From Bacteroidales bacterium (GTDB lineage: Bacteria > Bacteroidota > Bacteroidia > Bacteroidales > UBA932): a stretch of 44,645 nucleotides of DNA. The position numbers and the translations under genes are program-made. The notes beneath the pieces are model-generated. The model was not told where the DNA came from. It saw only the letters and a program-made list of their open reading frames with translations, and ran no database searches. How positions within the stretch are numbered: the stretch's first letter is position 1; every line of letters begins with the position of its first letter. The stretch is taken from assembly GCA_017415715.1 (NCBI GenBank), contig JAFQFD010000039.1, forward strand, positions 1 through 44,645. Direction: 5' to 3'. This document shows, piece by piece, positions 1 through 44,645 of this stretch.

Positions 1-112
1 GAAGATATTGGGTCTTGTTGTAAAGATGTCTGGACCTATTTAACCTTGTTCTGAACTCAAGCTCTATCTCATCGTTCCATCCCTTGTTCCTATACCAATC
101 ATCGTTTGCCAT
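1..112 (-). CDS. Partial unknown protein, N-terminal end only
   Basis: Only the first 37 codons lie in the window; the gene runs off the left edge. The ATG complement is at 110-112 and the protein begins MANDDWYRNKGWND, followed by a charged stretch with EFRTRLNRSR. The WYRN...WN-E-I pattern followed by F-x-x-[KR]-L-x-R-[AS]-R is one I associate with soluble TPR-like hypothetical proteins of Bacteroidetes and Proteobacteria, but this is recalled resemblance, not a search. There is no signal peptide, so it should be cytoplasmic. Confidence 0.55.
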   Translation of the reverse strand, partial: MANDDWYRNKGWNDEIELEFRTRLNRSRHLYNKTQYL

Positions 113-186
113 ATCAAATGTTTTATCGTTTTACCGAAATTGATTTGTCTGTGTAAATATATACAAATTTATATTAGCAGTGTGCG

Positions 187-220
187 GGCGTTACATGGAA
201 CATTCAATTCATGTCACGCC
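187..220. repeat. REP-like palindrome, copy 1 (GGCGTGACAT family)
   Basis: The arms GGCGTTACATG and CATGTCACGCC flank a 12-base loop, with one mismatch in the stem. It is intergenic and lies 73 bases from copy 2. Two more copies lie near 19.3 kb. Confidence 0.7.
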
Positions 221-259
221 GCTCTTCTTTTTGCCCGTATTCTGCTTGATTCACCCACC

Positions 260-293
260 GGCGTGACATAATAGCCGCTTATTATGTCACGCC
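260..293. repeat. REP-like palindrome, copy 2 (GGCGTGACAT family)
   Basis: A perfect 14-base inverted repeat (GGCGTGACATAATA and its complement) around a 6-base loop. It sits between the stop of the 146-residue lipoprotein gene and the partial left-edge gene. It could act as a bidirectional transcript end, but it lacks a clear T-tract. Confidence 0.75.
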
Positions 294-322
294 ACTATGG
301 CAAAAGGAATGAAAATCCCAGC

Positions 323-763
323 TTAATGTTCTTGACGGTTGTTGCGCAGTTCGTCGACATGAGAAATGTGCTGCTTCTTGAGGTTAATCAGAAATTCTGA
401 AGATTGCAGTCTCAAGCCATCAGGGGTTTCCAGAGATTTGAATCGGTTGTCTGGAAAAGGTTCACTTAATGTGATGTATTCTCCTTCTTCAATGACTTTG
501 CCTTTGTATGTCGAGCCCTCTCCAACTTTGATAGGAATGCCAGTCGGAGATTGGAAGTCATATATAATGCATGTATAAGATGATGTCTTTTCAATTGTCA
601 GTTCAACTATCTTGTATACACTCAGTATCTGATCATCCCCATTTTCGGAAATTGCGTAGAGGAGTCCTTCCCAGTCTCCGACATATTTTTCCGAAACAGA
701 TGACGCCTTTTCACAAGAACACTGGAGGATGATTGTCATTAATAGCAACAGTAATCGTTTCAT
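323..763 (-). CDS. Small lipoprotein, duplicate copy A
   Basis: A 146-residue protein with a short hydrophobic signal ending in a lipobox-like CSCEKASS, so it is probably a lipoprotein. The mature part is rich in beta-type sequence (GDWEGLLYAISENGDD, then YKGKVIEEGEYITL) and has no motif I can tie to a function. A second copy at 6156-6596 differs at about 15 of 146 residues, roughly half of them in the signal peptide, so this is a recent duplication. A perfect TAnnTTTG box (TAACTTTG, 788-795) lies just upstream, so copy A may have its own promoter. The gene closes a run of minus-strand genes. Confidence 0.8.
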   Translation of the reverse strand: MKRLLLLLMTIILQCSCEKASSVSEKYVGDWEGLLYAISENGDDQILSVYKIVELTIEKTSSYTCIIYDFQSPTGIPIKVGEGSTYKGKVIEEGEYITLSEPFPDNRFKSLETPDGLRLQSSEFLINLKKQHISHVDELRNNRQEH

Positions 764-787
764 AGCTAAATCTCTGATTGGTCAGCT

Positions 788-795
788 CAAAGTTA
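788..795 (-). promoter_or_regulatory. Candidate -7 box for lipoprotein copy A
   Basis: TAACTTTG on the minus strand fits the Bacteroidetes TAnnTTTG -7 consensus and lies about 25 bases before the ATG at 763. No good TTG is seen 19-21 bases further upstream, so the call is weak. Confidence 0.35.
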
Positions 796-843
796 GATAA
801 TTATAAGTAAGGAGATGAAGTGTCCGGCAGAAAAATTACTGAA

Positions 844-2625
844 TTAATGGTGGACGGTCTGAAAAAGGGCACGTGGCATTCTTTCTGGAAGAGTCAGATT
901 CTTAAGGTTTATGCAATTAGAGAACATATTGGATGCAACTTTGTTTTTAGTAAGCAGATACTCAACGATGAAGTTGTTCCCGTCTTTTATAATTCTGAAA
1001 CCGTCTCCAAGATTCATTCTGTATTTAATTATTTCCTCCCACTGATCCTCTGTCATAAATGTGAAATCATATTCTCTCCGTTCAATTCTTAAAGGCATGC
1101 CATAGGACATAACCGGAATGTCACGCCAAAGCTTCACTTTGGATTCAGCTGCATTTACTTGCAGATAAGGGTTCTCCTTATCGTTTGTGAAAGTCGCCTG
1201 ACTGAGGTCGAGATTCTGGAGTGACCCTATCCATGACATGTAATCGCCATCATCTACGGCGCCTGCCATCCTTCGCAGGAGCTTTATGTCTGCCCCATTG
1301 AGGCGCCCCGTCACTTTCAGTGAATGGAGGGTTTCCATTTCCGAAATGGTAAGGACATCCTTCAGTCTGGTCTTCCTGTCCAGTTTTACAGATTTTTCGC
1401 TGCCTTTCGAATGATCCGGCACAACTTTGTACATGATTGAATGGAAAAGACCTCTCTTGTTTTCGTCCGAAGGGAACTTCAAAACCTTGAAGTAACCGTT
1501 ACCTATGCCGTTCCAGCCAAGATTAAAGTGAAGATAGTCATTTCTGACGCCGTCACATACAAATGCGTGACTGTCATTCATGACAAGGACTGGATTTCCG
1601 TGCCGTAGCTCACTTAAGGTCAGTTCAACAAGTCTATCCTGAGGTAAAGTCAGCAATCTGCACTGAGGACTGAATCCTAATGAGTCAACTAAAGCATCAC
1701 GGTAGCTTAGACTGTGGGAAGATGTTGTTGATGCACCATATATGGTTTCAGTGGAAGAACCGATGCGGGCCAGAAGCGAAGCTGGGTCTTCTGAGCCTGG
1801 TAAGCCATGATACTTCATGATCTGCCCTATGGCTACAGGGCCGCATCCTGCTGCTGCTCGTACTATGACACTGTCTGAAGCAACCATGGGGCATTCAGAA
1901 TTATATGGGGCCTTTTGTCCCCATTCAATGTTTTTGAGAAGAGGGGATATCTGATCGTCTGAATCGTACTTATTAAATCCATTAGACTTAATATGTCGCA
2001 ATTGATGTCTGTAGCAGTTCAGAAACTCAAGAAATTCAGGAATTGGGCTCTCAATGTCATGCTCAAATCCGTAAGCCAATATCGGCGTATCCAGATAAGA
2101 TGCATAGTCCTCATTGGCGATGACTGCAAAACAATGTGCTTTTCTGCTTGAAACAATAGTGAATTCAGGAGAATTATAAATAAAACGAACATCGCAGGTA
2201 TCAGATGCTATTCTATTGTCTAGTAGAAGCGAATTTACGACATCCGCAAGAAACCTGTTTTTATCATCCGGACATACGAATATATCCCTGCTTTGCGAAA
2301 GCACCTCTTTCCCTTTTACTACTGCCCGCATCGGTTGAAGATGCATGAGTCCGATGCTTGCGGCCTTCAGACGATAAATGAAAGTACAGCTTCCTTTTGC
2401 GATTTCATAGTCCATGTCAATGAAGTCGAAGCCTTCAAATGACGGTGTCATGTAGCGTTCAAGATACTTCAGAGCCAGACTATATCGTACAGTAAAAGTA
2501 TCTCCTATTGCAATACTGTCTGGAGCATCTGATGTAAAACTTTCATCAATATTCTGCGCACAAAGACTTCTCTGACATAAGCAGACGATTACAACGGCAA
2601 GTATTATTTTAAGAGATACGTTCAT
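844..2625 (-). CDS. Secreted C10 (streptopain-like) cysteine protease with BatD-like N-domain
   Basis: 593 residues with a signal peptide ending near LCAQ24. Residues about 25-118 resemble the BatD/oxygen-tolerance beta domain (DSIAIGDTFTVRYSL, SFEGFDF, YRLKAASIGLMHL). Residues about 150-215 look like the C10 propeptide. The protease domain follows, with Cys261 in AAAGCGPVAIGQIMKYHG, His353 in DSHAFVCDGV and the NLGWNGIGNGYFKV segment, so the catalytic dyad of peptidase family C10 is present. Residues from about 420 on resemble the region preceding BspA-type leucine-rich repeats (SLKVTGRLNGADI, LQNLDLS, FSNCINLKNLTLP), but the protein stops after one repeat-like unit, suggesting C-terminal loss. 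It probably acts outside the inner membrane on protein substrates. It follows the lipoprotein at 2648-3355 by 22 bases. Confidence 0.8.
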   Translation of the reverse strand: MNVSLKIILAVVIVCLCQRSLCAQNIDESFTSDAPDSIAIGDTFTVRYSLALKYLERYMTPSFEGFDFIDMDYEIAKGSCTFIYRLKAASIGLMHLQPMRAVVKGKEVLSQSRDIFVCPDDKNRFLADVVNSLLLDNRIASDTCDVRFIYNSPEFTIVSSRKAHCFAVIANEDYASYLDTPILAYGFEHDIESPIPEFLEFLNCYRHQLRHIKSNGFNKYDSDDQISPLLKNIEWGQKAPYNSECPMVASDSVIVRAAAGCGPVAIGQIMKYHGLPGSEDPASLLARIGSSTETIYGASTTSSHSLSYRDALVDSLGFSPQCRLLTLPQDRLVELTLSELRHGNPVLVMNDSHAFVCDGVRNDYLHFNLGWNGIGNGYFKVLKFPSDENKRGLFHSIMYKVVPDHSKGSEKSVKLDRKTRLKDVLTISEMETLHSLKVTGRLNGADIKLLRRMAGAVDDGDYMSWIGSLQNLDLSQATFTNDKENPYLQVNAAESKVKLWRDIPVMSYGMPLRIERREYDFTFMTEDQWEEIIKYRMNLGDGFRIIKDGNNFIVEYLLTKNKVASNMFSNCINLKNLTLPERMPRALFQTVHH

Positions 2626-2647
2626 GAATTAATTTTAAAAAACATCC

Positions 2648-3355
2648 TTACTCACACCATTCTTCCATCAGCTCCGCATGGGCTGCTTTGATGAGTCTGA
2701 CTGTTTTCGGTGAGCGACCTTCATACAACTCTACCAGTTTCAGATACTTATTATAATAGACTGTGTTTTCCGGTTCCGGATGACAAGTGGCAATGGCGCA
2801 CTTCAGGAAGTCCTTTACCAAGTCATCATCCTTATCCTTCAAGAAAGTTGAGATAAGGTCTGGATGGTCTTTCAGCATCGATTCGACATGTAAGTGTAAA
2901 TATGTGGCTGCATCAGCCTGCCAGTAAAAGCCATGCGTGAGTTTCAAAAGCATTTCAAGACATTCTGGTTCGAGTATCCTGTCATCACTGAAAAGAAAAG
3001 CTATGTGATCATATGCTTCGTGATACAATAGTGACATCTCATCACCGTCATATCCATATAGGTTTATGAATTCATCAAATGATTTTGGAAACGCCTCTAC
3101 AAAAAGAGCCCAGTCTTTTTCGGTATATTCCGGAAGGAAGAGTTCATTGATGTAAACGCTTTTAGGCCGGAACACATAGAATACTGAAGCCGTGTCCGGT
3201 ATCATTTCCGCAACTTTCACGGCTTCGTCATATTGATATGAAAATGCCAGAACATCATCGTTTAATGAATCATACACTGCCTTCCAATCCGTCTTCCTTT
3301 CCTTACATCCAAAGCAAAGGAGAAGGATTGTGCCTATTATAAGGAGCCTTTTCAT
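2648..3355 (-). CDS. Lipoprotein of unknown function
   Basis: 235 residues. The signal peptide MKRLLIIGTILLLCFGC ends in a lipobox (CFGC), so the mature protein should be lipid-anchored. The rest is largely helical and acidic, with many Leu/Glu/Asp segments and an HEAYDHIAFLF stretch that is not a complete HExxH. I recognise no family. It is packed between a small cytosolic-looking gene upstream (17-base gap) and the C10 protease downstream, so it is probably co-transcribed with both. Confidence 0.75.
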   Translation of the reverse strand: MKRLLIIGTILLLCFGCKERKTDWKAVYDSLNDDVLAFSYQYDEAVKVAEMIPDTASVFYVFRPKSVYINELFLPEYTEKDWALFVEAFPKSFDEFINLYGYDGDEMSLLYHEAYDHIAFLFSDDRILEPECLEMLLKLTHGFYWQADAATYLHLHVESMLKDHPDLISTFLKDKDDDLVKDFLKCAIATCHPEPENTVYYNKYLKLVELYEGRSPKTVRLIKAAHAELMEEWCE

Positions 3356-3372
3356 GTTGAATCAATCCGAAT

Positions 3373-3723
3373 TTAACAGAATCTATAATAATCTTCACCA
3401 ATCTTGAATCTTAATACTGCTCCATTCTCTTTGCACCAAGCCGTGCATTTATAAAGCAGGTCAGTTATCAGCACATGCGGTTTTTCTTCAAATGTAACGT
3501 CAAGGTATATGGTGGATTGCGGATACTCGCTTCGAAACTGTTCTGACCGTATATGCTTGAGATAACCTTCCATCTTGTCAAGAAGATCTGTCTGATTTTC
3601 CGGAGTTCCGTCAATGTATCCTGCCGTAACCAGAACAAGTACAGCGCAATCTTCTTCATGTATAGCATACATGAGATCTATCAGTGAGAGATCGCCGAAA
3701 TGCGTTGTTATTCTCTTTGTCAT
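3373..3723 (-). CDS. Small soluble protein, possibly DUF6572-like
   Basis: 116 residues, no signal peptide and no membrane segment, so it is predicted cytoplasmic, unlike most of its neighbours. The central part (LLDKMEGYLKHIRS, then YPQSTIYLDVTFE) resembles what I remember of DUF6572 proteins, which have L-x-x-K-x-x-x-Y-L-x-F-I followed by a beta strand, but the match is from memory. It has three cysteines in its C-terminal third (LLYKCTAWCKE and the terminal Cys). It may be a scavenging or immunity-type accessory protein; no function is assigned. Confidence 0.6.
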   Translation of the reverse strand: MTKRITTHFGDLSLIDLMYAIHEEDCAVLVLVTAGYIDGTPENQTDLLDKMEGYLKHIRSEQFRSEYPQSTIYLDVTFEEKPHVLITDLLYKCTAWCKENGAVLRFKIGEDYYRFC

Positions 3724-3755
3724 AAATGAAACTGAAATTTATTTACCTGTTAAAT

Positions 3756-4160
3756 TTATAGTATAATCAATTCACCATCAACAAAGCCGAGTGCGATACC
3801 CTGTTGACTGCTCAACATTGAAGCATGTTTCCCATTCTTCATATATGTCTCTAAATGAGATCTAACCGATGAGAGTACTTTTTTCCATGACTCCTTACTC
3901 TTCCATTTCAATGGATTGTTTCGAGTATCAAAGACTTCATAACAAGCCCAATCGCTGTCATCCTTGTCAAAACTGGAAGTTCCAACAAGTTCGACAGACC
4001 ACTGTCCATTGCCATCATCATAGAGATTGAAGCAAAATGCCACAACATCTTTTGGCAGTTCTGTATTCAATGAACAATCCACCCATTTTTCAAATTCCTT
4101 ATATGATAAGTCTGGGCTAGCGAAGAAATTAAATATTCCCATAATCAGAGTAAGAAACAT
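3756..4160 (-). CDS. Small unknown protein, immunity-like in character
   Basis: 134 residues from the first ATG, or 128 from an in-frame ATG at 4142 (MGIFNFFASPD), which I find equally plausible. The N-terminus is hydrophobic for only about ten residues and has no clean cleavage site. The core holds FCFNLYDDGNGQWSVELVG, DDSDWACYEVF and a C-terminal GIALGFVDGELIIL. This DW-x-C-x-E-V-F plus G-x-A-x-G-F-V-D-G-[DE]-L pattern occurs in small hypothetical proteins found singly near secreted toxins, but I see no toxin gene here. Function unknown. Confidence 0.6.
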   Translation of the reverse strand: MFLTLIMGIFNFFASPDLSYKEFEKWVDCSLNTELPKDVVAFCFNLYDDGNGQWSVELVGTSSFDKDDSDWACYEVFDTRNNPLKWKSKESWKKVLSSVRSHLETYMKNGKHASMLSSQQGIALGFVDGELIIL

Positions 4161-4190
4161 GTAAATTCGAATTTAGTTATCAGTTACGTC

Positions 4191-4211
4191 ATGCCCGGCT
4201 TGACCGGGCAT
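4191..4211. repeat. Short GC-rich palindrome
   Basis: ATGCCCGG and CCGGGCAT flank a 5-base loop in the 231-base intergenic stretch 4161-4391. It resembles widely scattered intergenic palindromes of the GTCATGCCCGG type. Confidence 0.6.
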
Positions 4212-4293
4212 CTATGGTTCATAAGGATCTGTCATCATAATATACTCAGAAGAGTCATTCCACTCGGGGTTGATCGTTTCAACCAATTGTCAG

Positions 4294-4354
4294 ATCCCCG
4301 ATCAGGTCGGGGATGACGGTAAATCCTGACCTCGTCGGGGATGACGGTAAATCC
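4294..4354. repeat. Palindrome plus 28-base-period direct repeat
   Basis: ATCCCCGA and TCGGGGAT form a palindrome at 4294-4314. A 21-base unit starting GTCGGGGATGACGG at 4306 recurs identically at 4334, giving a 28-base period. Nothing in the surrounding 4161-4391 looks coding. Confidence 0.65.
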
Positions 4355-4391
4355 CGATTTGTCGATCCAAAGGTAAAACTTATCTGATAAA

Positions 4392-5030
4392 TCAGAAATA
4401 CAGCTTGAAGCCGACCTGAGCGTTGGCTATGAAGTCAAAGCTGACTCCCATTCCAGACATGTCGACGCCTGAAGTTCCTTTAATGTCCAATTTTCCTTCT
4501 GTTGCGACACCCTGCAATGAACAGAGACTTACGGTCATCGCGAATTTTCTGGTAGGACGGAATTCCACTGCCAGTGGCTGAAGCTCTGCTCCCAGACCAT
4601 ACAGCTTCATGGACTGGGGGTTGCTGGCAGACTTTCCATTGTTGGTGATGCCGCATACAAAACCGGCGCTGAGGTTAGGAGTGTAATAGAAGTTCTCTGC
4701 CAGACGCACATAATATGCGATGCCAGGGGCGATGGTTATCGAGTGTCCGTAACTTGGAGTTTCGCTATCAGCCTGCAGGCCGTAGGCGAATGATGCGGAA
4801 ATGCGGAGGTTGTTTGCTACAAAATAGCTGTATTCAACTCCTGCCGTCAGATTATGACCGTTATTTGTTATGATTTTTTGTGGCGCTCCTATATATGCGG
4901 GGAACTTATAGCCTGTGACGCCTGTGTCATAACCAAGATGCAGACCAAGTGACTGTTCGCCTTTCTGCTGAGCAGTGGCAGTAAAACAAAGGGCAGCGAG
5001 TGCCACAATGGAGATTAAGATTCTTTTCAT
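4392..5030 (-). CDS. Outer-membrane beta-barrel protein
   Basis: 212 residues with a clear signal peptide (MKRILISIVALAALCFTATAQ). The mature part alternates polar and hydrophobic residues (LGLHLGYD, LTAGVEYSYFV, LRISASFAYGL, ITIAPGIAYYVRL, LSAGFVCGI) and ends in an aromatic residue (QVGFKLYF), which is typical of small eight-stranded barrels of the OmpX/OmpA type in Bacteroidetes. The substrate or role is unknown. It starts a fresh unit: upstream is a 210-base gap containing a TonB remnant, downstream is the repeat-bearing intergenic stretch. Confidence 0.75.
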   Translation of the reverse strand: MKRILISIVALAALCFTATAQQKGEQSLGLHLGYDTGVTGYKFPAYIGAPQKIITNNGHNLTAGVEYSYFVANNLRISASFAYGLQADSETPSYGHSITIAPGIAYYVRLAENFYYTPNLSAGFVCGITNNGKSASNPQSMKLYGLGAELQPLAVEFRPTRKFAMTVSLCSLQGVATEGKLDIKGTSGVDMSGMGVSFDFIANAQVGFKLYF

Positions 5031-5104
5031 AACTTGTGTGTGATAATATTTCTGAAATAAAGTTACTCTTTTAAAAGGGACTCAACTACTTAGCTAAGAG
5101 GTTC

Positions 5105-5239
5105 TTAATTGCTGAAATAGAATATTACCGGCATGGTATAACTTGCCTTAACAGGTCTACCTTCCTTCTTGCCAGGTTTCCATTTTGGAGATTTCATGAC
5201 GACTCTGACAGCTTCGGCGTCAAGCAACGGATGAACACT
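5105..5239 (-). pseudogene. TonB C-terminal domain remnant
   Basis: The minus strand encodes SVHPLLDAEAVRVVM followed by KSPKWKPGKKEGRPVKASYT and then MPVIFYFSN and a stop. This matches the end of a TonB C-terminal domain, where the usual form is V-x-P-x-L-D-x-E-A then P-x-W-x-P-G. Only about 45 residues remain; the fragment has no upstream TonB body or start. It begins directly against the stop of the gene at 5241-6143, in a different frame. It is a decayed fragment, or a frameshifted tail of that gene. Confidence 0.7.
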
Positions 5240-5240
5240 T

Positions 5241-6143
5241 TCATGGACATGTGGCATCTGCACCCTGATTTTCTGTCTTTATAAGATATTTGACAATCTC
5301 ACGATTTCCAATTATGTCGTGGTCGTTGCCGTACAGTTCAAGTGATATTTCTCTATAACATCTATCCTTAATTGCTCTTAGGGCGGTCTTGAAGTCCGTC
5401 TTCCATGCATCGTACACTTTGTAAAAAGCAACCAGGGTATCTTCACTCATCTGCCCTTTCATGTATGGGTAAATGTCACAGCTGCAAAGCGGAGTATAAT
5501 ATTTACCGGCAAAATCGATATTGAAAAACACCTCTCCATCTGCTATATTCTCCTTCTCTGCTGACATGATGTATGCATTGATTGCAGAAGGATCAAGATG
5601 AATATCTGGCATGAAGTGTTTTACAAGCTCACAAAACTTCATAACGGTAGAATCTACATCTTGAGTCTTATGCCAATGATATAGATATGAATTTCTCACG
5701 AACGCCTTGGCCCATTCTGCGGTGAGGTCCATATCTTCAATGATGATCTTGCCGTCTTTGCTGATAATCTTGATCCTGTTTGTGACTTTCCAGCCCATAT
5801 CCAAGGCAGTGTAGACATACCAGTCACCGTCAGCTTTCACATCCAGCATCATGGTCTTGCCGTCTGATCCAGGTTTGCTGTCCTGAAGACTGCTTCTGAA
5901 CAGCCATGTGGCATATGCCGGACCATCTGAGTCGTATGGATATGCATCCTGAAGATTCTGGAGAAGCTCAGGCGAACAATGCTTCTGCAGGAAGTCATAG
6001 TCTTCGTACAGTTTATCGTTGTACATCTTGGTGAGGAATGATTTGATTGTATCCTCAGATGTGGTTTGATTCTTAGTTTGTGCTTTCCCATACGAAATAG
6101 ACAGAAGAAGAATGCTGCAAATGATTAGAAAGAATCTTTTCAT
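5241..6143 (-). CDS. Secreted DUF3828-like protein
   Basis: 300 residues with a signal peptide (MKRFFLIICSILLLSISYGKAQ). Residues about 30-135 (IKSFLTKMYND, YDFLQKHCSPELLQNL, ATWLFRSSLQDS, DVKADGDWYVYTALDMGW) match my recollection of DUF3828-type periplasmic proteins of Bacteroides. A second related half may follow (VMKFCELVKHFM, FFNIDFAGKYYTPL). Function is unknown. The short end ENQGADATCP abuts, out of frame, a TonB C-terminal remnant, so the native C-terminus may have been altered. It lies 12 bases after lipoprotein copy B. Confidence 0.7.
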   Translation of the reverse strand: MKRFFLIICSILLLSISYGKAQTKNQTTSEDTIKSFLTKMYNDKLYEDYDFLQKHCSPELLQNLQDAYPYDSDGPAYATWLFRSSLQDSKPGSDGKTMMLDVKADGDWYVYTALDMGWKVTNRIKIISKDGKIIIEDMDLTAEWAKAFVRNSYLYHWHKTQDVDSTVMKFCELVKHFMPDIHLDPSAINAYIMSAEKENIADGEVFFNIDFAGKYYTPLCSCDIYPYMKGQMSEDTLVAFYKVYDAWKTDFKTALRAIKDRCYREISLELYGNDHDIIGNREIVKYLIKTENQGADATCP

Positions 6144-6155
6144 AGTTATAAGCTG

Positions 6156-6596
6156 TTAATGCTCTTGACCGTTGTTGCGCAGTTCGTCGACATGAGAAAT
6201 GTGCTGCTTCTTGAGGTTAATCAGAAATTCTGAAGATTCCAGTCTCAAGCCATCAGGGGTTTCCAGAGATTTGAATCGGTTGTCTGGAAAAGGTTCGCTT
6301 AATGTGATGTATTCTCCTTCTTCAATGACTTTGCCTTTGTATGTCGACCCTTCTCCCACTTTGATAGGAATGCCAGTCGGAGATTGGAAGGCATATATAA
6401 TGCATGTATAAGACGATGTCTTTTCAATCGTCAGTTCAATTATCTTCTGCGCACTCAGTATCTTATCATCCCCATTTTCGGAAATTGCGTAGAGGAGTCC
6501 TTCCCAGTCTCCTACAAATTTTTCCGAAACAGATGAAGCTTTCTCGCAAGAACAAAGTAGGGTGATTGCAATTAATATAAACAGTACTCGTTTCAT
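6156..6596 (-). CDS. Small lipoprotein, duplicate copy B
   Basis: 146 residues, nearly identical to the lipoprotein at 323-763 from the lipobox (CSCEKASS) onward. The signal peptides differ most (MKRVLFILIAITLLC here). The DNA of the two copies is also nearly identical across the mature part and up to the stop, but the flanking genes differ, so the duplicated unit is essentially one gene. Unlike copy A it follows another gene by only 19 bases (6597-6615), which suggests it is transcribed from upstream. Function unknown. Confidence 0.8.
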   Translation of the reverse strand: MKRVLFILIAITLLCSCEKASSVSEKFVGDWEGLLYAISENGDDKILSAQKIIELTIEKTSSYTCIIYAFQSPTGIPIKVGEGSTYKGKVIEEGEYITLSEPFPDNRFKSLETPDGLRLESSEFLINLKKQHISHVDELRNNGQEH

Positions 6597-6615
6597 ATCA
6601 ATGTGTATAGGGTTA

Positions 6616-7122
6616 TCAGAATGTGAATGCTATGCCGAATCCTGATTTTGCTGGTCCAAGGGTCAGTTCCATGACCTTTCCTGTTTCTTTGTTGTATGTT
6701 TCCGCTATACGCGCGTATGCTGCATTGCCTTTCCTGGACATTTCCATGGCTATGAAGGTCGGGATCAGACCGACCAAGGATATGCCGGCGTAAATCATAT
6801 ATGGCTTGGCTGTCAACTTATAACCATATATTGCGGAGCTGACAAGGTCTCCGACCGCCAGGCCCACTCCGGCTCCGATGAGCGTGCCGCCAATGTATCC
6901 GAGAGTGTTGGCTCCTCTGAGCTTCTTCCTTGCAGGAAGGTAAACGTTGTTGAATGTTTCTTCTCCGAGGATGTATCGCAGCTCTCCATCATTGAGAGGC
7001 ATGCCGTCCATGTAGAACGTCTCATCCAGAACATAGATCTCTCCGGCATTGCCGAAAGTCTGGGCTTCGGCGCTGATGGCGAATCCTGCCACAGCGACGA
7101 GAATCATAAGTAATCTTTTCAT
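6616..7122 (-). CDS. Small membrane protein of unknown function
   Basis: 168 residues with a signal peptide (MKRLLMILVAVAGFAISAEAQ). A glycine-rich hydrophobic segment (GYIGGTLIGAGVGLAVGDLV) and a second one (PYMIYAGISLVGLIPTFIAM) suggest one or two membrane spans. The end (AKSGFGIAFTF) is aromatic, as in outer-membrane proteins. This architecture is common among Bacteroides hypothetical proteins, and I know no function. It is 10 bases downstream of the lipoprotein at 7133-7807. Confidence 0.7.
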   Translation of the reverse strand: MKRLLMILVAVAGFAISAEAQTFGNAGEIYVLDETFYMDGMPLNDGELRYILGEETFNNVYLPARKKLRGANTLGYIGGTLIGAGVGLAVGDLVSSAIYGYKLTAKPYMIYAGISLVGLIPTFIAMEMSRKGNAAYARIAETYNKETGKVMELTLGPAKSGFGIAFTF

Positions 7123-7132
7123 GTCTATGTGT

Positions 7133-7807
7133 TTAGTTCTTGAATGGCTTGAACAGGCGTTTGATCTGTTTCTCTATATGCTTCGGCTTCAGAGGGTTGT
7201 AGTCGGCGCCGATGATATTGTTGTGCCATGCGACGCGGTTCTGCTCTGAGTCTATGATGAATACATGTATGTAAGACTTGTCCTTATATGGTACGGTATA
7301 GACGGTCCCCAAAGTGAGAATAGCCAGTCCTACTCCCTTCGCTATCTCTGCTGCATAGTTGCCTCCTGTGCGGGAAAAACCATAGCTGTACACAGCCATT
7401 CCGTATCGGTTGCCGCTCTTTTCTATGATGCTGTCGAGGCTTTCTGGCACCACGAAGCTCATGCTGTCATGTCCATATCCTGTGTTGAGGTACTGCGCGT
7501 AGAGATATTCAATGCCTTTCCTGATCTCTTCATCCTCTCCGGACGTATATGTGGAACTGATGTTCATGCCTGTGTCATATGTCATCAGAGTCTGAAGCAG
7601 CAGTTCCTGCGAGGCAAGACAGGCGGTATCGTTCGTTACAGAAATGTTTCCCTTTCCGATAGTCTCGATTTTAGAGACCGGCTCGAAAAGCATGACATTG
7701 CGCATTTCTTCCGTATCATATCCGGAAGCAAGATGACCTGCCGTTCCGCAGGAACTCAGGGAAGCTGCGGCTATGGCAGCGACGAGAATCAAGGTGAGTT
7801 TTTTCAT
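7133..7807 (-). CDS. Lipoprotein of unknown function
   Basis: 224 residues. The signal MKKLTLILVAAIAAASLSSC is a textbook lipobox (LSSC), followed by GTAGHLASGYD. The region SFVVPESLDSIIEKSGNRYG and a later hydrophobic stretch (GVGLAILTLGTVYTVPY) suggest a folded periplasmic domain with a buried segment. The C-terminus is strongly basic (LKPKHIEKQIKRLFKPFKN). No family recognised. It is first in a unit with the membrane protein, lipoprotein copy B and probably the DUF3828-like gene. Confidence 0.75.
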   Translation of the reverse strand: MKKLTLILVAAIAAASLSSCGTAGHLASGYDTEEMRNVMLFEPVSKIETIGKGNISVTNDTACLASQELLLQTLMTYDTGMNISSTYTSGEDEEIRKGIEYLYAQYLNTGYGHDSMSFVVPESLDSIIEKSGNRYGMAVYSYGFSRTGGNYAAEIAKGVGLAILTLGTVYTVPYKDKSYIHVFIIDSEQNRVAWHNNIIGADYNPLKPKHIEKQIKRLFKPFKN

Positions 7808-7837
7808 AATATAAAAGCGTGGTCTTAACTGTATCCG

Positions 7838-7945
7838 CTGTTAGAGGTTTTGGCGAACCCTGCTCACGAAATAAGTCAAGCCCACGCAAAGCGTGAGCAC
7901 CCAACCTATTTCCTTCGAGCTTAAAAATCGCCAAATTCCTAACAG
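7838..7945. mobile_element. 108-base element with terminal inverted repeats (MITE-like)
   Basis: The ends CTGTTAGAGGTTTTGGCGA (7838-7856) and the complement of CTGTTAGGAATTTGGCGA (7928-7945) form about 18-base imperfect inverted repeats. Inside, TGCTCACG (7861-7868) pairs with CGTGAGCA (7892-7899). It is non-coding and fills much of the 194-base gap 7808-8001. I see no clear target-site duplication, so a folded regulatory RNA or terminator is an alternative. Confidence 0.5.
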
Positions 7946-8001
7946 AAGAAACAAGTCTGTGCAGTATTATTTCAACAAATATAAGAACTTTTGATTACAA
8001 T

Positions 8002-8733
8002 TTAAAGATTAGACCTGAAAATCAGTGTCTTGCCGCTCTGATCATATCTGAGCTCAGCCCAATCCAGCGGTTTTCCATGGCGTTCAGTGTCGAGCCTGAA
8101 GACTCCGTAGCCTTCCGGAATGTCCGTCCTGTTGTTGTGATAGTTATGCAACGGTCTTGGGTCAGTCAATGTCATGCTGCCTTCCGGAGTGGTGATGGTC
8201 GCCTTTACAGTAGCGTCGGAGTATGCGGATGTCCGAGCTTCGTGCGTGTTGTATGCCTCTACTGTGAAGACATTTTTCCCGTCTTCATTCTGTCCTACGA
8301 ATGTTACTGTGCTGTTGTAGTTGTAATCGTATATATAGTTCTGTTTCAGCTTCCAGCAGTTGTCTCCGATCCTGGTGACTTCTATGCCGGTATCTAGTGT
8401 CCAGTCCGATTGCGGGTCCAGGAAGGACGTACCGTAGGTGTGTACTGTGCCGAATCCCCGGACCATGTAAGTAACATCATCTTCGTGGAAGATGTTTTCC
8501 CTGTGCCATTGGAACGCATCGCTTTGCCTTTCTTCCTCAGTGGCTGAGATGTATTGGTCAAGCATGACAAGCATGTTGACGGCTCCGGCTGGGAAGACCA
8601 CATTGTTGATGAACATTGTTCTTGTGTATTCCTCAAGGTTATGTGCGGTGTGTCCTGAAGAGTTTCCGTTGCTCAGTGTGCAGGAACATGCAATCAGGCC
8701 TGTTGCAATCATAGTTATAATCGATCTTCTCAT
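8002..8733 (-). CDS. Lipoprotein of unknown function
   Basis: 243 residues from the ATG at 8733; a TTG six bases upstream is in frame but less likely. The signal MRRSIITMIATGLIACSC has a lipobox and is followed by a Ser/Asn-rich linker (SNGNSSGHT). The rest is beta-rich (GTSFLDPQSDWTLDTG, YIYDYNYNSTVTFVG, GYGVFRLDTERHG). No family recognised. It starts 12 bases after the outer-membrane protein gene upstream, so they are probably co-transcribed and may act together in the envelope. Confidence 0.7.
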   Translation of the reverse strand: MRRSIITMIATGLIACSCTLSNGNSSGHTAHNLEEYTRTMFINNVVFPAGAVNMLVMLDQYISATEEERQSDAFQWHRENIFHEDDVTYMVRGFGTVHTYGTSFLDPQSDWTLDTGIEVTRIGDNCWKLKQNYIYDYNYNSTVTFVGQNEDGKNVFTVEAYNTHEARTSAYSDATVKATITTPEGSMTLTDPRPLHNYHNNRTDIPEGYGVFRLDTERHGKPLDWAELRYDQSGKTLIFRSNL

Positions 8734-8745
8734 AGTCAAGTCCTC

Positions 8746-9339
8746 CTAAAATCTGAATCCTACTCCTGCCATAGCGCCCGTATACATCATTCCAATGCCG
8801 ATCTCGCAGAACCCGAAGACCTTGCGCCCGATTTCTATTCCGACCGGATTGACCTGGAATACCGGCAATATGGCCATGTCATTATCCATGTCCTTGCCTA
8901 TTAGACCGCCTATGCCGACGGAGCTGTACATCTTGACAAGGTCACGTCTGACCCAATTGAATCTGCATTCCGGCACTATGTATAGCATACCTCCGGTCTG
9001 CGTGCCGCTGCGAAGGCCGGTTACGGCGTCAAAACTGTTCTGCCATGTGATGTTTGCGGCAGTGGTCAATGCGAATGTGAACCAGTCCTTATATAGCCAT
9101 GCGAACTCTGCGCTGATGGCTCCTGTAGTATACAAAGGTCCTTCGTTGTCCCAGTAGATGTCCTGCAGATTGACGTCTCTTGGTCCGCAGTCGCACCATG
9201 ACCATGTGTATCCGACAGACTCTGTCACCGGATATCCGCCCCATCCGAAGCGCATCTGATATTTCCATGGTTTTGCGTCTTCCTGCGCATGCACAAGAAT
9301 CGGCATAAGCGTAAGCAAAAGTATAAATGTCTTTTTCAT
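8746..9339 (-). CDS. Outer-membrane barrel-like protein
   Basis: 197 residues from the ATG at 9339, which gives a good signal peptide (MKKTFILLLTLMPILVHAQ); the open frame extends further upstream but overlaps the preceding gene. The mature part is beta-rich with many aromatics (RFGWGGYPVTES, FAWLYKDWFTFALT, GIGGLIGKDMDND) and ends GAMAGVGFRF, with a terminal Phe as in barrel proteins. An unusual segment, YTWSWCDCGPRD, carries two cysteines. Function unknown. It sits 7 bases after the lipoprotein at 9347-10111. Confidence 0.7.
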   Translation of the reverse strand: MKKTFILLLTLMPILVHAQEDAKPWKYQMRFGWGGYPVTESVGYTWSWCDCGPRDVNLQDIYWDNEGPLYTTGAISAEFAWLYKDWFTFALTTAANITWQNSFDAVTGLRSGTQTGGMLYIVPECRFNWVRRDLVKMYSSVGIGGLIGKDMDNDMAILPVFQVNPVGIEIGRKVFGFCEIGIGMMYTGAMAGVGFRF

Positions 9340-9346
9340 AGTCTTG

Positions 9347-10111
9347 TCAGTATTCGTTCCTTCCATATGCTTTCTGCGGCTCGACCTCTCTTGTGGTGCC
9401 GTCCGGCAGTATGAATGTCTTGCCGTCTTCGTGGAACTCCACTTCGAACACCTTGTCGGCATAGCTGCTGCGGTAACGGATCCGGATCCTGCCGCATGTC
9501 GGCTCAAGCTTTCCTTTGCCGTTGCTGCACATCGGCATCTCCATCGGCTCTATGGTTTCGATGGCCGCAGTGCCGAATGTGTCCGACGCGATGCTGACTG
9601 TCAGTTCCGAGATGCGGACGGTGAGATCCTGCACTTCCGCCTTTATGTCCCATACGGCGCTTTCCTCTGTGCTCGCGAATGAATAACAATGAGGTGCTGT
9701 CGTTTCTATGCGCACCTGGCGGGGAGTGTTGAGGGCAATCCAGAATGAACGCCAATATTCAGGGGAGGCTTTGTAGATGCCTTCTTCAACGAGGTATATC
9801 TTTCCCCAGTCGTGGATGTGCATATACTCATAATAGACATAGTTGCTGGTGTCGAAGAAGCCCTTGACATATTTGAGGGCCTTTTCTCTGTCTGAGCGGA
9901 TTTCCTGATAGCCGCTGAATACTTCTGTCAGTTCTACCAGTCTGAAAGATGCGGAGAGCAGGTCGTTCTGCACGATCCTGTAAACGTCTTCTTCTTTGGC
10001 AGATGTGTACTCGTCGTGGTACTCGTATTCGATTCGCTGGCATGAGAACATGGCTGCGGCGAGCAGGATAACGGTTATGAATCTGCTGGGGAAGGTTTTT
10101 GTCAAGTGCAT
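9347..10111 (-). CDS. Lipoprotein of unknown function
   Basis: 254 residues. The signal MHLTKTFPSRFITVILLAAAMFSC ends in a lipobox (MFSC). The next residues are Tyr/Glu-rich (QRIEYEYHDEYTSAKEED). The central part is helical (YVKGFFDTSNYVYYEYM) and the C-terminal part beta-rich (CGRIRIRYRSSY, FEVEFHEDGKTFILPDG). No family recognised. It leads a three-gene unit with the barrel-like protein and the lipoprotein downstream. Confidence 0.7.
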   Translation of the reverse strand: MHLTKTFPSRFITVILLAAAMFSCQRIEYEYHDEYTSAKEEDVYRIVQNDLLSASFRLVELTEVFSGYQEIRSDREKALKYVKGFFDTSNYVYYEYMHIHDWGKIYLVEEGIYKASPEYWRSFWIALNTPRQVRIETTAPHCYSFASTEESAVWDIKAEVQDLTVRISELTVSIASDTFGTAAIETIEPMEMPMCSNGKGKLEPTCGRIRIRYRSSYADKVFEVEFHEDGKTFILPDGTTREVEPQKAYGRNEY

Positions 10112-10182
10112 ATGGGTCAGTGTTTATTTGTCAAGCCACATTAAGATGCAAAACCAGAGTCATATGTGACAGAAAATTGTGA

Positions 10183-10848
10183 TTATCTTCTGAAATGCTT
10201 GTCCGGGTGCGGGTCATAATACATCGGCGGGGCATCACGCCAGCTTTCGTCAGGCTGTCCGCCCGGCATGATGATGTCGTATACGCCTCCCATCTGAGGA
10301 ACTGAGTAATAGTCCCATCTCCGCGGCCTCTGGCTCACGCCTCGGCCGAACAGCAGACGCAGGGAGGTCAGCAGCCACGGCTTCATCTTCAGCGGTTTGA
10401 CATGCTTCATCAGCTCTTCGACGTCTATGGCCGCTCCTGCAACTGCCGCCATCTCCATGGCATGCCGCTTTTCCTGCGGGCTTTCATAGCCTTCAGGCTC
10501 GTACAACTGGTCCGGCAGCATCCGGCTGCCGATATAGCCGGCTTCGTCAAGAAGTTTCATGGAGTTGCGGACCATCTCGGCGTATCGGTCGTCGAGCTCA
10601 TTCCTGATCTGCTCCAAGGCACGGATCTTCAGGTCTGTCCCTTCAGGGAGCGAATCCCTTACGAAACCGATCAGTTCCTGGCTTTCTTCCTTGGTGATTA
10701 TTCTGTCGCGGACGGCCCTCGTTACGAGAGAGTCTATGTCGACGAGCAGCACCTGCTCGCGGTCCTGCTCCTGGGCATTTATGATGACAGGCAGCATAAA
10801 TATCATTATGCTGCCTATCAACCATCTTATGTTGATGTTGGGGGACAT
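10183..10848 (-). CDS. Secreted protein of unknown function
   Basis: 221 residues with a signal peptide (MSPNINIRWLIGSIMIFMLPVIINAQ). The mature N-terminal half is a charged helical segment (VDIDSLVTRAVRDRI, SQELIGFVRDSLPEG, IRALEQIRNELDDRYAEM) with a possible coiled coil. The C-terminal part is Pro/Tyr/Arg-rich (GVSQRPRRWDYYSVP, PPMYYDPHPDKHFRR) and looks disordered. No family recognised. Confidence 0.65.
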   Translation of the reverse strand: MSPNINIRWLIGSIMIFMLPVIINAQEQDREQVLLVDIDSLVTRAVRDRIITKEESQELIGFVRDSLPEGTDLKIRALEQIRNELDDRYAEMVRNSMKLLDEAGYIGSRMLPDQLYEPEGYESPQEKRHAMEMAAVAGAAIDVEELMKHVKPLKMKPWLLTSLRLLFGRGVSQRPRRWDYYSVPQMGGVYDIIMPGGQPDESWRDAPPMYYDPHPDKHFRR

Positions 10849-10945
10849 CAGAAAGATTGCTGTCTATTTGTCAAGATTTGAAATTCAGTTCGTCCGGGCT
10901 TTATTCAAAGCCCGTGCCACAGGCAGTGAAACAGTGGGGAATCTG

Positions 10946-11038
10946 CTACGTTGCCCAGATTGTAATGAGGGTAAGCCCTACGGTTGTACCAATGATTGTT
11001 GCTATCATGATTCGTGTCTGTTTATTGTTCGTCTTCAT
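10946..11038 (-). CDS. 30-residue predicted membrane peptide overlapping the XRE gene
   Basis: The minus strand holds an ATG at 11038 and a TAG at 10946-10948. The product begins MKTNNKQTR and continues into IMIATIIGTTVGLTLITIWA, a basic head followed by a single hydrophobic span. It overlaps the last 17 bases of the XRE gene in another frame, an arrangement that would allow translational coupling. It is too short to be certain, but the start, overlap and clean membrane segment together make it plausible. It may belong functionally to the XRE/DUF2975 group. Confidence 0.45.
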   Translation of the reverse strand: MKTNNKQTRIMIATIIGTTVGLTLITIWAT

Positions 11039-11252
11039 CATCTTCTTCTCCCGGCTCATATTCGAGAATATCCCCGGGCTGGCAGTCCAACGCCTTGCAG
11101 AGGGCGGCCAGGGTCGAGAAGCGTACGGCCTTGGCCTTGCCTGTCTTGAGGATGGACAGGTTGGCGGCCGTGATCCCGACCTTCTCCGCCAGCTCTCCGG
11201 AAGACATCTTCCTCTTTGCCAGCATTACGTCTACGTTTACTATGATCGGCAT
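11022..11252 (-). CDS. XRE-family transcriptional regulator (YozG-like)
   Basis: 76 residues, almost entirely a helix-turn-helix domain: VDVMLAKRKMSSGELAEKVG, then ITAANLSILKTGKAKAVRFS and TLAALCKALDCQPGDILEYE, which is the classic Cro/CI-type fold of the HipB/YozG group. The C-terminus is a highly acidic tail (GEEDDEDEQ). Small regulators of this group are commonly encoded next to DUF2975 membrane proteins, as here, where two DUF2975 genes lie directly upstream (9-base gap). It probably represses its own operon; the membrane partners may control its activity (inference). Confidence 0.85.
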   Translation of the reverse strand: MPIIVNVDVMLAKRKMSSGELAEKVGITAANLSILKTGKAKAVRFSTLAALCKALDCQPGDILEYEPGEEDDEDEQ

Positions 11253-11261
11253 TTCTTCTCT

Positions 11262-11945
11262 CTAAATTGTCATTTCGTTTTCTTCCTTATATGCTCTTGC
11301 CATCTTGAACAGTTCGGAAACTATGATCATGCCTATTCCGAAACACAGGAAGTAGCAGTTCGGACCATCTATGACGATGTCATAATGTTCAAGAGATATG
11401 TGGCTTCTGGTCCAGAAATATCCGAATATTTCCAGAGTCCATTGCGCGACATAAGCGATGATCAGGCATATTCCCATCCTGGTGAATCTGCTTTCCAGAC
11501 CTTCTGAGAAAAATTCATTCCTGTTGACTCCGATAATGCAGAAGATTAGCATCAGCCAGAAATATCCGATGCTTGCTATGTATGTGATGGCGCAGATCGG
11601 GCCTGCCAGATCGTATGCCTTTTGTTCCGCATCGCTCTTTACGTCTGTTCTGACTGCCGCTTCTGCAAGGACTGCATGCTCGTACCTGTCGGTCTTGTGG
11701 TTATATAAACTGTCAGTCTGAATATGATAGTCTTTTGCCACAATGTTGACATAATACCATTCCATGTCCTTGCTGTCTAAGACCTTCATCGGGCCTTCTG
11801 CAGAACTGTCGAATGCAGCGGCGGACTCACGGCCTTGATTGAAGGAAACAGAAAAAGCTTTCCTGTTTGTGGCGAAGTCTATGGCGATGCCGAATATCAT
11901 TGCTACGGCAAGAAGTGCGCACAGTATGTTGAATCTGGTTTTCAT
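11262..11945 (-). CDS. DUF2975 membrane protein, copy 2
   Basis: 227 residues with four predicted membrane spans (about 5-25, 130-150, 165-190 and 200-220). The pattern of an N-terminal span, a large extracytoplasmic loop of about 100 residues and three clustered C-terminal spans fits DUF2975. The C-terminal region GIGMIIVSELFKMARAYKEENEMTI is characteristic, and the last four residues (AMTI/EMTI) are nearly shared with its upstream paralogue. It sits between another DUF2975 gene (11-base gap) and the XRE regulator (9-base gap). It probably senses or relays an envelope signal to the regulator; the role of the family is not established. Confidence 0.75.
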   Translation of the reverse strand: MKTRFNILCALLAVAMIFGIAIDFATNRKAFSVSFNQGRESAAAFDSSAEGPMKVLDSKDMEWYYVNIVAKDYHIQTDSLYNHKTDRYEHAVLAEAAVRTDVKSDAEQKAYDLAGPICAITYIASIGYFWLMLIFCIIGVNRNEFFSEGLESRFTRMGICLIIAYVAQWTLEIFGYFWTRSHISLEHYDIVIDGPNCYFLCFGIGMIIVSELFKMARAYKEENEMTI

Positions 11946-11956
11946 AGGTTCCGGTT

Positions 11957-12646
11957 TTAGATTGTCATTGCTTCTTCCTTGTTAAGATGCAGGGCTATGT
12001 TTATGATCTCTGCGAACAGCAGGAGGAGGAACGGAATGAGGATTTCCTGTATTTCCAGTTCAAGAGTTGTCGCCAGCTTTATGTCGGATGACTTTCCATA
12101 TAACTGTCCTATGGCAATCATGTTGAATTTTATGCACAACTCGTTTGCCAAGGCAAGCAGGAAGCTGACCAGCGCGCTCCAGCGCAGAAGCGCCACCTGC
12201 AGCCTGTTGAAATACAGCCCGTTGCGGAAACCTCTGATGGTGCTGATCACTATGCATATGAAACATATGATCATAAGTATGCTCAGACAGTAGCTGGCTA
12301 CGCGCATCGCGTTGCTCGCCCCGAATCCCCAATGCTCGGGCATCTGGAAATCTTCTCCTATACCATATACAAACAGCTGTAGAGGCATTCCCTTGACAGT
12401 GGCTTCTCCGTTCTCGCCACGTGCCAATGTGATCGCGTCCTCATCAGCCTCCGGAGTGATGGTGACGCTTTCCCACAATGTAGTCACCTCACCGATAGTG
12501 ACATTGCCTACGGCATTTCTCCAATGCTTGTGCTCCAGACCCTGGGGAAGAGTCATGGTCAGAGAGACGGTCGTGAAGACCAGAATGATCGTGATGACCG
12601 TAAAATAGGCGATGGTACGCCTCTGGATTCCTTTGTTAAGTTTCAT
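11957..12646 (-). CDS. DUF2975 membrane protein, copy 1
   Basis: 229 residues with an N-terminal span (about 12-30), a loop with beta-type sequence (ITLARGENGEATVKGMPLQL) and three C-terminal spans. The segment RGFRNGLYFNRLQVALLRWS is typical of the DUF2975 cytoplasmic loop, and the C-terminus is FAEIINIALHLNKEEAMTI. It is the first gene of the unit, with a good promoter upstream at 12678-12707. It is paralogous to the next gene, so the pair may form a heteromeric membrane complex. Confidence 0.75.
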   Translation of the reverse strand: MKLNKGIQRRTIAYFTVITIILVFTTVSLTMTLPQGLEHKHWRNAVGNVTIGEVTTLWESVTITPEADEDAITLARGENGEATVKGMPLQLFVYGIGEDFQMPEHWGFGASNAMRVASYCLSILMIICFICIVISTIRGFRNGLYFNRLQVALLRWSALVSFLLALANELCIKFNMIAIGQLYGKSSDIKLATTLELEIQEILIPFLLLLFAEIINIALHLNKEEAMTI

Positions 12647-12677
12647 GTTTCAATCCGTTTTATTGTTAATCGATATG

Positions 12678-12707
12678 CAAATATATATACTTTTATCGAA
12701 AAACAAT
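12678..12707 (-). promoter_or_regulatory. Promoter of the DUF2975/XRE operon
   Basis: The minus strand reads ATTG (12707-12704), an 18-base spacer and TATATTTG (12685-12678), close to the Bacteroidetes consensus TTTG-N19-TAnnTTTG. It lies in an AT-rich gap about 32 bases before the ATG at 12646. Confidence 0.55.
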
Positions 12708-12768
12708 AAAACTTTACTAAAATTTGATAAATTTTTATTAAAACTCACAAATTTCCCATGTCTGGGCG

Positions 12769-13362
12769 TCAGAGCTCTTCGATCTCGTTGATGACGTCGT
12801 CGAGGGTGCGGAGCTTTCTGTGGTCGGTCCAGATTGCTAAGATTATGGCCAGTATGACAGACAGGATACACCATGTGATTGACTCGGGGTTGAAGCCGTC
12901 GTAGAGCTTGAAGAACACATTGAAGTATTCCATTGACCATAGGATGATAAATAGCGCTATGAGTGGCATTGAGACGATGCTGAAGCGTATGTGCAGTTTC
13001 CTGACACTGCGTATTGCGACAGCAAACTCTTTCAGGTCGCCTTTGTAGTTCAGCTTCTTGTCCTGGATGAATTTCTTGCATAAGATGAGCGCTAATCCAA
13101 GTATGCAGTAGATGATTGCCATGACCACTGTCCACCTGGCCATACCAGCCTTGTGAGTAAGCATTACCATGATCGGACCGCCTATAAGGAGGATCATCAC
13201 CTGCGCCCATGTCTCCCACCAGTCGTATGATGACATCTTCTTCCGGACAGATGCCCTGAGTTGCTTCTCGGAAATGATGTTCTGCTTCTCCACCTTCTCT
13301 GTCAGGAGTCTGAATTGTTCTCGCATCTGCTCCAGCTCCTGTGAAATCTCGAAATTGTCCAT
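12769..13362 (-). CDS. Coiled-coil four-helix membrane protein paired with ECF sigma factor
   Basis: 197 residues. Residues about 1-45 form a charged coiled coil (ISQELEQMREQFRLLTEKVE). Four hydrophobic spans follow (about 55-72, 78-95, 125-145 and 160-180) and the C-terminus is a short helical tail (LDDVINEIEEL). It starts 20 bases after the ECF sigma factor gene. This position is usually taken by an anti-sigma factor, but there is no zinc-binding HxxxCxxC motif, so if it regulates the sigma factor it does so by another fold. Similar sigma/coiled-coil-membrane pairs occur in Bacteroides, as I recall. Confidence 0.65.
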   Translation of the reverse strand: MDNFEISQELEQMREQFRLLTEKVEKQNIISEKQLRASVRKKMSSYDWWETWAQVMILLIGGPIMVMLTHKAGMARWTVVMAIIYCILGLALILCKKFIQDKKLNYKGDLKEFAVAIRSVRKLHIRFSIVSMPLIALFIILWSMEYFNVFFKLYDGFNPESITWCILSVILAIILAIWTDHRKLRTLDDVINEIEEL

Positions 13363-13382
13363 TTGTTCTGTTTTTTACGGTT

Positions 13383-13856
13383 CTACATTGATTTCAGCTT
13401 CTCCCTGATGCGGACGAGCTTGACGGAGACATTGTTTGCTGTGATTCCGAGGATGTTCCCGATCTCTTCATAGCTCAGATTCTCAAGCCACATCAGGATG
13501 ATGCTCCTGTCTATGTATCCGAGACGGTTGATGCGGTCATAGAGCTGGCGGATCTGCATCGAATCCTCGTCTATATCCTCGAAGAGGTTGATGTTGACAT
13601 CCAGCGGAATCTTCTCGAAACTCCTTTTCTTCTTGCGTGAATGATTGATGCAGGTGTTGAGGCTGACTCTCCATACCCAGGTGCCGATGAACTTGTCTCC
13701 CTCGAAAGTCTGCAGCCCTTTCCACAGGTTGATGAGTATCTCCTGGAACAGGTCGTTCACCTCTTCCGCGTCTTTGGAGAACATATAGCAGACAGTGTAG
13801 ATCCTCCTCTTGTTCTCCAAGACGATGCGTGTAAATTCTCTTTCTCTGTCGTCCAT
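13383..13856 (-). CDS. ECF-family RNA polymerase sigma factor
   Basis: 157 residues. Region 2 spans about residues 8-75 (NKRRIYTVCYMFSKDAEEVN, DLFQEILINLWKGLQ, FIGTWVWRVSLNTCIN), including the core-binding D-L-x-Q-E motif. Region 4 spans about 100-155 (IDRSIILMWLENLSYEEIGN, ILGITANNVSVKLVRIREKL), a typical helix-turn-helix. It directs transcription of an unknown envelope regulon. It is followed by the coiled-coil membrane protein gene and lies 73 bases after the seven-gene envelope operon, so it may be read from it. Confidence 0.9.
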   Translation of the reverse strand: MDDREREFTRIVLENKRRIYTVCYMFSKDAEEVNDLFQEILINLWKGLQTFEGDKFIGTWVWRVSLNTCINHSRKKKRSFEKIPLDVNINLFEDIDEDSMQIRQLYDRINRLGYIDRSIILMWLENLSYEEIGNILGITANNVSVKLVRIREKLKSM

Positions 13857-13929
13857 AAATCAGTTTTTCTGAAATCTTTCTGACCGTTAAACACTCAAAC
13901 CGCCAAAAAACTACAGAAAAGTCAGATTA

Positions 13930-14676
13930 TTATTGCAAAAAACTGTCGAGGAGGGTTGCGGACTGCAATTCTCCTTTTTTGTCGTATGTCTCCTGCTTGA
14001 CCAGACCTATGCCGTATGCGTACCATGAGACTGTCTTTGTCACTTCCTTGTGCATCATGGCCTTGCTGGTGATGGTTTCTTCAAGGATGAAGCAGTCAAA
14101 ATCTCCGGCTGGTGTGCGCAGTGTTTCCTTTCCGGTTATCTTGCGGTCCTCGCCGGATATCCTGACACTGATTATGGAGAATCTGAACTGGAATCCATAG
14201 TCTGGCAATGGTCCGGTCTTCGGATATCGAGGAATGCCTCTGACTTCGCCGGAAAAGCTGAACTTGCTTTTCATTTCCTCGATTGCAGCCTTCTTCTTAT
14301 CTTCCGAAGCATCTGTTCCCATATCCTCAACAGCTGCCTCCAGTATGCTTTCCAGCACGTCCTCTTCAAAGAATGCGTTCATGTCAACCATGTATTCCCC
14401 ATCCTTGAAACGGTAGAACATATAGCTCCTCAAAGTGTCAGCAGGGGAGTCAATCCTGACTTTCTCGACTCGCATCCTGACACTTCCATTCACAGCGTCA
14501 CCTTTCATCCTTTCTACAGAATGATAAACGGTGGCAACGATATTCCCGTCTCCATCCGTTTCCTTGTATGACCATCTTGCGCTCTCCGGCTCAGCAACGA
14601 AAAACACCTGCTCCTGAGCGAAACCGCTCAGGCTGCAGAGCCCGAGCGCCCATATCAATATGATTTTACACTTCAT
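13930..14676 (-). CDS. TapB/DUF3108-like secreted protein
   Basis: 248 residues with a signal peptide (MKCKIILIWALGLCSLSGFAQ). The sequence resembles TapB/DUF3108-type proteins: a beta-rich fold opening with FVAEPESARWSYKETDGDGN and a C-terminal core TPAGDFDCFILEETI, then WYAYGIGLVKQETYD. Here TPAG-x-F-x-[CT] and W-Y-x-x-G-[IV]-G-[LM]-V-K are the characteristic patterns. Its role is unknown. It starts one base after the stop of the transglutaminase-like gene, so the two are co-translated. Confidence 0.75.
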   Translation of the reverse strand: MKCKIILIWALGLCSLSGFAQEQVFFVAEPESARWSYKETDGDGNIVATVYHSVERMKGDAVNGSVRMRVEKVRIDSPADTLRSYMFYRFKDGEYMVDMNAFFEEDVLESILEAAVEDMGTDASEDKKKAAIEEMKSKFSFSGEVRGIPRYPKTGPLPDYGFQFRFSIISVRISGEDRKITGKETLRTPAGDFDCFILEETITSKAMMHKEVTKTVSWYAYGIGLVKQETYDKKGELQSATLLDSFLQ

Positions 14677-14677
14677 T

Positions 14678-15595
14678 TTATTTCCAGAATTTGTCCGGGT
14701 CGTGGGTTATTGTGTAGTTTCTGCTGTGGAATGGTTCGAAGCCTTCGGGGATGAGGGCGTAGTAGCGGTTTCTCATTGAGCTTTCCGGCAGGGAGTTGTA
14801 GTCTTCCTGGTAGAAGCCCAATGCGCCCCAGCAGCAGAACCAGTAGGTGTTCTTTGCCATGTAGGCATAATAATGATCCATCTTGGAACTGCCCTTCTCG
14901 AAGCCGTGGTAGAACAGCATCTTCTCACCTTTGATGTATTTTTCTCTCATCTGTCTGAGGGAGAGGAGATTTCCCTCAGTGTCGGTGACATATCGTCCGC
15001 CCATGTCAGTGTCCAGCATTACCCACTGCCCGGTCTCAGGGAGCCATACTTCATTCACTACATGGCAGTCCGGGTCGTTCTTGTCCTGCGGCAGACAGGT
15101 GATGTATCTAGCCTTTATGCCGGCCGCATGAAGGAGTTCGAAGGTCATGATGCTGTGCAGGCGGCAGTTGAATGCCGGAGCGACGTTCTTTGTATATTCC
15201 CAAAGTCCGATCGCATTGACATGTTCGGGCCATTCCTTCTGATTGTCGTGGGGAATGTTGAATGCAATGAACCTGCCTATGGCTAGGGCCTTCTCCCATG
15301 TGGGAGCCTCAGCATCATACAGCGTGTCCAGCTGGAAATATTTCATGATTTCATCTGCACGCTCCATGTCCTGGACATGGGTGATGTCAATGAATTCAGA
15401 GTCGGCGCTGTAAGCCCCGCATGTCCTCAGAAGTTCCACTCTTTCATCAAACAAGGCAATGGTGCTCTCGTTGACATTTATGCTTATTTCATAATATTTC
15501 GTGACCTTCAGAAATGTGAAAAGGCTCACGGTTGCCGCTCCAATTACAGCAAGGATGCCGACAAATATTCTCCAGATGATTCGCAGGGCTTTCAT
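14678..15595 (-). CDS. Membrane-anchored transglutaminase-like protein
   Basis: 305 residues. An N-terminal span (about 8-30) anchors a large extracytoplasmic domain. The transglutaminase-like triad is visible: Cys144 in APAFNCRLHSIMTFELLHAAG, quoted here as FNCRLHS, His178 in DCHVVNEVWLP and Asp195 or Asp197 in VMLDTDMGG. The A-G-I-x-A-R-Y segment after the Cys is typical. It could be a peptidase or amide-processing enzyme in the periplasm; the substrate is unknown. It lies between the TraB and TapB-like genes with gaps of 6 and 1 bases. Confidence 0.8.
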   Translation of the reverse strand: MKALRIIWRIFVGILAVIGAATVSLFTFLKVTKYYEISINVNESTIALFDERVELLRTCGAYSADSEFIDITHVQDMERADEIMKYFQLDTLYDAEAPTWEKALAIGRFIAFNIPHDNQKEWPEHVNAIGLWEYTKNVAPAFNCRLHSIMTFELLHAAGIKARYITCLPQDKNDPDCHVVNEVWLPETGQWVMLDTDMGGRYVTDTEGNLLSLRQMREKYIKGEKMLFYHGFEKGSSKMDHYYAYMAKNTYWFCCWGALGFYQEDYNSLPESSMRNRYYALIPEGFEPFHSRNYTITHDPDKFWK

Positions 15596-15601
15596 ATATG
15601 A

Positions 15602-16471
15602 TCATTTCTTTACTGGTGTGACTTTATATCCGGCCTTGCGGAGCAGGCTGATCATTCCATATTCTCCAGGGAGGTGTCCTGCGCCGACGACAAACAATGT
15701 GCTCTGCTTCGGGAGCAGCTCCTTCATCCTGCTTTCCCAGTTGAGGTTGCGGACTTTGACCATTGTGTCGTATTCATAGTCTGTCATCTGCTCCTGGAAT
15801 ACTTCCCATAATCTGTCCAGGTCCTGTGATTTGTATGCATCGGTCAGCTGCATCAGCAGTTCCTTGGTGTTGTTCGTATCCATGTATTCAAGCAGGGCGT
15901 CAGCCTGATCCTCGATAGAGCCGCTGAACAGCAGCTCCATCTGGTAATTCATGCTCTCCAGGCCGTCGATGCCTTTCCCTTCCGCTTTGGCCAGGTTCTG
16001 CAGGTGCTGATCCATCCCGGTCTTTTTGTTGGCGTCCGGCATGATCTCCAGTATCTTCCTGTTCATGAGAGTGATCATTATGGCCATAGGTTTCAAAGAG
16101 GCGAGCATGTCTGACGGAACTCCGAGGTTGGCCTTCAGGTATTCGTCCAGACGTGCTTTCTCATCTTCAGTAAACAGGGATGCAAATGATGTGTCCGCCG
16201 GCATCATCATCATGCTCTGCATCTGCTGCATTTCCTGAGGAGTCATCTGCTTCATCTTGATCATGTTGAACTCGCCTATGACATTGTCGACCTTCTTGAA
16301 GGCCTTCATCAGGCCAGGGATGCTGTCGCAATATTCGTCAGGGCAGCTGTGATGTGTTCCGACAATGTATGATGCTTTCTTTATGCCGTTTCCGCTGATC
16401 TTCCACACTATCTGGGCGTTGGAAGTGAGGCACACTGCGGACAGTGCCAGAATTGTCAATATCCGTTTCAT
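15602..16471 (-). CDS. TraB/GumN family protein
   Basis: 289 residues from the ATG at 16471, which gives a clean signal peptide (MKRILTILALSAVCLTSNAQ) and avoids overlap with the upstream gene; an alternative ATG lies at 16492. The family signature is IVWKISGNGIKKASYIVGTH near the N-terminus (the GTxH motif) and FVVGAGHLPGEYGMISLLRK near the C-terminus, with a Met-rich middle (MQQMQSMMMMP). TraB/GumN (TIKI-like) proteins are proposed metal-dependent proteases. It is fifth in the seven-gene envelope operon. Confidence 0.85.
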   Translation of the reverse strand: MKRILTILALSAVCLTSNAQIVWKISGNGIKKASYIVGTHHSCPDEYCDSIPGLMKAFKKVDNVIGEFNMIKMKQMTPQEMQQMQSMMMMPADTSFASLFTEDEKARLDEYLKANLGVPSDMLASLKPMAIMITLMNRKILEIMPDANKKTGMDQHLQNLAKAEGKGIDGLESMNYQMELLFSGSIEDQADALLEYMDTNNTKELLMQLTDAYKSQDLDRLWEVFQEQMTDYEYDTMVKVRNLNWESRMKELLPKQSTLFVVGAGHLPGEYGMISLLRKAGYKVTPVKK

Positions 16472-16475
16472 ATTC

Positions 16476-16859
16476 TTATTTTTCTGAGTCATAAGCCTTC
16501 TTTGCTTTATATAGAATAATATGGTTCAGCAGGGTATATACAGTGCAGAACAGAAATGCAAGGTTCATCCATGGCGATCCGAAATCTGCAATGAGCCCGG
16601 TAAGGCATAGACCGATAACTATGGCTGCCAGGATATAAATCATAACAACATAGCCTTTCTTGTATTCCGTCAATGTCTGCGGCTGATTTTCTCTTTTTAT
16701 ATTGCCTATCAGACCCGTCGGCACTATAACAAAGAACAGGGCAAGTATGGCAATCATTGTCCAATCATATCCGGCCCCGTCTGCAGGCAGACATGAAATC
16801 ATGAAACATGCAAGTCCCGCAGCCATAGCCAGCACACGGAAAATTTTAATAGTTTTCAT
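16476..16859 (-). CDS. Small four-helix membrane protein
   Basis: 127 residues from the ATG at 16859 (an upstream in-frame ATG at 16871 is possible). The protein is four hydrophobic spans with short loops: FRVLAMAAGLACFMISC, TMIAILALFFVIVPTGLIG, YVVMIYILAAIVIGLCLTG and MNLAFLFCTVYTLLNHIILY. No family recognised. It overlaps the DUF3810 gene upstream by 14 bases and ends 4 bases before the TraB gene, so it is translationally coupled. Confidence 0.7.
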   Translation of the reverse strand: MKTIKIFRVLAMAAGLACFMISCLPADGAGYDWTMIAILALFFVIVPTGLIGNIKRENQPQTLTEYKKGYVVMIYILAAIVIGLCLTGLIADFGSPWMNLAFLFCTVYTLLNHIILYKAKKAYDSEK

Positions 16860-17892
16860 ATTCGTTTGCAATTATCAGTTCTATCACCTGGCTGTAATTC
16901 TTTGTTCCGGATGAAATCTTGTTTGCCTTCAGCATCGAATCATATACTGCAGACTGGATCTTTCCAAGAGTCTTGTTGTATTTGGATTTCCAGAACTTCT
17001 GCTGCTCAATCAATTGCTGTAGGATCTCCGGTTTTATTGTGTTTACATAATCCTTATACTCATCTTCGGCAAGGACTTTCACTGCATTTGAAAGAACATA
17101 TGGCAGCAGTGAATAATAGCCGCTGTACCGTATGGCTGGAATGCCGGATTTCCGGCATGTCTCATATGCCCAGAAATTTGCCTCATCTTCATTGCTCACT
17201 CCGAGCAGATGAGACAGCTCATGAGCATAGCTGAACGGCTGTTGGGCCGGGAGCAGGTCCGCATTGATATGGGTCTCACAGAAGAATGGCCCTATATAGC
17301 CTCCCACTCCGACAGATGTGTACAGCCTGTTGAATATGAGACGTTTCGGATGTTGCCATCCCTTTGGGCTGCATAAGCCGTAATTTTCCGGGACAGATGA
17401 ATATATGGATTTGATGTTGTTTTCATATTCAGCCATTTCAGCTATGTCGGGGGTGTAAGAAGCGTTCAGGCTGTCGGCGTATTCAGTGATGAACTTCTTG
17501 AAAATGACTTCATCATATGCATGCCTTTCAATGTCTCCTCTTGTATATATGCTTTCTCTGAAATAGTTTATTCCCCAACCGAGATATAGCCAGATGAATA
17601 CCCAGATTATGAGTTCAGCTTCCTTCAGGATGATTTTCCAGAAAGCCTGTTTCTTTCTTATCCCCTTGATCAGTATGAGAGCCATCAGCACGATGGCGCA
17701 GACAACAAGTAATTCCGTCATGGAAAAAGGAATCCATGATACGAGGAACGACAGCCCTGCAGAAATCACCGGGTATAGGCCTGTCGCATACCACTCGCCG
17801 ATATGCTCATTTGCCCTTGCTGCAATGATGAATGCGACCAGGACAATGAGAAGTATATGCCTGATCCTTATCTTTGGTGCCGGGTTCATCAT
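16846..17892 (-). CDS. DUF3810 membrane protein with HExxH motif
   Basis: 348 residues. The start at 17892 uses an ATGA overlap with the upstream gene. Three N-terminal spans (about 11-25, 45-75 and 92-110) precede a soluble domain with HELSH at 224-228 in SYAHELSHLLGVSNEDEANF, consistent with a zinc metalloprotease active site with a downstream glutamate. DUF3810 proteins are probable membrane peptidases of unknown substrate. Its place in an operon with TraB/GumN and a transglutaminase-like protein suggests envelope protein processing. Confidence 0.85.
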   Translation of the reverse strand: MMNPAPKIRIRHILLIVLVAFIIAARANEHIGEWYATGLYPVISAGLSFLVSWIPFSMTELLVVCAIVLMALILIKGIRKKQAFWKIILKEAELIIWVFIWLYLGWGINYFRESIYTRGDIERHAYDEVIFKKFITEYADSLNASYTPDIAEMAEYENNIKSIYSSVPENYGLCSPKGWQHPKRLIFNRLYTSVGVGGYIGPFFCETHINADLLPAQQPFSYAHELSHLLGVSNEDEANFWAYETCRKSGIPAIRYSGYYSLLPYVLSNAVKVLAEDEYKDYVNTIKPEILQQLIEQQKFWKSKYNKTLGKIQSAVYDSMLKANKISSGTKNYSQVIELIIANEYENY

Positions 17893-18272
17893 TTTGCTGC
17901 GATCATTCTGCGGACGAAGTATCCTGCGGCTGCGGCCAGGACTGCGAACAGTATGAATTTCACGATGGATATGTCGGAAAGGGATTCTTCCGGCAGTTCG
18001 AATGTAGACCAGCACATGGTCATGCATACGATGAAATTGCCTATGGCTATGCTCCAGCGCTGAGCCGGCGTCGCGTCATCCGGGATTGGCGACCATAGAT
18101 TGTAGCCTGAATTGTTTATGCTTGGAATGAGGATATACAGCCCTATGAGGAAGGTCGCATAGCCGGCTCCGAACAGGGCAATGCCTGTTGAACGGTCAGT
18201 CGAAGCGAGGATGGCGTAGATAAGAGCAAAGAAGCCGAGAGTGACAATGGCTGGGGTCAGATATCTTTTCAT
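17889..18272 (-). CDS. Small membrane protein
   Basis: 127 residues from the ATG at 18272, giving MKRYLTPAIVTLGFFALIYA. Four hydrophobic spans are visible (about 6-22, 30-50, 75-95 and 105-120). The pattern G-F-F-A-L-I-Y-A ... G-I-A-L-F-G-A-G-Y-A is unremarkable and I recognise no family. It overlaps the DUF3810 gene by four bases (ATGA). An upstream in-frame start at 18332 overlaps the preceding gene and is less likely. Confidence 0.65.
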   Translation of the reverse strand: MKRYLTPAIVTLGFFALIYAILASTDRSTGIALFGAGYATFLIGLYILIPSINNSGYNLWSPIPDDATPAQRWSIAIGNFIVCMTMCWSTFELPEESLSDISIVKFILFAVLAAAAGYFVRRMIAAK

Positions 18273-18328
18273 TGCAGAATATGATTTGTAAGTTCGTTGC
18301 AATATAGTGATTTTTATCCTAAGATTCA

Positions 18329-19207
18329 TCATTGCCTGCGTATAATGTATGAAATGCCGAATCTGAACTGGTGGAACGGCCAGTCAATGAAGCCGACCTG
18401 ATGCCCTATGCTCAGGACAAAGTCGCCATGCCGGCTGGACAGACTTGTCTTCAGTGTCATAGGGGAGTCGCCGTCTCTTTCCCATCCGACATATCCGCTG
18501 TATTCAGTGGATATGGAAATGCCTTTGTATCTGTATGAAGCCTTCAGTCCATACATCACAGCGTCATTCTGCCTCCCGTTGTCCGTCTGCCAGCACAGGA
18601 AGCCTCCTGATGCGGCTATGGACAGGTCGGATCTGTCTGGAATCAGTGTGAACTTTCTTCCGAATGCCGCATCAAAGAAGTATCCGGCATTGTCATAGTA
18701 TCTGGCATTGGAGTAGTCGTTGCCCGAGGCGCTCTTCAGGGCAGTCCGGACAGAAATGTCTATCCCGTGTCTCTCCTGGGTCAGGAGCATGAAGTCTGTC
18801 GAGATGTATATGTCTCCTGAAATTGTCCTGCTGACGGGAGATGTGCTGTCGATCCTTCTGTCCTTGCATATCTTGTCTCCAATACGGAAATATTCGACGA
18901 GCGGTCCCCAGATGACGAGGTTGACCCTGTCGGTGAACAGCGGGGCGGTCAGCCTGACGAAGGCGTTGGCTGTGTATTCCTCGCTCGGGCCATATGTGCT
19001 GTTTATGAAATTGTCTGCATAGACCTCCAGCTTCCACTCAGAAGATGTCCTGCCGGTCATCATGTCCGGCACAGGGAAGGCGTTCGGACCGAAATAGGCC
19101 GGGGCGATCTTGGTCGGTACGGACAGGTCTGACACGCCTAAGGATGTCTGCGCAAGACAGACGCCTTCCAACATCAGCAGCAGTACATATGTCAGTAAGT
19201 GTTTCAA
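18329..19207 (-). CDS. Outer-membrane beta-barrel protein, probable TTG start
   Basis: 292 residues if the TTG at 19207 is the start. That gives an excellent signal peptide (MKHLLTYVLLLMLEGVCLAQ), whereas longer starts at AUG codons upstream run through a palindromic repeat. The mature protein has amphipathic strands throughout (FVRLTAPLFTDRVNLVIWG, GISISTEYSGYVGWERDGDS, FRFGISYIIRRQ), typical of a 12- to 16-strand barrel. It is the first gene of the envelope operon. A 9-base inverted repeat (19211-19244) lies just before the TTG, which could affect its translation. Confidence 0.65.
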   Translation of the reverse strand: MKHLLTYVLLLMLEGVCLAQTSLGVSDLSVPTKIAPAYFGPNAFPVPDMMTGRTSSEWKLEVYADNFINSTYGPSEEYTANAFVRLTAPLFTDRVNLVIWGPLVEYFRIGDKICKDRRIDSTSPVSRTISGDIYISTDFMLLTQERHGIDISVRTALKSASGNDYSNARYYDNAGYFFDAAFGRKFTLIPDRSDLSIAASGGFLCWQTDNGRQNDAVMYGLKASYRYKGISISTEYSGYVGWERDGDSPMTLKTSLSSRHGDFVLSIGHQVGFIDWPFHQFRFGISYIIRRQ

Positions 19208-19210
19208 AGG

Positions 19211-19244
19211 GGTTATCGGTTTTGTCTTTAAGACGCCGATAACC
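19211..19244. promoter_or_regulatory. 9-base inverted repeat before a TTG start
   Basis: GGTTATCGG (19211-19219) and CCGATAACC (19236-19244) are perfect complements with a 16-base loop. It ends three bases from the TTG start at 19207, so it could be a stem in the leader or an operator. Its function is not shown. Confidence 0.5.
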
Positions 19245-19275
19245 ACCAAAAGTACTATGCTGTTGGAAGAAAAAT

Positions 19276-19315
19276 ACCGGCGTGACATGATTCCTTGAAT
19301 TAATGTCACGCCGGT
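19276..19315. repeat. REP-like palindrome, copy 3 (GGCGTGACAT family)
   Basis: The arms ACCGGCGTGACAT and its perfect complement (13 bases) flank a 14-base loop. The loop is similar to that of copy 4. Confidence 0.75.
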
Positions 19316-19351
19316 CCCTGAAAACCAGGATTTATAGGGTATTTTGCTAAT

Positions 19352-19385
19352 GGTGTGACATGATTTCTTCAATTTGTGTCACGCC
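19352..19385. repeat. REP-like palindrome, copy 4 (GGCGTGACAT family)
   Basis: GGTGTGACA and TGTCACGCC pair with one wobble; the loop resembles copy 3. Copies 3 and 4 start 76 bases apart, similar to the 73-base spacing of copies 1 and 2. Confidence 0.7.
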
Positions 19386-19401
19386 GGGTTTTATCTGAAT
19401 G

Positions 19402-21327
19402 TTATGGAAGCTTGAAGATGACAGGGAATACGTATGAGACGGAAACTGTCTCTCCATTCTCGTTTCTGCCAGGAGTCCAGTCTGGAGATTCGCTGACTAC
19501 GCGTGCAGCTTCCTTGTCGAGCTCCGGATTTACGCCTCTGAGCACCTTCACATCAGCAACTTTACCTGTTTCTGTTACTGTGAACTGCAATGCAACTCGT
19601 CCCTGCACCTTTGACTGACGGCATTTGTCAGGATATCGGAGGTTCTGGTTTACCCACTTTGAGAACTCATTGGCATCCCCGCCATTGAAGGTCGGCTTCT
19701 GAGCGATCTGGTGGAATGGAGTGACCTTCTTTTCCTCCTTCGGCTTTTCCTCTGTAGTAATCCAGATTGTGCCGTCTGCCTCGACATGTCCTTTCGGATT
19801 GGCCGGAAGTGCTGCTATGTCTTCGCTGCTTGCCTTCTTTCCGTTTATATATACGTCAGGAACAGGCTTCTCTTCGTTCTTCTTTGACGGATCTGTAGTG
19901 ATGACGATCACGCCTTTGTCTGTTTCATATTCCTTCAATGCCTCCTCATTCTTGAGAACTTGCATTGAAGTGATTTCAGAAGAAGGAATAGTGTTAAGGT
20001 CAAATCCTTCCGGCATTCTCTCACCATTCACGACGATGACCGGGTCATTCGTGTTCACATCGATCTGAACCTGGACCACATCTATTTTGCCGGAAACATA
20101 AGGACCGGAAGTGGTGATGGCTGCGCTTACTCTGTTGTCGTCATTAAGATATGCTACGATCATTACGGCATCAGGGTCGTCCTGTGCTGCCTTATTCTGC
20201 ATTTCCTTTGTTACGATCGCACCATTGTGCATGTAGATGTTCTGGTTAAGGTCAAGTCCTGTGTAGCAAACCTGAAGTTCCTTGCAATTATTGTCAAAGT
20301 AATTGAGTGTGACTGTGCTGTTTTCCTTGTCGACAATGAATCTTCCTTCGCGCAGATTCTTTTTTGTAAAAGGATTTTCTGGAACAGATTTTTCACTATC
20401 TTTGCCAGTGAGAGTGTCAGCCACAGCTTCAGGCTGCAGGCCTTCATACTGGTAATCTACCTTTGTTTCGGCAGTTGCCGCCAGAGAGATTCCCACCAGA
20501 GGGATGACGTAGAGAGCCTTCCAGACGCTCATACGTGATGACTTTTTGTTTAACATCATAGTAATACGTGCTTTAAGTGTACTGTGATTAAAGCTGTTAG
20601 CAACTGAGTAGCCGCTCTTGCTGACAGCTTTCCTTATTAATAGATATTGGTACTCCTTGATATTCGCTCCGCTCCTGAGGACAGCATCGTCCGCCTCGAA
20701 CTCGTGAAGGGCGCGCAGGTCTGACTTCAGCATCCAGATGGCCGGATTGAACCACTGGAGGGCTGTGATCATGTCCACGAAAAGCAGGTCCCATGAATGC
20801 CTGAGGGCGATGTGAGCCTTCTCGTGAGTGAGGATCTGAGAGTAGCCGCTCTCATAGTCCTCGCGAGAGATCACGATGTATTTCATCCAGCTGAACGGGG
20901 CTGTATTGTCGGTTGTGATTACAAGAGTTTCTCCGCTTTCGAGAGTCTGATGCTCGCCGGAGTTTATGATGGCCTTTACCTTGAATATGGAGATGACGGC
21001 CATAGACAGAACTGTCAGGGCTCCGAGGACGAATATTCCGCATATTATTGCCGGCCATACAGGTGTGCTTGCTGTCTCCGTTACAGTGGTTGCCATTTCA
21101 AGAACTGTCTCTACCGGTTCATCAGCAACAGGGGTGTAGGGGAGAGTCACCACTTTTCTGATGGTTATCACGCAGAGAGGAAGCACGAATGACAGGGCCG
21201 CAGTGCCTAAAAGGACGATGCGGTTGAAACGATGGAATGTCTCCTTGCTGAGCAGCAGACGGTAGAACAGGTAGAACACCGCGAGAGCAATGGCGGTCTT
21301 GCCTTGGTATATCAGGAATTCGGTCAT
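19402..21327 (-). CDS. BlaR1-type M56 metallopeptidase fused to TonB C-terminal domain
   Basis: 641 residues from the ATG at 21327; a TTG nine bases upstream is in frame but unlikely. Residues 1-290 are the M56 part: spans near 5-25, 38-60, 95-115 and 275-295, with the zinc site HEKAH (168-172) and HEFEADD near 208. After the last span comes a plug-like segment (VVNGERMPEGFDLNTIPSSE), and residues about 550-641 form a TonB C-terminal domain (DVKVLRGVNPELDKEAARVV, SPDWTPGRNENGETVSV). In Bacteroidetes such proteins pair with a BlaI repressor; the TonB domain may link sensing to outer-membrane transport. The gene follows BlaI by 18 bases. Confidence 0.85.
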   Translation of the reverse strand: MTEFLIYQGKTAIALAVFYLFYRLLLSKETFHRFNRIVLLGTAALSFVLPLCVITIRKVVTLPYTPVADEPVETVLEMATTVTETASTPVWPAIICGIFVLGALTVLSMAVISIFKVKAIINSGEHQTLESGETLVITTDNTAPFSWMKYIVISREDYESGYSQILTHEKAHIALRHSWDLLFVDMITALQWFNPAIWMLKSDLRALHEFEADDAVLRSGANIKEYQYLLIRKAVSKSGYSVANSFNHSTLKARITMMLNKKSSRMSVWKALYVIPLVGISLAATAETKVDYQYEGLQPEAVADTLTGKDSEKSVPENPFTKKNLREGRFIVDKENSTVTLNYFDNNCKELQVCYTGLDLNQNIYMHNGAIVTKEMQNKAAQDDPDAVMIVAYLNDDNRVSAAITTSGPYVSGKIDVVQVQIDVNTNDPVIVVNGERMPEGFDLNTIPSSEITSMQVLKNEEALKEYETDKGVIVITTDPSKKNEEKPVPDVYINGKKASSEDIAALPANPKGHVEADGTIWITTEEKPKEEKKVTPFHQIAQKPTFNGGDANEFSKWVNQNLRYPDKCRQSKVQGRVALQFTVTETGKVADVKVLRGVNPELDKEAARVVSESPDWTPGRNENGETVSVSYVFPVIFKLP

Positions 21328-21345
21328 ATCTGTCAAGTTCTTTTG

Positions 21346-21708
21346 TTATTGATTGCCCTTTTCTATCTGTTCGATCAGCTCCTTCAGCTCGTCGACGGTA
21401 ATCTTCTCCTCCTTTACCAGAGTAGAGACCGCACTGAGATATGAGTTGTTGAAGTAACTGCTGATGATGCCCATGAATGAACTTCCGGCGTATTCTTCGC
21501 GAGTGACGACAGGGAAGTACTGGTATGAGTTTCCATATGCCTTGTGATCCAGGAAGCCGTTGGCTTCAAGCGTGCGGACCATGGTTGACAATGTGTTAAA
21601 ATGCGGCTTCGGCTCCTCATAAAGCTCCAGCAGCTCCTTCACGAACATAGCTCCTTTGTCCCAGAAGAGGTTCATTATCTCTTCTTCTTTTCGTGTGAGT
21701 TTCTTCAT
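21346..21708 (-). CDS. BlaI/MecI-family transcriptional repressor
   Basis: 120 residues. The N-terminal winged helix is clear (LTRKEEEIMNLFWDKGAMFV, KELLELYEEPKPHFNTLSTM, VRTLEANGFLDHK) and the C-terminal dimerisation half holds SAVSTLVKEEKITVDELKEL. BlaI repressors bind dyad operators and are cleaved by their BlaR1 partner; here the partner is the next gene (18-base gap). The candidate promoter 22 bases upstream has an AGTTAACT palindrome on its -7 box, consistent with self-repression. Confidence 0.9.
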   Translation of the reverse strand: MKKLTRKEEEIMNLFWDKGAMFVKELLELYEEPKPHFNTLSTMVRTLEANGFLDHKAYGNSYQYFPVVTREEYAGSSFMGIISSYFNNSYLSAVSTLVKEEKITVDELKELIEQIEKGNQ

Positions 21709-21727
21709 ATCAAAATCGTTTCTGACG

Positions 21728-21757
21728 CAAAGTTAACTAAAAAATATTCATATGCAA
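21728..21757 (-). promoter_or_regulatory. blaI promoter with overlapping operator-like palindrome
   Basis: The minus strand reads TTG (21757-21755), 19 bases, TAACTTTG (21735-21728), a perfect fit to the Bacteroidetes consensus. The palindrome AGTTAACT (21731-21738) covers the -7 box, and a related dyad AGTTTACTAACT lies at 21769-21780. These look like repressor sites between blaI and the divergent acyltransferase gene. Confidence 0.6.
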
Positions 21758-21855
21758 CTATTTTTTATAGTTTACTAACTAAATTTTTTAGTTTATGATT
21801 TGGAATTCTCATTTCATAGACGAAACCATTACGGAAAAGTACTATATTTGCCGTC

Positions 21856-22845
21856 GTGAAAGATCAGAAGATACAGATATTCCGTGCTTTGGCCATAATT
21901 TCCGTGGTCATGATACACACCACTCCCGCAGGGGAGTGGCAGATATTCTGCAAGCCATTCATCAATTTCGCAGTGGCGGCTTTCATATTTCTCTCAGGAT
22001 ATCTGACAAAGGCCGAGAATGAGGACTGGATGGGATTTTATCGCAGGCGTATAATGCGTGTTGCTTTGCCGTATGTGATATGGACAGCCATCTATAGCAT
22101 CCCGGACATGATTTCCGGCGGCGCGGTTGCATTGCTGAAGAATCTGTTGTCTGCCAATGCCAATGTATCCCTATATTATATATTCGTATATATACAGTTT
22201 GTCCTGCTGACGCCTCTGATTGCGAGGCTGGCGAAATCAAGATACAGCTTCCTCGGCTGGCTGGTGTCTCCTGTATCCGTGATCATATTCAAATATTACG
22301 GTTTATTTGCAGGAGTGGAACTGAACAAGCATGTAGCCCTGCTATGGTCAGTCCTCTGTCTGGGATGGTTCACATTCTATTATCTGGGTCTGATGCTTGG
22401 CAACAGGATCATAGACAGGCAATTCAACCTGCGCAACCTTGTCATATTGTATATCGCAGCCATCATGCTGCAGATGGGCGAGGGATATGTATGGGCCCTT
22501 TCTGATATGACCGGCTGCGGCTCCCAGCTCAAGCTGTCTTCACTCCTGACGAGCGCTGTTGCCATGCTCATAATGTATGCTCTGCTTCAGAACAAGAAAT
22601 GGCAGCCCCGCAGCAGCCTGCTGACGGCTATCGGTGACAATTCCTTCGGAATCTACCTCTGCCATCTTATGGTAATGGACATTCTGGACTACATTCCGTA
22701 TTATTCATCCATTCCATTCCCTGTCAATTCGCTCATCGTTGTATTTCTGAGTTTCCTATTATGTCGCGGATTTGACTTTTGTGTCAGATGGGGAATCCGC
22801 ATTACGAAAAAGCAGCCTGGTGAAAACCAGACTGCTTCTCTATGA
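21856..22845 (+). CDS. Membrane acyltransferase (acyltransferase family 3)
   Basis: 329 residues from a GTG at 21856. The opening IQIFRALAIISVVMIHTTPA carries the R-x-x-A-x-x-x-V-x-x-x-H signature of the OafA/NodX/exopolysaccharide acyltransferase family, and about ten hydrophobic spans follow. Members acylate (often O-acetylate) cell-surface sugars. The gene is divergent from blaI, which hints at shared control. Its last codons contain a hairpin that also serves the opposite strand. A TATATTTG box at 21843-21850 sits almost on the GTG, so the transcript might be leaderless; an ATG start is not available nearby. Confidence 0.8.
   Translation: MKDQKIQIFRALAIISVVMIHTTPAGEWQIFCKPFINFAVAAFIFLSGYLTKAENEDWMGFYRRRIMRVALPYVIWTAIYSIPDMISGGAVALLKNLLSANANVSLYYIFVYIQFVLLTPLIARLAKSRYSFLGWLVSPVSVIIFKYYGLFAGVELNKHVALLWSVLCLGWFTFYYLGLMLGNRIIDRQFNLRNLVILYIAAIMLQMGEGYVWALSDMTGCGSQLKLSSLLTSAVAMLIMYALLQNKKWQPRSSLLTAIGDNSFGIYLCHLMVMDILDYIPYYSSIPFPVNSLIVVFLSFLLCRGFDFCVRWGIRITKKQPGENQTASL
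22806..22836 (-). terminator. Intrinsic terminator of nfnB inside the acyltransferase 3' end
   Basis: On the minus strand, AAGCAG-T-CTGGT, a TTTC loop and ACCAG-G-CTGCTT form a stem with one T-G wobble, followed by further T residues. It starts 10 bases past the nfnB stop and lies within the last codons of the convergent acyltransferase gene. Confidence 0.7.
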
Positions 22846-22846
22846 T

Positions 22847-24229
22847 TTATCCGAGGATATATTTGTGGATTGCCTCTGCGGCTTTTCGACCTGCTCCCAT
22901 TGCCAGGATCACGGTCGCTGCTCCGGTCACGGCGTCTCCTCCTGCAAATACGCCCGGGCGGCTTGTCGCTCCGCTTTCGTCCGCCACGATGCAGCCTCTG
23001 CGGTTGGTCTCCAGCCCTGCTGTCGTCCTTGCAATGAGCGGGTTAGGAGAGGTTCCGAGCGACATGATGACTGTGTCGGTCTCGATGTCGAACTCCGAAC
23101 CAGGTATCTCTACAGGTGAACGGCGTCCGCTTTCGTCAGGCTCGCCGAGCTCCATCCTGATGCATCTTACTCCGCGCACCCAGCCGTTCTCGTCGCCGAG
23201 CACTTCGACAGGGTTTGTCAGCATTGCGAACTGGATGCCCTCCTCCTTTGCGTGGTGAACTTCTTCAACGCGTGCAGGAAGTTCCTTCTCGGTACGACGA
23301 TATACGATAGTGGTCTCTGCTCCGAGACGAAGCGCTGTGCGGGCAGCGTCCATCGCTACGTTTCCTCCGCCGACCACAACCACCTTCTTTCCGGCATGGA
23401 TAGGGGTGTCGTAGTCATCGCGATATGCCTTCATCAAGTTGTTTCTTGTGAGGAATTCGTTTGCAGAGAACACTCCGTTGAGATGCTCTCCAGGAATGTT
23501 CATGAAGCGGGGAAGACCTGCTCCCGAGCCTACGAACACTGCTGAGAATCCTTCGTTGTCGAGGAGACTGTCGATGGTCACTGTCCTTCCTACGATGACG
23601 TTGGTCTCGATCTTCACTCCGAGAGCCTTCACGTCGTTGATCTCGGCTGCCACGATCTTGTCCTTAGGCAGACGGAACTCCGGAATTCCATACTCCAGCA
23701 CTCCGCCAGGACGGTGAAGAGCCTCGAAAATAGTGACGTCGTATCCGAGCTTTGCGAGGTCATATGCACAGGCAAGACCTGCAGGGCCGCTGCCGATCAC
23801 GGCAACCTTGTGGCCGTTCGCTGGCGCTACCACTGGCTTTGTGCCGCCGTTCTCACGGCTCCAGTCTGCAGCAAAGCGCTCCAGCTTTCCGATAGCTACA
23901 GGCTCGCTCTTGATGCCGAGGATGCAGCTTCCCTCGCACTGCGACTCCTGCGGGCAGACGCGTCCGCAGATTGCCGGCAGCGACGAGTCTTCAGCCAGCA
24001 CCTCTGCGGCCTTGGCGAAGTTGCCGGCAGCGATCTCGGAGATGAACTGAGGGATCTTGACGCTTACAGGGCAAGCTCCCACGCAGCGAGGGTTCTTGCA
24101 GTTGAGACATCTTGAGGCTTCGAGCTGCGCCTCTTCAGCATTATATCCGTAGCAGACCTCCTCGAAGTTGGTCGCACGTACTTTAGGATCCTGCTCTCTG
24201 ACAGGAACTCTTGGAATCTTGTTAGCCAT
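22847..24229 (-). CDS. nfnB: NfnB: NADPH-dependent, glutamate synthase small-subunit-like oxidoreductase
   Basis: 460 residues from the ATG at 24229, which overlaps the nfnA stop by one base (TAATG). An N-terminal iron-sulfur region (CLNCKNPRCVGACPVSVKIP) precedes an FAD-binding Rossmann fold (GSGPAGLACAYDLAKLG) and an NADPH fold (VVVGGGNVAMDAARTALRLG). This is the GltD-like subunit that, with NfnA, forms the NADH-dependent reduced ferredoxin:NADP oxidoreductase. The complex acts in the cytoplasm and couples ferredoxin, NADH and NADPH pools. The older name sudA for sulfide dehydrogenase describes the same family. An in-frame ATG eight codons upstream is inside nfnA and unlikely. Confidence 0.88.
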   Translation of the reverse strand: MANKIPRVPVREQDPKVRATNFEEVCYGYNAEEAQLEASRCLNCKNPRCVGACPVSVKIPQFISEIAAGNFAKAAEVLAEDSSLPAICGRVCPQESQCEGSCILGIKSEPVAIGKLERFAADWSRENGGTKPVVAPANGHKVAVIGSGPAGLACAYDLAKLGYDVTIFEALHRPGGVLEYGIPEFRLPKDKIVAAEINDVKALGVKIETNVIVGRTVTIDSLLDNEGFSAVFVGSGAGLPRFMNIPGEHLNGVFSANEFLTRNNLMKAYRDDYDTPIHAGKKVVVVGGGNVAMDAARTALRLGAETTIVYRRTEKELPARVEEVHHAKEEGIQFAMLTNPVEVLGDENGWVRGVRCIRMELGEPDESGRRSPVEIPGSEFDIETDTVIMSLGTSPNPLIARTTAGLETNRRGCIVADESGATSRPGVFAGGDAVTGAATVILAMGAGRKAAEAIHKYILG

Positions 24230-25092
24230 TATTTCCCCCTCCCGATTCTGCAAGTGTGGTGCTCTATGGCCTCACGCTCTTCTGTACTATACATTCTCTG
24301 ACGACGCATGGCCTCGTCGAAATCAACGAGATATCCGTCGAACTCAGGGCCTTCAACGCATGCGAAACGCACCTTGCCGCCTACTGTCACGCGGCATGCT
24401 CCGCACATTCCCGTGCCGTCCACCATGAGTGTGTTCAGTGACACGATGACAGGAAGCTCGAGCTTCTTGCAGGTCAGTGTCGCGAACTTCATCATGATCA
24501 TAGGGCCGATCGCTACAGCCTGGTCATACTTCTTGCCGTCTTCGTTCACCAGCTTCTCCAGCATTGCGGTCACGAGTCCCTTGAAACCTTCAGAGCCGTC
24601 GTCAGTGCAGATATAGAGATTGTCGCACACCGCCTCCATCTCTTCCTTGTATATGATGAGGTCCTTGGTCTTGGCTCCGATGATGACGTCGACAGCGACG
24701 CCTCTTTCGTGAAGCCACTTCACCTGCGGATATACAGGTGCGGTGCCGACTCCACCGGCGATGAATACATATTTCCTGGAAGCGAGTTCTTCGGCAGACA
24801 TTTCCGTGAAGTCTGACGGGATGCCGAGAGGACCGACGACGTCAGCAAATGCGTCACCTTCCTCGTAAGAGCAGATTTCAGAAGTGGATGCTCCGATCTT
24901 CTGCGTCACAATGGTGACAGTTCCTGCTGAGCGGTCATAATCGCTGATAGTGAGCGGAATACGCTCTCCCTGCTCGTCAGCCCTGATGATGAGGAACTGG
25001 CCCGGCTGAGCCGCAGAGGCGAGGCGAGGAGCCTCGACCTTCATGCGGCAGATTGTCGGGGTGAGCATATCTTTTGATACGATCTTGTACAT
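24229..25092 (-). CDS. nfnA: NfnA: FAD/NAD-binding, 2Fe-2S subunit
   Basis: 287 residues from the ATG at 25092 (MYKIVSKDMLTPTICRMKVE). The ferredoxin-reductase-like FAD part holds PGQFLIIRADEQGERIPLT, the NAD part holds FIAGGVGTAPVYPQVKWL, and the C-terminus binds a 2Fe-2S cluster (MCGACRVTVGGKVRFACVEG). This is the dihydroorotate dehydrogenase electron-transfer-like subunit of the Nfn bifurcating complex. The open frame extends upstream, but that part runs into the promoter and is not conserved in character. It has its own promoter within the 50-base gap after the ROK gene. Confidence 0.88.
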   Translation of the reverse strand: MYKIVSKDMLTPTICRMKVEAPRLASAAQPGQFLIIRADEQGERIPLTISDYDRSAGTVTIVTQKIGASTSEICSYEEGDAFADVVGPLGIPSDFTEMSAEELASRKYVFIAGGVGTAPVYPQVKWLHERGVAVDVIIGAKTKDLIIYKEEMEAVCDNLYICTDDGSEGFKGLVTAMLEKLVNEDGKKYDQAVAIGPMIMMKFATLTCKKLELPVIVSLNTLMVDGTGMCGACRVTVGGKVRFACVEGPEFDGYLVDFDEAMRRQRMYSTEEREAIEHHTCRIGRGK

Positions 25093-25125
25093 TTCGGTAT
25101 TCAGGTTAAAAATACTTCTATCTTG

Positions 25126-25156
25126 CAAATATAGGAAAAATCCTATAGCAAACCAA
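25126..25156 (-). promoter_or_regulatory. Promoter of nfnAB
   Basis: The minus strand reads TTG (25156-25154), a 20-base spacer and TATATTTG (25133-25126), fitting the Bacteroidetes consensus. It lies about 34 bases before the nfnA ATG, with its -33 box inside the ROK gene's 3' end. Confidence 0.6.
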
Positions 25157-26345
25157 GAAGCTTGCTTCGGCTCAGCATGCACGAGCCGACGGCGCCGGCC
25201 TTCTTTCCAAGTTTCGAGAACTTGATGGTCGTGTCGCTGTTGATGATGTTGAGCGAATGCTTCTGGATGGCGCTCTTGATCGGAAGAAGCAGATATTCCT
25301 TGGTAGATGCGATAGAGCCTCCTATCACAATCAGTTCAGGATTGAACAGGTTGATCAGGCCGGCAGTCGCGCGACCGAGAGTCGTTCCTATCTCCTCTAT
25401 CACTTCGATTGCGAGGACGTCTTCCTCCTTGACAGCGTCGATGATGTCCTCGATGTGGATCTGCTCGCCCTTGTTGAACTTTTCAGAAAGAGTTGAAGTT
25501 CTTCCTTCATTGAGCTTTTCCATGAATATCCTGTATGCAGCAGAGCCTGAAGCACCGGTTTCAAGACATCCGGTCTTGCCGCAATGGCATATCTGGTCGT
25601 TGTTCAGGAGAGGAAAGTGACCGATCTCGCCGGAGAAGCCCGACTTTCCGTAAGAAAGCTTTCCGTCCACGATCATTCCCATTCCAAGTCCCCATGCCAC
25701 GTTGATGAAGAGCATGTTTCTCTCGGTGTTGGCAACTCCGCAGATATACTCTCCATATGTCATGGCTCTGGAGTCGTTCTCGACAAACGCCGGCTTGCCG
25801 AGCTTGTCCTCCAGGACGGATGCTATAGGCTTGTCCTCGCCGAGGAAGTATGAGAAGCAGTATCCTGTCTCATTGTTCACGCGTCCGGTGAGGTTGAAAC
25901 CATATGACAGGACCTTCTCAGGGGCTATCCCATTGGACTTCAGGTGCTCATTGATGAAATCGCAGAGTTCGCGGAAGGATTCCTCCGAGTTCTGGACGGA
26001 GTATGGCAGCTGCTCCTGATAGTCTACCAGCGTGCCTTTGAAATCAGTGACTGCATAGCTGATGAACTTGCGTCTGATGTCCACGCCGACAATGTATCCG
26101 GCAGAAGGGTTGAGTCCGTATATGCTTGGACGGCGTCCTCCGTTGGTTCCTATCTTGCCCATGTCTTCAAGAAGGCCGTCCTCGAGAAGCTCCCCGACCA
26201 GTTTTGTAATGGTCGGGATGCTTGTTCCGAGTTCCTTGCTGAGGTCAGCAAGGCTATAGTCGCCGTCGTTGATGCAGAGACCGAGGATCTTCTGCTTCAT
26301 GACAGAGTTCTTGCCGTCAATGTTGCTTAAAAAAGTCTTGCTCAT
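25143..26345 (-). CDS. ROK-family transcriptional regulator (NagC/XylR-like)
   Basis: 400 residues. Residues about 12-70 form a winged helix-turn-helix (YSLADLSKELGTSIPTITKL, then LLEDGLLEDMGK). The ROK sugar-binding fold follows, with VENDSRAMTYGEY, GFSGEIGHFPL and the zinc motif CHCGKTGCLET. The usual ATP-binding DxGGT motif is replaced by GVDIRRKFISYAV, so this is a regulator, not a kinase. It overlaps the MFS gene stop by one base (TAATG), and the two are in the same transcript as the DUF4434 gene. It probably controls the divergent locus in response to the transported sugar, perhaps an N-acetylated hexosamine (inference). Confidence 0.88.
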   Translation of the reverse strand: MSKTFLSNIDGKNSVMKQKILGLCINDGDYSLADLSKELGTSIPTITKLVGELLEDGLLEDMGKIGTNGGRRPSIYGLNPSAGYIVGVDIRRKFISYAVTDFKGTLVDYQEQLPYSVQNSEESFRELCDFINEHLKSNGIAPEKVLSYGFNLTGRVNNETGYCFSYFLGEDKPIASVLEDKLGKPAFVENDSRAMTYGEYICGVANTERNMLFINVAWGLGMGMIVDGKLSYGKSGFSGEIGHFPLLNNDQICHCGKTGCLETGASGSAAYRIFMEKLNEGRTSTLSEKFNKGEQIHIEDIIDAVKEEDVLAIEVIEEIGTTLGRATAGLINLFNPELIVIGGSIASTKEYLLLPIKSAIQKHSLNIINSDTTIKFSKLGKKAGAVGSCMLSRSKLLGLL

Positions 26346-27751
26346 TAGAGTTTAGGTTTTCTATAGTTGTTCCAATATTCTTCGATCTCCTCAAGGGTCT
26401 TTCCTGTTGTCTCAGGCACGACCTTCCACATGATCAGCATGTATGGCACGCAGCATGCGGCGAAGATGAAGAATGTTCCTGCCTGGCTCCAGCCGAGGAG
26501 TACAGGAGTAAGCTGGCCGATGAGATAGGTGCCGATCCAGAGGGCGAAGCCTGCGATTGACATCGCGCGGCCGCGGACACTGTTCGGATACATCTCTGAG
26601 AGAAGCACGAATACGATAGCCGATATCGAGATTGCGCAGCAGAATACATATGCAAGGAAGAATGTGAGCATGAATCCGTTGCCGAGACCGATCTGCGAGC
26701 CCCATGCGAAGTAGATGCCGATCGCCAGGAGACAGATGATCATGCCTGATACTCCCCAGTAGATCAGCTGCTTGCGGCCGACGCGGTCGATGATGAAGAC
26801 CGCGAGGATTGTTGTCACCATGTTCACTACGCCTACGAGGACTGTCGAGAACATTGGATTGTCGAATCCTGCCTCAGAGAAGATCTTCGGACCATAGTAA
26901 AGCACTGCGTTGACACCCATGAACTGTCCGAGGATGGCGATTGCGCTACCTGTGATGACTGCGATGAGGATGCCCGGCTTGAGAAGGTCTGACCATGCAC
27001 CCTTGGTCTCGCCCTTGAGTGAGTTCTGGGTTACGGTGATCTCTTCTGAAACCTCTTCTGAAGTTGCATATATCTTGCTGAGTACGGCAGACGCCTTGTC
27101 GAGCTTGCCGTTCACGATGAGCCACTTCGGGCTTTCAGGGATGAAGAATATGATGAAGAAGAAGAGGAGGGCAGGGATCGTCTCGCTTCCGAGCATTCCG
27201 CGCCATGCCTCCGTGTTCATTATCTTCTGCCAGAGGGTCACGTCTCCGGTAATCGATGGGTCAATGTTGGCGTCGATCACCCAGTTCATAAGGTATGCCA
27301 TGAGGAAGCCGACAGTCACTGCAAGCTGATACAGAGACACGAGGGTTCCGCGGATCTTTGCAGGCGATACCTCTGATATATATATAGGTGAAACGATTGA
27401 CACGATACCGATGCCGACTCCGCCGATGATTCTGTATGCTACGAGGCCGTCGAAGCTGCCGCAGACAGCGCAGCCGATGGCTGAGATGCTGAAGAGGGCT
27501 GCAGAGATGAGCATGGTGAGCTTTCTGCCGAGATAGTCGCTGAGAGTGCCGGCTACGAGCACTCCGGCAATCGAGCCGATAAGCGCGCAGCCCACATACC
27601 AGCCTTCCATCATGTCAGTGAGCTGAAACTGGTTCTTCACGATTTCTGTGGTGCCGGAGATGACAGCGGTGTCATATCCGAAAAGGATGCCTCCGATGGC
27701 GGCAACCACCGCCATGAATATCACATATCCGATTGTGTTCTTCTGTTTCAT
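26345..27751 (-). CDS. Sugar-porter family MFS transporter (XylE-like)
   Basis: 468 residues from the ATG at 27751. An in-frame ATG at 27760 falls within an extragenic repeat and is less likely. Twelve membrane spans and all sugar-porter signatures are present: GGILFGYDTAVISGT, DYLGRK, the SPIYISEVSPAKIRG segment, PESPKWL, DRVGRK, SEMYPNSVRGRAMS and VPETTGKTLEEIE. This family performs proton-coupled monosaccharide uptake at the inner membrane. Its operon with a ROK regulator and DUF4434 suggests it imports the sugar released by this locus. Confidence 0.9.
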   Translation of the reverse strand: MKQKNTIGYVIFMAVVAAIGGILFGYDTAVISGTTEIVKNQFQLTDMMEGWYVGCALIGSIAGVLVAGTLSDYLGRKLTMLISAALFSISAIGCAVCGSFDGLVAYRIIGGVGIGIVSIVSPIYISEVSPAKIRGTLVSLYQLAVTVGFLMAYLMNWVIDANIDPSITGDVTLWQKIMNTEAWRGMLGSETIPALLFFFIIFFIPESPKWLIVNGKLDKASAVLSKIYATSEEVSEEITVTQNSLKGETKGAWSDLLKPGILIAVITGSAIAILGQFMGVNAVLYYGPKIFSEAGFDNPMFSTVLVGVVNMVTTILAVFIIDRVGRKQLIYWGVSGMIICLLAIGIYFAWGSQIGLGNGFMLTFFLAYVFCCAISISAIVFVLLSEMYPNSVRGRAMSIAGFALWIGTYLIGQLTPVLLGWSQAGTFFIFAACCVPYMLIMWKVVPETTGKTLEEIEEYWNNYRKPKL

Positions 27752-27755
27752 AATT

Positions 27756-27780
27756 GTCATTTCGAGCGAAGTCGAGAAAT
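27756..27780. repeat. Extragenic TTTCTCGACTTCGCTCGAAA palindrome
   Basis: On the minus strand, TTTCTCGA, a short loop and TCGAAA fold into an imperfect hairpin. This sequence type recurs widely as an extragenic repeat in Bacteroidetes. It fills nearly all of the gap between DUF4434 and the MFS gene. Confidence 0.6.
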
Positions 27781-28869
27781 CTATTTGATGTTGAAATATT
27801 CCTTGTACCTGTTATATAAATTGCCTGCTGCGCCATAAACCGACTGAGGGCTCAGGAAGTGAGGGAACTCGAAGGTGATGGCCTTGTCATATCCGCAGCG
27901 CTTTGCAGCCTCCAGCTTGAGGCGGAGCTTGTCGAACTTGATAGGCAGGAACTTGATAGGCATGTCGCGGTCGAATGTCTCGGCATTTGTCCAGCACTGC
28001 ATTCCGTACTTGTCAGCCATCTTCTTGTTCACGCTGAAGAATGCGTCAAGCTCGTCATAGTCGATGTGACCGTCCTGGAAGGCGACAGCGTCAACAACAT
28101 CGTGGATGCCCTGGAAGATCTGACTCCACTCTCTTTCGTGGTCAGCGATTGACACAGCATCTTCCTTTGTGAGAGCGGCTCCGGCAGCGCTGACTGCCTT
28201 CTTTCCGTCGATCCAAGGCGAGATGAATACAGGCATTCCGCCTGAAACCTCCTTGCACTGCGCTCCCATTGCGTGGAATGCGTCAACAGCTCCGATGGTG
28301 TCGCGGCTGATCTCGGTACTGAGGTACCATCCTCCGAAGCTGTCATACTTCTCGCCATACATCTTCCACACCTCGTCGATTACGTACTTGTTGTCCTCGA
28401 TCTCGTGGCTCATGTCCTTGGTGTCCCAATATACTCCCGAGTCATAAAGTCCGAGGTAGAACTTCATGCCGTGCTTCTGCGCAAGGCGGCAGAACATGTC
28501 AATAAGGTCTACTGAAGGCATGTAGCATCCCTTCTTCAGAAGATAAGGAGAAGGGTAGGTGATGAACTTGCGGTATCCGCATCTGATGTCGATCACTGTG
28601 TCGATGCCTATCGCCTTCATGTAGGCGAAGTCCTGGTCCCACTCCTTCTCGCCCCAGTTCTGGTGCGGGATGTCGTGTGAAATCTCGTCAAGGAATGTTC
28701 CTGTGATCCTCAGTCCGTTGTCCTTCGGCACGATAAGTCCGCCTGCAGTCGTGTCGAGCGACGCTGCGGCTCCATTGTCTGATGAACATGATGAAAGAAG
28801 TGAAGGCGCTACGAGGGCGGATGCTCCTCCGATTGCCATTGTCTTTAGAAAGTCTCTACGGTCAGCCAT
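27781..28869 (-). CDS. DUF4434 Tat-exported lipoprotein, glycosidase-like (copy 1)
   Basis: 362 residues. The N-terminus MADRRDFLKTMAIGG has the twin-arginine RRDFLK motif, and a lipobox follows (LLSSC), so it should be folded before export and lipid-anchored. The DUF4434 pattern is clear: GTFLDEISHDIPHQNWGEKE, then DFAYMKAIGIDTVIDIRCGY, WYLSTEISRD, FQDGHIDYDEL and FDRDMPIKFLPIKFDKL. DUF4434 is a TIM-barrel-like family found in polysaccharide loci; biochemistry is not established. Glu in YLSTEISR is a catalytic candidate because the paralogue at the right edge keeps it (YLSQEVSR). It heads the leftward operon (DUF4434, MFS, ROK). Confidence 0.85.
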   Translation of the reverse strand: MADRRDFLKTMAIGGASALVAPSLLSSCSSDNGAAASLDTTAGGLIVPKDNGLRITGTFLDEISHDIPHQNWGEKEWDQDFAYMKAIGIDTVIDIRCGYRKFITYPSPYLLKKGCYMPSVDLIDMFCRLAQKHGMKFYLGLYDSGVYWDTKDMSHEIEDNKYVIDEVWKMYGEKYDSFGGWYLSTEISRDTIGAVDAFHAMGAQCKEVSGGMPVFISPWIDGKKAVSAAGAALTKEDAVSIADHEREWSQIFQGIHDVVDAVAFQDGHIDYDELDAFFSVNKKMADKYGMQCWTNAETFDRDMPIKFLPIKFDKLRLKLEAAKRCGYDKAITFEFPHFLSPQSVYGAAGNLYNRYKEYFNIK

Positions 28870-28905
28870 AGTTGTATATGTTTCAAGTTATAATTTTCCA
28901 ATCAA

Positions 28906-28936
28906 CAAAGATAGTAAATACTTTATAATTTTAAAA
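28906..28936 (-). promoter_or_regulatory. Promoter of the DUF4434-MFS-ROK operon
   Basis: The minus strand reads TTTT (28936-28933), 19 bases, TATCTTTG (28913-28906). The -7 box is a perfect TAnnTTTG; the -33 box is one base off. The spacing is ideal. Confidence 0.6.
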
Positions 28937-28993
28937 GCGGAGACCCGAAAACAATGGCAATTTTTAAAAAACTTTAAAAAATGTACAATGGTT

Positions 28994-29024
28994 TTTGAAA
29001 TTTGCTAAATAGTGTGTACTTTTG
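28994..29024 (+). promoter_or_regulatory. Promoter of the rightward GHL10-SusCD operon
   Basis: TTTG (28994-28997), exactly 19 bases and TACTTTTG (29017-29024) match the Bacteroidetes consensus perfectly. The ATG of the first gene is at 29051, giving a leader of about 20 bases. It is back to back with the leftward promoter within 181 bases. Confidence 0.75.
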
Positions 29025-29050
29025 TCCGAATAATTGTATCAAGGATAAAT

Positions 29051-30367
29051 ATGAAAAATACCATTTTCGCCGTCTTTGCGGCTTTGATGATTCTAACTTC
29101 TTGTAAGTCAGAGGCTAACCACAATTACATGTGGTTTGACTGCGAGGCAAACTATGCAACGCTTTCGCATCCGGACTCAATCCAGTTCTATCTTAAGAAA
29201 TGTAAGGACCTTGGATTCGACAATGTCGTTGTCGATGTGAAGTCCATCATGGGTGAGGTGCTCTATGACAGCGAGATCGCTCCTTACATGGGCGATTGGG
29301 AAGGCGTGGAGAGATCTCGTGACTACGACATGCTCGGTTACTTCATCGAGTATGGACATGAGATGGGCCTCAAGGTCTTCGGCTCCCTCAATGTGTTTGC
29401 CGGCGGACATAACTACTTCGACCGTGGCGTTGTATATATCGACAAGGCTGCATGGCAGTCGATATGCTACCACAACGGTGTGCTGACTCCGATCTCTGAG
29501 ATCAAGACCAACTACAACTGCATGATGAATCCTTCAAACCCTGAGGTTCAGGAATATCAGATCGAGATCCTCAAGGAGTTTGCCCGCAAATACCCTGAGG
29601 TTGACGGACTTATCTTCGACCGCGTGCGATATGACGGCGTCACTGCAGACTTCAGCGAACTTTCAAAGAAGCAGTTCGAGGAGTATGCAGGTGTGACAGT
29701 GGAGAACTTCCCTGAGGACATCCTCAGCTGGTATGACGAGGAGGGAAATCTCCGTCCTAACTGGGTGCTAGGCAAGCATGCAAAGAAGTGGTTCGAGTGG
29801 CGTGCGATGGTTATCCACGACTTCGTGGAGAAGGCTCATGCAGCGCTCAAGGAGATCAACCCTGACCTCATCATCGGTGACTATACAGGAGCATGGTATC
29901 CTACATACTGGCAGCTTGGCGTAAACTGGGCAAGTCAGGAATATGACCCATATCTGGTGCCTCAGTACCAGTCATGGGCGACTGAAGACTACCATAAGTC
30001 AGGCTATGCGGAGATGCTTGACGTATATATGACCGGACTTTATTATACGCTCATCACGAAGGATGATGTAGACAAGGCTACTGGTGTCGTAGGACAGCGC
30101 AGCGAGGCCGGCATGGACAACAGCCTTACATACTGCTATAGCGTGGAAGGTGGAGCAGAGATCGCAAAGGAGATTACCAAGGGAGTGGTTCCTGTGATCG
30201 GATCGATCTATGTGGAGCAGTACCTCGGAGACTTCACTCCGTTCGGACCTGCTGTGACTCAGGCGCTCAAGAGCACTGACGGTGTGATGATCTTCGATAT
30301 CGTGCACCTTAACAAGCACAAGCTTTGGGAGGAGCTTGAGGCTGCGATGAAGGCCGCAGAGAAATAA
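29051..30367 (+). CDS. GHL10 (family 10-like hydrolase) lipoprotein, copy 1
   Basis: 438 residues from the ATG at 29051 (MKNTIFAVFAALMILTSC lipobox). The domain shows the GHL10 TIM-barrel pattern: LGFDNVVVDVKSIMGEVLYD, LKVFGSLNVFAGGHNYFDRG, MNPSNPEVQEY, VDGLIFDRVRYDGVTADFSE, WRAMVIHDFVEKAHAALKEI and GVNWAS. Unlike copies 2 and 3 it has no acidic residues right after the lipid Cys (CKSEANHN) and no Pro/Glu linker, so I infer a periplasmic location. It probably cleaves oligosaccharides, but no specificity is known for the family. It is first in the rightward operon and 37 bases before SusC. Confidence 0.85.
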   Translation: MKNTIFAVFAALMILTSCKSEANHNYMWFDCEANYATLSHPDSIQFYLKKCKDLGFDNVVVDVKSIMGEVLYDSEIAPYMGDWEGVERSRDYDMLGYFIEYGHEMGLKVFGSLNVFAGGHNYFDRGVVYIDKAAWQSICYHNGVLTPISEIKTNYNCMMNPSNPEVQEYQIEILKEFARKYPEVDGLIFDRVRYDGVTADFSELSKKQFEEYAGVTVENFPEDILSWYDEEGNLRPNWVLGKHAKKWFEWRAMVIHDFVEKAHAALKEINPDLIIGDYTGAWYPTYWQLGVNWASQEYDPYLVPQYQSWATEDYHKSGYAEMLDVYMTGLYYTLITKDDVDKATGVVGQRSEAGMDNSLTYCYSVEGGAEIAKEITKGVVPVIGSIYVEQYLGDFTPFGPAVTQALKSTDGVMIFDIVHLNKHKLWEELEAAMKAAEK

Positions 30368-30404
30368 ATGGAAATTTAATCCAACTAACTAATCATATAA
30401 CCCA

Positions 30405-33400
30405 ATGAAAGCGATTTACAAGAATCTGCTGGTCGCGTTGATTTTCCTCTTTGGTGGGGCAGCATTATCTTATGCACAGCCTACTATAAAAGGAAAGGTC
30501 GTTGACGCACAGGGACAGCCGCTCCCAGGTGTGGCTGTCATGGTCGTAGGTACCACCAACGGTACTTTGACTGATGATGCCGGTAACTACAGCATTTCCG
30601 GTGTCAAGAATGGACAGGTCGTGCTTTTCACAAGCCTTGGTTTCATGGACCAGACTTTTGACTGCGACGGCACACTTTCAAACCTCGATGTAACAATGAG
30701 TGAGGATGCAAACCTCCTCGAAGAGACAATCGTTGTCGGTTACGGTGTACAGAAGAAGTCCTCAATGACATCTGCAGTATCAGCAATGAAGGGTGACGAA
30801 CTTCTCAAGGCCCCTGCGACAAACGTGTCACAGCTCATCGCCGGCAAGCTTTCCGGTGTGTCTTCGGTGCAGGAGTCAGGAGAGCCGGGTCTCGACCAGG
30901 CATCCCTTCGTATCCGCGGAGCGCAGTATGGAGCCAAGTATGTAGTGGACGGTTTCCCTGTTGATAACATCAACGATATCGATCCATATGATATCGAGAG
31001 CATCTCTGTCCTCAAGGACGGTGCGTCTGCAGCCGTGTACGGACTCCAGGCAGCGAACGGTATCATCATCGTTACCACAAAGAAGGGTGCTGCAGGTAAG
31101 CCGAAGATCACTTACAACGCCACTTTCGGTGCATCTATGAACGCCAACTTCCCTGAGTTCATGGACGGTCCTCAGTTCGCATACTACTATAATGTTGCCG
31201 ACATGATGGACGCCATGGCAAGAGGTGACATTACTTCTCCTGAGGAATATACTCCTTACTTTACATCTGAGCAGGTAAAGCTGATGACCAACGGCGATCC
31301 TACTGACGGATGGGACAATGTCAACTACATCGACAAGGTCTTCAAGACAGGTTTCACCCAGAAGCACAATGTGACCGTATCAGGCGGTACTGACAACTCA
31401 AAGTACTTCGCTTCATTCGGTTACCTCGGTCAGGAGGGTAACATCGACAACTTCACTTACGACAGATACAACGTACGTACAAATGTAGAGTCTGAGTTCG
31501 CTAAATATTTCAAGTTCACAATGGGACTCTCGGGTGTGTTCTCAAACCGTCAGACTCCTGGCTTCAGCTCAGGTGGTTCTGATACGGGTTACGAGGCAGG
31601 ATGGCTCTCAATCCCTAAGATGACCATCATGATGCACCCATACCTTCCGGAGAAGTATGAAGGAAAGTATACCGGTGTTGTTCCTAATAACATCGCAGTA
31701 GCTAACTCACCGCTTCCTGCAATCTACGATTCAGGTTATAAGAAGACCCGTGGCATAGATGTTACGGCAAATGCAACTTTGACCTTTGATGTTCCATACG
31801 TGAAGGGACTTCAGCTCAAGGTTTCAGGTGCCTTCGACTATGGTGCAACCATGAATAAGAATCTTGATACTCCTTTCTTGAATAAGATCATGGTCTATAA
31901 GAATGGAGGATGGTCAGAGTATGGTGATCCAAGACAGAACGAGGGAACAGGAGTTTCTCTTGGAGAGGGTACATCATATTACCAGAGAATGACCGGACAG
32001 GCAGGTGCAACCTACAGCAATACATTCGGCAAGCATTTTATCGAAATCCTTGCTCTCGCTGAGCTCAATGACTATAAGTCAAATGCCCATTCGGCATACG
32101 CAAAGCTTCTTCCGTTTGCAGAACTTCCTGAACTTAGCTTCGGTCAGCCTACAGAAGGTCCTATTTCAGGAAAGAGTGATGCTTGGCGTTCTGCAGGTTA
32201 TGTGTTCCGTGCCCGTTACAACTGGGACGAGAGATACCTTGCCGAGTTCACCGGCCGTTATGACGGTTCATACAAGTTTGCAGGTATGCGCAGTACACGT
32301 TGGGGCTTCTTCCCTTCAGCATCTGCTGCATGGAACATCTCCAAGGAGCCTTGGATGTCTGGAGCCACTTTCCTTGATGACTTGAAGATCAGAGGTTCGG
32401 TTGCGCTTCTTGGTAATGACTTGCCGACATCAGCATATATGTTCTTGAAGACTTTCTCTCCGTCAAGTGATGTGATATACAAGCCTTACATGGGAAATAC
32501 GACTGTAAATCCTTCATATTCTGATAACGGAGTTCCGAATCTTGACCTTACTTGGGAGAAGCAGCTTTCTTATAACGTCGGTTTCGACTTCAGCATGTGG
32601 AATGGAAAGCTCTCCATGGAGGTTGATGCATTCTACAATTATGTGTTTGACATGCTCACATATCAGGGCTCAGGCTTCCCGCCATCAATGGGAGGATACT
32701 ATATGTCTGTCATCAACAAGAACGCATATGACGTGAAGGGTATCGATGTGATGATTTCGCATAAGAACCACTTCATGCTCGGAGGCAAGCCGTTCCAGTA
32801 TGGTGTCAGCGCGACCATCACTTATGCGAAGAACCGTTGGCTCATTTACCCGGATGAACCTAATACAGATGCAATCCGTAAGGTGGTAGGTACCTCTCTT
32901 GATGCATTCTATGTATGGGTTGCTGACGGTCTCTTCCGCAGCGAAGAAGAAATCGACAATTCAGCATGGTACGGAAACAGACCTAATATCGGTGATATCA
33001 AGTATGTCGACCTTAACGGTGACGGTCTGATCAATGAGGTTGGAGACAAGGCACGTATCGGCCGTTCAAACCGTCCTCAGCTCACATATGGTCTCAACCT
33101 TGACTTTGCTTGGAACGGTATTGATTTCAACGCACAGTTCACAGGTGGATCACTCTTCGACATTTCACTTACCGGTACTTATTATAACGGTAATGATGAC
33201 AATACAATCTGGACACAGACTTTCAAGGAAGGTGCAAACTCTCCATTGTTCCTTGTCGAGAATGCATACAGCGTATACAATCCTGACGGAACATTCCCTC
33301 GTCTTACCCTCAGCAACACTGGTGGACATGGTGGAGACAACGGTCTTGCATCGACTTTCTGGCTCCGCGATGGTACTTATGTACGTCTCAAGTCAGCACA

Positions 33401-33593
33401 GCTCGGATATACTTTCCCTCGCAAGTGGACAGAGAAGGTCAAGGTAGAGGCACTCAGATTCTTCGTTGAGGGACAGAACATCTTCACTATAGACGGACTT
33501 CCTGAAGGAATCGACCCTGAGTCACCAGGCGTGAACAACGGTTATTATCCACAGCAGCGTATGCTTATGGGTGGCCTTACAATAACATTCTAA
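30405..33593 (+). CDS. SusC/RagA family TonB-linked outer-membrane transporter
   Basis: 1062 residues with a signal peptide (MKAIYKNLLVALIFLFGGAA ... LSYAQ). Residues about 25-105 are the carboxypeptidase-regulatory-like domain (TIKGKVVDAQGQPLPGVAVM), followed by a short linker containing the TonB-box region (EETIVVGYGVQKKSSMTSAV), the plug (SISVLKDGASAAVYGLQAAN) and a 22-strand barrel. The final residues MLMGGLTITF are typical. It imports oligosaccharides into the periplasm with SusD as lid, powered by TonB. It is followed by SusD after 10 bases. The length is usual for the family. Confidence 0.95.
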   Translation: MKAIYKNLLVALIFLFGGAALSYAQPTIKGKVVDAQGQPLPGVAVMVVGTTNGTLTDDAGNYSISGVKNGQVVLFTSLGFMDQTFDCDGTLSNLDVTMSEDANLLEETIVVGYGVQKKSSMTSAVSAMKGDELLKAPATNVSQLIAGKLSGVSSVQESGEPGLDQASLRIRGAQYGAKYVVDGFPVDNINDIDPYDIESISVLKDGASAAVYGLQAANGIIIVTTKKGAAGKPKITYNATFGASMNANFPEFMDGPQFAYYYNVADMMDAMARGDITSPEEYTPYFTSEQVKLMTNGDPTDGWDNVNYIDKVFKTGFTQKHNVTVSGGTDNSKYFASFGYLGQEGNIDNFTYDRYNVRTNVESEFAKYFKFTMGLSGVFSNRQTPGFSSGGSDTGYEAGWLSIPKMTIMMHPYLPEKYEGKYTGVVPNNIAVANSPLPAIYDSGYKKTRGIDVTANATLTFDVPYVKGLQLKVSGAFDYGATMNKNLDTPFLNKIMVYKNGGWSEYGDPRQNEGTGVSLGEGTSYYQRMTGQAGATYSNTFGKHFIEILALAELNDYKSNAHSAYAKLLPFAELPELSFGQPTEGPISGKSDAWRSAGYVFRARYNWDERYLAEFTGRYDGSYKFAGMRSTRWGFFPSASAAWNISKEPWMSGATFLDDLKIRGSVALLGNDLPTSAYMFLKTFSPSSDVIYKPYMGNTTVNPSYSDNGVPNLDLTWEKQLSYNVGFDFSMWNGKLSMEVDAFYNYVFDMLTYQGSGFPPSMGGYYMSVINKNAYDVKGIDVMISHKNHFMLGGKPFQYGVSATITYAKNRWLIYPDEPNTDAIRKVVGTSLDAFYVWVADGLFRSEEEIDNSAWYGNRPNIGDIKYVDLNGDGLINEVGDKARIGRSNRPQLTYGLNLDFAWNGIDFNAQFTGGSLFDISLTGTYYNGNDDNTIWTQTFKEGANSPLFLVENAYSVYNPDGTFPRLTLSNTGGHGGDNGLASTFWLRDGTYVRLKSAQLGYTFPRKWTEKVKVEALRFFVEGQNIFTIDGLPEGIDPESPGVNNGYYPQQRMLMGGLTITF

Positions 33594-33603
33594 GGATTTG
33601 GCT

Positions 33604-35259
33604 ATGAAGAATATATTTAAAACAATACTCGCATTAGGAATTTCCTTAGGATCTTTCTCATGCACTCCATACCTTGACATGAAACCTACGGATAACGTTT
33701 CTGATAAGGTAATATGGCAGACTACTGCAAATGCAGAATATTATGTCAACTATATCTACGACTATGTTTATGTAGTGGTGATGGACCAGGCTTCTGGAAA
33801 TGTAATGACTGAAGCATATGCAGATATGCTCAAGTATTCATCTTTCAATGCCGGTCATCCGGGACTTTTCGTAAGCCAGATGGCATACGGACAGCCTTAT
33901 ACTGAAAGGAACTTCGTTAACGTGTATCTCGGCGGATGGCACAGATATACCGGTATCATGAAGTGTAACAATGCCATTTCAGACCTCCATACCTTCGGAC
34001 AGATGTCCGATGAGGATAAGGCAAGGCTGGAGGGTGAGCTCAGATTTACACGTGCTTTCCTTTATTTTGACCTTATGAAGCGTTACAAGGAGGTTATCCT
34101 TTATGACGAAGATATGACCAAGTATCAGAAGGACAAGGCTATCAGCACTGAGGCTGAGGGCTGGGAGTTCATCTATCAGGATCTTCTGTATGCTGCAAAC
34201 AATCTTCCTGAGAGAACAGCTTCAAAGGGACGTGCAGACAAGGGCATGGCTTGGGCTTTCATGACTCGCGCGATGCTTTATGCAGGAAGGTATGATGATG
34301 TCGTGACTGCAGCAGACGAGGTCGCTAAACTCGGATATGGTCTTGAGGCAAATTATTCGGATGCCATAATGAAGACCACATCAGCAGGAAACAATGAGGC
34401 AATCCTTCAGTGGCAGTTTGACAGAGGCGCAAATGTAACTCATAGATTTGATTACAATTATACTCCAGGTGGTGACTTCGCTCTTCAGGGACAGAAGGGT
34501 GGCGGACTTGCAACTCCTACTCAGGAAATGGTAGAGTCTTACGAGAAGGCGACCGGAGGATTCATTGATTGGACTCCTTGGCATTCTACTACAAAGCAGG
34601 ATCCTCCATACGACAAGCTCGAGCCTCGTTTCCACGCTACCATCCTTTATAACGGTGCAGACTGGAAAGGACGTAAGATCGAGCCTTATGCCGGAGGTGC
34701 TGACGGTTGGAAGCAGTGGTACAACAATACAAACCCTGCAGGTGAGACCACAACCGGTTACTACCTTAAAAAGATGGTTGACGAGGGACATGACGTAGTC
34801 GCATATCCAGGAGGCGTCGCTCCATTCACAATCATCAGATATGCAGAGGTTCTTCTTAACAAGGCAGAGGCTTGCTACAATCTCGGCAAGACATCAGAGG
34901 CTAACGAAGCGATTACTGCAATCCGTACCCGTGTAGGCCTTCCTTACACACCTAAGGGTGGTTCGGAGCTTTGGACTGCAATCCGTCAGGAGCGTAGGGT
35001 AGAGCTTGCATATGAAGGCCATTGGTATTGGGACCTTCGTCGCTGGGGTGTTGCCCATAAGCAGTATCCTGAGGGACTTACCGGATATCAGGTGCATGGT
35101 CTGAAGATTGATGATAACGGAGATGGTACATTTACATATGAGTATGTTTCTGTCGATAATGAAGACAGAGAGTTCCAGGAGAGAATGTACCGCCTTCCAA
35201 TGCCTGACGGCGAGCTTGAGAACAATAAGCTTGTAGAACAGTATCCTGAGTGGAAATAA
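33604..35259 (+). CDS. SusD/RagB family surface glycan-binding lipoprotein
   Basis: 551 residues from the ATG at 33604, with AGGA 7 bases upstream; an in-frame TTG at 33598 is not needed. The signal peptide ends in a lipobox (LGSFSC). SusD features are present: helical TPR-like repeats, RFTRAFLYFDLMKRYKEVIL, RYAEVLLNKAEACYNLGKTS and RQERRVELAYEGHWYWDLRR near the C-terminus. It forms the lid of the SusC transporter at the cell surface and helps to capture glycan. Next is the DUF5018-like gene (18-base gap). Confidence 0.95.
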   Translation: MKNIFKTILALGISLGSFSCTPYLDMKPTDNVSDKVIWQTTANAEYYVNYIYDYVYVVVMDQASGNVMTEAYADMLKYSSFNAGHPGLFVSQMAYGQPYTERNFVNVYLGGWHRYTGIMKCNNAISDLHTFGQMSDEDKARLEGELRFTRAFLYFDLMKRYKEVILYDEDMTKYQKDKAISTEAEGWEFIYQDLLYAANNLPERTASKGRADKGMAWAFMTRAMLYAGRYDDVVTAADEVAKLGYGLEANYSDAIMKTTSAGNNEAILQWQFDRGANVTHRFDYNYTPGGDFALQGQKGGGLATPTQEMVESYEKATGGFIDWTPWHSTTKQDPPYDKLEPRFHATILYNGADWKGRKIEPYAGGADGWKQWYNNTNPAGETTTGYYLKKMVDEGHDVVAYPGGVAPFTIIRYAEVLLNKAEACYNLGKTSEANEAITAIRTRVGLPYTPKGGSELWTAIRQERRVELAYEGHWYWDLRRWGVAHKQYPEGLTGYQVHGLKIDDNGDGTFTYEYVSVDNEDREFQERMYRLPMPDGELENNKLVEQYPEWK

Positions 35260-35277
35260 TGATTAAACAGCATTAAA

Positions 35278-36966
35278 ATGAAGAAATTATATTATTTAAT
35301 GATGGTCTGCATCCTTGCTGTGGCTTCATGTCAGAAGCCGCAGTATATCGAGCCGACTGCAGACCGTCAGGGCATCACATCGCTGACAGCGCGTTTTACT
35401 TCTACCTCGGATAAGTATGAGGGAGCAGTACTTGCAAAGCTTAATGTCGAGGATCCGGAAGCTGACATGTTCGTGATACCTGTTCCTTGGTTCTATCCTG
35501 AGGAGTCGACCGACCCGACATCTATCCATATGACAAGAGTTCGTCTTGAGGCAGAGCTCGCTCCTAACTGCAGGATCGATCCTCCTTTGGCAATGGTAGA
35601 CCTCACAGAAGAAAATTACTATACTTTCACCAATGCACAGGGAGAAAGCCGCGAGATCATCATTACAGGAAAGAGGACAAAGTCTGCAAAGTGCAACCTC
35701 ATGACTTTCACTCTTACCAAGCCTTATCAGATCGAGGGATTCATTGATGAGGACAAGAAGGAAGTTTACCTTTTCACGACAGATGATCTCACAGGATTCT
35801 CTGCAGAGGCTACAGTTTGTCCGCATGCTACTCTTATGACAGATCTTTCTGTAAAGAAGGACTATAATGAGGAGCAGGAGGTCACTGTAATGGCCCAGGA
35901 TGAGAAGACAACATGCACTTACAAGATCATCAAGAAGTATCCTAACAAGATCCCTTACGGATTCAGGGCAGCTTCTGCACGACAGCTCTTCAACATCGAT
36001 CCTGTTGCAAGGCTTAACTTCCCTGAAGCTAAGGAGACAGTATACTCTACACTTGCATACTTTGACGGTAAGCTTGTGATTTCTCTTGGAAACGGTACTA
36101 CTCCGATTTTCTGCGACCCTCTTACAGGTGTTCAGCAGGGAGAGATCAATGACGGAGGTATCGACATCGCTGCAATCACAAATGACGAGGGCGGCAATAT
36201 GGTAGTTTCAACTTTTGCAGAGCCTAAGGGCAATGTCGTTCTTTACAAGACCAATTCTGTGACATCTGCACCGGTTGAGTTCCATACATTCGCTAATGAT
36301 ACCGACGTCCCTGTAGGACATAACCTTAAGGTAAACGGTAACATCAATCAGGATGCAGTCATCATCCTTACTCATGAGGGTGTTGACGGCGTAACTACGA
36401 CAAGCAAGTATACTAAGATTGTCATCACTGGCGGTCAGGTTGTTTCAACTGAGACCATCGACCTTGCAGGGCTTGGCCTCGCTTGGGGCTCGGCTCCGGT
36501 AAATGCAGCCAAGGTGGTTCCTGTATCAAGTGCCCCTGACACTGGCGTGATGCTCTGCTACTATTCAGACAACACAATCCACTATGTCGATGGCACCGGT
36601 AAGCTTGTTGCCTCACGTAATCTCGCTAATGATGACGTGACATCGAACTACAACACCAACGTGATGGAGGCCAAGATGTTCAACAATGCTCCGTATGTGA
36701 TCCATCTCGTATCGTCACACTTCCCTATGTGGGGTATCGAGCCTCAGCTCAGAATCTGGGATGCATCTGATCCTAAGGCTATCAAGGATGCAGCTCCAAT
36801 CATCTGCGAGAAGTCGACAGAGTGGTTCCAGACAGGTTACCAGGGATGTGCATCAGCTGATGTGATAATGGCATCTTCTGCTGACGGATTCAAGGTGTAT
36901 GTCTACTACTTTGACCATAATGCAAGTGTAATTGCCGGTTTCGTTGCTGACTGTATCGATATTTAA
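35278..36966 (+). CDS. DUF5018-like surface lipoprotein, putative glycan-binding
   Basis: 562 residues with a lipobox signal (MKKLYYLMMVCILAVASC). The N-terminal part (residues about 20-225) is beta-rich (ITSLTARFTSTSDKYEGAVL) and may be two Ig-like modules. The C-terminal part (about 240-562) looks like repeated blades (AYFDGKLVISLGNGTTPIFC, AITNDEGGNMVVSTF, LRIWDASDPKAIKDA). This half resembles the C-terminal half of the BACON protein at 39475, e.g. LKVNGNINQDAVII against FRVKGDVTKDAVIA. Its position directly after SusD is that of a surface glycan-binding protein. The DUF5018 assignment is from memory. Confidence 0.75.
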   Translation: MKKLYYLMMVCILAVASCQKPQYIEPTADRQGITSLTARFTSTSDKYEGAVLAKLNVEDPEADMFVIPVPWFYPEESTDPTSIHMTRVRLEAELAPNCRIDPPLAMVDLTEENYYTFTNAQGESREIIITGKRTKSAKCNLMTFTLTKPYQIEGFIDEDKKEVYLFTTDDLTGFSAEATVCPHATLMTDLSVKKDYNEEQEVTVMAQDEKTTCTYKIIKKYPNKIPYGFRAASARQLFNIDPVARLNFPEAKETVYSTLAYFDGKLVISLGNGTTPIFCDPLTGVQQGEINDGGIDIAAITNDEGGNMVVSTFAEPKGNVVLYKTNSVTSAPVEFHTFANDTDVPVGHNLKVNGNINQDAVIILTHEGVDGVTTTSKYTKIVITGGQVVSTETIDLAGLGLAWGSAPVNAAKVVPVSSAPDTGVMLCYYSDNTIHYVDGTGKLVASRNLANDDVTSNYNTNVMEAKMFNNAPYVIHLVSSHFPMWGIEPQLRIWDASDPKAIKDAAPIICEKSTEWFQTGYQGCASADVIMASSADGFKVYVYYFDHNASVIAGFVADCIDI

Positions 36967-36969
36967 CAG

Positions 36970-38016
36970 ATGAAGAGATTGATCATAATGTTCGCAGCCG
37001 CTGCTCTCGCAATTTCATGCGAGGGCAGGGCTGGCGATATGCCGGAATGGCCATGGGAAGATCCTGAGGTTGAGGCTCCAGAGCAGCAGCCTGAAGAGAT
37101 TCCTGTGGAAGATGCCACACTTGACAAGTGGTCAGACGTGTCTGCTGATTTCGGGCAGCTTCCAGACTATGTAAAGGTGTACAAGTCGCCTGAAACATTG
37201 GAAGGAAAGAAGGCTATAGCATATGTTGCCATAGCTGACATGGCTTCCGCTCAGTGGGATATATGGAGCATCAATGATGCTGCCATGGAAGGTACCACAG
37301 ATTCTTTCAAGACCCCTTCTACAGTGTATGGCGAAGGAAACTGGACTATTGTCATCAACGCCGGTTTCTTCTATGCTTCAGGCGGAAAGAACTATTCTTC
37401 GAGCCTGGCTGTAAGAAACTCAGAAGTTCTCGCATATAATATCAACTATGCGTCAGAGGACTGGGTGACAATGTATTATCCTACCCGTGCAGCTCTTCTT
37501 GAGTCAGAGTCGGGAGATTTTGATGCCTGCTGGACTTACAGGACATGGGATAATCACTATATGTATCCGGCACCTGCTGGCAATACATGGGAGGCAAAGC
37601 CGGCCAAGCAGCCGACTGCTTCTTATCCTGAAGGAGGTGAAGAGTTCGCAGCAAAGACTGCTATCGGTGGCGGACCGCTCCTGATTGACGGAGGAAAGTT
37701 CAGGGATACTTATGTCGAGGAACTTTTCAACGGCACCTCAGGTATCGGACCTGACAGCAATCAGCCACGCACTGCGATCGGTGTCACAGCTGACAAAAAA
37801 ATGATTACCTTTGTCTGCGAAGGAAGACAGATGACTGACGGCGTTGCTGGTTTGACTACTGCTGATGTCGCAAATGTGCTTCTTGATCTTGGGTGTGTCG
37901 AGGCGATCAACCTTGACGGAGGCGGATCAAGCTGCATGCTTGTGAATGGCAAGGAGACAATCAAGGTTTCAGACGGCTCACAGCGTGCTGTCGGAAGTAC
38001 TATAATGATCAAGTAG
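36970..38016 (+). CDS. NAGPA-type phosphodiester glycosidase lipoprotein
   Basis: 348 residues. The signal ends at Cys17 (LAISC) and is followed by an acidic Pro/Glu-rich linker (EVEAPEQQPEEIPVED), suggesting a surface-exposed lipoprotein. The NAGPA fold is recognised from INAGFFYASGG (129-139), AIGGGPLLIDGGKF (231-244), PRTAIGV (266-272) and NLDGGGSSCM (314-323). The animal NAGPA removes GlcNAc from GlcNAc-1-phospho-mannose (uncovering enzyme); bacterial members act on phosphodiester-linked sugars or are uncharacterised. It starts three bases after the DUF5018-like gene and ends one base before a GHL10 gene, so it is firmly in the operon. Confidence 0.88.
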   Translation: MKRLIIMFAAAALAISCEGRAGDMPEWPWEDPEVEAPEQQPEEIPVEDATLDKWSDVSADFGQLPDYVKVYKSPETLEGKKAIAYVAIADMASAQWDIWSINDAAMEGTTDSFKTPSTVYGEGNWTIVINAGFFYASGGKNYSSSLAVRNSEVLAYNINYASEDWVTMYYPTRAALLESESGDFDACWTYRTWDNHYMYPAPAGNTWEAKPAKQPTASYPEGGEEFAAKTAIGGGPLLIDGGKFRDTYVEELFNGTSGIGPDSNQPRTAIGVTADKKMITFVCEGRQMTDGVAGLTTADVANVLLDLGCVEAINLDGGGSSCMLVNGKETIKVSDGSQRAVGSTIMIK

Positions 38017-38017
38017 A

Positions 38018-39445
38018 ATGAAGATTTTAAGAAATATCCTTTTTGTTTTGTCGCTTGCTGCCTTTGTGGCTTGCGAGGATCCGGCTGATGACTACCTTTG
38101 GAGTGATGACTGGCAGGAGCAGACTCCAGAGCCAGGTCCGGAAAATCCAGGCCAGGAAGAGCCGGGGCCAGTCGATCCGGAACCTGATAAGCCTGAAGTC
38201 AAGGAGGCGAAGGCTCGTCTTGTATGGATTGATGCAGCAGCCAACTTCAAGGACTATGCTAACGACAAGGAGAACATCTCCAAGGATATGGCCCGTCTCA
38301 AGGAGACAGGTTTTACTGGTGTGATTGTGGAAGTACGTCCTACTACTGCAGGTGTACTGTTCAAGTCAGATGTAGAAGGTCCTGTCACTCAGGTGGATGC
38401 CTGGGTTACTGGCGGCTATAAGTGGCTGCAGAGAACAGCGGATTTCGACTACCTTCAGGCGTTCATTGATGCCGGAAAGGCAGAAGGACTTGACGTTTAT
38501 GCTGCCATCAATACTATGGTAGGTGGTAAGGAATGTCCATATGGCCTCGGATCCGATGGCCCGCTCTTCGACGGAACAGCCAAGAGAGAATGGGCCAGCG
38601 TTGTAAATACATCCGAGGGTCTCAAGAGCTGCATGGATATGGGAACAGGTACCAAATTCCTCAACCCGGCCAACGATGAGGTTGTGGAATATCTTCTCGG
38701 AATCCTTGAAGATCTTGCAGCATATGACGTCAAGGGTATCATTCTTGACCGTTGCCGTTACGATGACAACGACCTTCAGAGTGATTTCTCAGAGGTGTCC
38801 CGTCAGAAATTCGAGGAGTTCATCGGAAAGAAGGTCGAGAACTGGCCTGATGATATCTTCTCTCCTGGTCAGAGCAGCCTTGACAACTATGTGACTGCTA
38901 TGCAGCGTGACTGGATGACATTCCGTGCAAAGAACATCCATGACTTCATGGAGAAGGCTTCTGCAAGAGTACATTCCGTAAATCCTGATGTCCGTTTCGG
39001 AGCCTATGTCGGAGCTTGGTATTCAAGCTACTATTATTCAGGCGTAAACTGGGCAAGTCCGGACTATAATGCCAGAAATGCCTACAACTGGGCTACTGCT
39101 GACTATAATCAGTATGGATATGCAGATCATTGCGACATAATGATCATCGGTGCATATGCCTCTACCAAGTCCATTTATGGAAACAGCGAGTGGACCATGC
39201 AGGGATTCTGCAAGAGAGCTCAGACTATATTTGCCGGAGATGTTCCGTTCATAGGAGGCCCTGACATCGGAAACTCTACAGGCTTCACTGAAGGTGGCCA
39301 GGGAGCACTGATGCCAGACATCGTAGATGCCTGCATCAATGCATCGACAGAAGGTATGTTCTTCTTCGACCTTTGTCACATAAAGATGTATGACTACTGG
39401 AACGACATCAAGAAGGCCTTTGACCAATATCTGGAAACATTATAA
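38018..39445 (+). CDS. GHL10 surface lipoprotein, copy 2
   Basis: 475 residues. The lipobox (AAFVAC) is followed by EDPADDYLW and a Pro/Glu/Gly linker (PEPGPENPGQEEPGPVDPEP), both typical of surface export. The catalytic-type barrel starts near residue 65 (ARLVWIDAAANFKDYANDKE) and shows GVIVEVRPTTAG, KFLNPANDEVVEY, GIILDRCRYDDNDLQSDFSE and GVNWASPDYN. It is closer to copy 3 than to copy 1. The conserved DRCRY aspartate and the VEVRP acidic residue are catalytic candidates. It probably trims the polymer at the surface before SusC import. Confidence 0.85.
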   Translation: MKILRNILFVLSLAAFVACEDPADDYLWSDDWQEQTPEPGPENPGQEEPGPVDPEPDKPEVKEAKARLVWIDAAANFKDYANDKENISKDMARLKETGFTGVIVEVRPTTAGVLFKSDVEGPVTQVDAWVTGGYKWLQRTADFDYLQAFIDAGKAEGLDVYAAINTMVGGKECPYGLGSDGPLFDGTAKREWASVVNTSEGLKSCMDMGTGTKFLNPANDEVVEYLLGILEDLAAYDVKGIILDRCRYDDNDLQSDFSEVSRQKFEEFIGKKVENWPDDIFSPGQSSLDNYVTAMQRDWMTFRAKNIHDFMEKASARVHSVNPDVRFGAYVGAWYSSYYYSGVNWASPDYNARNAYNWATADYNQYGYADHCDIMIIGAYASTKSIYGNSEWTMQGFCKRAQTIFAGDVPFIGGPDIGNSTGFTEGGQGALMPDIVDACINASTEGMFFFDLCHIKMYDYWNDIKKAFDQYLETL

Positions 39446-39474
39446 ACTTATTATACTAACCCAATTAAATTATT

Positions 39475-41022
39475 ATGAAAAAAATTGCTTTGATGCTGAT
39501 GGCAGCATGTTTTGCTGTTGTCGCTTGTGAGGAAGAGTTCGTTCCTCATGCTGATTTCCCTCCTACACAGGTAACTATCCCTGCAGTAGGTACTGACGAG
39601 GTTCCGGTTGCATTTGATTTTTCTGCGAATGCGGCATGGACTGCTACTCTCGTAGGTGAGAACGTTGTTGAGTGGCTCTCTATCTCTCCTAAGAAGGGTG
39701 AGGCAGGTGACGCTTCAATCAAGTTCACTGCAACTGCAAACACAGATAAGGAGAACCGCACTGCGACTCTCGAGATCACTGTTGCAGGTCTTGAGCCAAT
39801 CCAGGTTCCTGTAGTTCAGCTCCAGAAGAACGCTATCGACGTAAACGCTGAGGATGCTTACACTATTTCTTTCAAGGGCGGTACAGTTGAGATCGAGGTT
39901 GGTCACAATGTTGACTATACTTACGAGGTTTCAGGTGAGTGGCTTGCTGAGGTCAAGTCAAAGGCTTACACAACTGACAGGCTTACCTTCTCTGCTCCAG
40001 AGCAGGAAGTTAACGCTCCAGCAAGAACAGCTACTGTAACTGTATACAGCGAGCTTGGTGTTGTTAAGATCGTCACTGTAACTCAGGAGGCATGGAGCCC
40101 TATCGTATGGTCTAAGTCACTTGCAGAGCTTGGTGCAACTCCAGGTCGTGTAGGTATCGGTGCTTTCGGTAATTACGTTGCTTTCACAGCTAACGGTGCC
40201 GCTTACCTCGCAGATGCTGCTACTGGTGAGAATGTTCAGGCAGTTCCACTCCCAGAGGGATTCGTAGCCGGTGGTGTTCATGTTGACGACGCTGGCAACC
40301 TTATGGTATCAAGCCCTGACCGTACAGTTTCTGACGGTGTTGGCGGTCAGCTCCAGCTCTTCCTTGTAGATCCTGTGACTTTCGCTCCAACTCCACTCAT
40401 CGACTACAACTCAGCTAACTTCTATTGCACAGAGATGGGTAACTTCCGCGTTAAGGGTGATGTTACAAAGGACGCTGTAATTGCTGCTTATGTATGTACT
40501 GGTCCTGGCGCAACTTATGTTCTTTACTGGGAAGTTAAGAATGGCGTAGTAGCTGCTCCTGCTTACATTGCTCTTCCTGATTATTCATGGGATGCATCAA
40601 CAGGTGTTGTAGCTCCTGCTGGCGCAACTCTGGCTGACGGTTTCTACTGCATCACTTACGGTGCTGATTACGACCTCTTCTATTACGATGGAGCTGAGTG
40701 GGCTAAGACTTGGGAATCGCCTGCCTCTTGGATGGAGAACTTCAACTGTATTTCTACAACTGAGGTTAACGGTACCAAGTATCTTGGTCTTACAATGTCT
40801 TGCCACTTCAACTATGACTACACTGATATCGTAGTTCTCGATGTAACTGATCCTAAGGCAGCTAAGGAAGTCTTCAAGATCCAGATGAACTACCACACTA
40901 CAAACGAGGCAGGTCTTACATACTCAGATATCTTCATCAAGGGTGAGGACGGCAAGCTCGCAGCTTACGTGATCGATCCTTGGATGGATGCAGTTGAGAA
41001 GTATCTCTTCCCACTTGAGTAA
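39475..41022 (+). CDS. BACON-domain surface glycan-binding lipoprotein
   Basis: 515 residues. The lipobox (AVVAC) precedes EEEF, a surface export signal of the Bacteroidetes acidic type. Two BACON-type Ig domains occupy residues about 33-118 (AVGTDEVPVAFDFSANAAWT, VEWLSISPKKGEAG) and 119-207 (GGTVEIEVGHNVDYTYEVSG). Residues about 215-515 form a bladed domain shared with the DUF5018-like protein. BACON domains are thought to space or bind glycans. The gene uses GCT and GTT codons much more than its neighbours. A strong hairpin follows its stop. Confidence 0.82.
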   Translation: MKKIALMLMAACFAVVACEEEFVPHADFPPTQVTIPAVGTDEVPVAFDFSANAAWTATLVGENVVEWLSISPKKGEAGDASIKFTATANTDKENRTATLEITVAGLEPIQVPVVQLQKNAIDVNAEDAYTISFKGGTVEIEVGHNVDYTYEVSGEWLAEVKSKAYTTDRLTFSAPEQEVNAPARTATVTVYSELGVVKIVTVTQEAWSPIVWSKSLAELGATPGRVGIGAFGNYVAFTANGAAYLADAATGENVQAVPLPEGFVAGGVHVDDAGNLMVSSPDRTVSDGVGGQLQLFLVDPVTFAPTPLIDYNSANFYCTEMGNFRVKGDVTKDAVIAAYVCTGPGATYVLYWEVKNGVVAAPAYIALPDYSWDASTGVVAPAGATLADGFYCITYGADYDLFYYDGAEWAKTWESPASWMENFNCISTTEVNGTKYLGLTMSCHFNYDYTDIVVLDVTDPKAAKEVFKIQMNYHTTNEAGLTYSDIFIKGEDGKLAAYVIDPWMDAVEKYLFPLE

Positions 41023-41033
41023 TCATTCTACTT

Positions 41034-41068
41034 GCAGCCGGGAGCATCCGGTTCCCGGCTGCATTTTA
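41034..41068 (+). terminator. Hairpin terminator after the BACON gene
   Basis: GCAGCCGGGA (41034-41043), a 9-base loop and TCCCGGCTGC (41053-41062), a perfect 10-base stem, then ATTTTATAATTTT. The T-tract is interrupted, so it may be partial, allowing read-through into the epimerase gene. Confidence 0.7.
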
Positions 41069-41095
41069 TAATTTTAACTAAAACCGATCATTACA

Positions 41096-42259
41096 ATGGA
41101 TTTCAAGAAACTTGCTGCTCAGTATAAGAGCGAGCTTTTGGACAGCGTCCTTCCTTTCTGGCTTGAGAAGTCCCAGGACCTTGAGTACGGCGGATATTTC
41201 AGCTGTCTGGACCGTGACGGAAGTGTTTTTGACACAGACAAGTTCATCTGGCTTCAGGGAAGGGAAGTGTGGATGTTCGCGATGATGTATAACAAGGTGG
41301 AGAAGAAGCAGGAGTGGCTTGATTGCGCTATCCAGGGAGCAGAGTTCCTCAAGAAGTATGCGCATGACGGCAATTATGACTTCTATTTCTCGGTGACCCG
41401 TGAGGGAAAGCCTATCATCCAGCCATATAACATCTTCTCGAACACATTCGCATGCATGGCATTCGCCCAGCTTGCTGAGGCTACTGGCAGCGAGGAGTAC
41501 AAGGAGATCGCTCTGAAGACTTTCCAGAGGATTCTGGACCGCCGTAATGATCCTAAGGGACGTTGGGAGAAGTCATATCCCGGAACACGTCCTATGAAGG
41601 GTTTCGCACTCCCAATGATCATCTGCAACATGGCTCTCGAGGTGGAGAACATCCTCCCCGACAAGTCACTGCTTGACCAGACTATCGACGAGTGCCTGAG
41701 CGAGATTCTCAATGTCTTCTACTACCCTGAGCTGGGTGTGATGCTTGAGAATGTGGCTCCTGACGGAACCCCTATAGACTGCTTCGAAGGCCGTGAGATC
41801 AATCCTGGCCACGACCTTGAGGCTTTATGGTTTATGATGAACCTCGGTATCCGCAGAAACGACAAGGCCCTTATCGACAAGTGCGTAGAGATCGCTCTCA
41901 GCGTTGTCGAGTTCGGTTGGGACAAGGAGTACGGCGGAATCTTCTACTTCCAGGATCTCAAGGGGGCTCCTATGCAGAAGCTCGAGTGGGATCAGAAACT
42001 CTGGTGGGTGCACCTCGAGTCGGCAATCTGCTTCATCAAGGCATACCAGCTGACCGGAAACCAGCAGTGTCTGGAGTGGTTCGAGAAGATCCACAACTAT
42101 ATGTGGACACATTTCAAGGATCAGGAATATCCTGAATGGTATGGCTACCTCAACCGCCGCGGAGAAGTCCTCCTGACTCTCAAGGGCGGAAAGTGGAAGG
42201 GCTGCTTCCACGTACCGAGAGGTCTCTACCAGATCTGGCAGATCCTCGAAACTCTATAA
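41096..42259 (+). CDS. N-acylglucosamine 2-epimerase (AGE family)
   Basis: 387 residues, no signal peptide, cytoplasmic. The RENBP/AGE hallmarks are SCLDRDGSVFDTDKFIWLQG, REVWMFAMMYNK, PGTRPMKGFALPMIICN and FEGREINPGHDLEALWF with His239, then LWWVHLESAICF with His306 and KGCFHVPRGLYQIWQ with His372; the first and last fit the two catalytic histidines of the family. It interconverts N-acetylglucosamine and N-acetylmannosamine (or related sugars such as glucose and mannose). The sequence is nearer AGE than cellobiose 2-epimerase. It lies between two terminators, so it is expressed partly on its own. This implies a ManNAc or GlcNAc moiety in the substrate (inference). Confidence 0.85.
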   Translation: MDFKKLAAQYKSELLDSVLPFWLEKSQDLEYGGYFSCLDRDGSVFDTDKFIWLQGREVWMFAMMYNKVEKKQEWLDCAIQGAEFLKKYAHDGNYDFYFSVTREGKPIIQPYNIFSNTFACMAFAQLAEATGSEEYKEIALKTFQRILDRRNDPKGRWEKSYPGTRPMKGFALPMIICNMALEVENILPDKSLLDQTIDECLSEILNVFYYPELGVMLENVAPDGTPIDCFEGREINPGHDLEALWFMMNLGIRRNDKALIDKCVEIALSVVEFGWDKEYGGIFYFQDLKGAPMQKLEWDQKLWWVHLESAICFIKAYQLTGNQQCLEWFEKIHNYMWTHFKDQEYPEWYGYLNRRGEVLLTLKGGKWKGCFHVPRGLYQIWQILETL

Positions 42260-42264
42260 GCCAT

Positions 42265-42300
42265 AAAAAAGGAGAATTGCTCAAGCGATTCTCCTTTTTT
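42265..42300 (+). terminator. Rho-independent terminator after the epimerase gene
   Basis: AAAAAAGGAGAATTGC pairs with GCGATTCTCCTTTTTT around a TCAA loop with a single G-T wobble, giving a long stem ending in a six-T tract. It is a strong intrinsic terminator by pattern. Confidence 0.85.
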
Positions 42301-42331
42301 GTTACTATCTTTATCCAAAATATAGCCCAAT

Positions 42332-43750
42332 ATGAAAAAACTGATATCACTGATGCTTGTCTTGTTTATGGTCTGCGCTTGCGATGACAACAAACTTGAC
42401 ATTGAATCGGAATTCGATAAGAACGGCTGGAATGAGCAGGAAACTCCGCAGGAGCCTGAACCGCCTGTAGATCCTGAACCACCGGTGGAGCCGGAGCCGG
42501 TCAAAGGCAAGAGATGCTTCATATGGATCGAAGGAAATGCCAATTTCCGTGACTATGGGGACAGCAGGGAGAATATCGCCCGTGACATGGAGAAGATTGC
42601 GGACTGCGGCTTTACGGACATTGTCGTGGATGTGAGACCGGCAGGGTCCGGAGGTGATGTCCTCTTCCAGACAGACAAGTGCAGCCAGGTTCAATATATG
42701 GGTGCCTATATTGATGGAGTCTATACGCGCGTAGAGCGTTCATCAAGCTGGGATTACCTGCAGGCGTTCATCGAAGAAGGCCATAAGGCCGGTCTGAATG
42801 TATATGCCGGTTTCAACACATTCTGCGGTGGTCATGTTTCGGGGCTTGGCAAGAACGGTGTGATCTTCAGGGATTCCAATCTGGCGCAGCACGCCACCGT
42901 CATGAATACTGCAGAAGGCCTGAAGTCCATTGTGGACGTCTGGGCTGACGAAAAGTTCTTCAACCCTGTCCATCCGGATGTGCAGAACTATGTCATAGGT
43001 CTGTTGAAGGATCTGGCGGCATATGATGATCTGGACGGAATCATCCTTGACAGGGCCAGGTTTCATGGCTTCATGAGCGACTTCTCGGATTATACCAGAG
43101 GCGAATTTGAGAAATATATTGGCAAGTCAGTAACAAATTGGCCTGCAGATGTCCTTCCGGCAGGTCATGAACATTTCCTCCCGGAGCCTATGACACCACA
43201 TGTGAAGGAGTGGATAGAGTTCAGGTGCAAGGTGATACACGATTTCATGACAGATGCCCGCGAGGCGGTCAAGTCTGTCAATCCTGATATTGACTTCGGA
43301 GCCTATGTCGGAGGGTGGTATGAACAGTATTATGACAAGGGAGTCAACTGGGCGAGTCCTGATTATATGGCAAGCTTCTATTTCCCAAGCTGGGCTACGA
43401 AAAAGTATGAGTCTTATGGCATAGCTGATCTTCTTGATGTTCAGATTATAGGCGCATATGCTTCATATAATGGAGTATACGGCTCAAGCGAGTGGACCAT
43501 GCAGGGCTTCTGCAGACTTGCGAAACAGAAGACCAAGGGTGCTCCCGGCCTGCTGATCGGCGGACCTGATGTCGGAAACTGGAACTGGGACGGCAAAGCG
43601 ACAGTCGAAGCCGAGTTGACATCAGTTACCAATTCTGTCAAGGCCTGCGCTGATGAGTGTGACGGATACTTCCTCTTCGACCTTTGTCACCTCAAGCTCG
43701 AACCACGCAAATGGGATGCTGTCAAGACTGGAATATCTCAGCTAAACTAA
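42332..43750 (+). CDS. GHL10 surface lipoprotein, copy 3
   Basis: 472 residues. The lipobox (VCAC) is followed by DDNKLDIESEFD and a Pro/Glu linker (QEPEPPVDPEPPVEPEPV), again surface-type. The barrel begins near residue 58 (KRCFIWIEGNANFRDYGDSR) and shows DIVVDVRPAG, KFFNPVHPDVQNY, GIILDRARFHGFMSDFSDYT, GVNWASPDYM and SEWTMQGFCRLA. It closely resembles copy 2, with DRARF replacing DRCRY. It follows a strong terminator, so it needs its own promoter; a near-consensus TATCTTTA at 42306-42313 is the only candidate, and no matching -33 box is visible. It lies six bases before the second DUF4434 gene. Confidence 0.85.
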   Translation: MKKLISLMLVLFMVCACDDNKLDIESEFDKNGWNEQETPQEPEPPVDPEPPVEPEPVKGKRCFIWIEGNANFRDYGDSRENIARDMEKIADCGFTDIVVDVRPAGSGGDVLFQTDKCSQVQYMGAYIDGVYTRVERSSSWDYLQAFIEEGHKAGLNVYAGFNTFCGGHVSGLGKNGVIFRDSNLAQHATVMNTAEGLKSIVDVWADEKFFNPVHPDVQNYVIGLLKDLAAYDDLDGIILDRARFHGFMSDFSDYTRGEFEKYIGKSVTNWPADVLPAGHEHFLPEPMTPHVKEWIEFRCKVIHDFMTDAREAVKSVNPDIDFGAYVGGWYEQYYDKGVNWASPDYMASFYFPSWATKKYESYGIADLLDVQIIGAYASYNGVYGSSEWTMQGFCRLAKQKTKGAPGLLIGGPDVGNWNWDGKATVEAELTSVTNSVKACADECDGYFLFDLCHLKLEPRKWDAVKTGISQLN

Positions 43751-43756
43751 CTCCAT

Positions 43757-44645
43757 ATGAAAAAGATACTCTCAATAATCATTGTCGCTGTCTTGGCGAT
43801 GTCATGCAGCAGCAGATGTGAGTTTACAAATGCTCAGTTCAAGACAGCAGAATGCCCTCAGGGCATGAAGATCAATGCCACTTTCCTGGATGAGATCAGC
43901 TGGGATATACCGCATCAGAACTGGGGAGTGGGCGAGTGGGACCAGGACTTCCGTGCCATGAAGGATATGGGCATCAATACGGTAGTTCTCATACGTGCCG
44001 GCCTTGGACGTTGGATTGCCGCTCCTTTTGAATCAATACTTGCGACAGAAGATGTGTATTATCCTCCGGTAGACCTCGTCGAGATGTTCCTCTGCCTTGC
44101 CGACAAGTATGACATGGCATTCTATTTCGGAATGTATGATTCCGGCAAGTACTGGCATGAAGGGGATTATCTGAAGGAGATAGACCTCAATATAAAGCTC
44201 ATTGACGAAGTCTGGGCCAAATATGGCCACCACAAGTCATTCCAAGGCTGGTATCTCTCCCAGGAAGTCAGCCGCAGGACAAAGAACATGACCAAGATCT
44301 ATGCAGAGGTGGGCAGGCATGCAAAGGAAGTGTCAGGCAATCTTCCGACTATGGTTTCGCCATATATCCATGGGGTGAAGACCGACCAGGTGATGTGGGG
44401 AGACAAGGCAACGACAGTCTCTGAGCACGAATTCGAGTGGAACGAGATCCTCAGCAATCTTCAGGGCGTGGTTGACATCCTTGCGTTCCAGGACGGTCAG
44501 GTGGACTATCATGAATTGTATGACTACCTCGTTGTCAATAAGAAGCTTGCTGACAAATACGGAATGAAATGCTGGACAAATTTCGAGTCGTTTGACCGCG
44601 ACATGCCGATCCGCTTCCTGCCTATCAAATGGGAGAAGCTCCTCC
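43757..44645 (+). CDS. DUF4434 lipoprotein, copy 2 (cut by window end)
   Basis: 296 codons are visible from the ATG at 43757; the gene continues past the window. The signal MKKILSIIIVAVLAMSC is a normal Sec-type lipobox, unlike the Tat signal of copy 1. The DUF4434 motifs are preserved: NATFLDEISWDIPHQNWG, DFRAMKDMGINTVVLIRAG, WYLSQEVSRR, FQDGQVDYHELYDYL and FDRDMPIRFLPIKWEKL. It is in the same unit as GHL10 copy 3 (six-base gap). It probably acts on the same glycan as copy 1 but is exported by a different route. Confidence 0.85.
   Translation, partial: MKKILSIIIVAVLAMSCSSRCEFTNAQFKTAECPQGMKINATFLDEISWDIPHQNWGVGEWDQDFRAMKDMGINTVVLIRAGLGRWIAAPFESILATEDVYYPPVDLVEMFLCLADKYDMAFYFGMYDSGKYWHEGDYLKEIDLNIKLIDEVWAKYGHHKSFQGWYLSQEVSRRTKNMTKIYAEVGRHAKEVSGNLPTMVSPYIHGVKTDQVMWGDKATTVSEHEFEWNEILSNLQGVVDILAFQDGQVDYHELYDYLVVNKKLADKYGMKCWTNFESFDRDMPIRFLPIKWEKLL

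Follow-up and report, generated by a model that had tools for sequence, protein, structure and literature searches.

The sequence between positions 25143 and 44645 is best read as part of a SusCD-type glycan-utilization locus, of a kind conserved across Bacteroidota. The window, by which we mean the whole stretch of 44,645 nucleotides analyzed here, is an entire contig of a draft genome (86% complete), so the locus is cut, and its missing part holds more genes, including one for a GH3 glycosidase. A Pfam scan confirmed SusC and SusD, two surface lipoproteins, a sugar-porter MFS importer, and a ROK regulator. The glycan-active candidates found by Pfam and NCBIfam are three GHL10+DUF4985 proteins, two DUF4434 proteins, and one NAGPA protein, along with an AGE epimerase, and every GHL10, DUF4985, DUF4434, and NAGPA match passes its curated Pfam cut-off. 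All genes of the locus that the earlier note had listed are where it placed them. None of the open reading frames (ORFs) of this stretch scored above the Pfam cut-off for a classical glycoside hydrolase (GH), sulfatase, or lyase family.

The locus is arranged divergently, with its characteristic families on both sides of the gap, as the earlier note had described. On the reverse strand lie a ROK-family transcription factor with an N-terminal winged HTH (25143..26345; ROK 181 bits, HTH_24), which scores 183 bits against the NagC model, under the cut-off of 650; the sugar-porter MFS importer (26345..27760; Sugar_tr 386 bits; TIGR00879 369 bits, cut-off 238); and DUF4434 copy a, a putative TIM-barrel glycosidase (27781..28869; PF14488 275 bits) with a Tat/lipoprotein signal (RRDFL...LSSC). 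The forward strand begins with GHL10+DUF4985 copy a, a putative lipoprotein with an LTSC lipobox (29012..30367; 71 and 117 bits). Its true start is probably the ATG at 29051, which would widen the divergent gap from 142 bp between listed starts to about 181 bp. This putative promoter region (28870..29050, unstranded) contains TTTG-N19-TANNTTTG at 28994-29024 (+), which we take to be a Bacteroides-type promoter motif; it matches once in the window against 0.40 expected, so it lends positional support only.

Further along the forward strand, a SusC-like TonB-dependent transporter (30405..33593; Plug and CarbopepD_reg_2) directly adjoins a SusD-like lipoprotein (33598..35259; SusD_RagB 207 bits). 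These are followed by a DUF5018 surface lipoprotein that may bind glycans (35278..36966; PF16410 305 bits; VASC lipobox), the lipoprotein NAGPA, a predicted phosphodiester glycosidase (36970..38016; PF09992 97 bits; AISC lipobox), GHL10+DUF4985 copy b (38018..39445; 51 and 113 bits), and a surface protein with a BACON domain (39475..41022; 58 bits) and a DUF5018-like match of 26 bits, below the cut-off of 38.2. The N-acyl-D-glucosamine 2-epimerase (AGE/RnBP; 41096..42259), in which no signal was seen, precedes GHL10+DUF4985 copy c (42332..43750; 56 and 90 bits) and DUF4434 copy b (43757..44645; PF14488 204 bits), which is cut by the contig end. By eye and by simple patterns, all three GHL10 proteins, both DUF4434 proteins, and NAGPA have lipoprotein or Tat-type N-termini, as expected of secreted enzymes linked to SusCD.

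These families travel together. Of 149 genomes sampled evenly across the order, three carry DUF4985, exactly those with a DUF4434 above 240 bits. Each of the eight DUF4985 domains shares its contig with DUF4434, the nearest copy being 0.1 to 10.4 kb away. This linkage is not chance. We tabulated ten better-covered loci from -6 kb to +26 kb around DUF4434 (for the window's own genome, the whole stretch). All ten have DUF4434, MFS, SusC, SusD, and AGE, the Bacteroides pyogenes locus (G153) having only the NanA-linked AGE type; GHL10 and Metallophos are each present in nine, DUF5009 and a FAD oxidoreductase in eight, ROK in seven, and NAGPA in six. Six genomes outside the table were counted afterwards: two sisters of the window with gaps (G179 and G178), one split over two contigs (G183), and G072, G185, and G221. 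The gene set is not fixed, as G185 and G221 go against constant content: G221 has DUF4434 without any other seeded family in 39 kb, and G185 has DUF4434, AGE, MFS, SusC, ROK, SASA, and GH27 but lacks GHL10, NAGPA, and the phosphoesterase. G072 has neither AGE nor MFS in 19 kb. At least 568 DUF4434 relatives were found among the 595 pattern matches listed from one genome collection, and in the 80 of these loci that were scanned, many of them cut by contig ends, AGE occurs in 47 and any GHL10 in 39. Altogether, the pattern supports the earlier proposal that these families belong to one coherent system, and they form a recurring locus type across Bacteroidota.

The locus continues beyond position 44645. 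The last 141 nucleotides of the window exactly match the end of another contig of the same genome (C17), which completes DUF4434 copy b (348 amino acids), and in the sister genome G179 the genes of both contigs lie on a single contig with two extra ORFs and copy b intact. The scanned C17 ORFs include DUF5009, a calcineurin-like phosphoesterase, an esterase, a FAD oxidoreductase, and a BoGH3B-like GH3 that lies 7 kb past the edge. Extension to the right in search of a canonical hydrolase had been set beforehand as one test of the claim that the locus has no classical glycoside hydrolase, and because of this GH3 the claim is partly refuted. It holds for the window part and for the main operons of four of the ten better-covered loci (G199, G215, G220, and G231), but other homologous loci variably carry sialidase and GH20, GH89 and GH97, GH27, or GH3 and GH109. 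By seed searches and Pfam scans of selected ORFs, a narrower survey than a full CAZyme scan, seeded classical families appear in 12 of the 80 loci, mostly as GH20; the GH family numbers are those we take to correspond to the Pfam names. A 657-amino-acid ORF of G230 is a GH97, and the like-placed 658-amino-acid ORF of G224 lay outside the scan; G220 has a GH2 about 25 kb after DUF4434, outside its main operon. GH89 was considered as a constant partner and rejected: the family occurs in 18 of 34 genomes, yet its seed matched none of loci L006 to L118, and among further Bacteroides stretches GH89 was found in G230 only.

What might such a locus degrade? The AGE protein exceeds its equivalog cut-off (NF052547, 670.4 versus 600 bits) and matches the GlcNAc 2-epimerases 6f04 (E 2e-156) and 2gz6 (E 8e-153), whereas cellobiose epimerases reach only about 1e-21. 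NagB-family genes are also present. NAGPA has both its Pfam domain and the NLDGGGS motif, which is kept in all 17 aligned rows. Gene fusions add to this: G153 and G183 each have a GHL10-DUF4985 fused to a calcineurin-like phosphoesterase (G059 and G153 are one genome, and in G059 a DUF4985 match lies inside the 899-amino-acid fusion frame), and G215 has SASA-GHL10-DUF4985 and SASA-NAGPA fusions. The fusions link GHL10, the phosphoesterase, the esterase, and NAGPA to a single substrate; G224 also carries a GDPD domain, in keeping with phosphodiester chemistry. NAGPA is absent from four of the ten better-covered loci, so a sugar-1-phosphodiester need not be a core feature. Five further stretches of the window's own genome, chosen for NAGPA, contained no ORF with DUF4434, GHL10, AGE, ROK, or MFS_SP as its best match. 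The known sugar-porter MFS members mostly move neutral sugars, which counts against an amino-sugar phosphoglycan.

We tentatively favor, at somewhat less than even confidence, an anionic, esterified glycan that contains GlcNAc or ManNAc and probably phosphodiesters. Judging from their families, the DUF5018, BACON, and SusD lipoproteins would bind this glycan at the surface and SusC would import its fragments. At the cell surface or in the periplasm, esterases of the CE2, SGNH, and SASA types may remove acyl groups, the phosphoesterase and NAGPA may open phosphodiesters and sugar-1-phosphodiester bonds, and GHL10-DUF4985 and DUF4434 would cut the conserved core, with classical glycosidases (GH3, GH89, GH97, GH27, or GH20/sialidase) added per species to remove variable caps. 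The freed amino sugar, ManNAc or GlcNAc, would enter by the MFS porter; AGE would interconvert the two at C2 toward GlcNAc catabolism, and the ROK protein would report the sugar. Gut and environmental Bacteroidales probably harvest an amino-sugar glycan with the little-studied enzymes of this locus type.

There is perhaps one chance in four, in our judgment, that the substrate is instead a host glycan (mucin, milk, or N-glycan), with GHL10-DUF4985 being sialidase-like (GH156-related) or acting on another host acidic sugar; sialidase, GH20, and GH89 would then work alongside the locus on glycans that are sialylated or capped with alpha-GlcNAc. One end of the B. pyogenes locus carries SASA, a BNR-type sialidase, and GH20, and the other carries NanA, AGE, and MFS. 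In G224 and B. finegoldii, SusCD and AGE are divergent from a sialidase-GH20 pair (the B. finegoldii MFS being a 154-amino-acid piece), GH20 seeds match 10 of the 80 loci, and BNR_2 domains, which are not specific to sialidases, occur in 34 of 39 genomes. The GHL10 profile also finds the GH156 inverting sialidase EnvSia156 (6rzd), whose carboxylate-binding Arg202 aligns to an Arg invariant in all 16 GHL10 rows, and a (beta/alpha)8-type catalytic domain is common to the two, on the window side by Pfam family only. However, the similarity to 6rzd is weak (E 0.0065 and 0.02 over 35 and 32 residues), other chains (8fjf, 4s1a, and 4qfu) outrank it in one or other profile search, and of the further GH156 residues (Asp14, His134, Arg129, and Asn346), the catalytic Asp14 and His134 lie outside the alignable part. 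Within the table limits, NanA and sialidase each occur in one of ten loci (the G224 sialidase begins just beyond +26 kb), and the record of one relative is labeled fen. The window's own genome, at 86% completeness, has no close NanA (best match 24% identity) and one BNR_2 match barely above cut-off (36.5 versus 31.4 bits). Its AGE falls in a different clade (670 to 723 bits to NF052547) from the NanA-linked AGE of B. pyogenes (346 bits).

Membership in a sialic-acid (nan) cluster is a separate question. Bacteroides nan clusters share an AGE-family epimerase and an MFS with the window locus, but the latter has no NanA lyase or sialidase and its AGE is of another clade, so it is not a nan cluster.

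An ordinary plant-glycan locus, in which the BoGH3B-like beta-glucosidase and unlinked enzymes do the main work and the DUF and GHL proteins are accessory, is unlikely. In G179, 36 bp separate the GH3 from the FAD oxidoreductase that precedes it, and the nearest genomes have ruminant gut names. Against this, GH3 occurs in just two of the ten better-covered loci and two of the 80 scanned, four main operons do without classical glycosidases, the sister G178 has DUF4434 copy b and then 17 kb without the GH3 block, and AGE and NAGPA would be left without a reason.

A narrower proposal, that the locus type feeds on phosphoglycans of the bacterial cell surface, for example the wall teichoic acids of Gram-positive species, strikes us as doubtful, at roughly one chance in eight. 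Wall teichoic acids have a ManNAc-GlcNAc-1-phosphate linkage unit. NAGPA, the phosphoesterase (GHL10-fused in two genomes), and the G224 GDPD would cut phosphodiesters, GHL10-DUF4985 and DUF4434 would be new glycosidase families cutting the amino-sugar core, AGE would turn ManNAc into GlcNAc, and the variable GH27, GH89, GH97, and GH109 would strip variable alpha-linked decorations. We know of no Bacteroidales locus that feeds on teichoic acids or phosphoglycans, and a literature search on teichoic acids and utilization loci yielded none by title or abstract start among the matches listed.

In sequence-profile searches, the solved structure that comes closest to GHL10 is that of Cwp19 (E 6e-14 and 2e-16), and DigH presumably belongs to the same Pfam family. 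Both are reported to cut peptidoglycan glycan strands, so the chemistry is less uncharacterized than the earlier note held, but the window copies carry a DUF4985 C-terminal domain and differ at a key residue: the position of the catalytic Asp196 of Cwp19 is Arg in 15 of 16 aligned proteins and Tyr in one, with the preceding Asp195 conserved. Chiefly for this reason, scavenging of naked GlcNAc-MurNAc chains by Cwp19/DigH-like enzymes is very improbable, and it would also leave NAGPA and the phosphoesterase unexplained, with MurNAc-lactyl etherase and amidase domains absent among the locus proteins scanned.

No enzyme families are more constant than DUF4434 and GHL10-DUF4985 in this locus type, which is spread through gut and environmental Bacteroidota. 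In the literature searched, which mostly excludes supplements and subscription papers, we found no substrate for DUF4434 or DUF4985. Since the locus occurs in cultivable, genetically tractable Bacteroides, their function can be tested directly; the outcome would establish two glycosidase families and might also reveal a new source of nutrients in the gut. DUF4434 copy a matches PDB 4h41 (E 3e-182), which we take to be BT_0435 of B. thetaiotaomicron, and E186 and E297 are invariant in 35 aligned rows.

Among known loci, that of B. pyogenes (G153, the same genome as G059; L008 and L118) shares two DUF4434, MFS, SusCD, DUF5018, three GHL10 (one phosphoesterase-fused), DUF5009, NAGPA, esterases, and the FAD oxidoreductase, and differs in its NanA/AGE/MFS and sialidase-GH20 flanks. 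The closest system is the BT0435-BT0455 region of B. thetaiotaomicron (operons BT0439-0443 and BT0453-0449), an organism that, to our knowledge, lacks nan catabolism; its neighbor BT_0455 is presumably a sialidase. Because this homologous region has a solved structure, the close DUF4434 homolog 4h41, and published expression data, calling the locus undescribed was too strong. In the published passages searched, no substrate is assigned to the region, its operons are induced in vivo, and its SusC BT_0439 appears in host-glycan proteomes, both consistent with a host glycan. BT_0439 was seen on milk and galacto-oligosaccharides; these are not phosphoglycans, which counts against a phosphodiester substrate. 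The genes listed there include GHL10 ("family 10 glycosylhydrolase"), DUF5009, a calcineurin-like phosphoesterase, SusCD, and a sugar-porter MFS (PMC10434189), all shared with the window locus and its continuation, as is DUF4434. The B. thetaiotaomicron region has DUF4855 and a GH89 (BT_0438; PMC8225759) of its own, whereas the window locus, in the part seen, lacks GH89 but carries NAGPA and three copies of GHL10.

The locus lies on contig C36, which makes up the whole window and comes from a draft genome of 2.58 Mb with a completeness of 86%. Judged by its DUF4434 protein, the nearest named relative among the matches listed is L020, an uncultured Bacteroidales bacterium of the roe deer rectum (best segment 100% identical). 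Pfam confirmed every gene named in the earlier note. Leading out from the divergent region, the left arm carries DUF4434a, a sugar-porter MFS gene and a ROK regulator, and the right arm carries GHL10a, SusC, SusD, DUF5018, NAGPA, GHL10b, a BACON/DUF5018-like protein, an N-acyl-D-glucosamine 2-epimerase (AGE), GHL10c and DUF4434b, in that order. The right arm is likely a single operon, since its intergenic gaps are only 1 to 73 bp. The listed GTG start of GHL10a (29012-29051, + strand) sits within a Bacteroides-type promoter motif; the lipoprotein ATG at 29051 is the likelier true start. Adjoining the ROK gene is a flavoprotein/iron-sulfur oxidoreductase pair (22847-25182, - strand; Fer4_20 with Pyr_redox_2, and DHODB_Fe-S_bind with NAD_binding), and a Fer4_20/Pyr_redox_2 gene was also found after the locus in genome G230. 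A BlaI-type repressor, then a BlaR1-type M56 peptidase with a TonB C-terminal domain, occupies 19402-21708 (- strand).

The contig end truncates DUF4434b. Another contig of the same genome, C17, ends in a DUF4434 fragment, which pointed to an overlap of the two contig ends: window positions 44505-44645 are identical to the end of C17 over exactly 141 nt, resembling an assembler k-mer overlap, and at 100% identity this stretch occurs in the genome at these two contig ends only. C36 and C17 belong together. In the sister genome G179, a single contig carries the same order of DUF4434b, DUF5009, phosphoesterase, CE2 esterase, FAD oxidoreductase and GH3, with 86-99% identity to the joined sequence across aligned blocks. 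The overlap and this gene order together show that the locus extends beyond the window. In joined coordinates, the completed DUF4434b (348 aa) ends at 44803, followed by DUF5009 (44820-46205), a calcineurin-like phosphoesterase (46207-47628) and a CE2-type esterase (47635-48747), all pointing back, and by an FAD oxidoreductase (49381-51246) and a GH3 (51607-53973; best match BoGH3B beta-glucosidase, 1005 bits), both pointing forward. G179 has two additional ORFs that are missing at those places in the window genome: one of 316 aa precedes DUF5009, and an SGNH esterase precedes the FAD oxidoreductase. The block after DUF4434b is accessory, because in the corresponding stretch of a second sister, G178, a search for the seeded families found DUF4434b and none of the others. 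The earlier claim that the locus has no classical hydrolase thus holds for its stretch within the window, where no classical CAZyme exceeds the Pfam cut-offs, and fails about 7 kb past the window, at the GH3.

Related loci are widespread. A genome-collection scan met at least 568 relatives of DUF4434 in its first 595 pattern matches, and 80 of these loci, many truncated at contig ends, were covered here. With phmmer seeds (query proteins for the locus families), we found MFS in 72 of the 80, SusC in 59, ROK in 49, AGE of either type in 47, SusD in 45, any GHL10 in 39, DUF5018 in 32 and NAGPA in 22; a seeded classical glycoside hydrolase, mostly GH20, occurred in 12. Record titles among the matches listed include Bacteroides, Prevotella, Hoylesella, Alistipes, Muribaculaceae, Proteiniphilum and Prolixibacteraceae, and the sources listed are mostly gut, with one record labelled fen. 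Of 149 genomes sampled evenly across the order, three have DUF4985, all among the five with DUF4434 above 100 bits, and all 8 DUF4985 domains share a contig with DUF4434, at most 10.4 kb away. Excluding the window genome, the chance of both DUF4985 genomes falling among 4 of 148 is ~5e-4 (hand calculation). Two genomes (G008 and G064) have a diverged DUF4434 and no DUF4985. NAGPA is commoner by itself (30 of 149 genomes). The window genome has 9 NAGPA-domain matches (contigs C34, C25, C37, C21, C10 and C36; L120-L124) versus 0-3 in the other 148; one of those on C34 forms a fusion with a xylose-isomerase-like TIM barrel, beside a phosphatase-type metallophosphoesterase and two MFS genes.

Ten loci were chosen for their long stretches: the window with C17, G153 (B. 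pyogenes), G154 (B. finegoldii), G187, G199, G215, G220, G224, G230 and G231. DUF4434, MFS, SusC, SusD and AGE are each present in all ten, AGE in B. pyogenes only as the NanA-linked type, followed by GHL10 and phosphoesterase (9/10 each), DUF5009 and FAD oxidoreductase (8/10 each), ROK (7/10), and DUF5018 and NAGPA (6/10 each). The classical glycoside hydrolases differ by locus: GH3 in the window genome, a BNR-type sialidase and GH20 in B. pyogenes, GH3 and GH109 in B. finegoldii, GH89 and two GH97 in G230, GH27 within the ROK operon of G187, and probably GH97 in G224, where a sialidase lies just beyond the counted stretch. None was found in the main operons of G199, G215, G220 and G231, where all ORFs above 150 aa were identified via seeds or Pfam; a GH2 lies beyond that of G220. 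Six genomes left out of this table were counted afterwards. G179, G178 and G183 agree with the gene set as far as covered. G072 has GHL10, SusCD, DUF5018 and FAD oxidoreductase, with AGE and MFS absent within 19 kb, and G185 has DUF4434, AGE, MFS, SusC, ROK, SASA and GH27, without GHL10, NAGPA or phosphoesterase. In G221, a full-length DUF4434 (C11 46903-47775; 289 bits) is solitary, with no other seeded locus family within 39 kb. One cluster of 13 ORFs, spread over 12 loci, includes a 455-aa ORF (L083 11035-12402) that has no Pfam match at E 1e-4; in five cases a core gene is within 300 bp. The cluster may be an antisense artefact, since later calls in several of these loci put DUF4434 or MFS genes at such positions.

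What might these enzymes act on? DUF4434a is close to a solved structure deposited as a putative alpha-L-fucosidase (4h41; E 3e-182), and among solved structures a 35-row DUF4434 profile gave no further credible relative (next match E 0.8). Glu186 and Glu297, invariant across the 35 rows, would suit a putative retaining TIM-barrel hydrolase. Recent duplication does not account for the three GHL10 copies: copy a separates from the other two, and counterparts of both sides occur in other genera; copy c has a long branch and its placement is unsure. A GHL10 profile matched Cwp19 first (E 6e-14), then, weakly, several chains including GH156 sialidase (0.0065) and PgaB (0.025). On strand 4, the position of Cwp19 Asp196 is Arg in 15 of 16 rows and Tyr in one, and the carboxylate-binding Arg202 of GH156 aligns, in that weak match (E 0.0065), to an Arg invariant in 16/16 rows; these arginines are a thin hint of an anionic group on the substrate. 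NAGPA keeps its NLDGGGS motif in 17/17 rows. The window AGE scores above the N-acyl-D-glucosamine 2-epimerase equivalog cut-off and matches solved GlcNAc 2-epimerases at ~1e-153; on the equivalog, five AGEs from related loci score 676-723 and the NanA-linked AGE of B. pyogenes 346.

Genes that are fused usually serve one substrate. GHL10-DUF4985 is fused to a calcineurin-like phosphoesterase in B. pyogenes (L118 12968-15643; residues 19-426 and 436-887 of 891) and in G183 (L117 10503-13172), and G215 carries SASA-GHL10-DUF4985 and SASA-NAGPA (L136 61-2754 and 8397-10727). Such fusions suggest that GHL10, phosphoesterase, esterase and NAGPA probably work together. In G224 (L137 8658-10133), between AGE and DUF4855, GDPD is fused to a 3-keto-disaccharide hydrolase domain.

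In the scheme we propose, phosphoesterase, esterases, GHL10, DUF4434 and AGE, often with NAGPA, would form a constant core, and the classical glycosidases, differing between species, would handle variable caps. Because the core enzymes recur while these glycosidases change, we tentatively favour, at a little under even confidence, a glycan, probably anionic and esterified, that combines a conserved amino-sugar core with variable ends. Host glycans fit, given that Bacteroides neighbourhoods carry sialidase and GH20. Bacterial surface phosphoglycans fit as well: they would account for the phosphodiester-type enzymes and their fusions, relatives from non-host sources exist, and NanA is absent, the window genome (86% complete) having only a distant NanA-like gene (24% identity). 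That genome also has one BNR_2 match barely above the cut-off and two NagB-family matches. A teichoic-acid-like target, specifically, is improbable.

The locus kind is already in the literature: a homologous region is present in B. thetaiotaomicron. As described in parts of PMC10434189, BT0438-0440 are an alpha-N-acetylglucosaminidase, a TonB receptor and SusD, BT0442 is DUF4855, BT0446-0449 are DUF5009, two family 10 glycosylhydrolases and a calcineurin-like phosphoesterase, and BT0451-0454 include SusD, a TonB receptor and a sugar porter. Passages of two other papers report the SusC BT_0439 detected on galacto- and milk oligosaccharides (PMC5238430) and BT_0438 studied as GH89 (PMC8225759); the parts of these three papers drawn on here assign the locus no substrate. 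The earlier note's candidate for an undescribed system is therefore put too strongly: with a homologous region published, the window locus, without GH89 in the part seen, is a NAGPA-bearing variant of a known locus kind with no assigned substrate.
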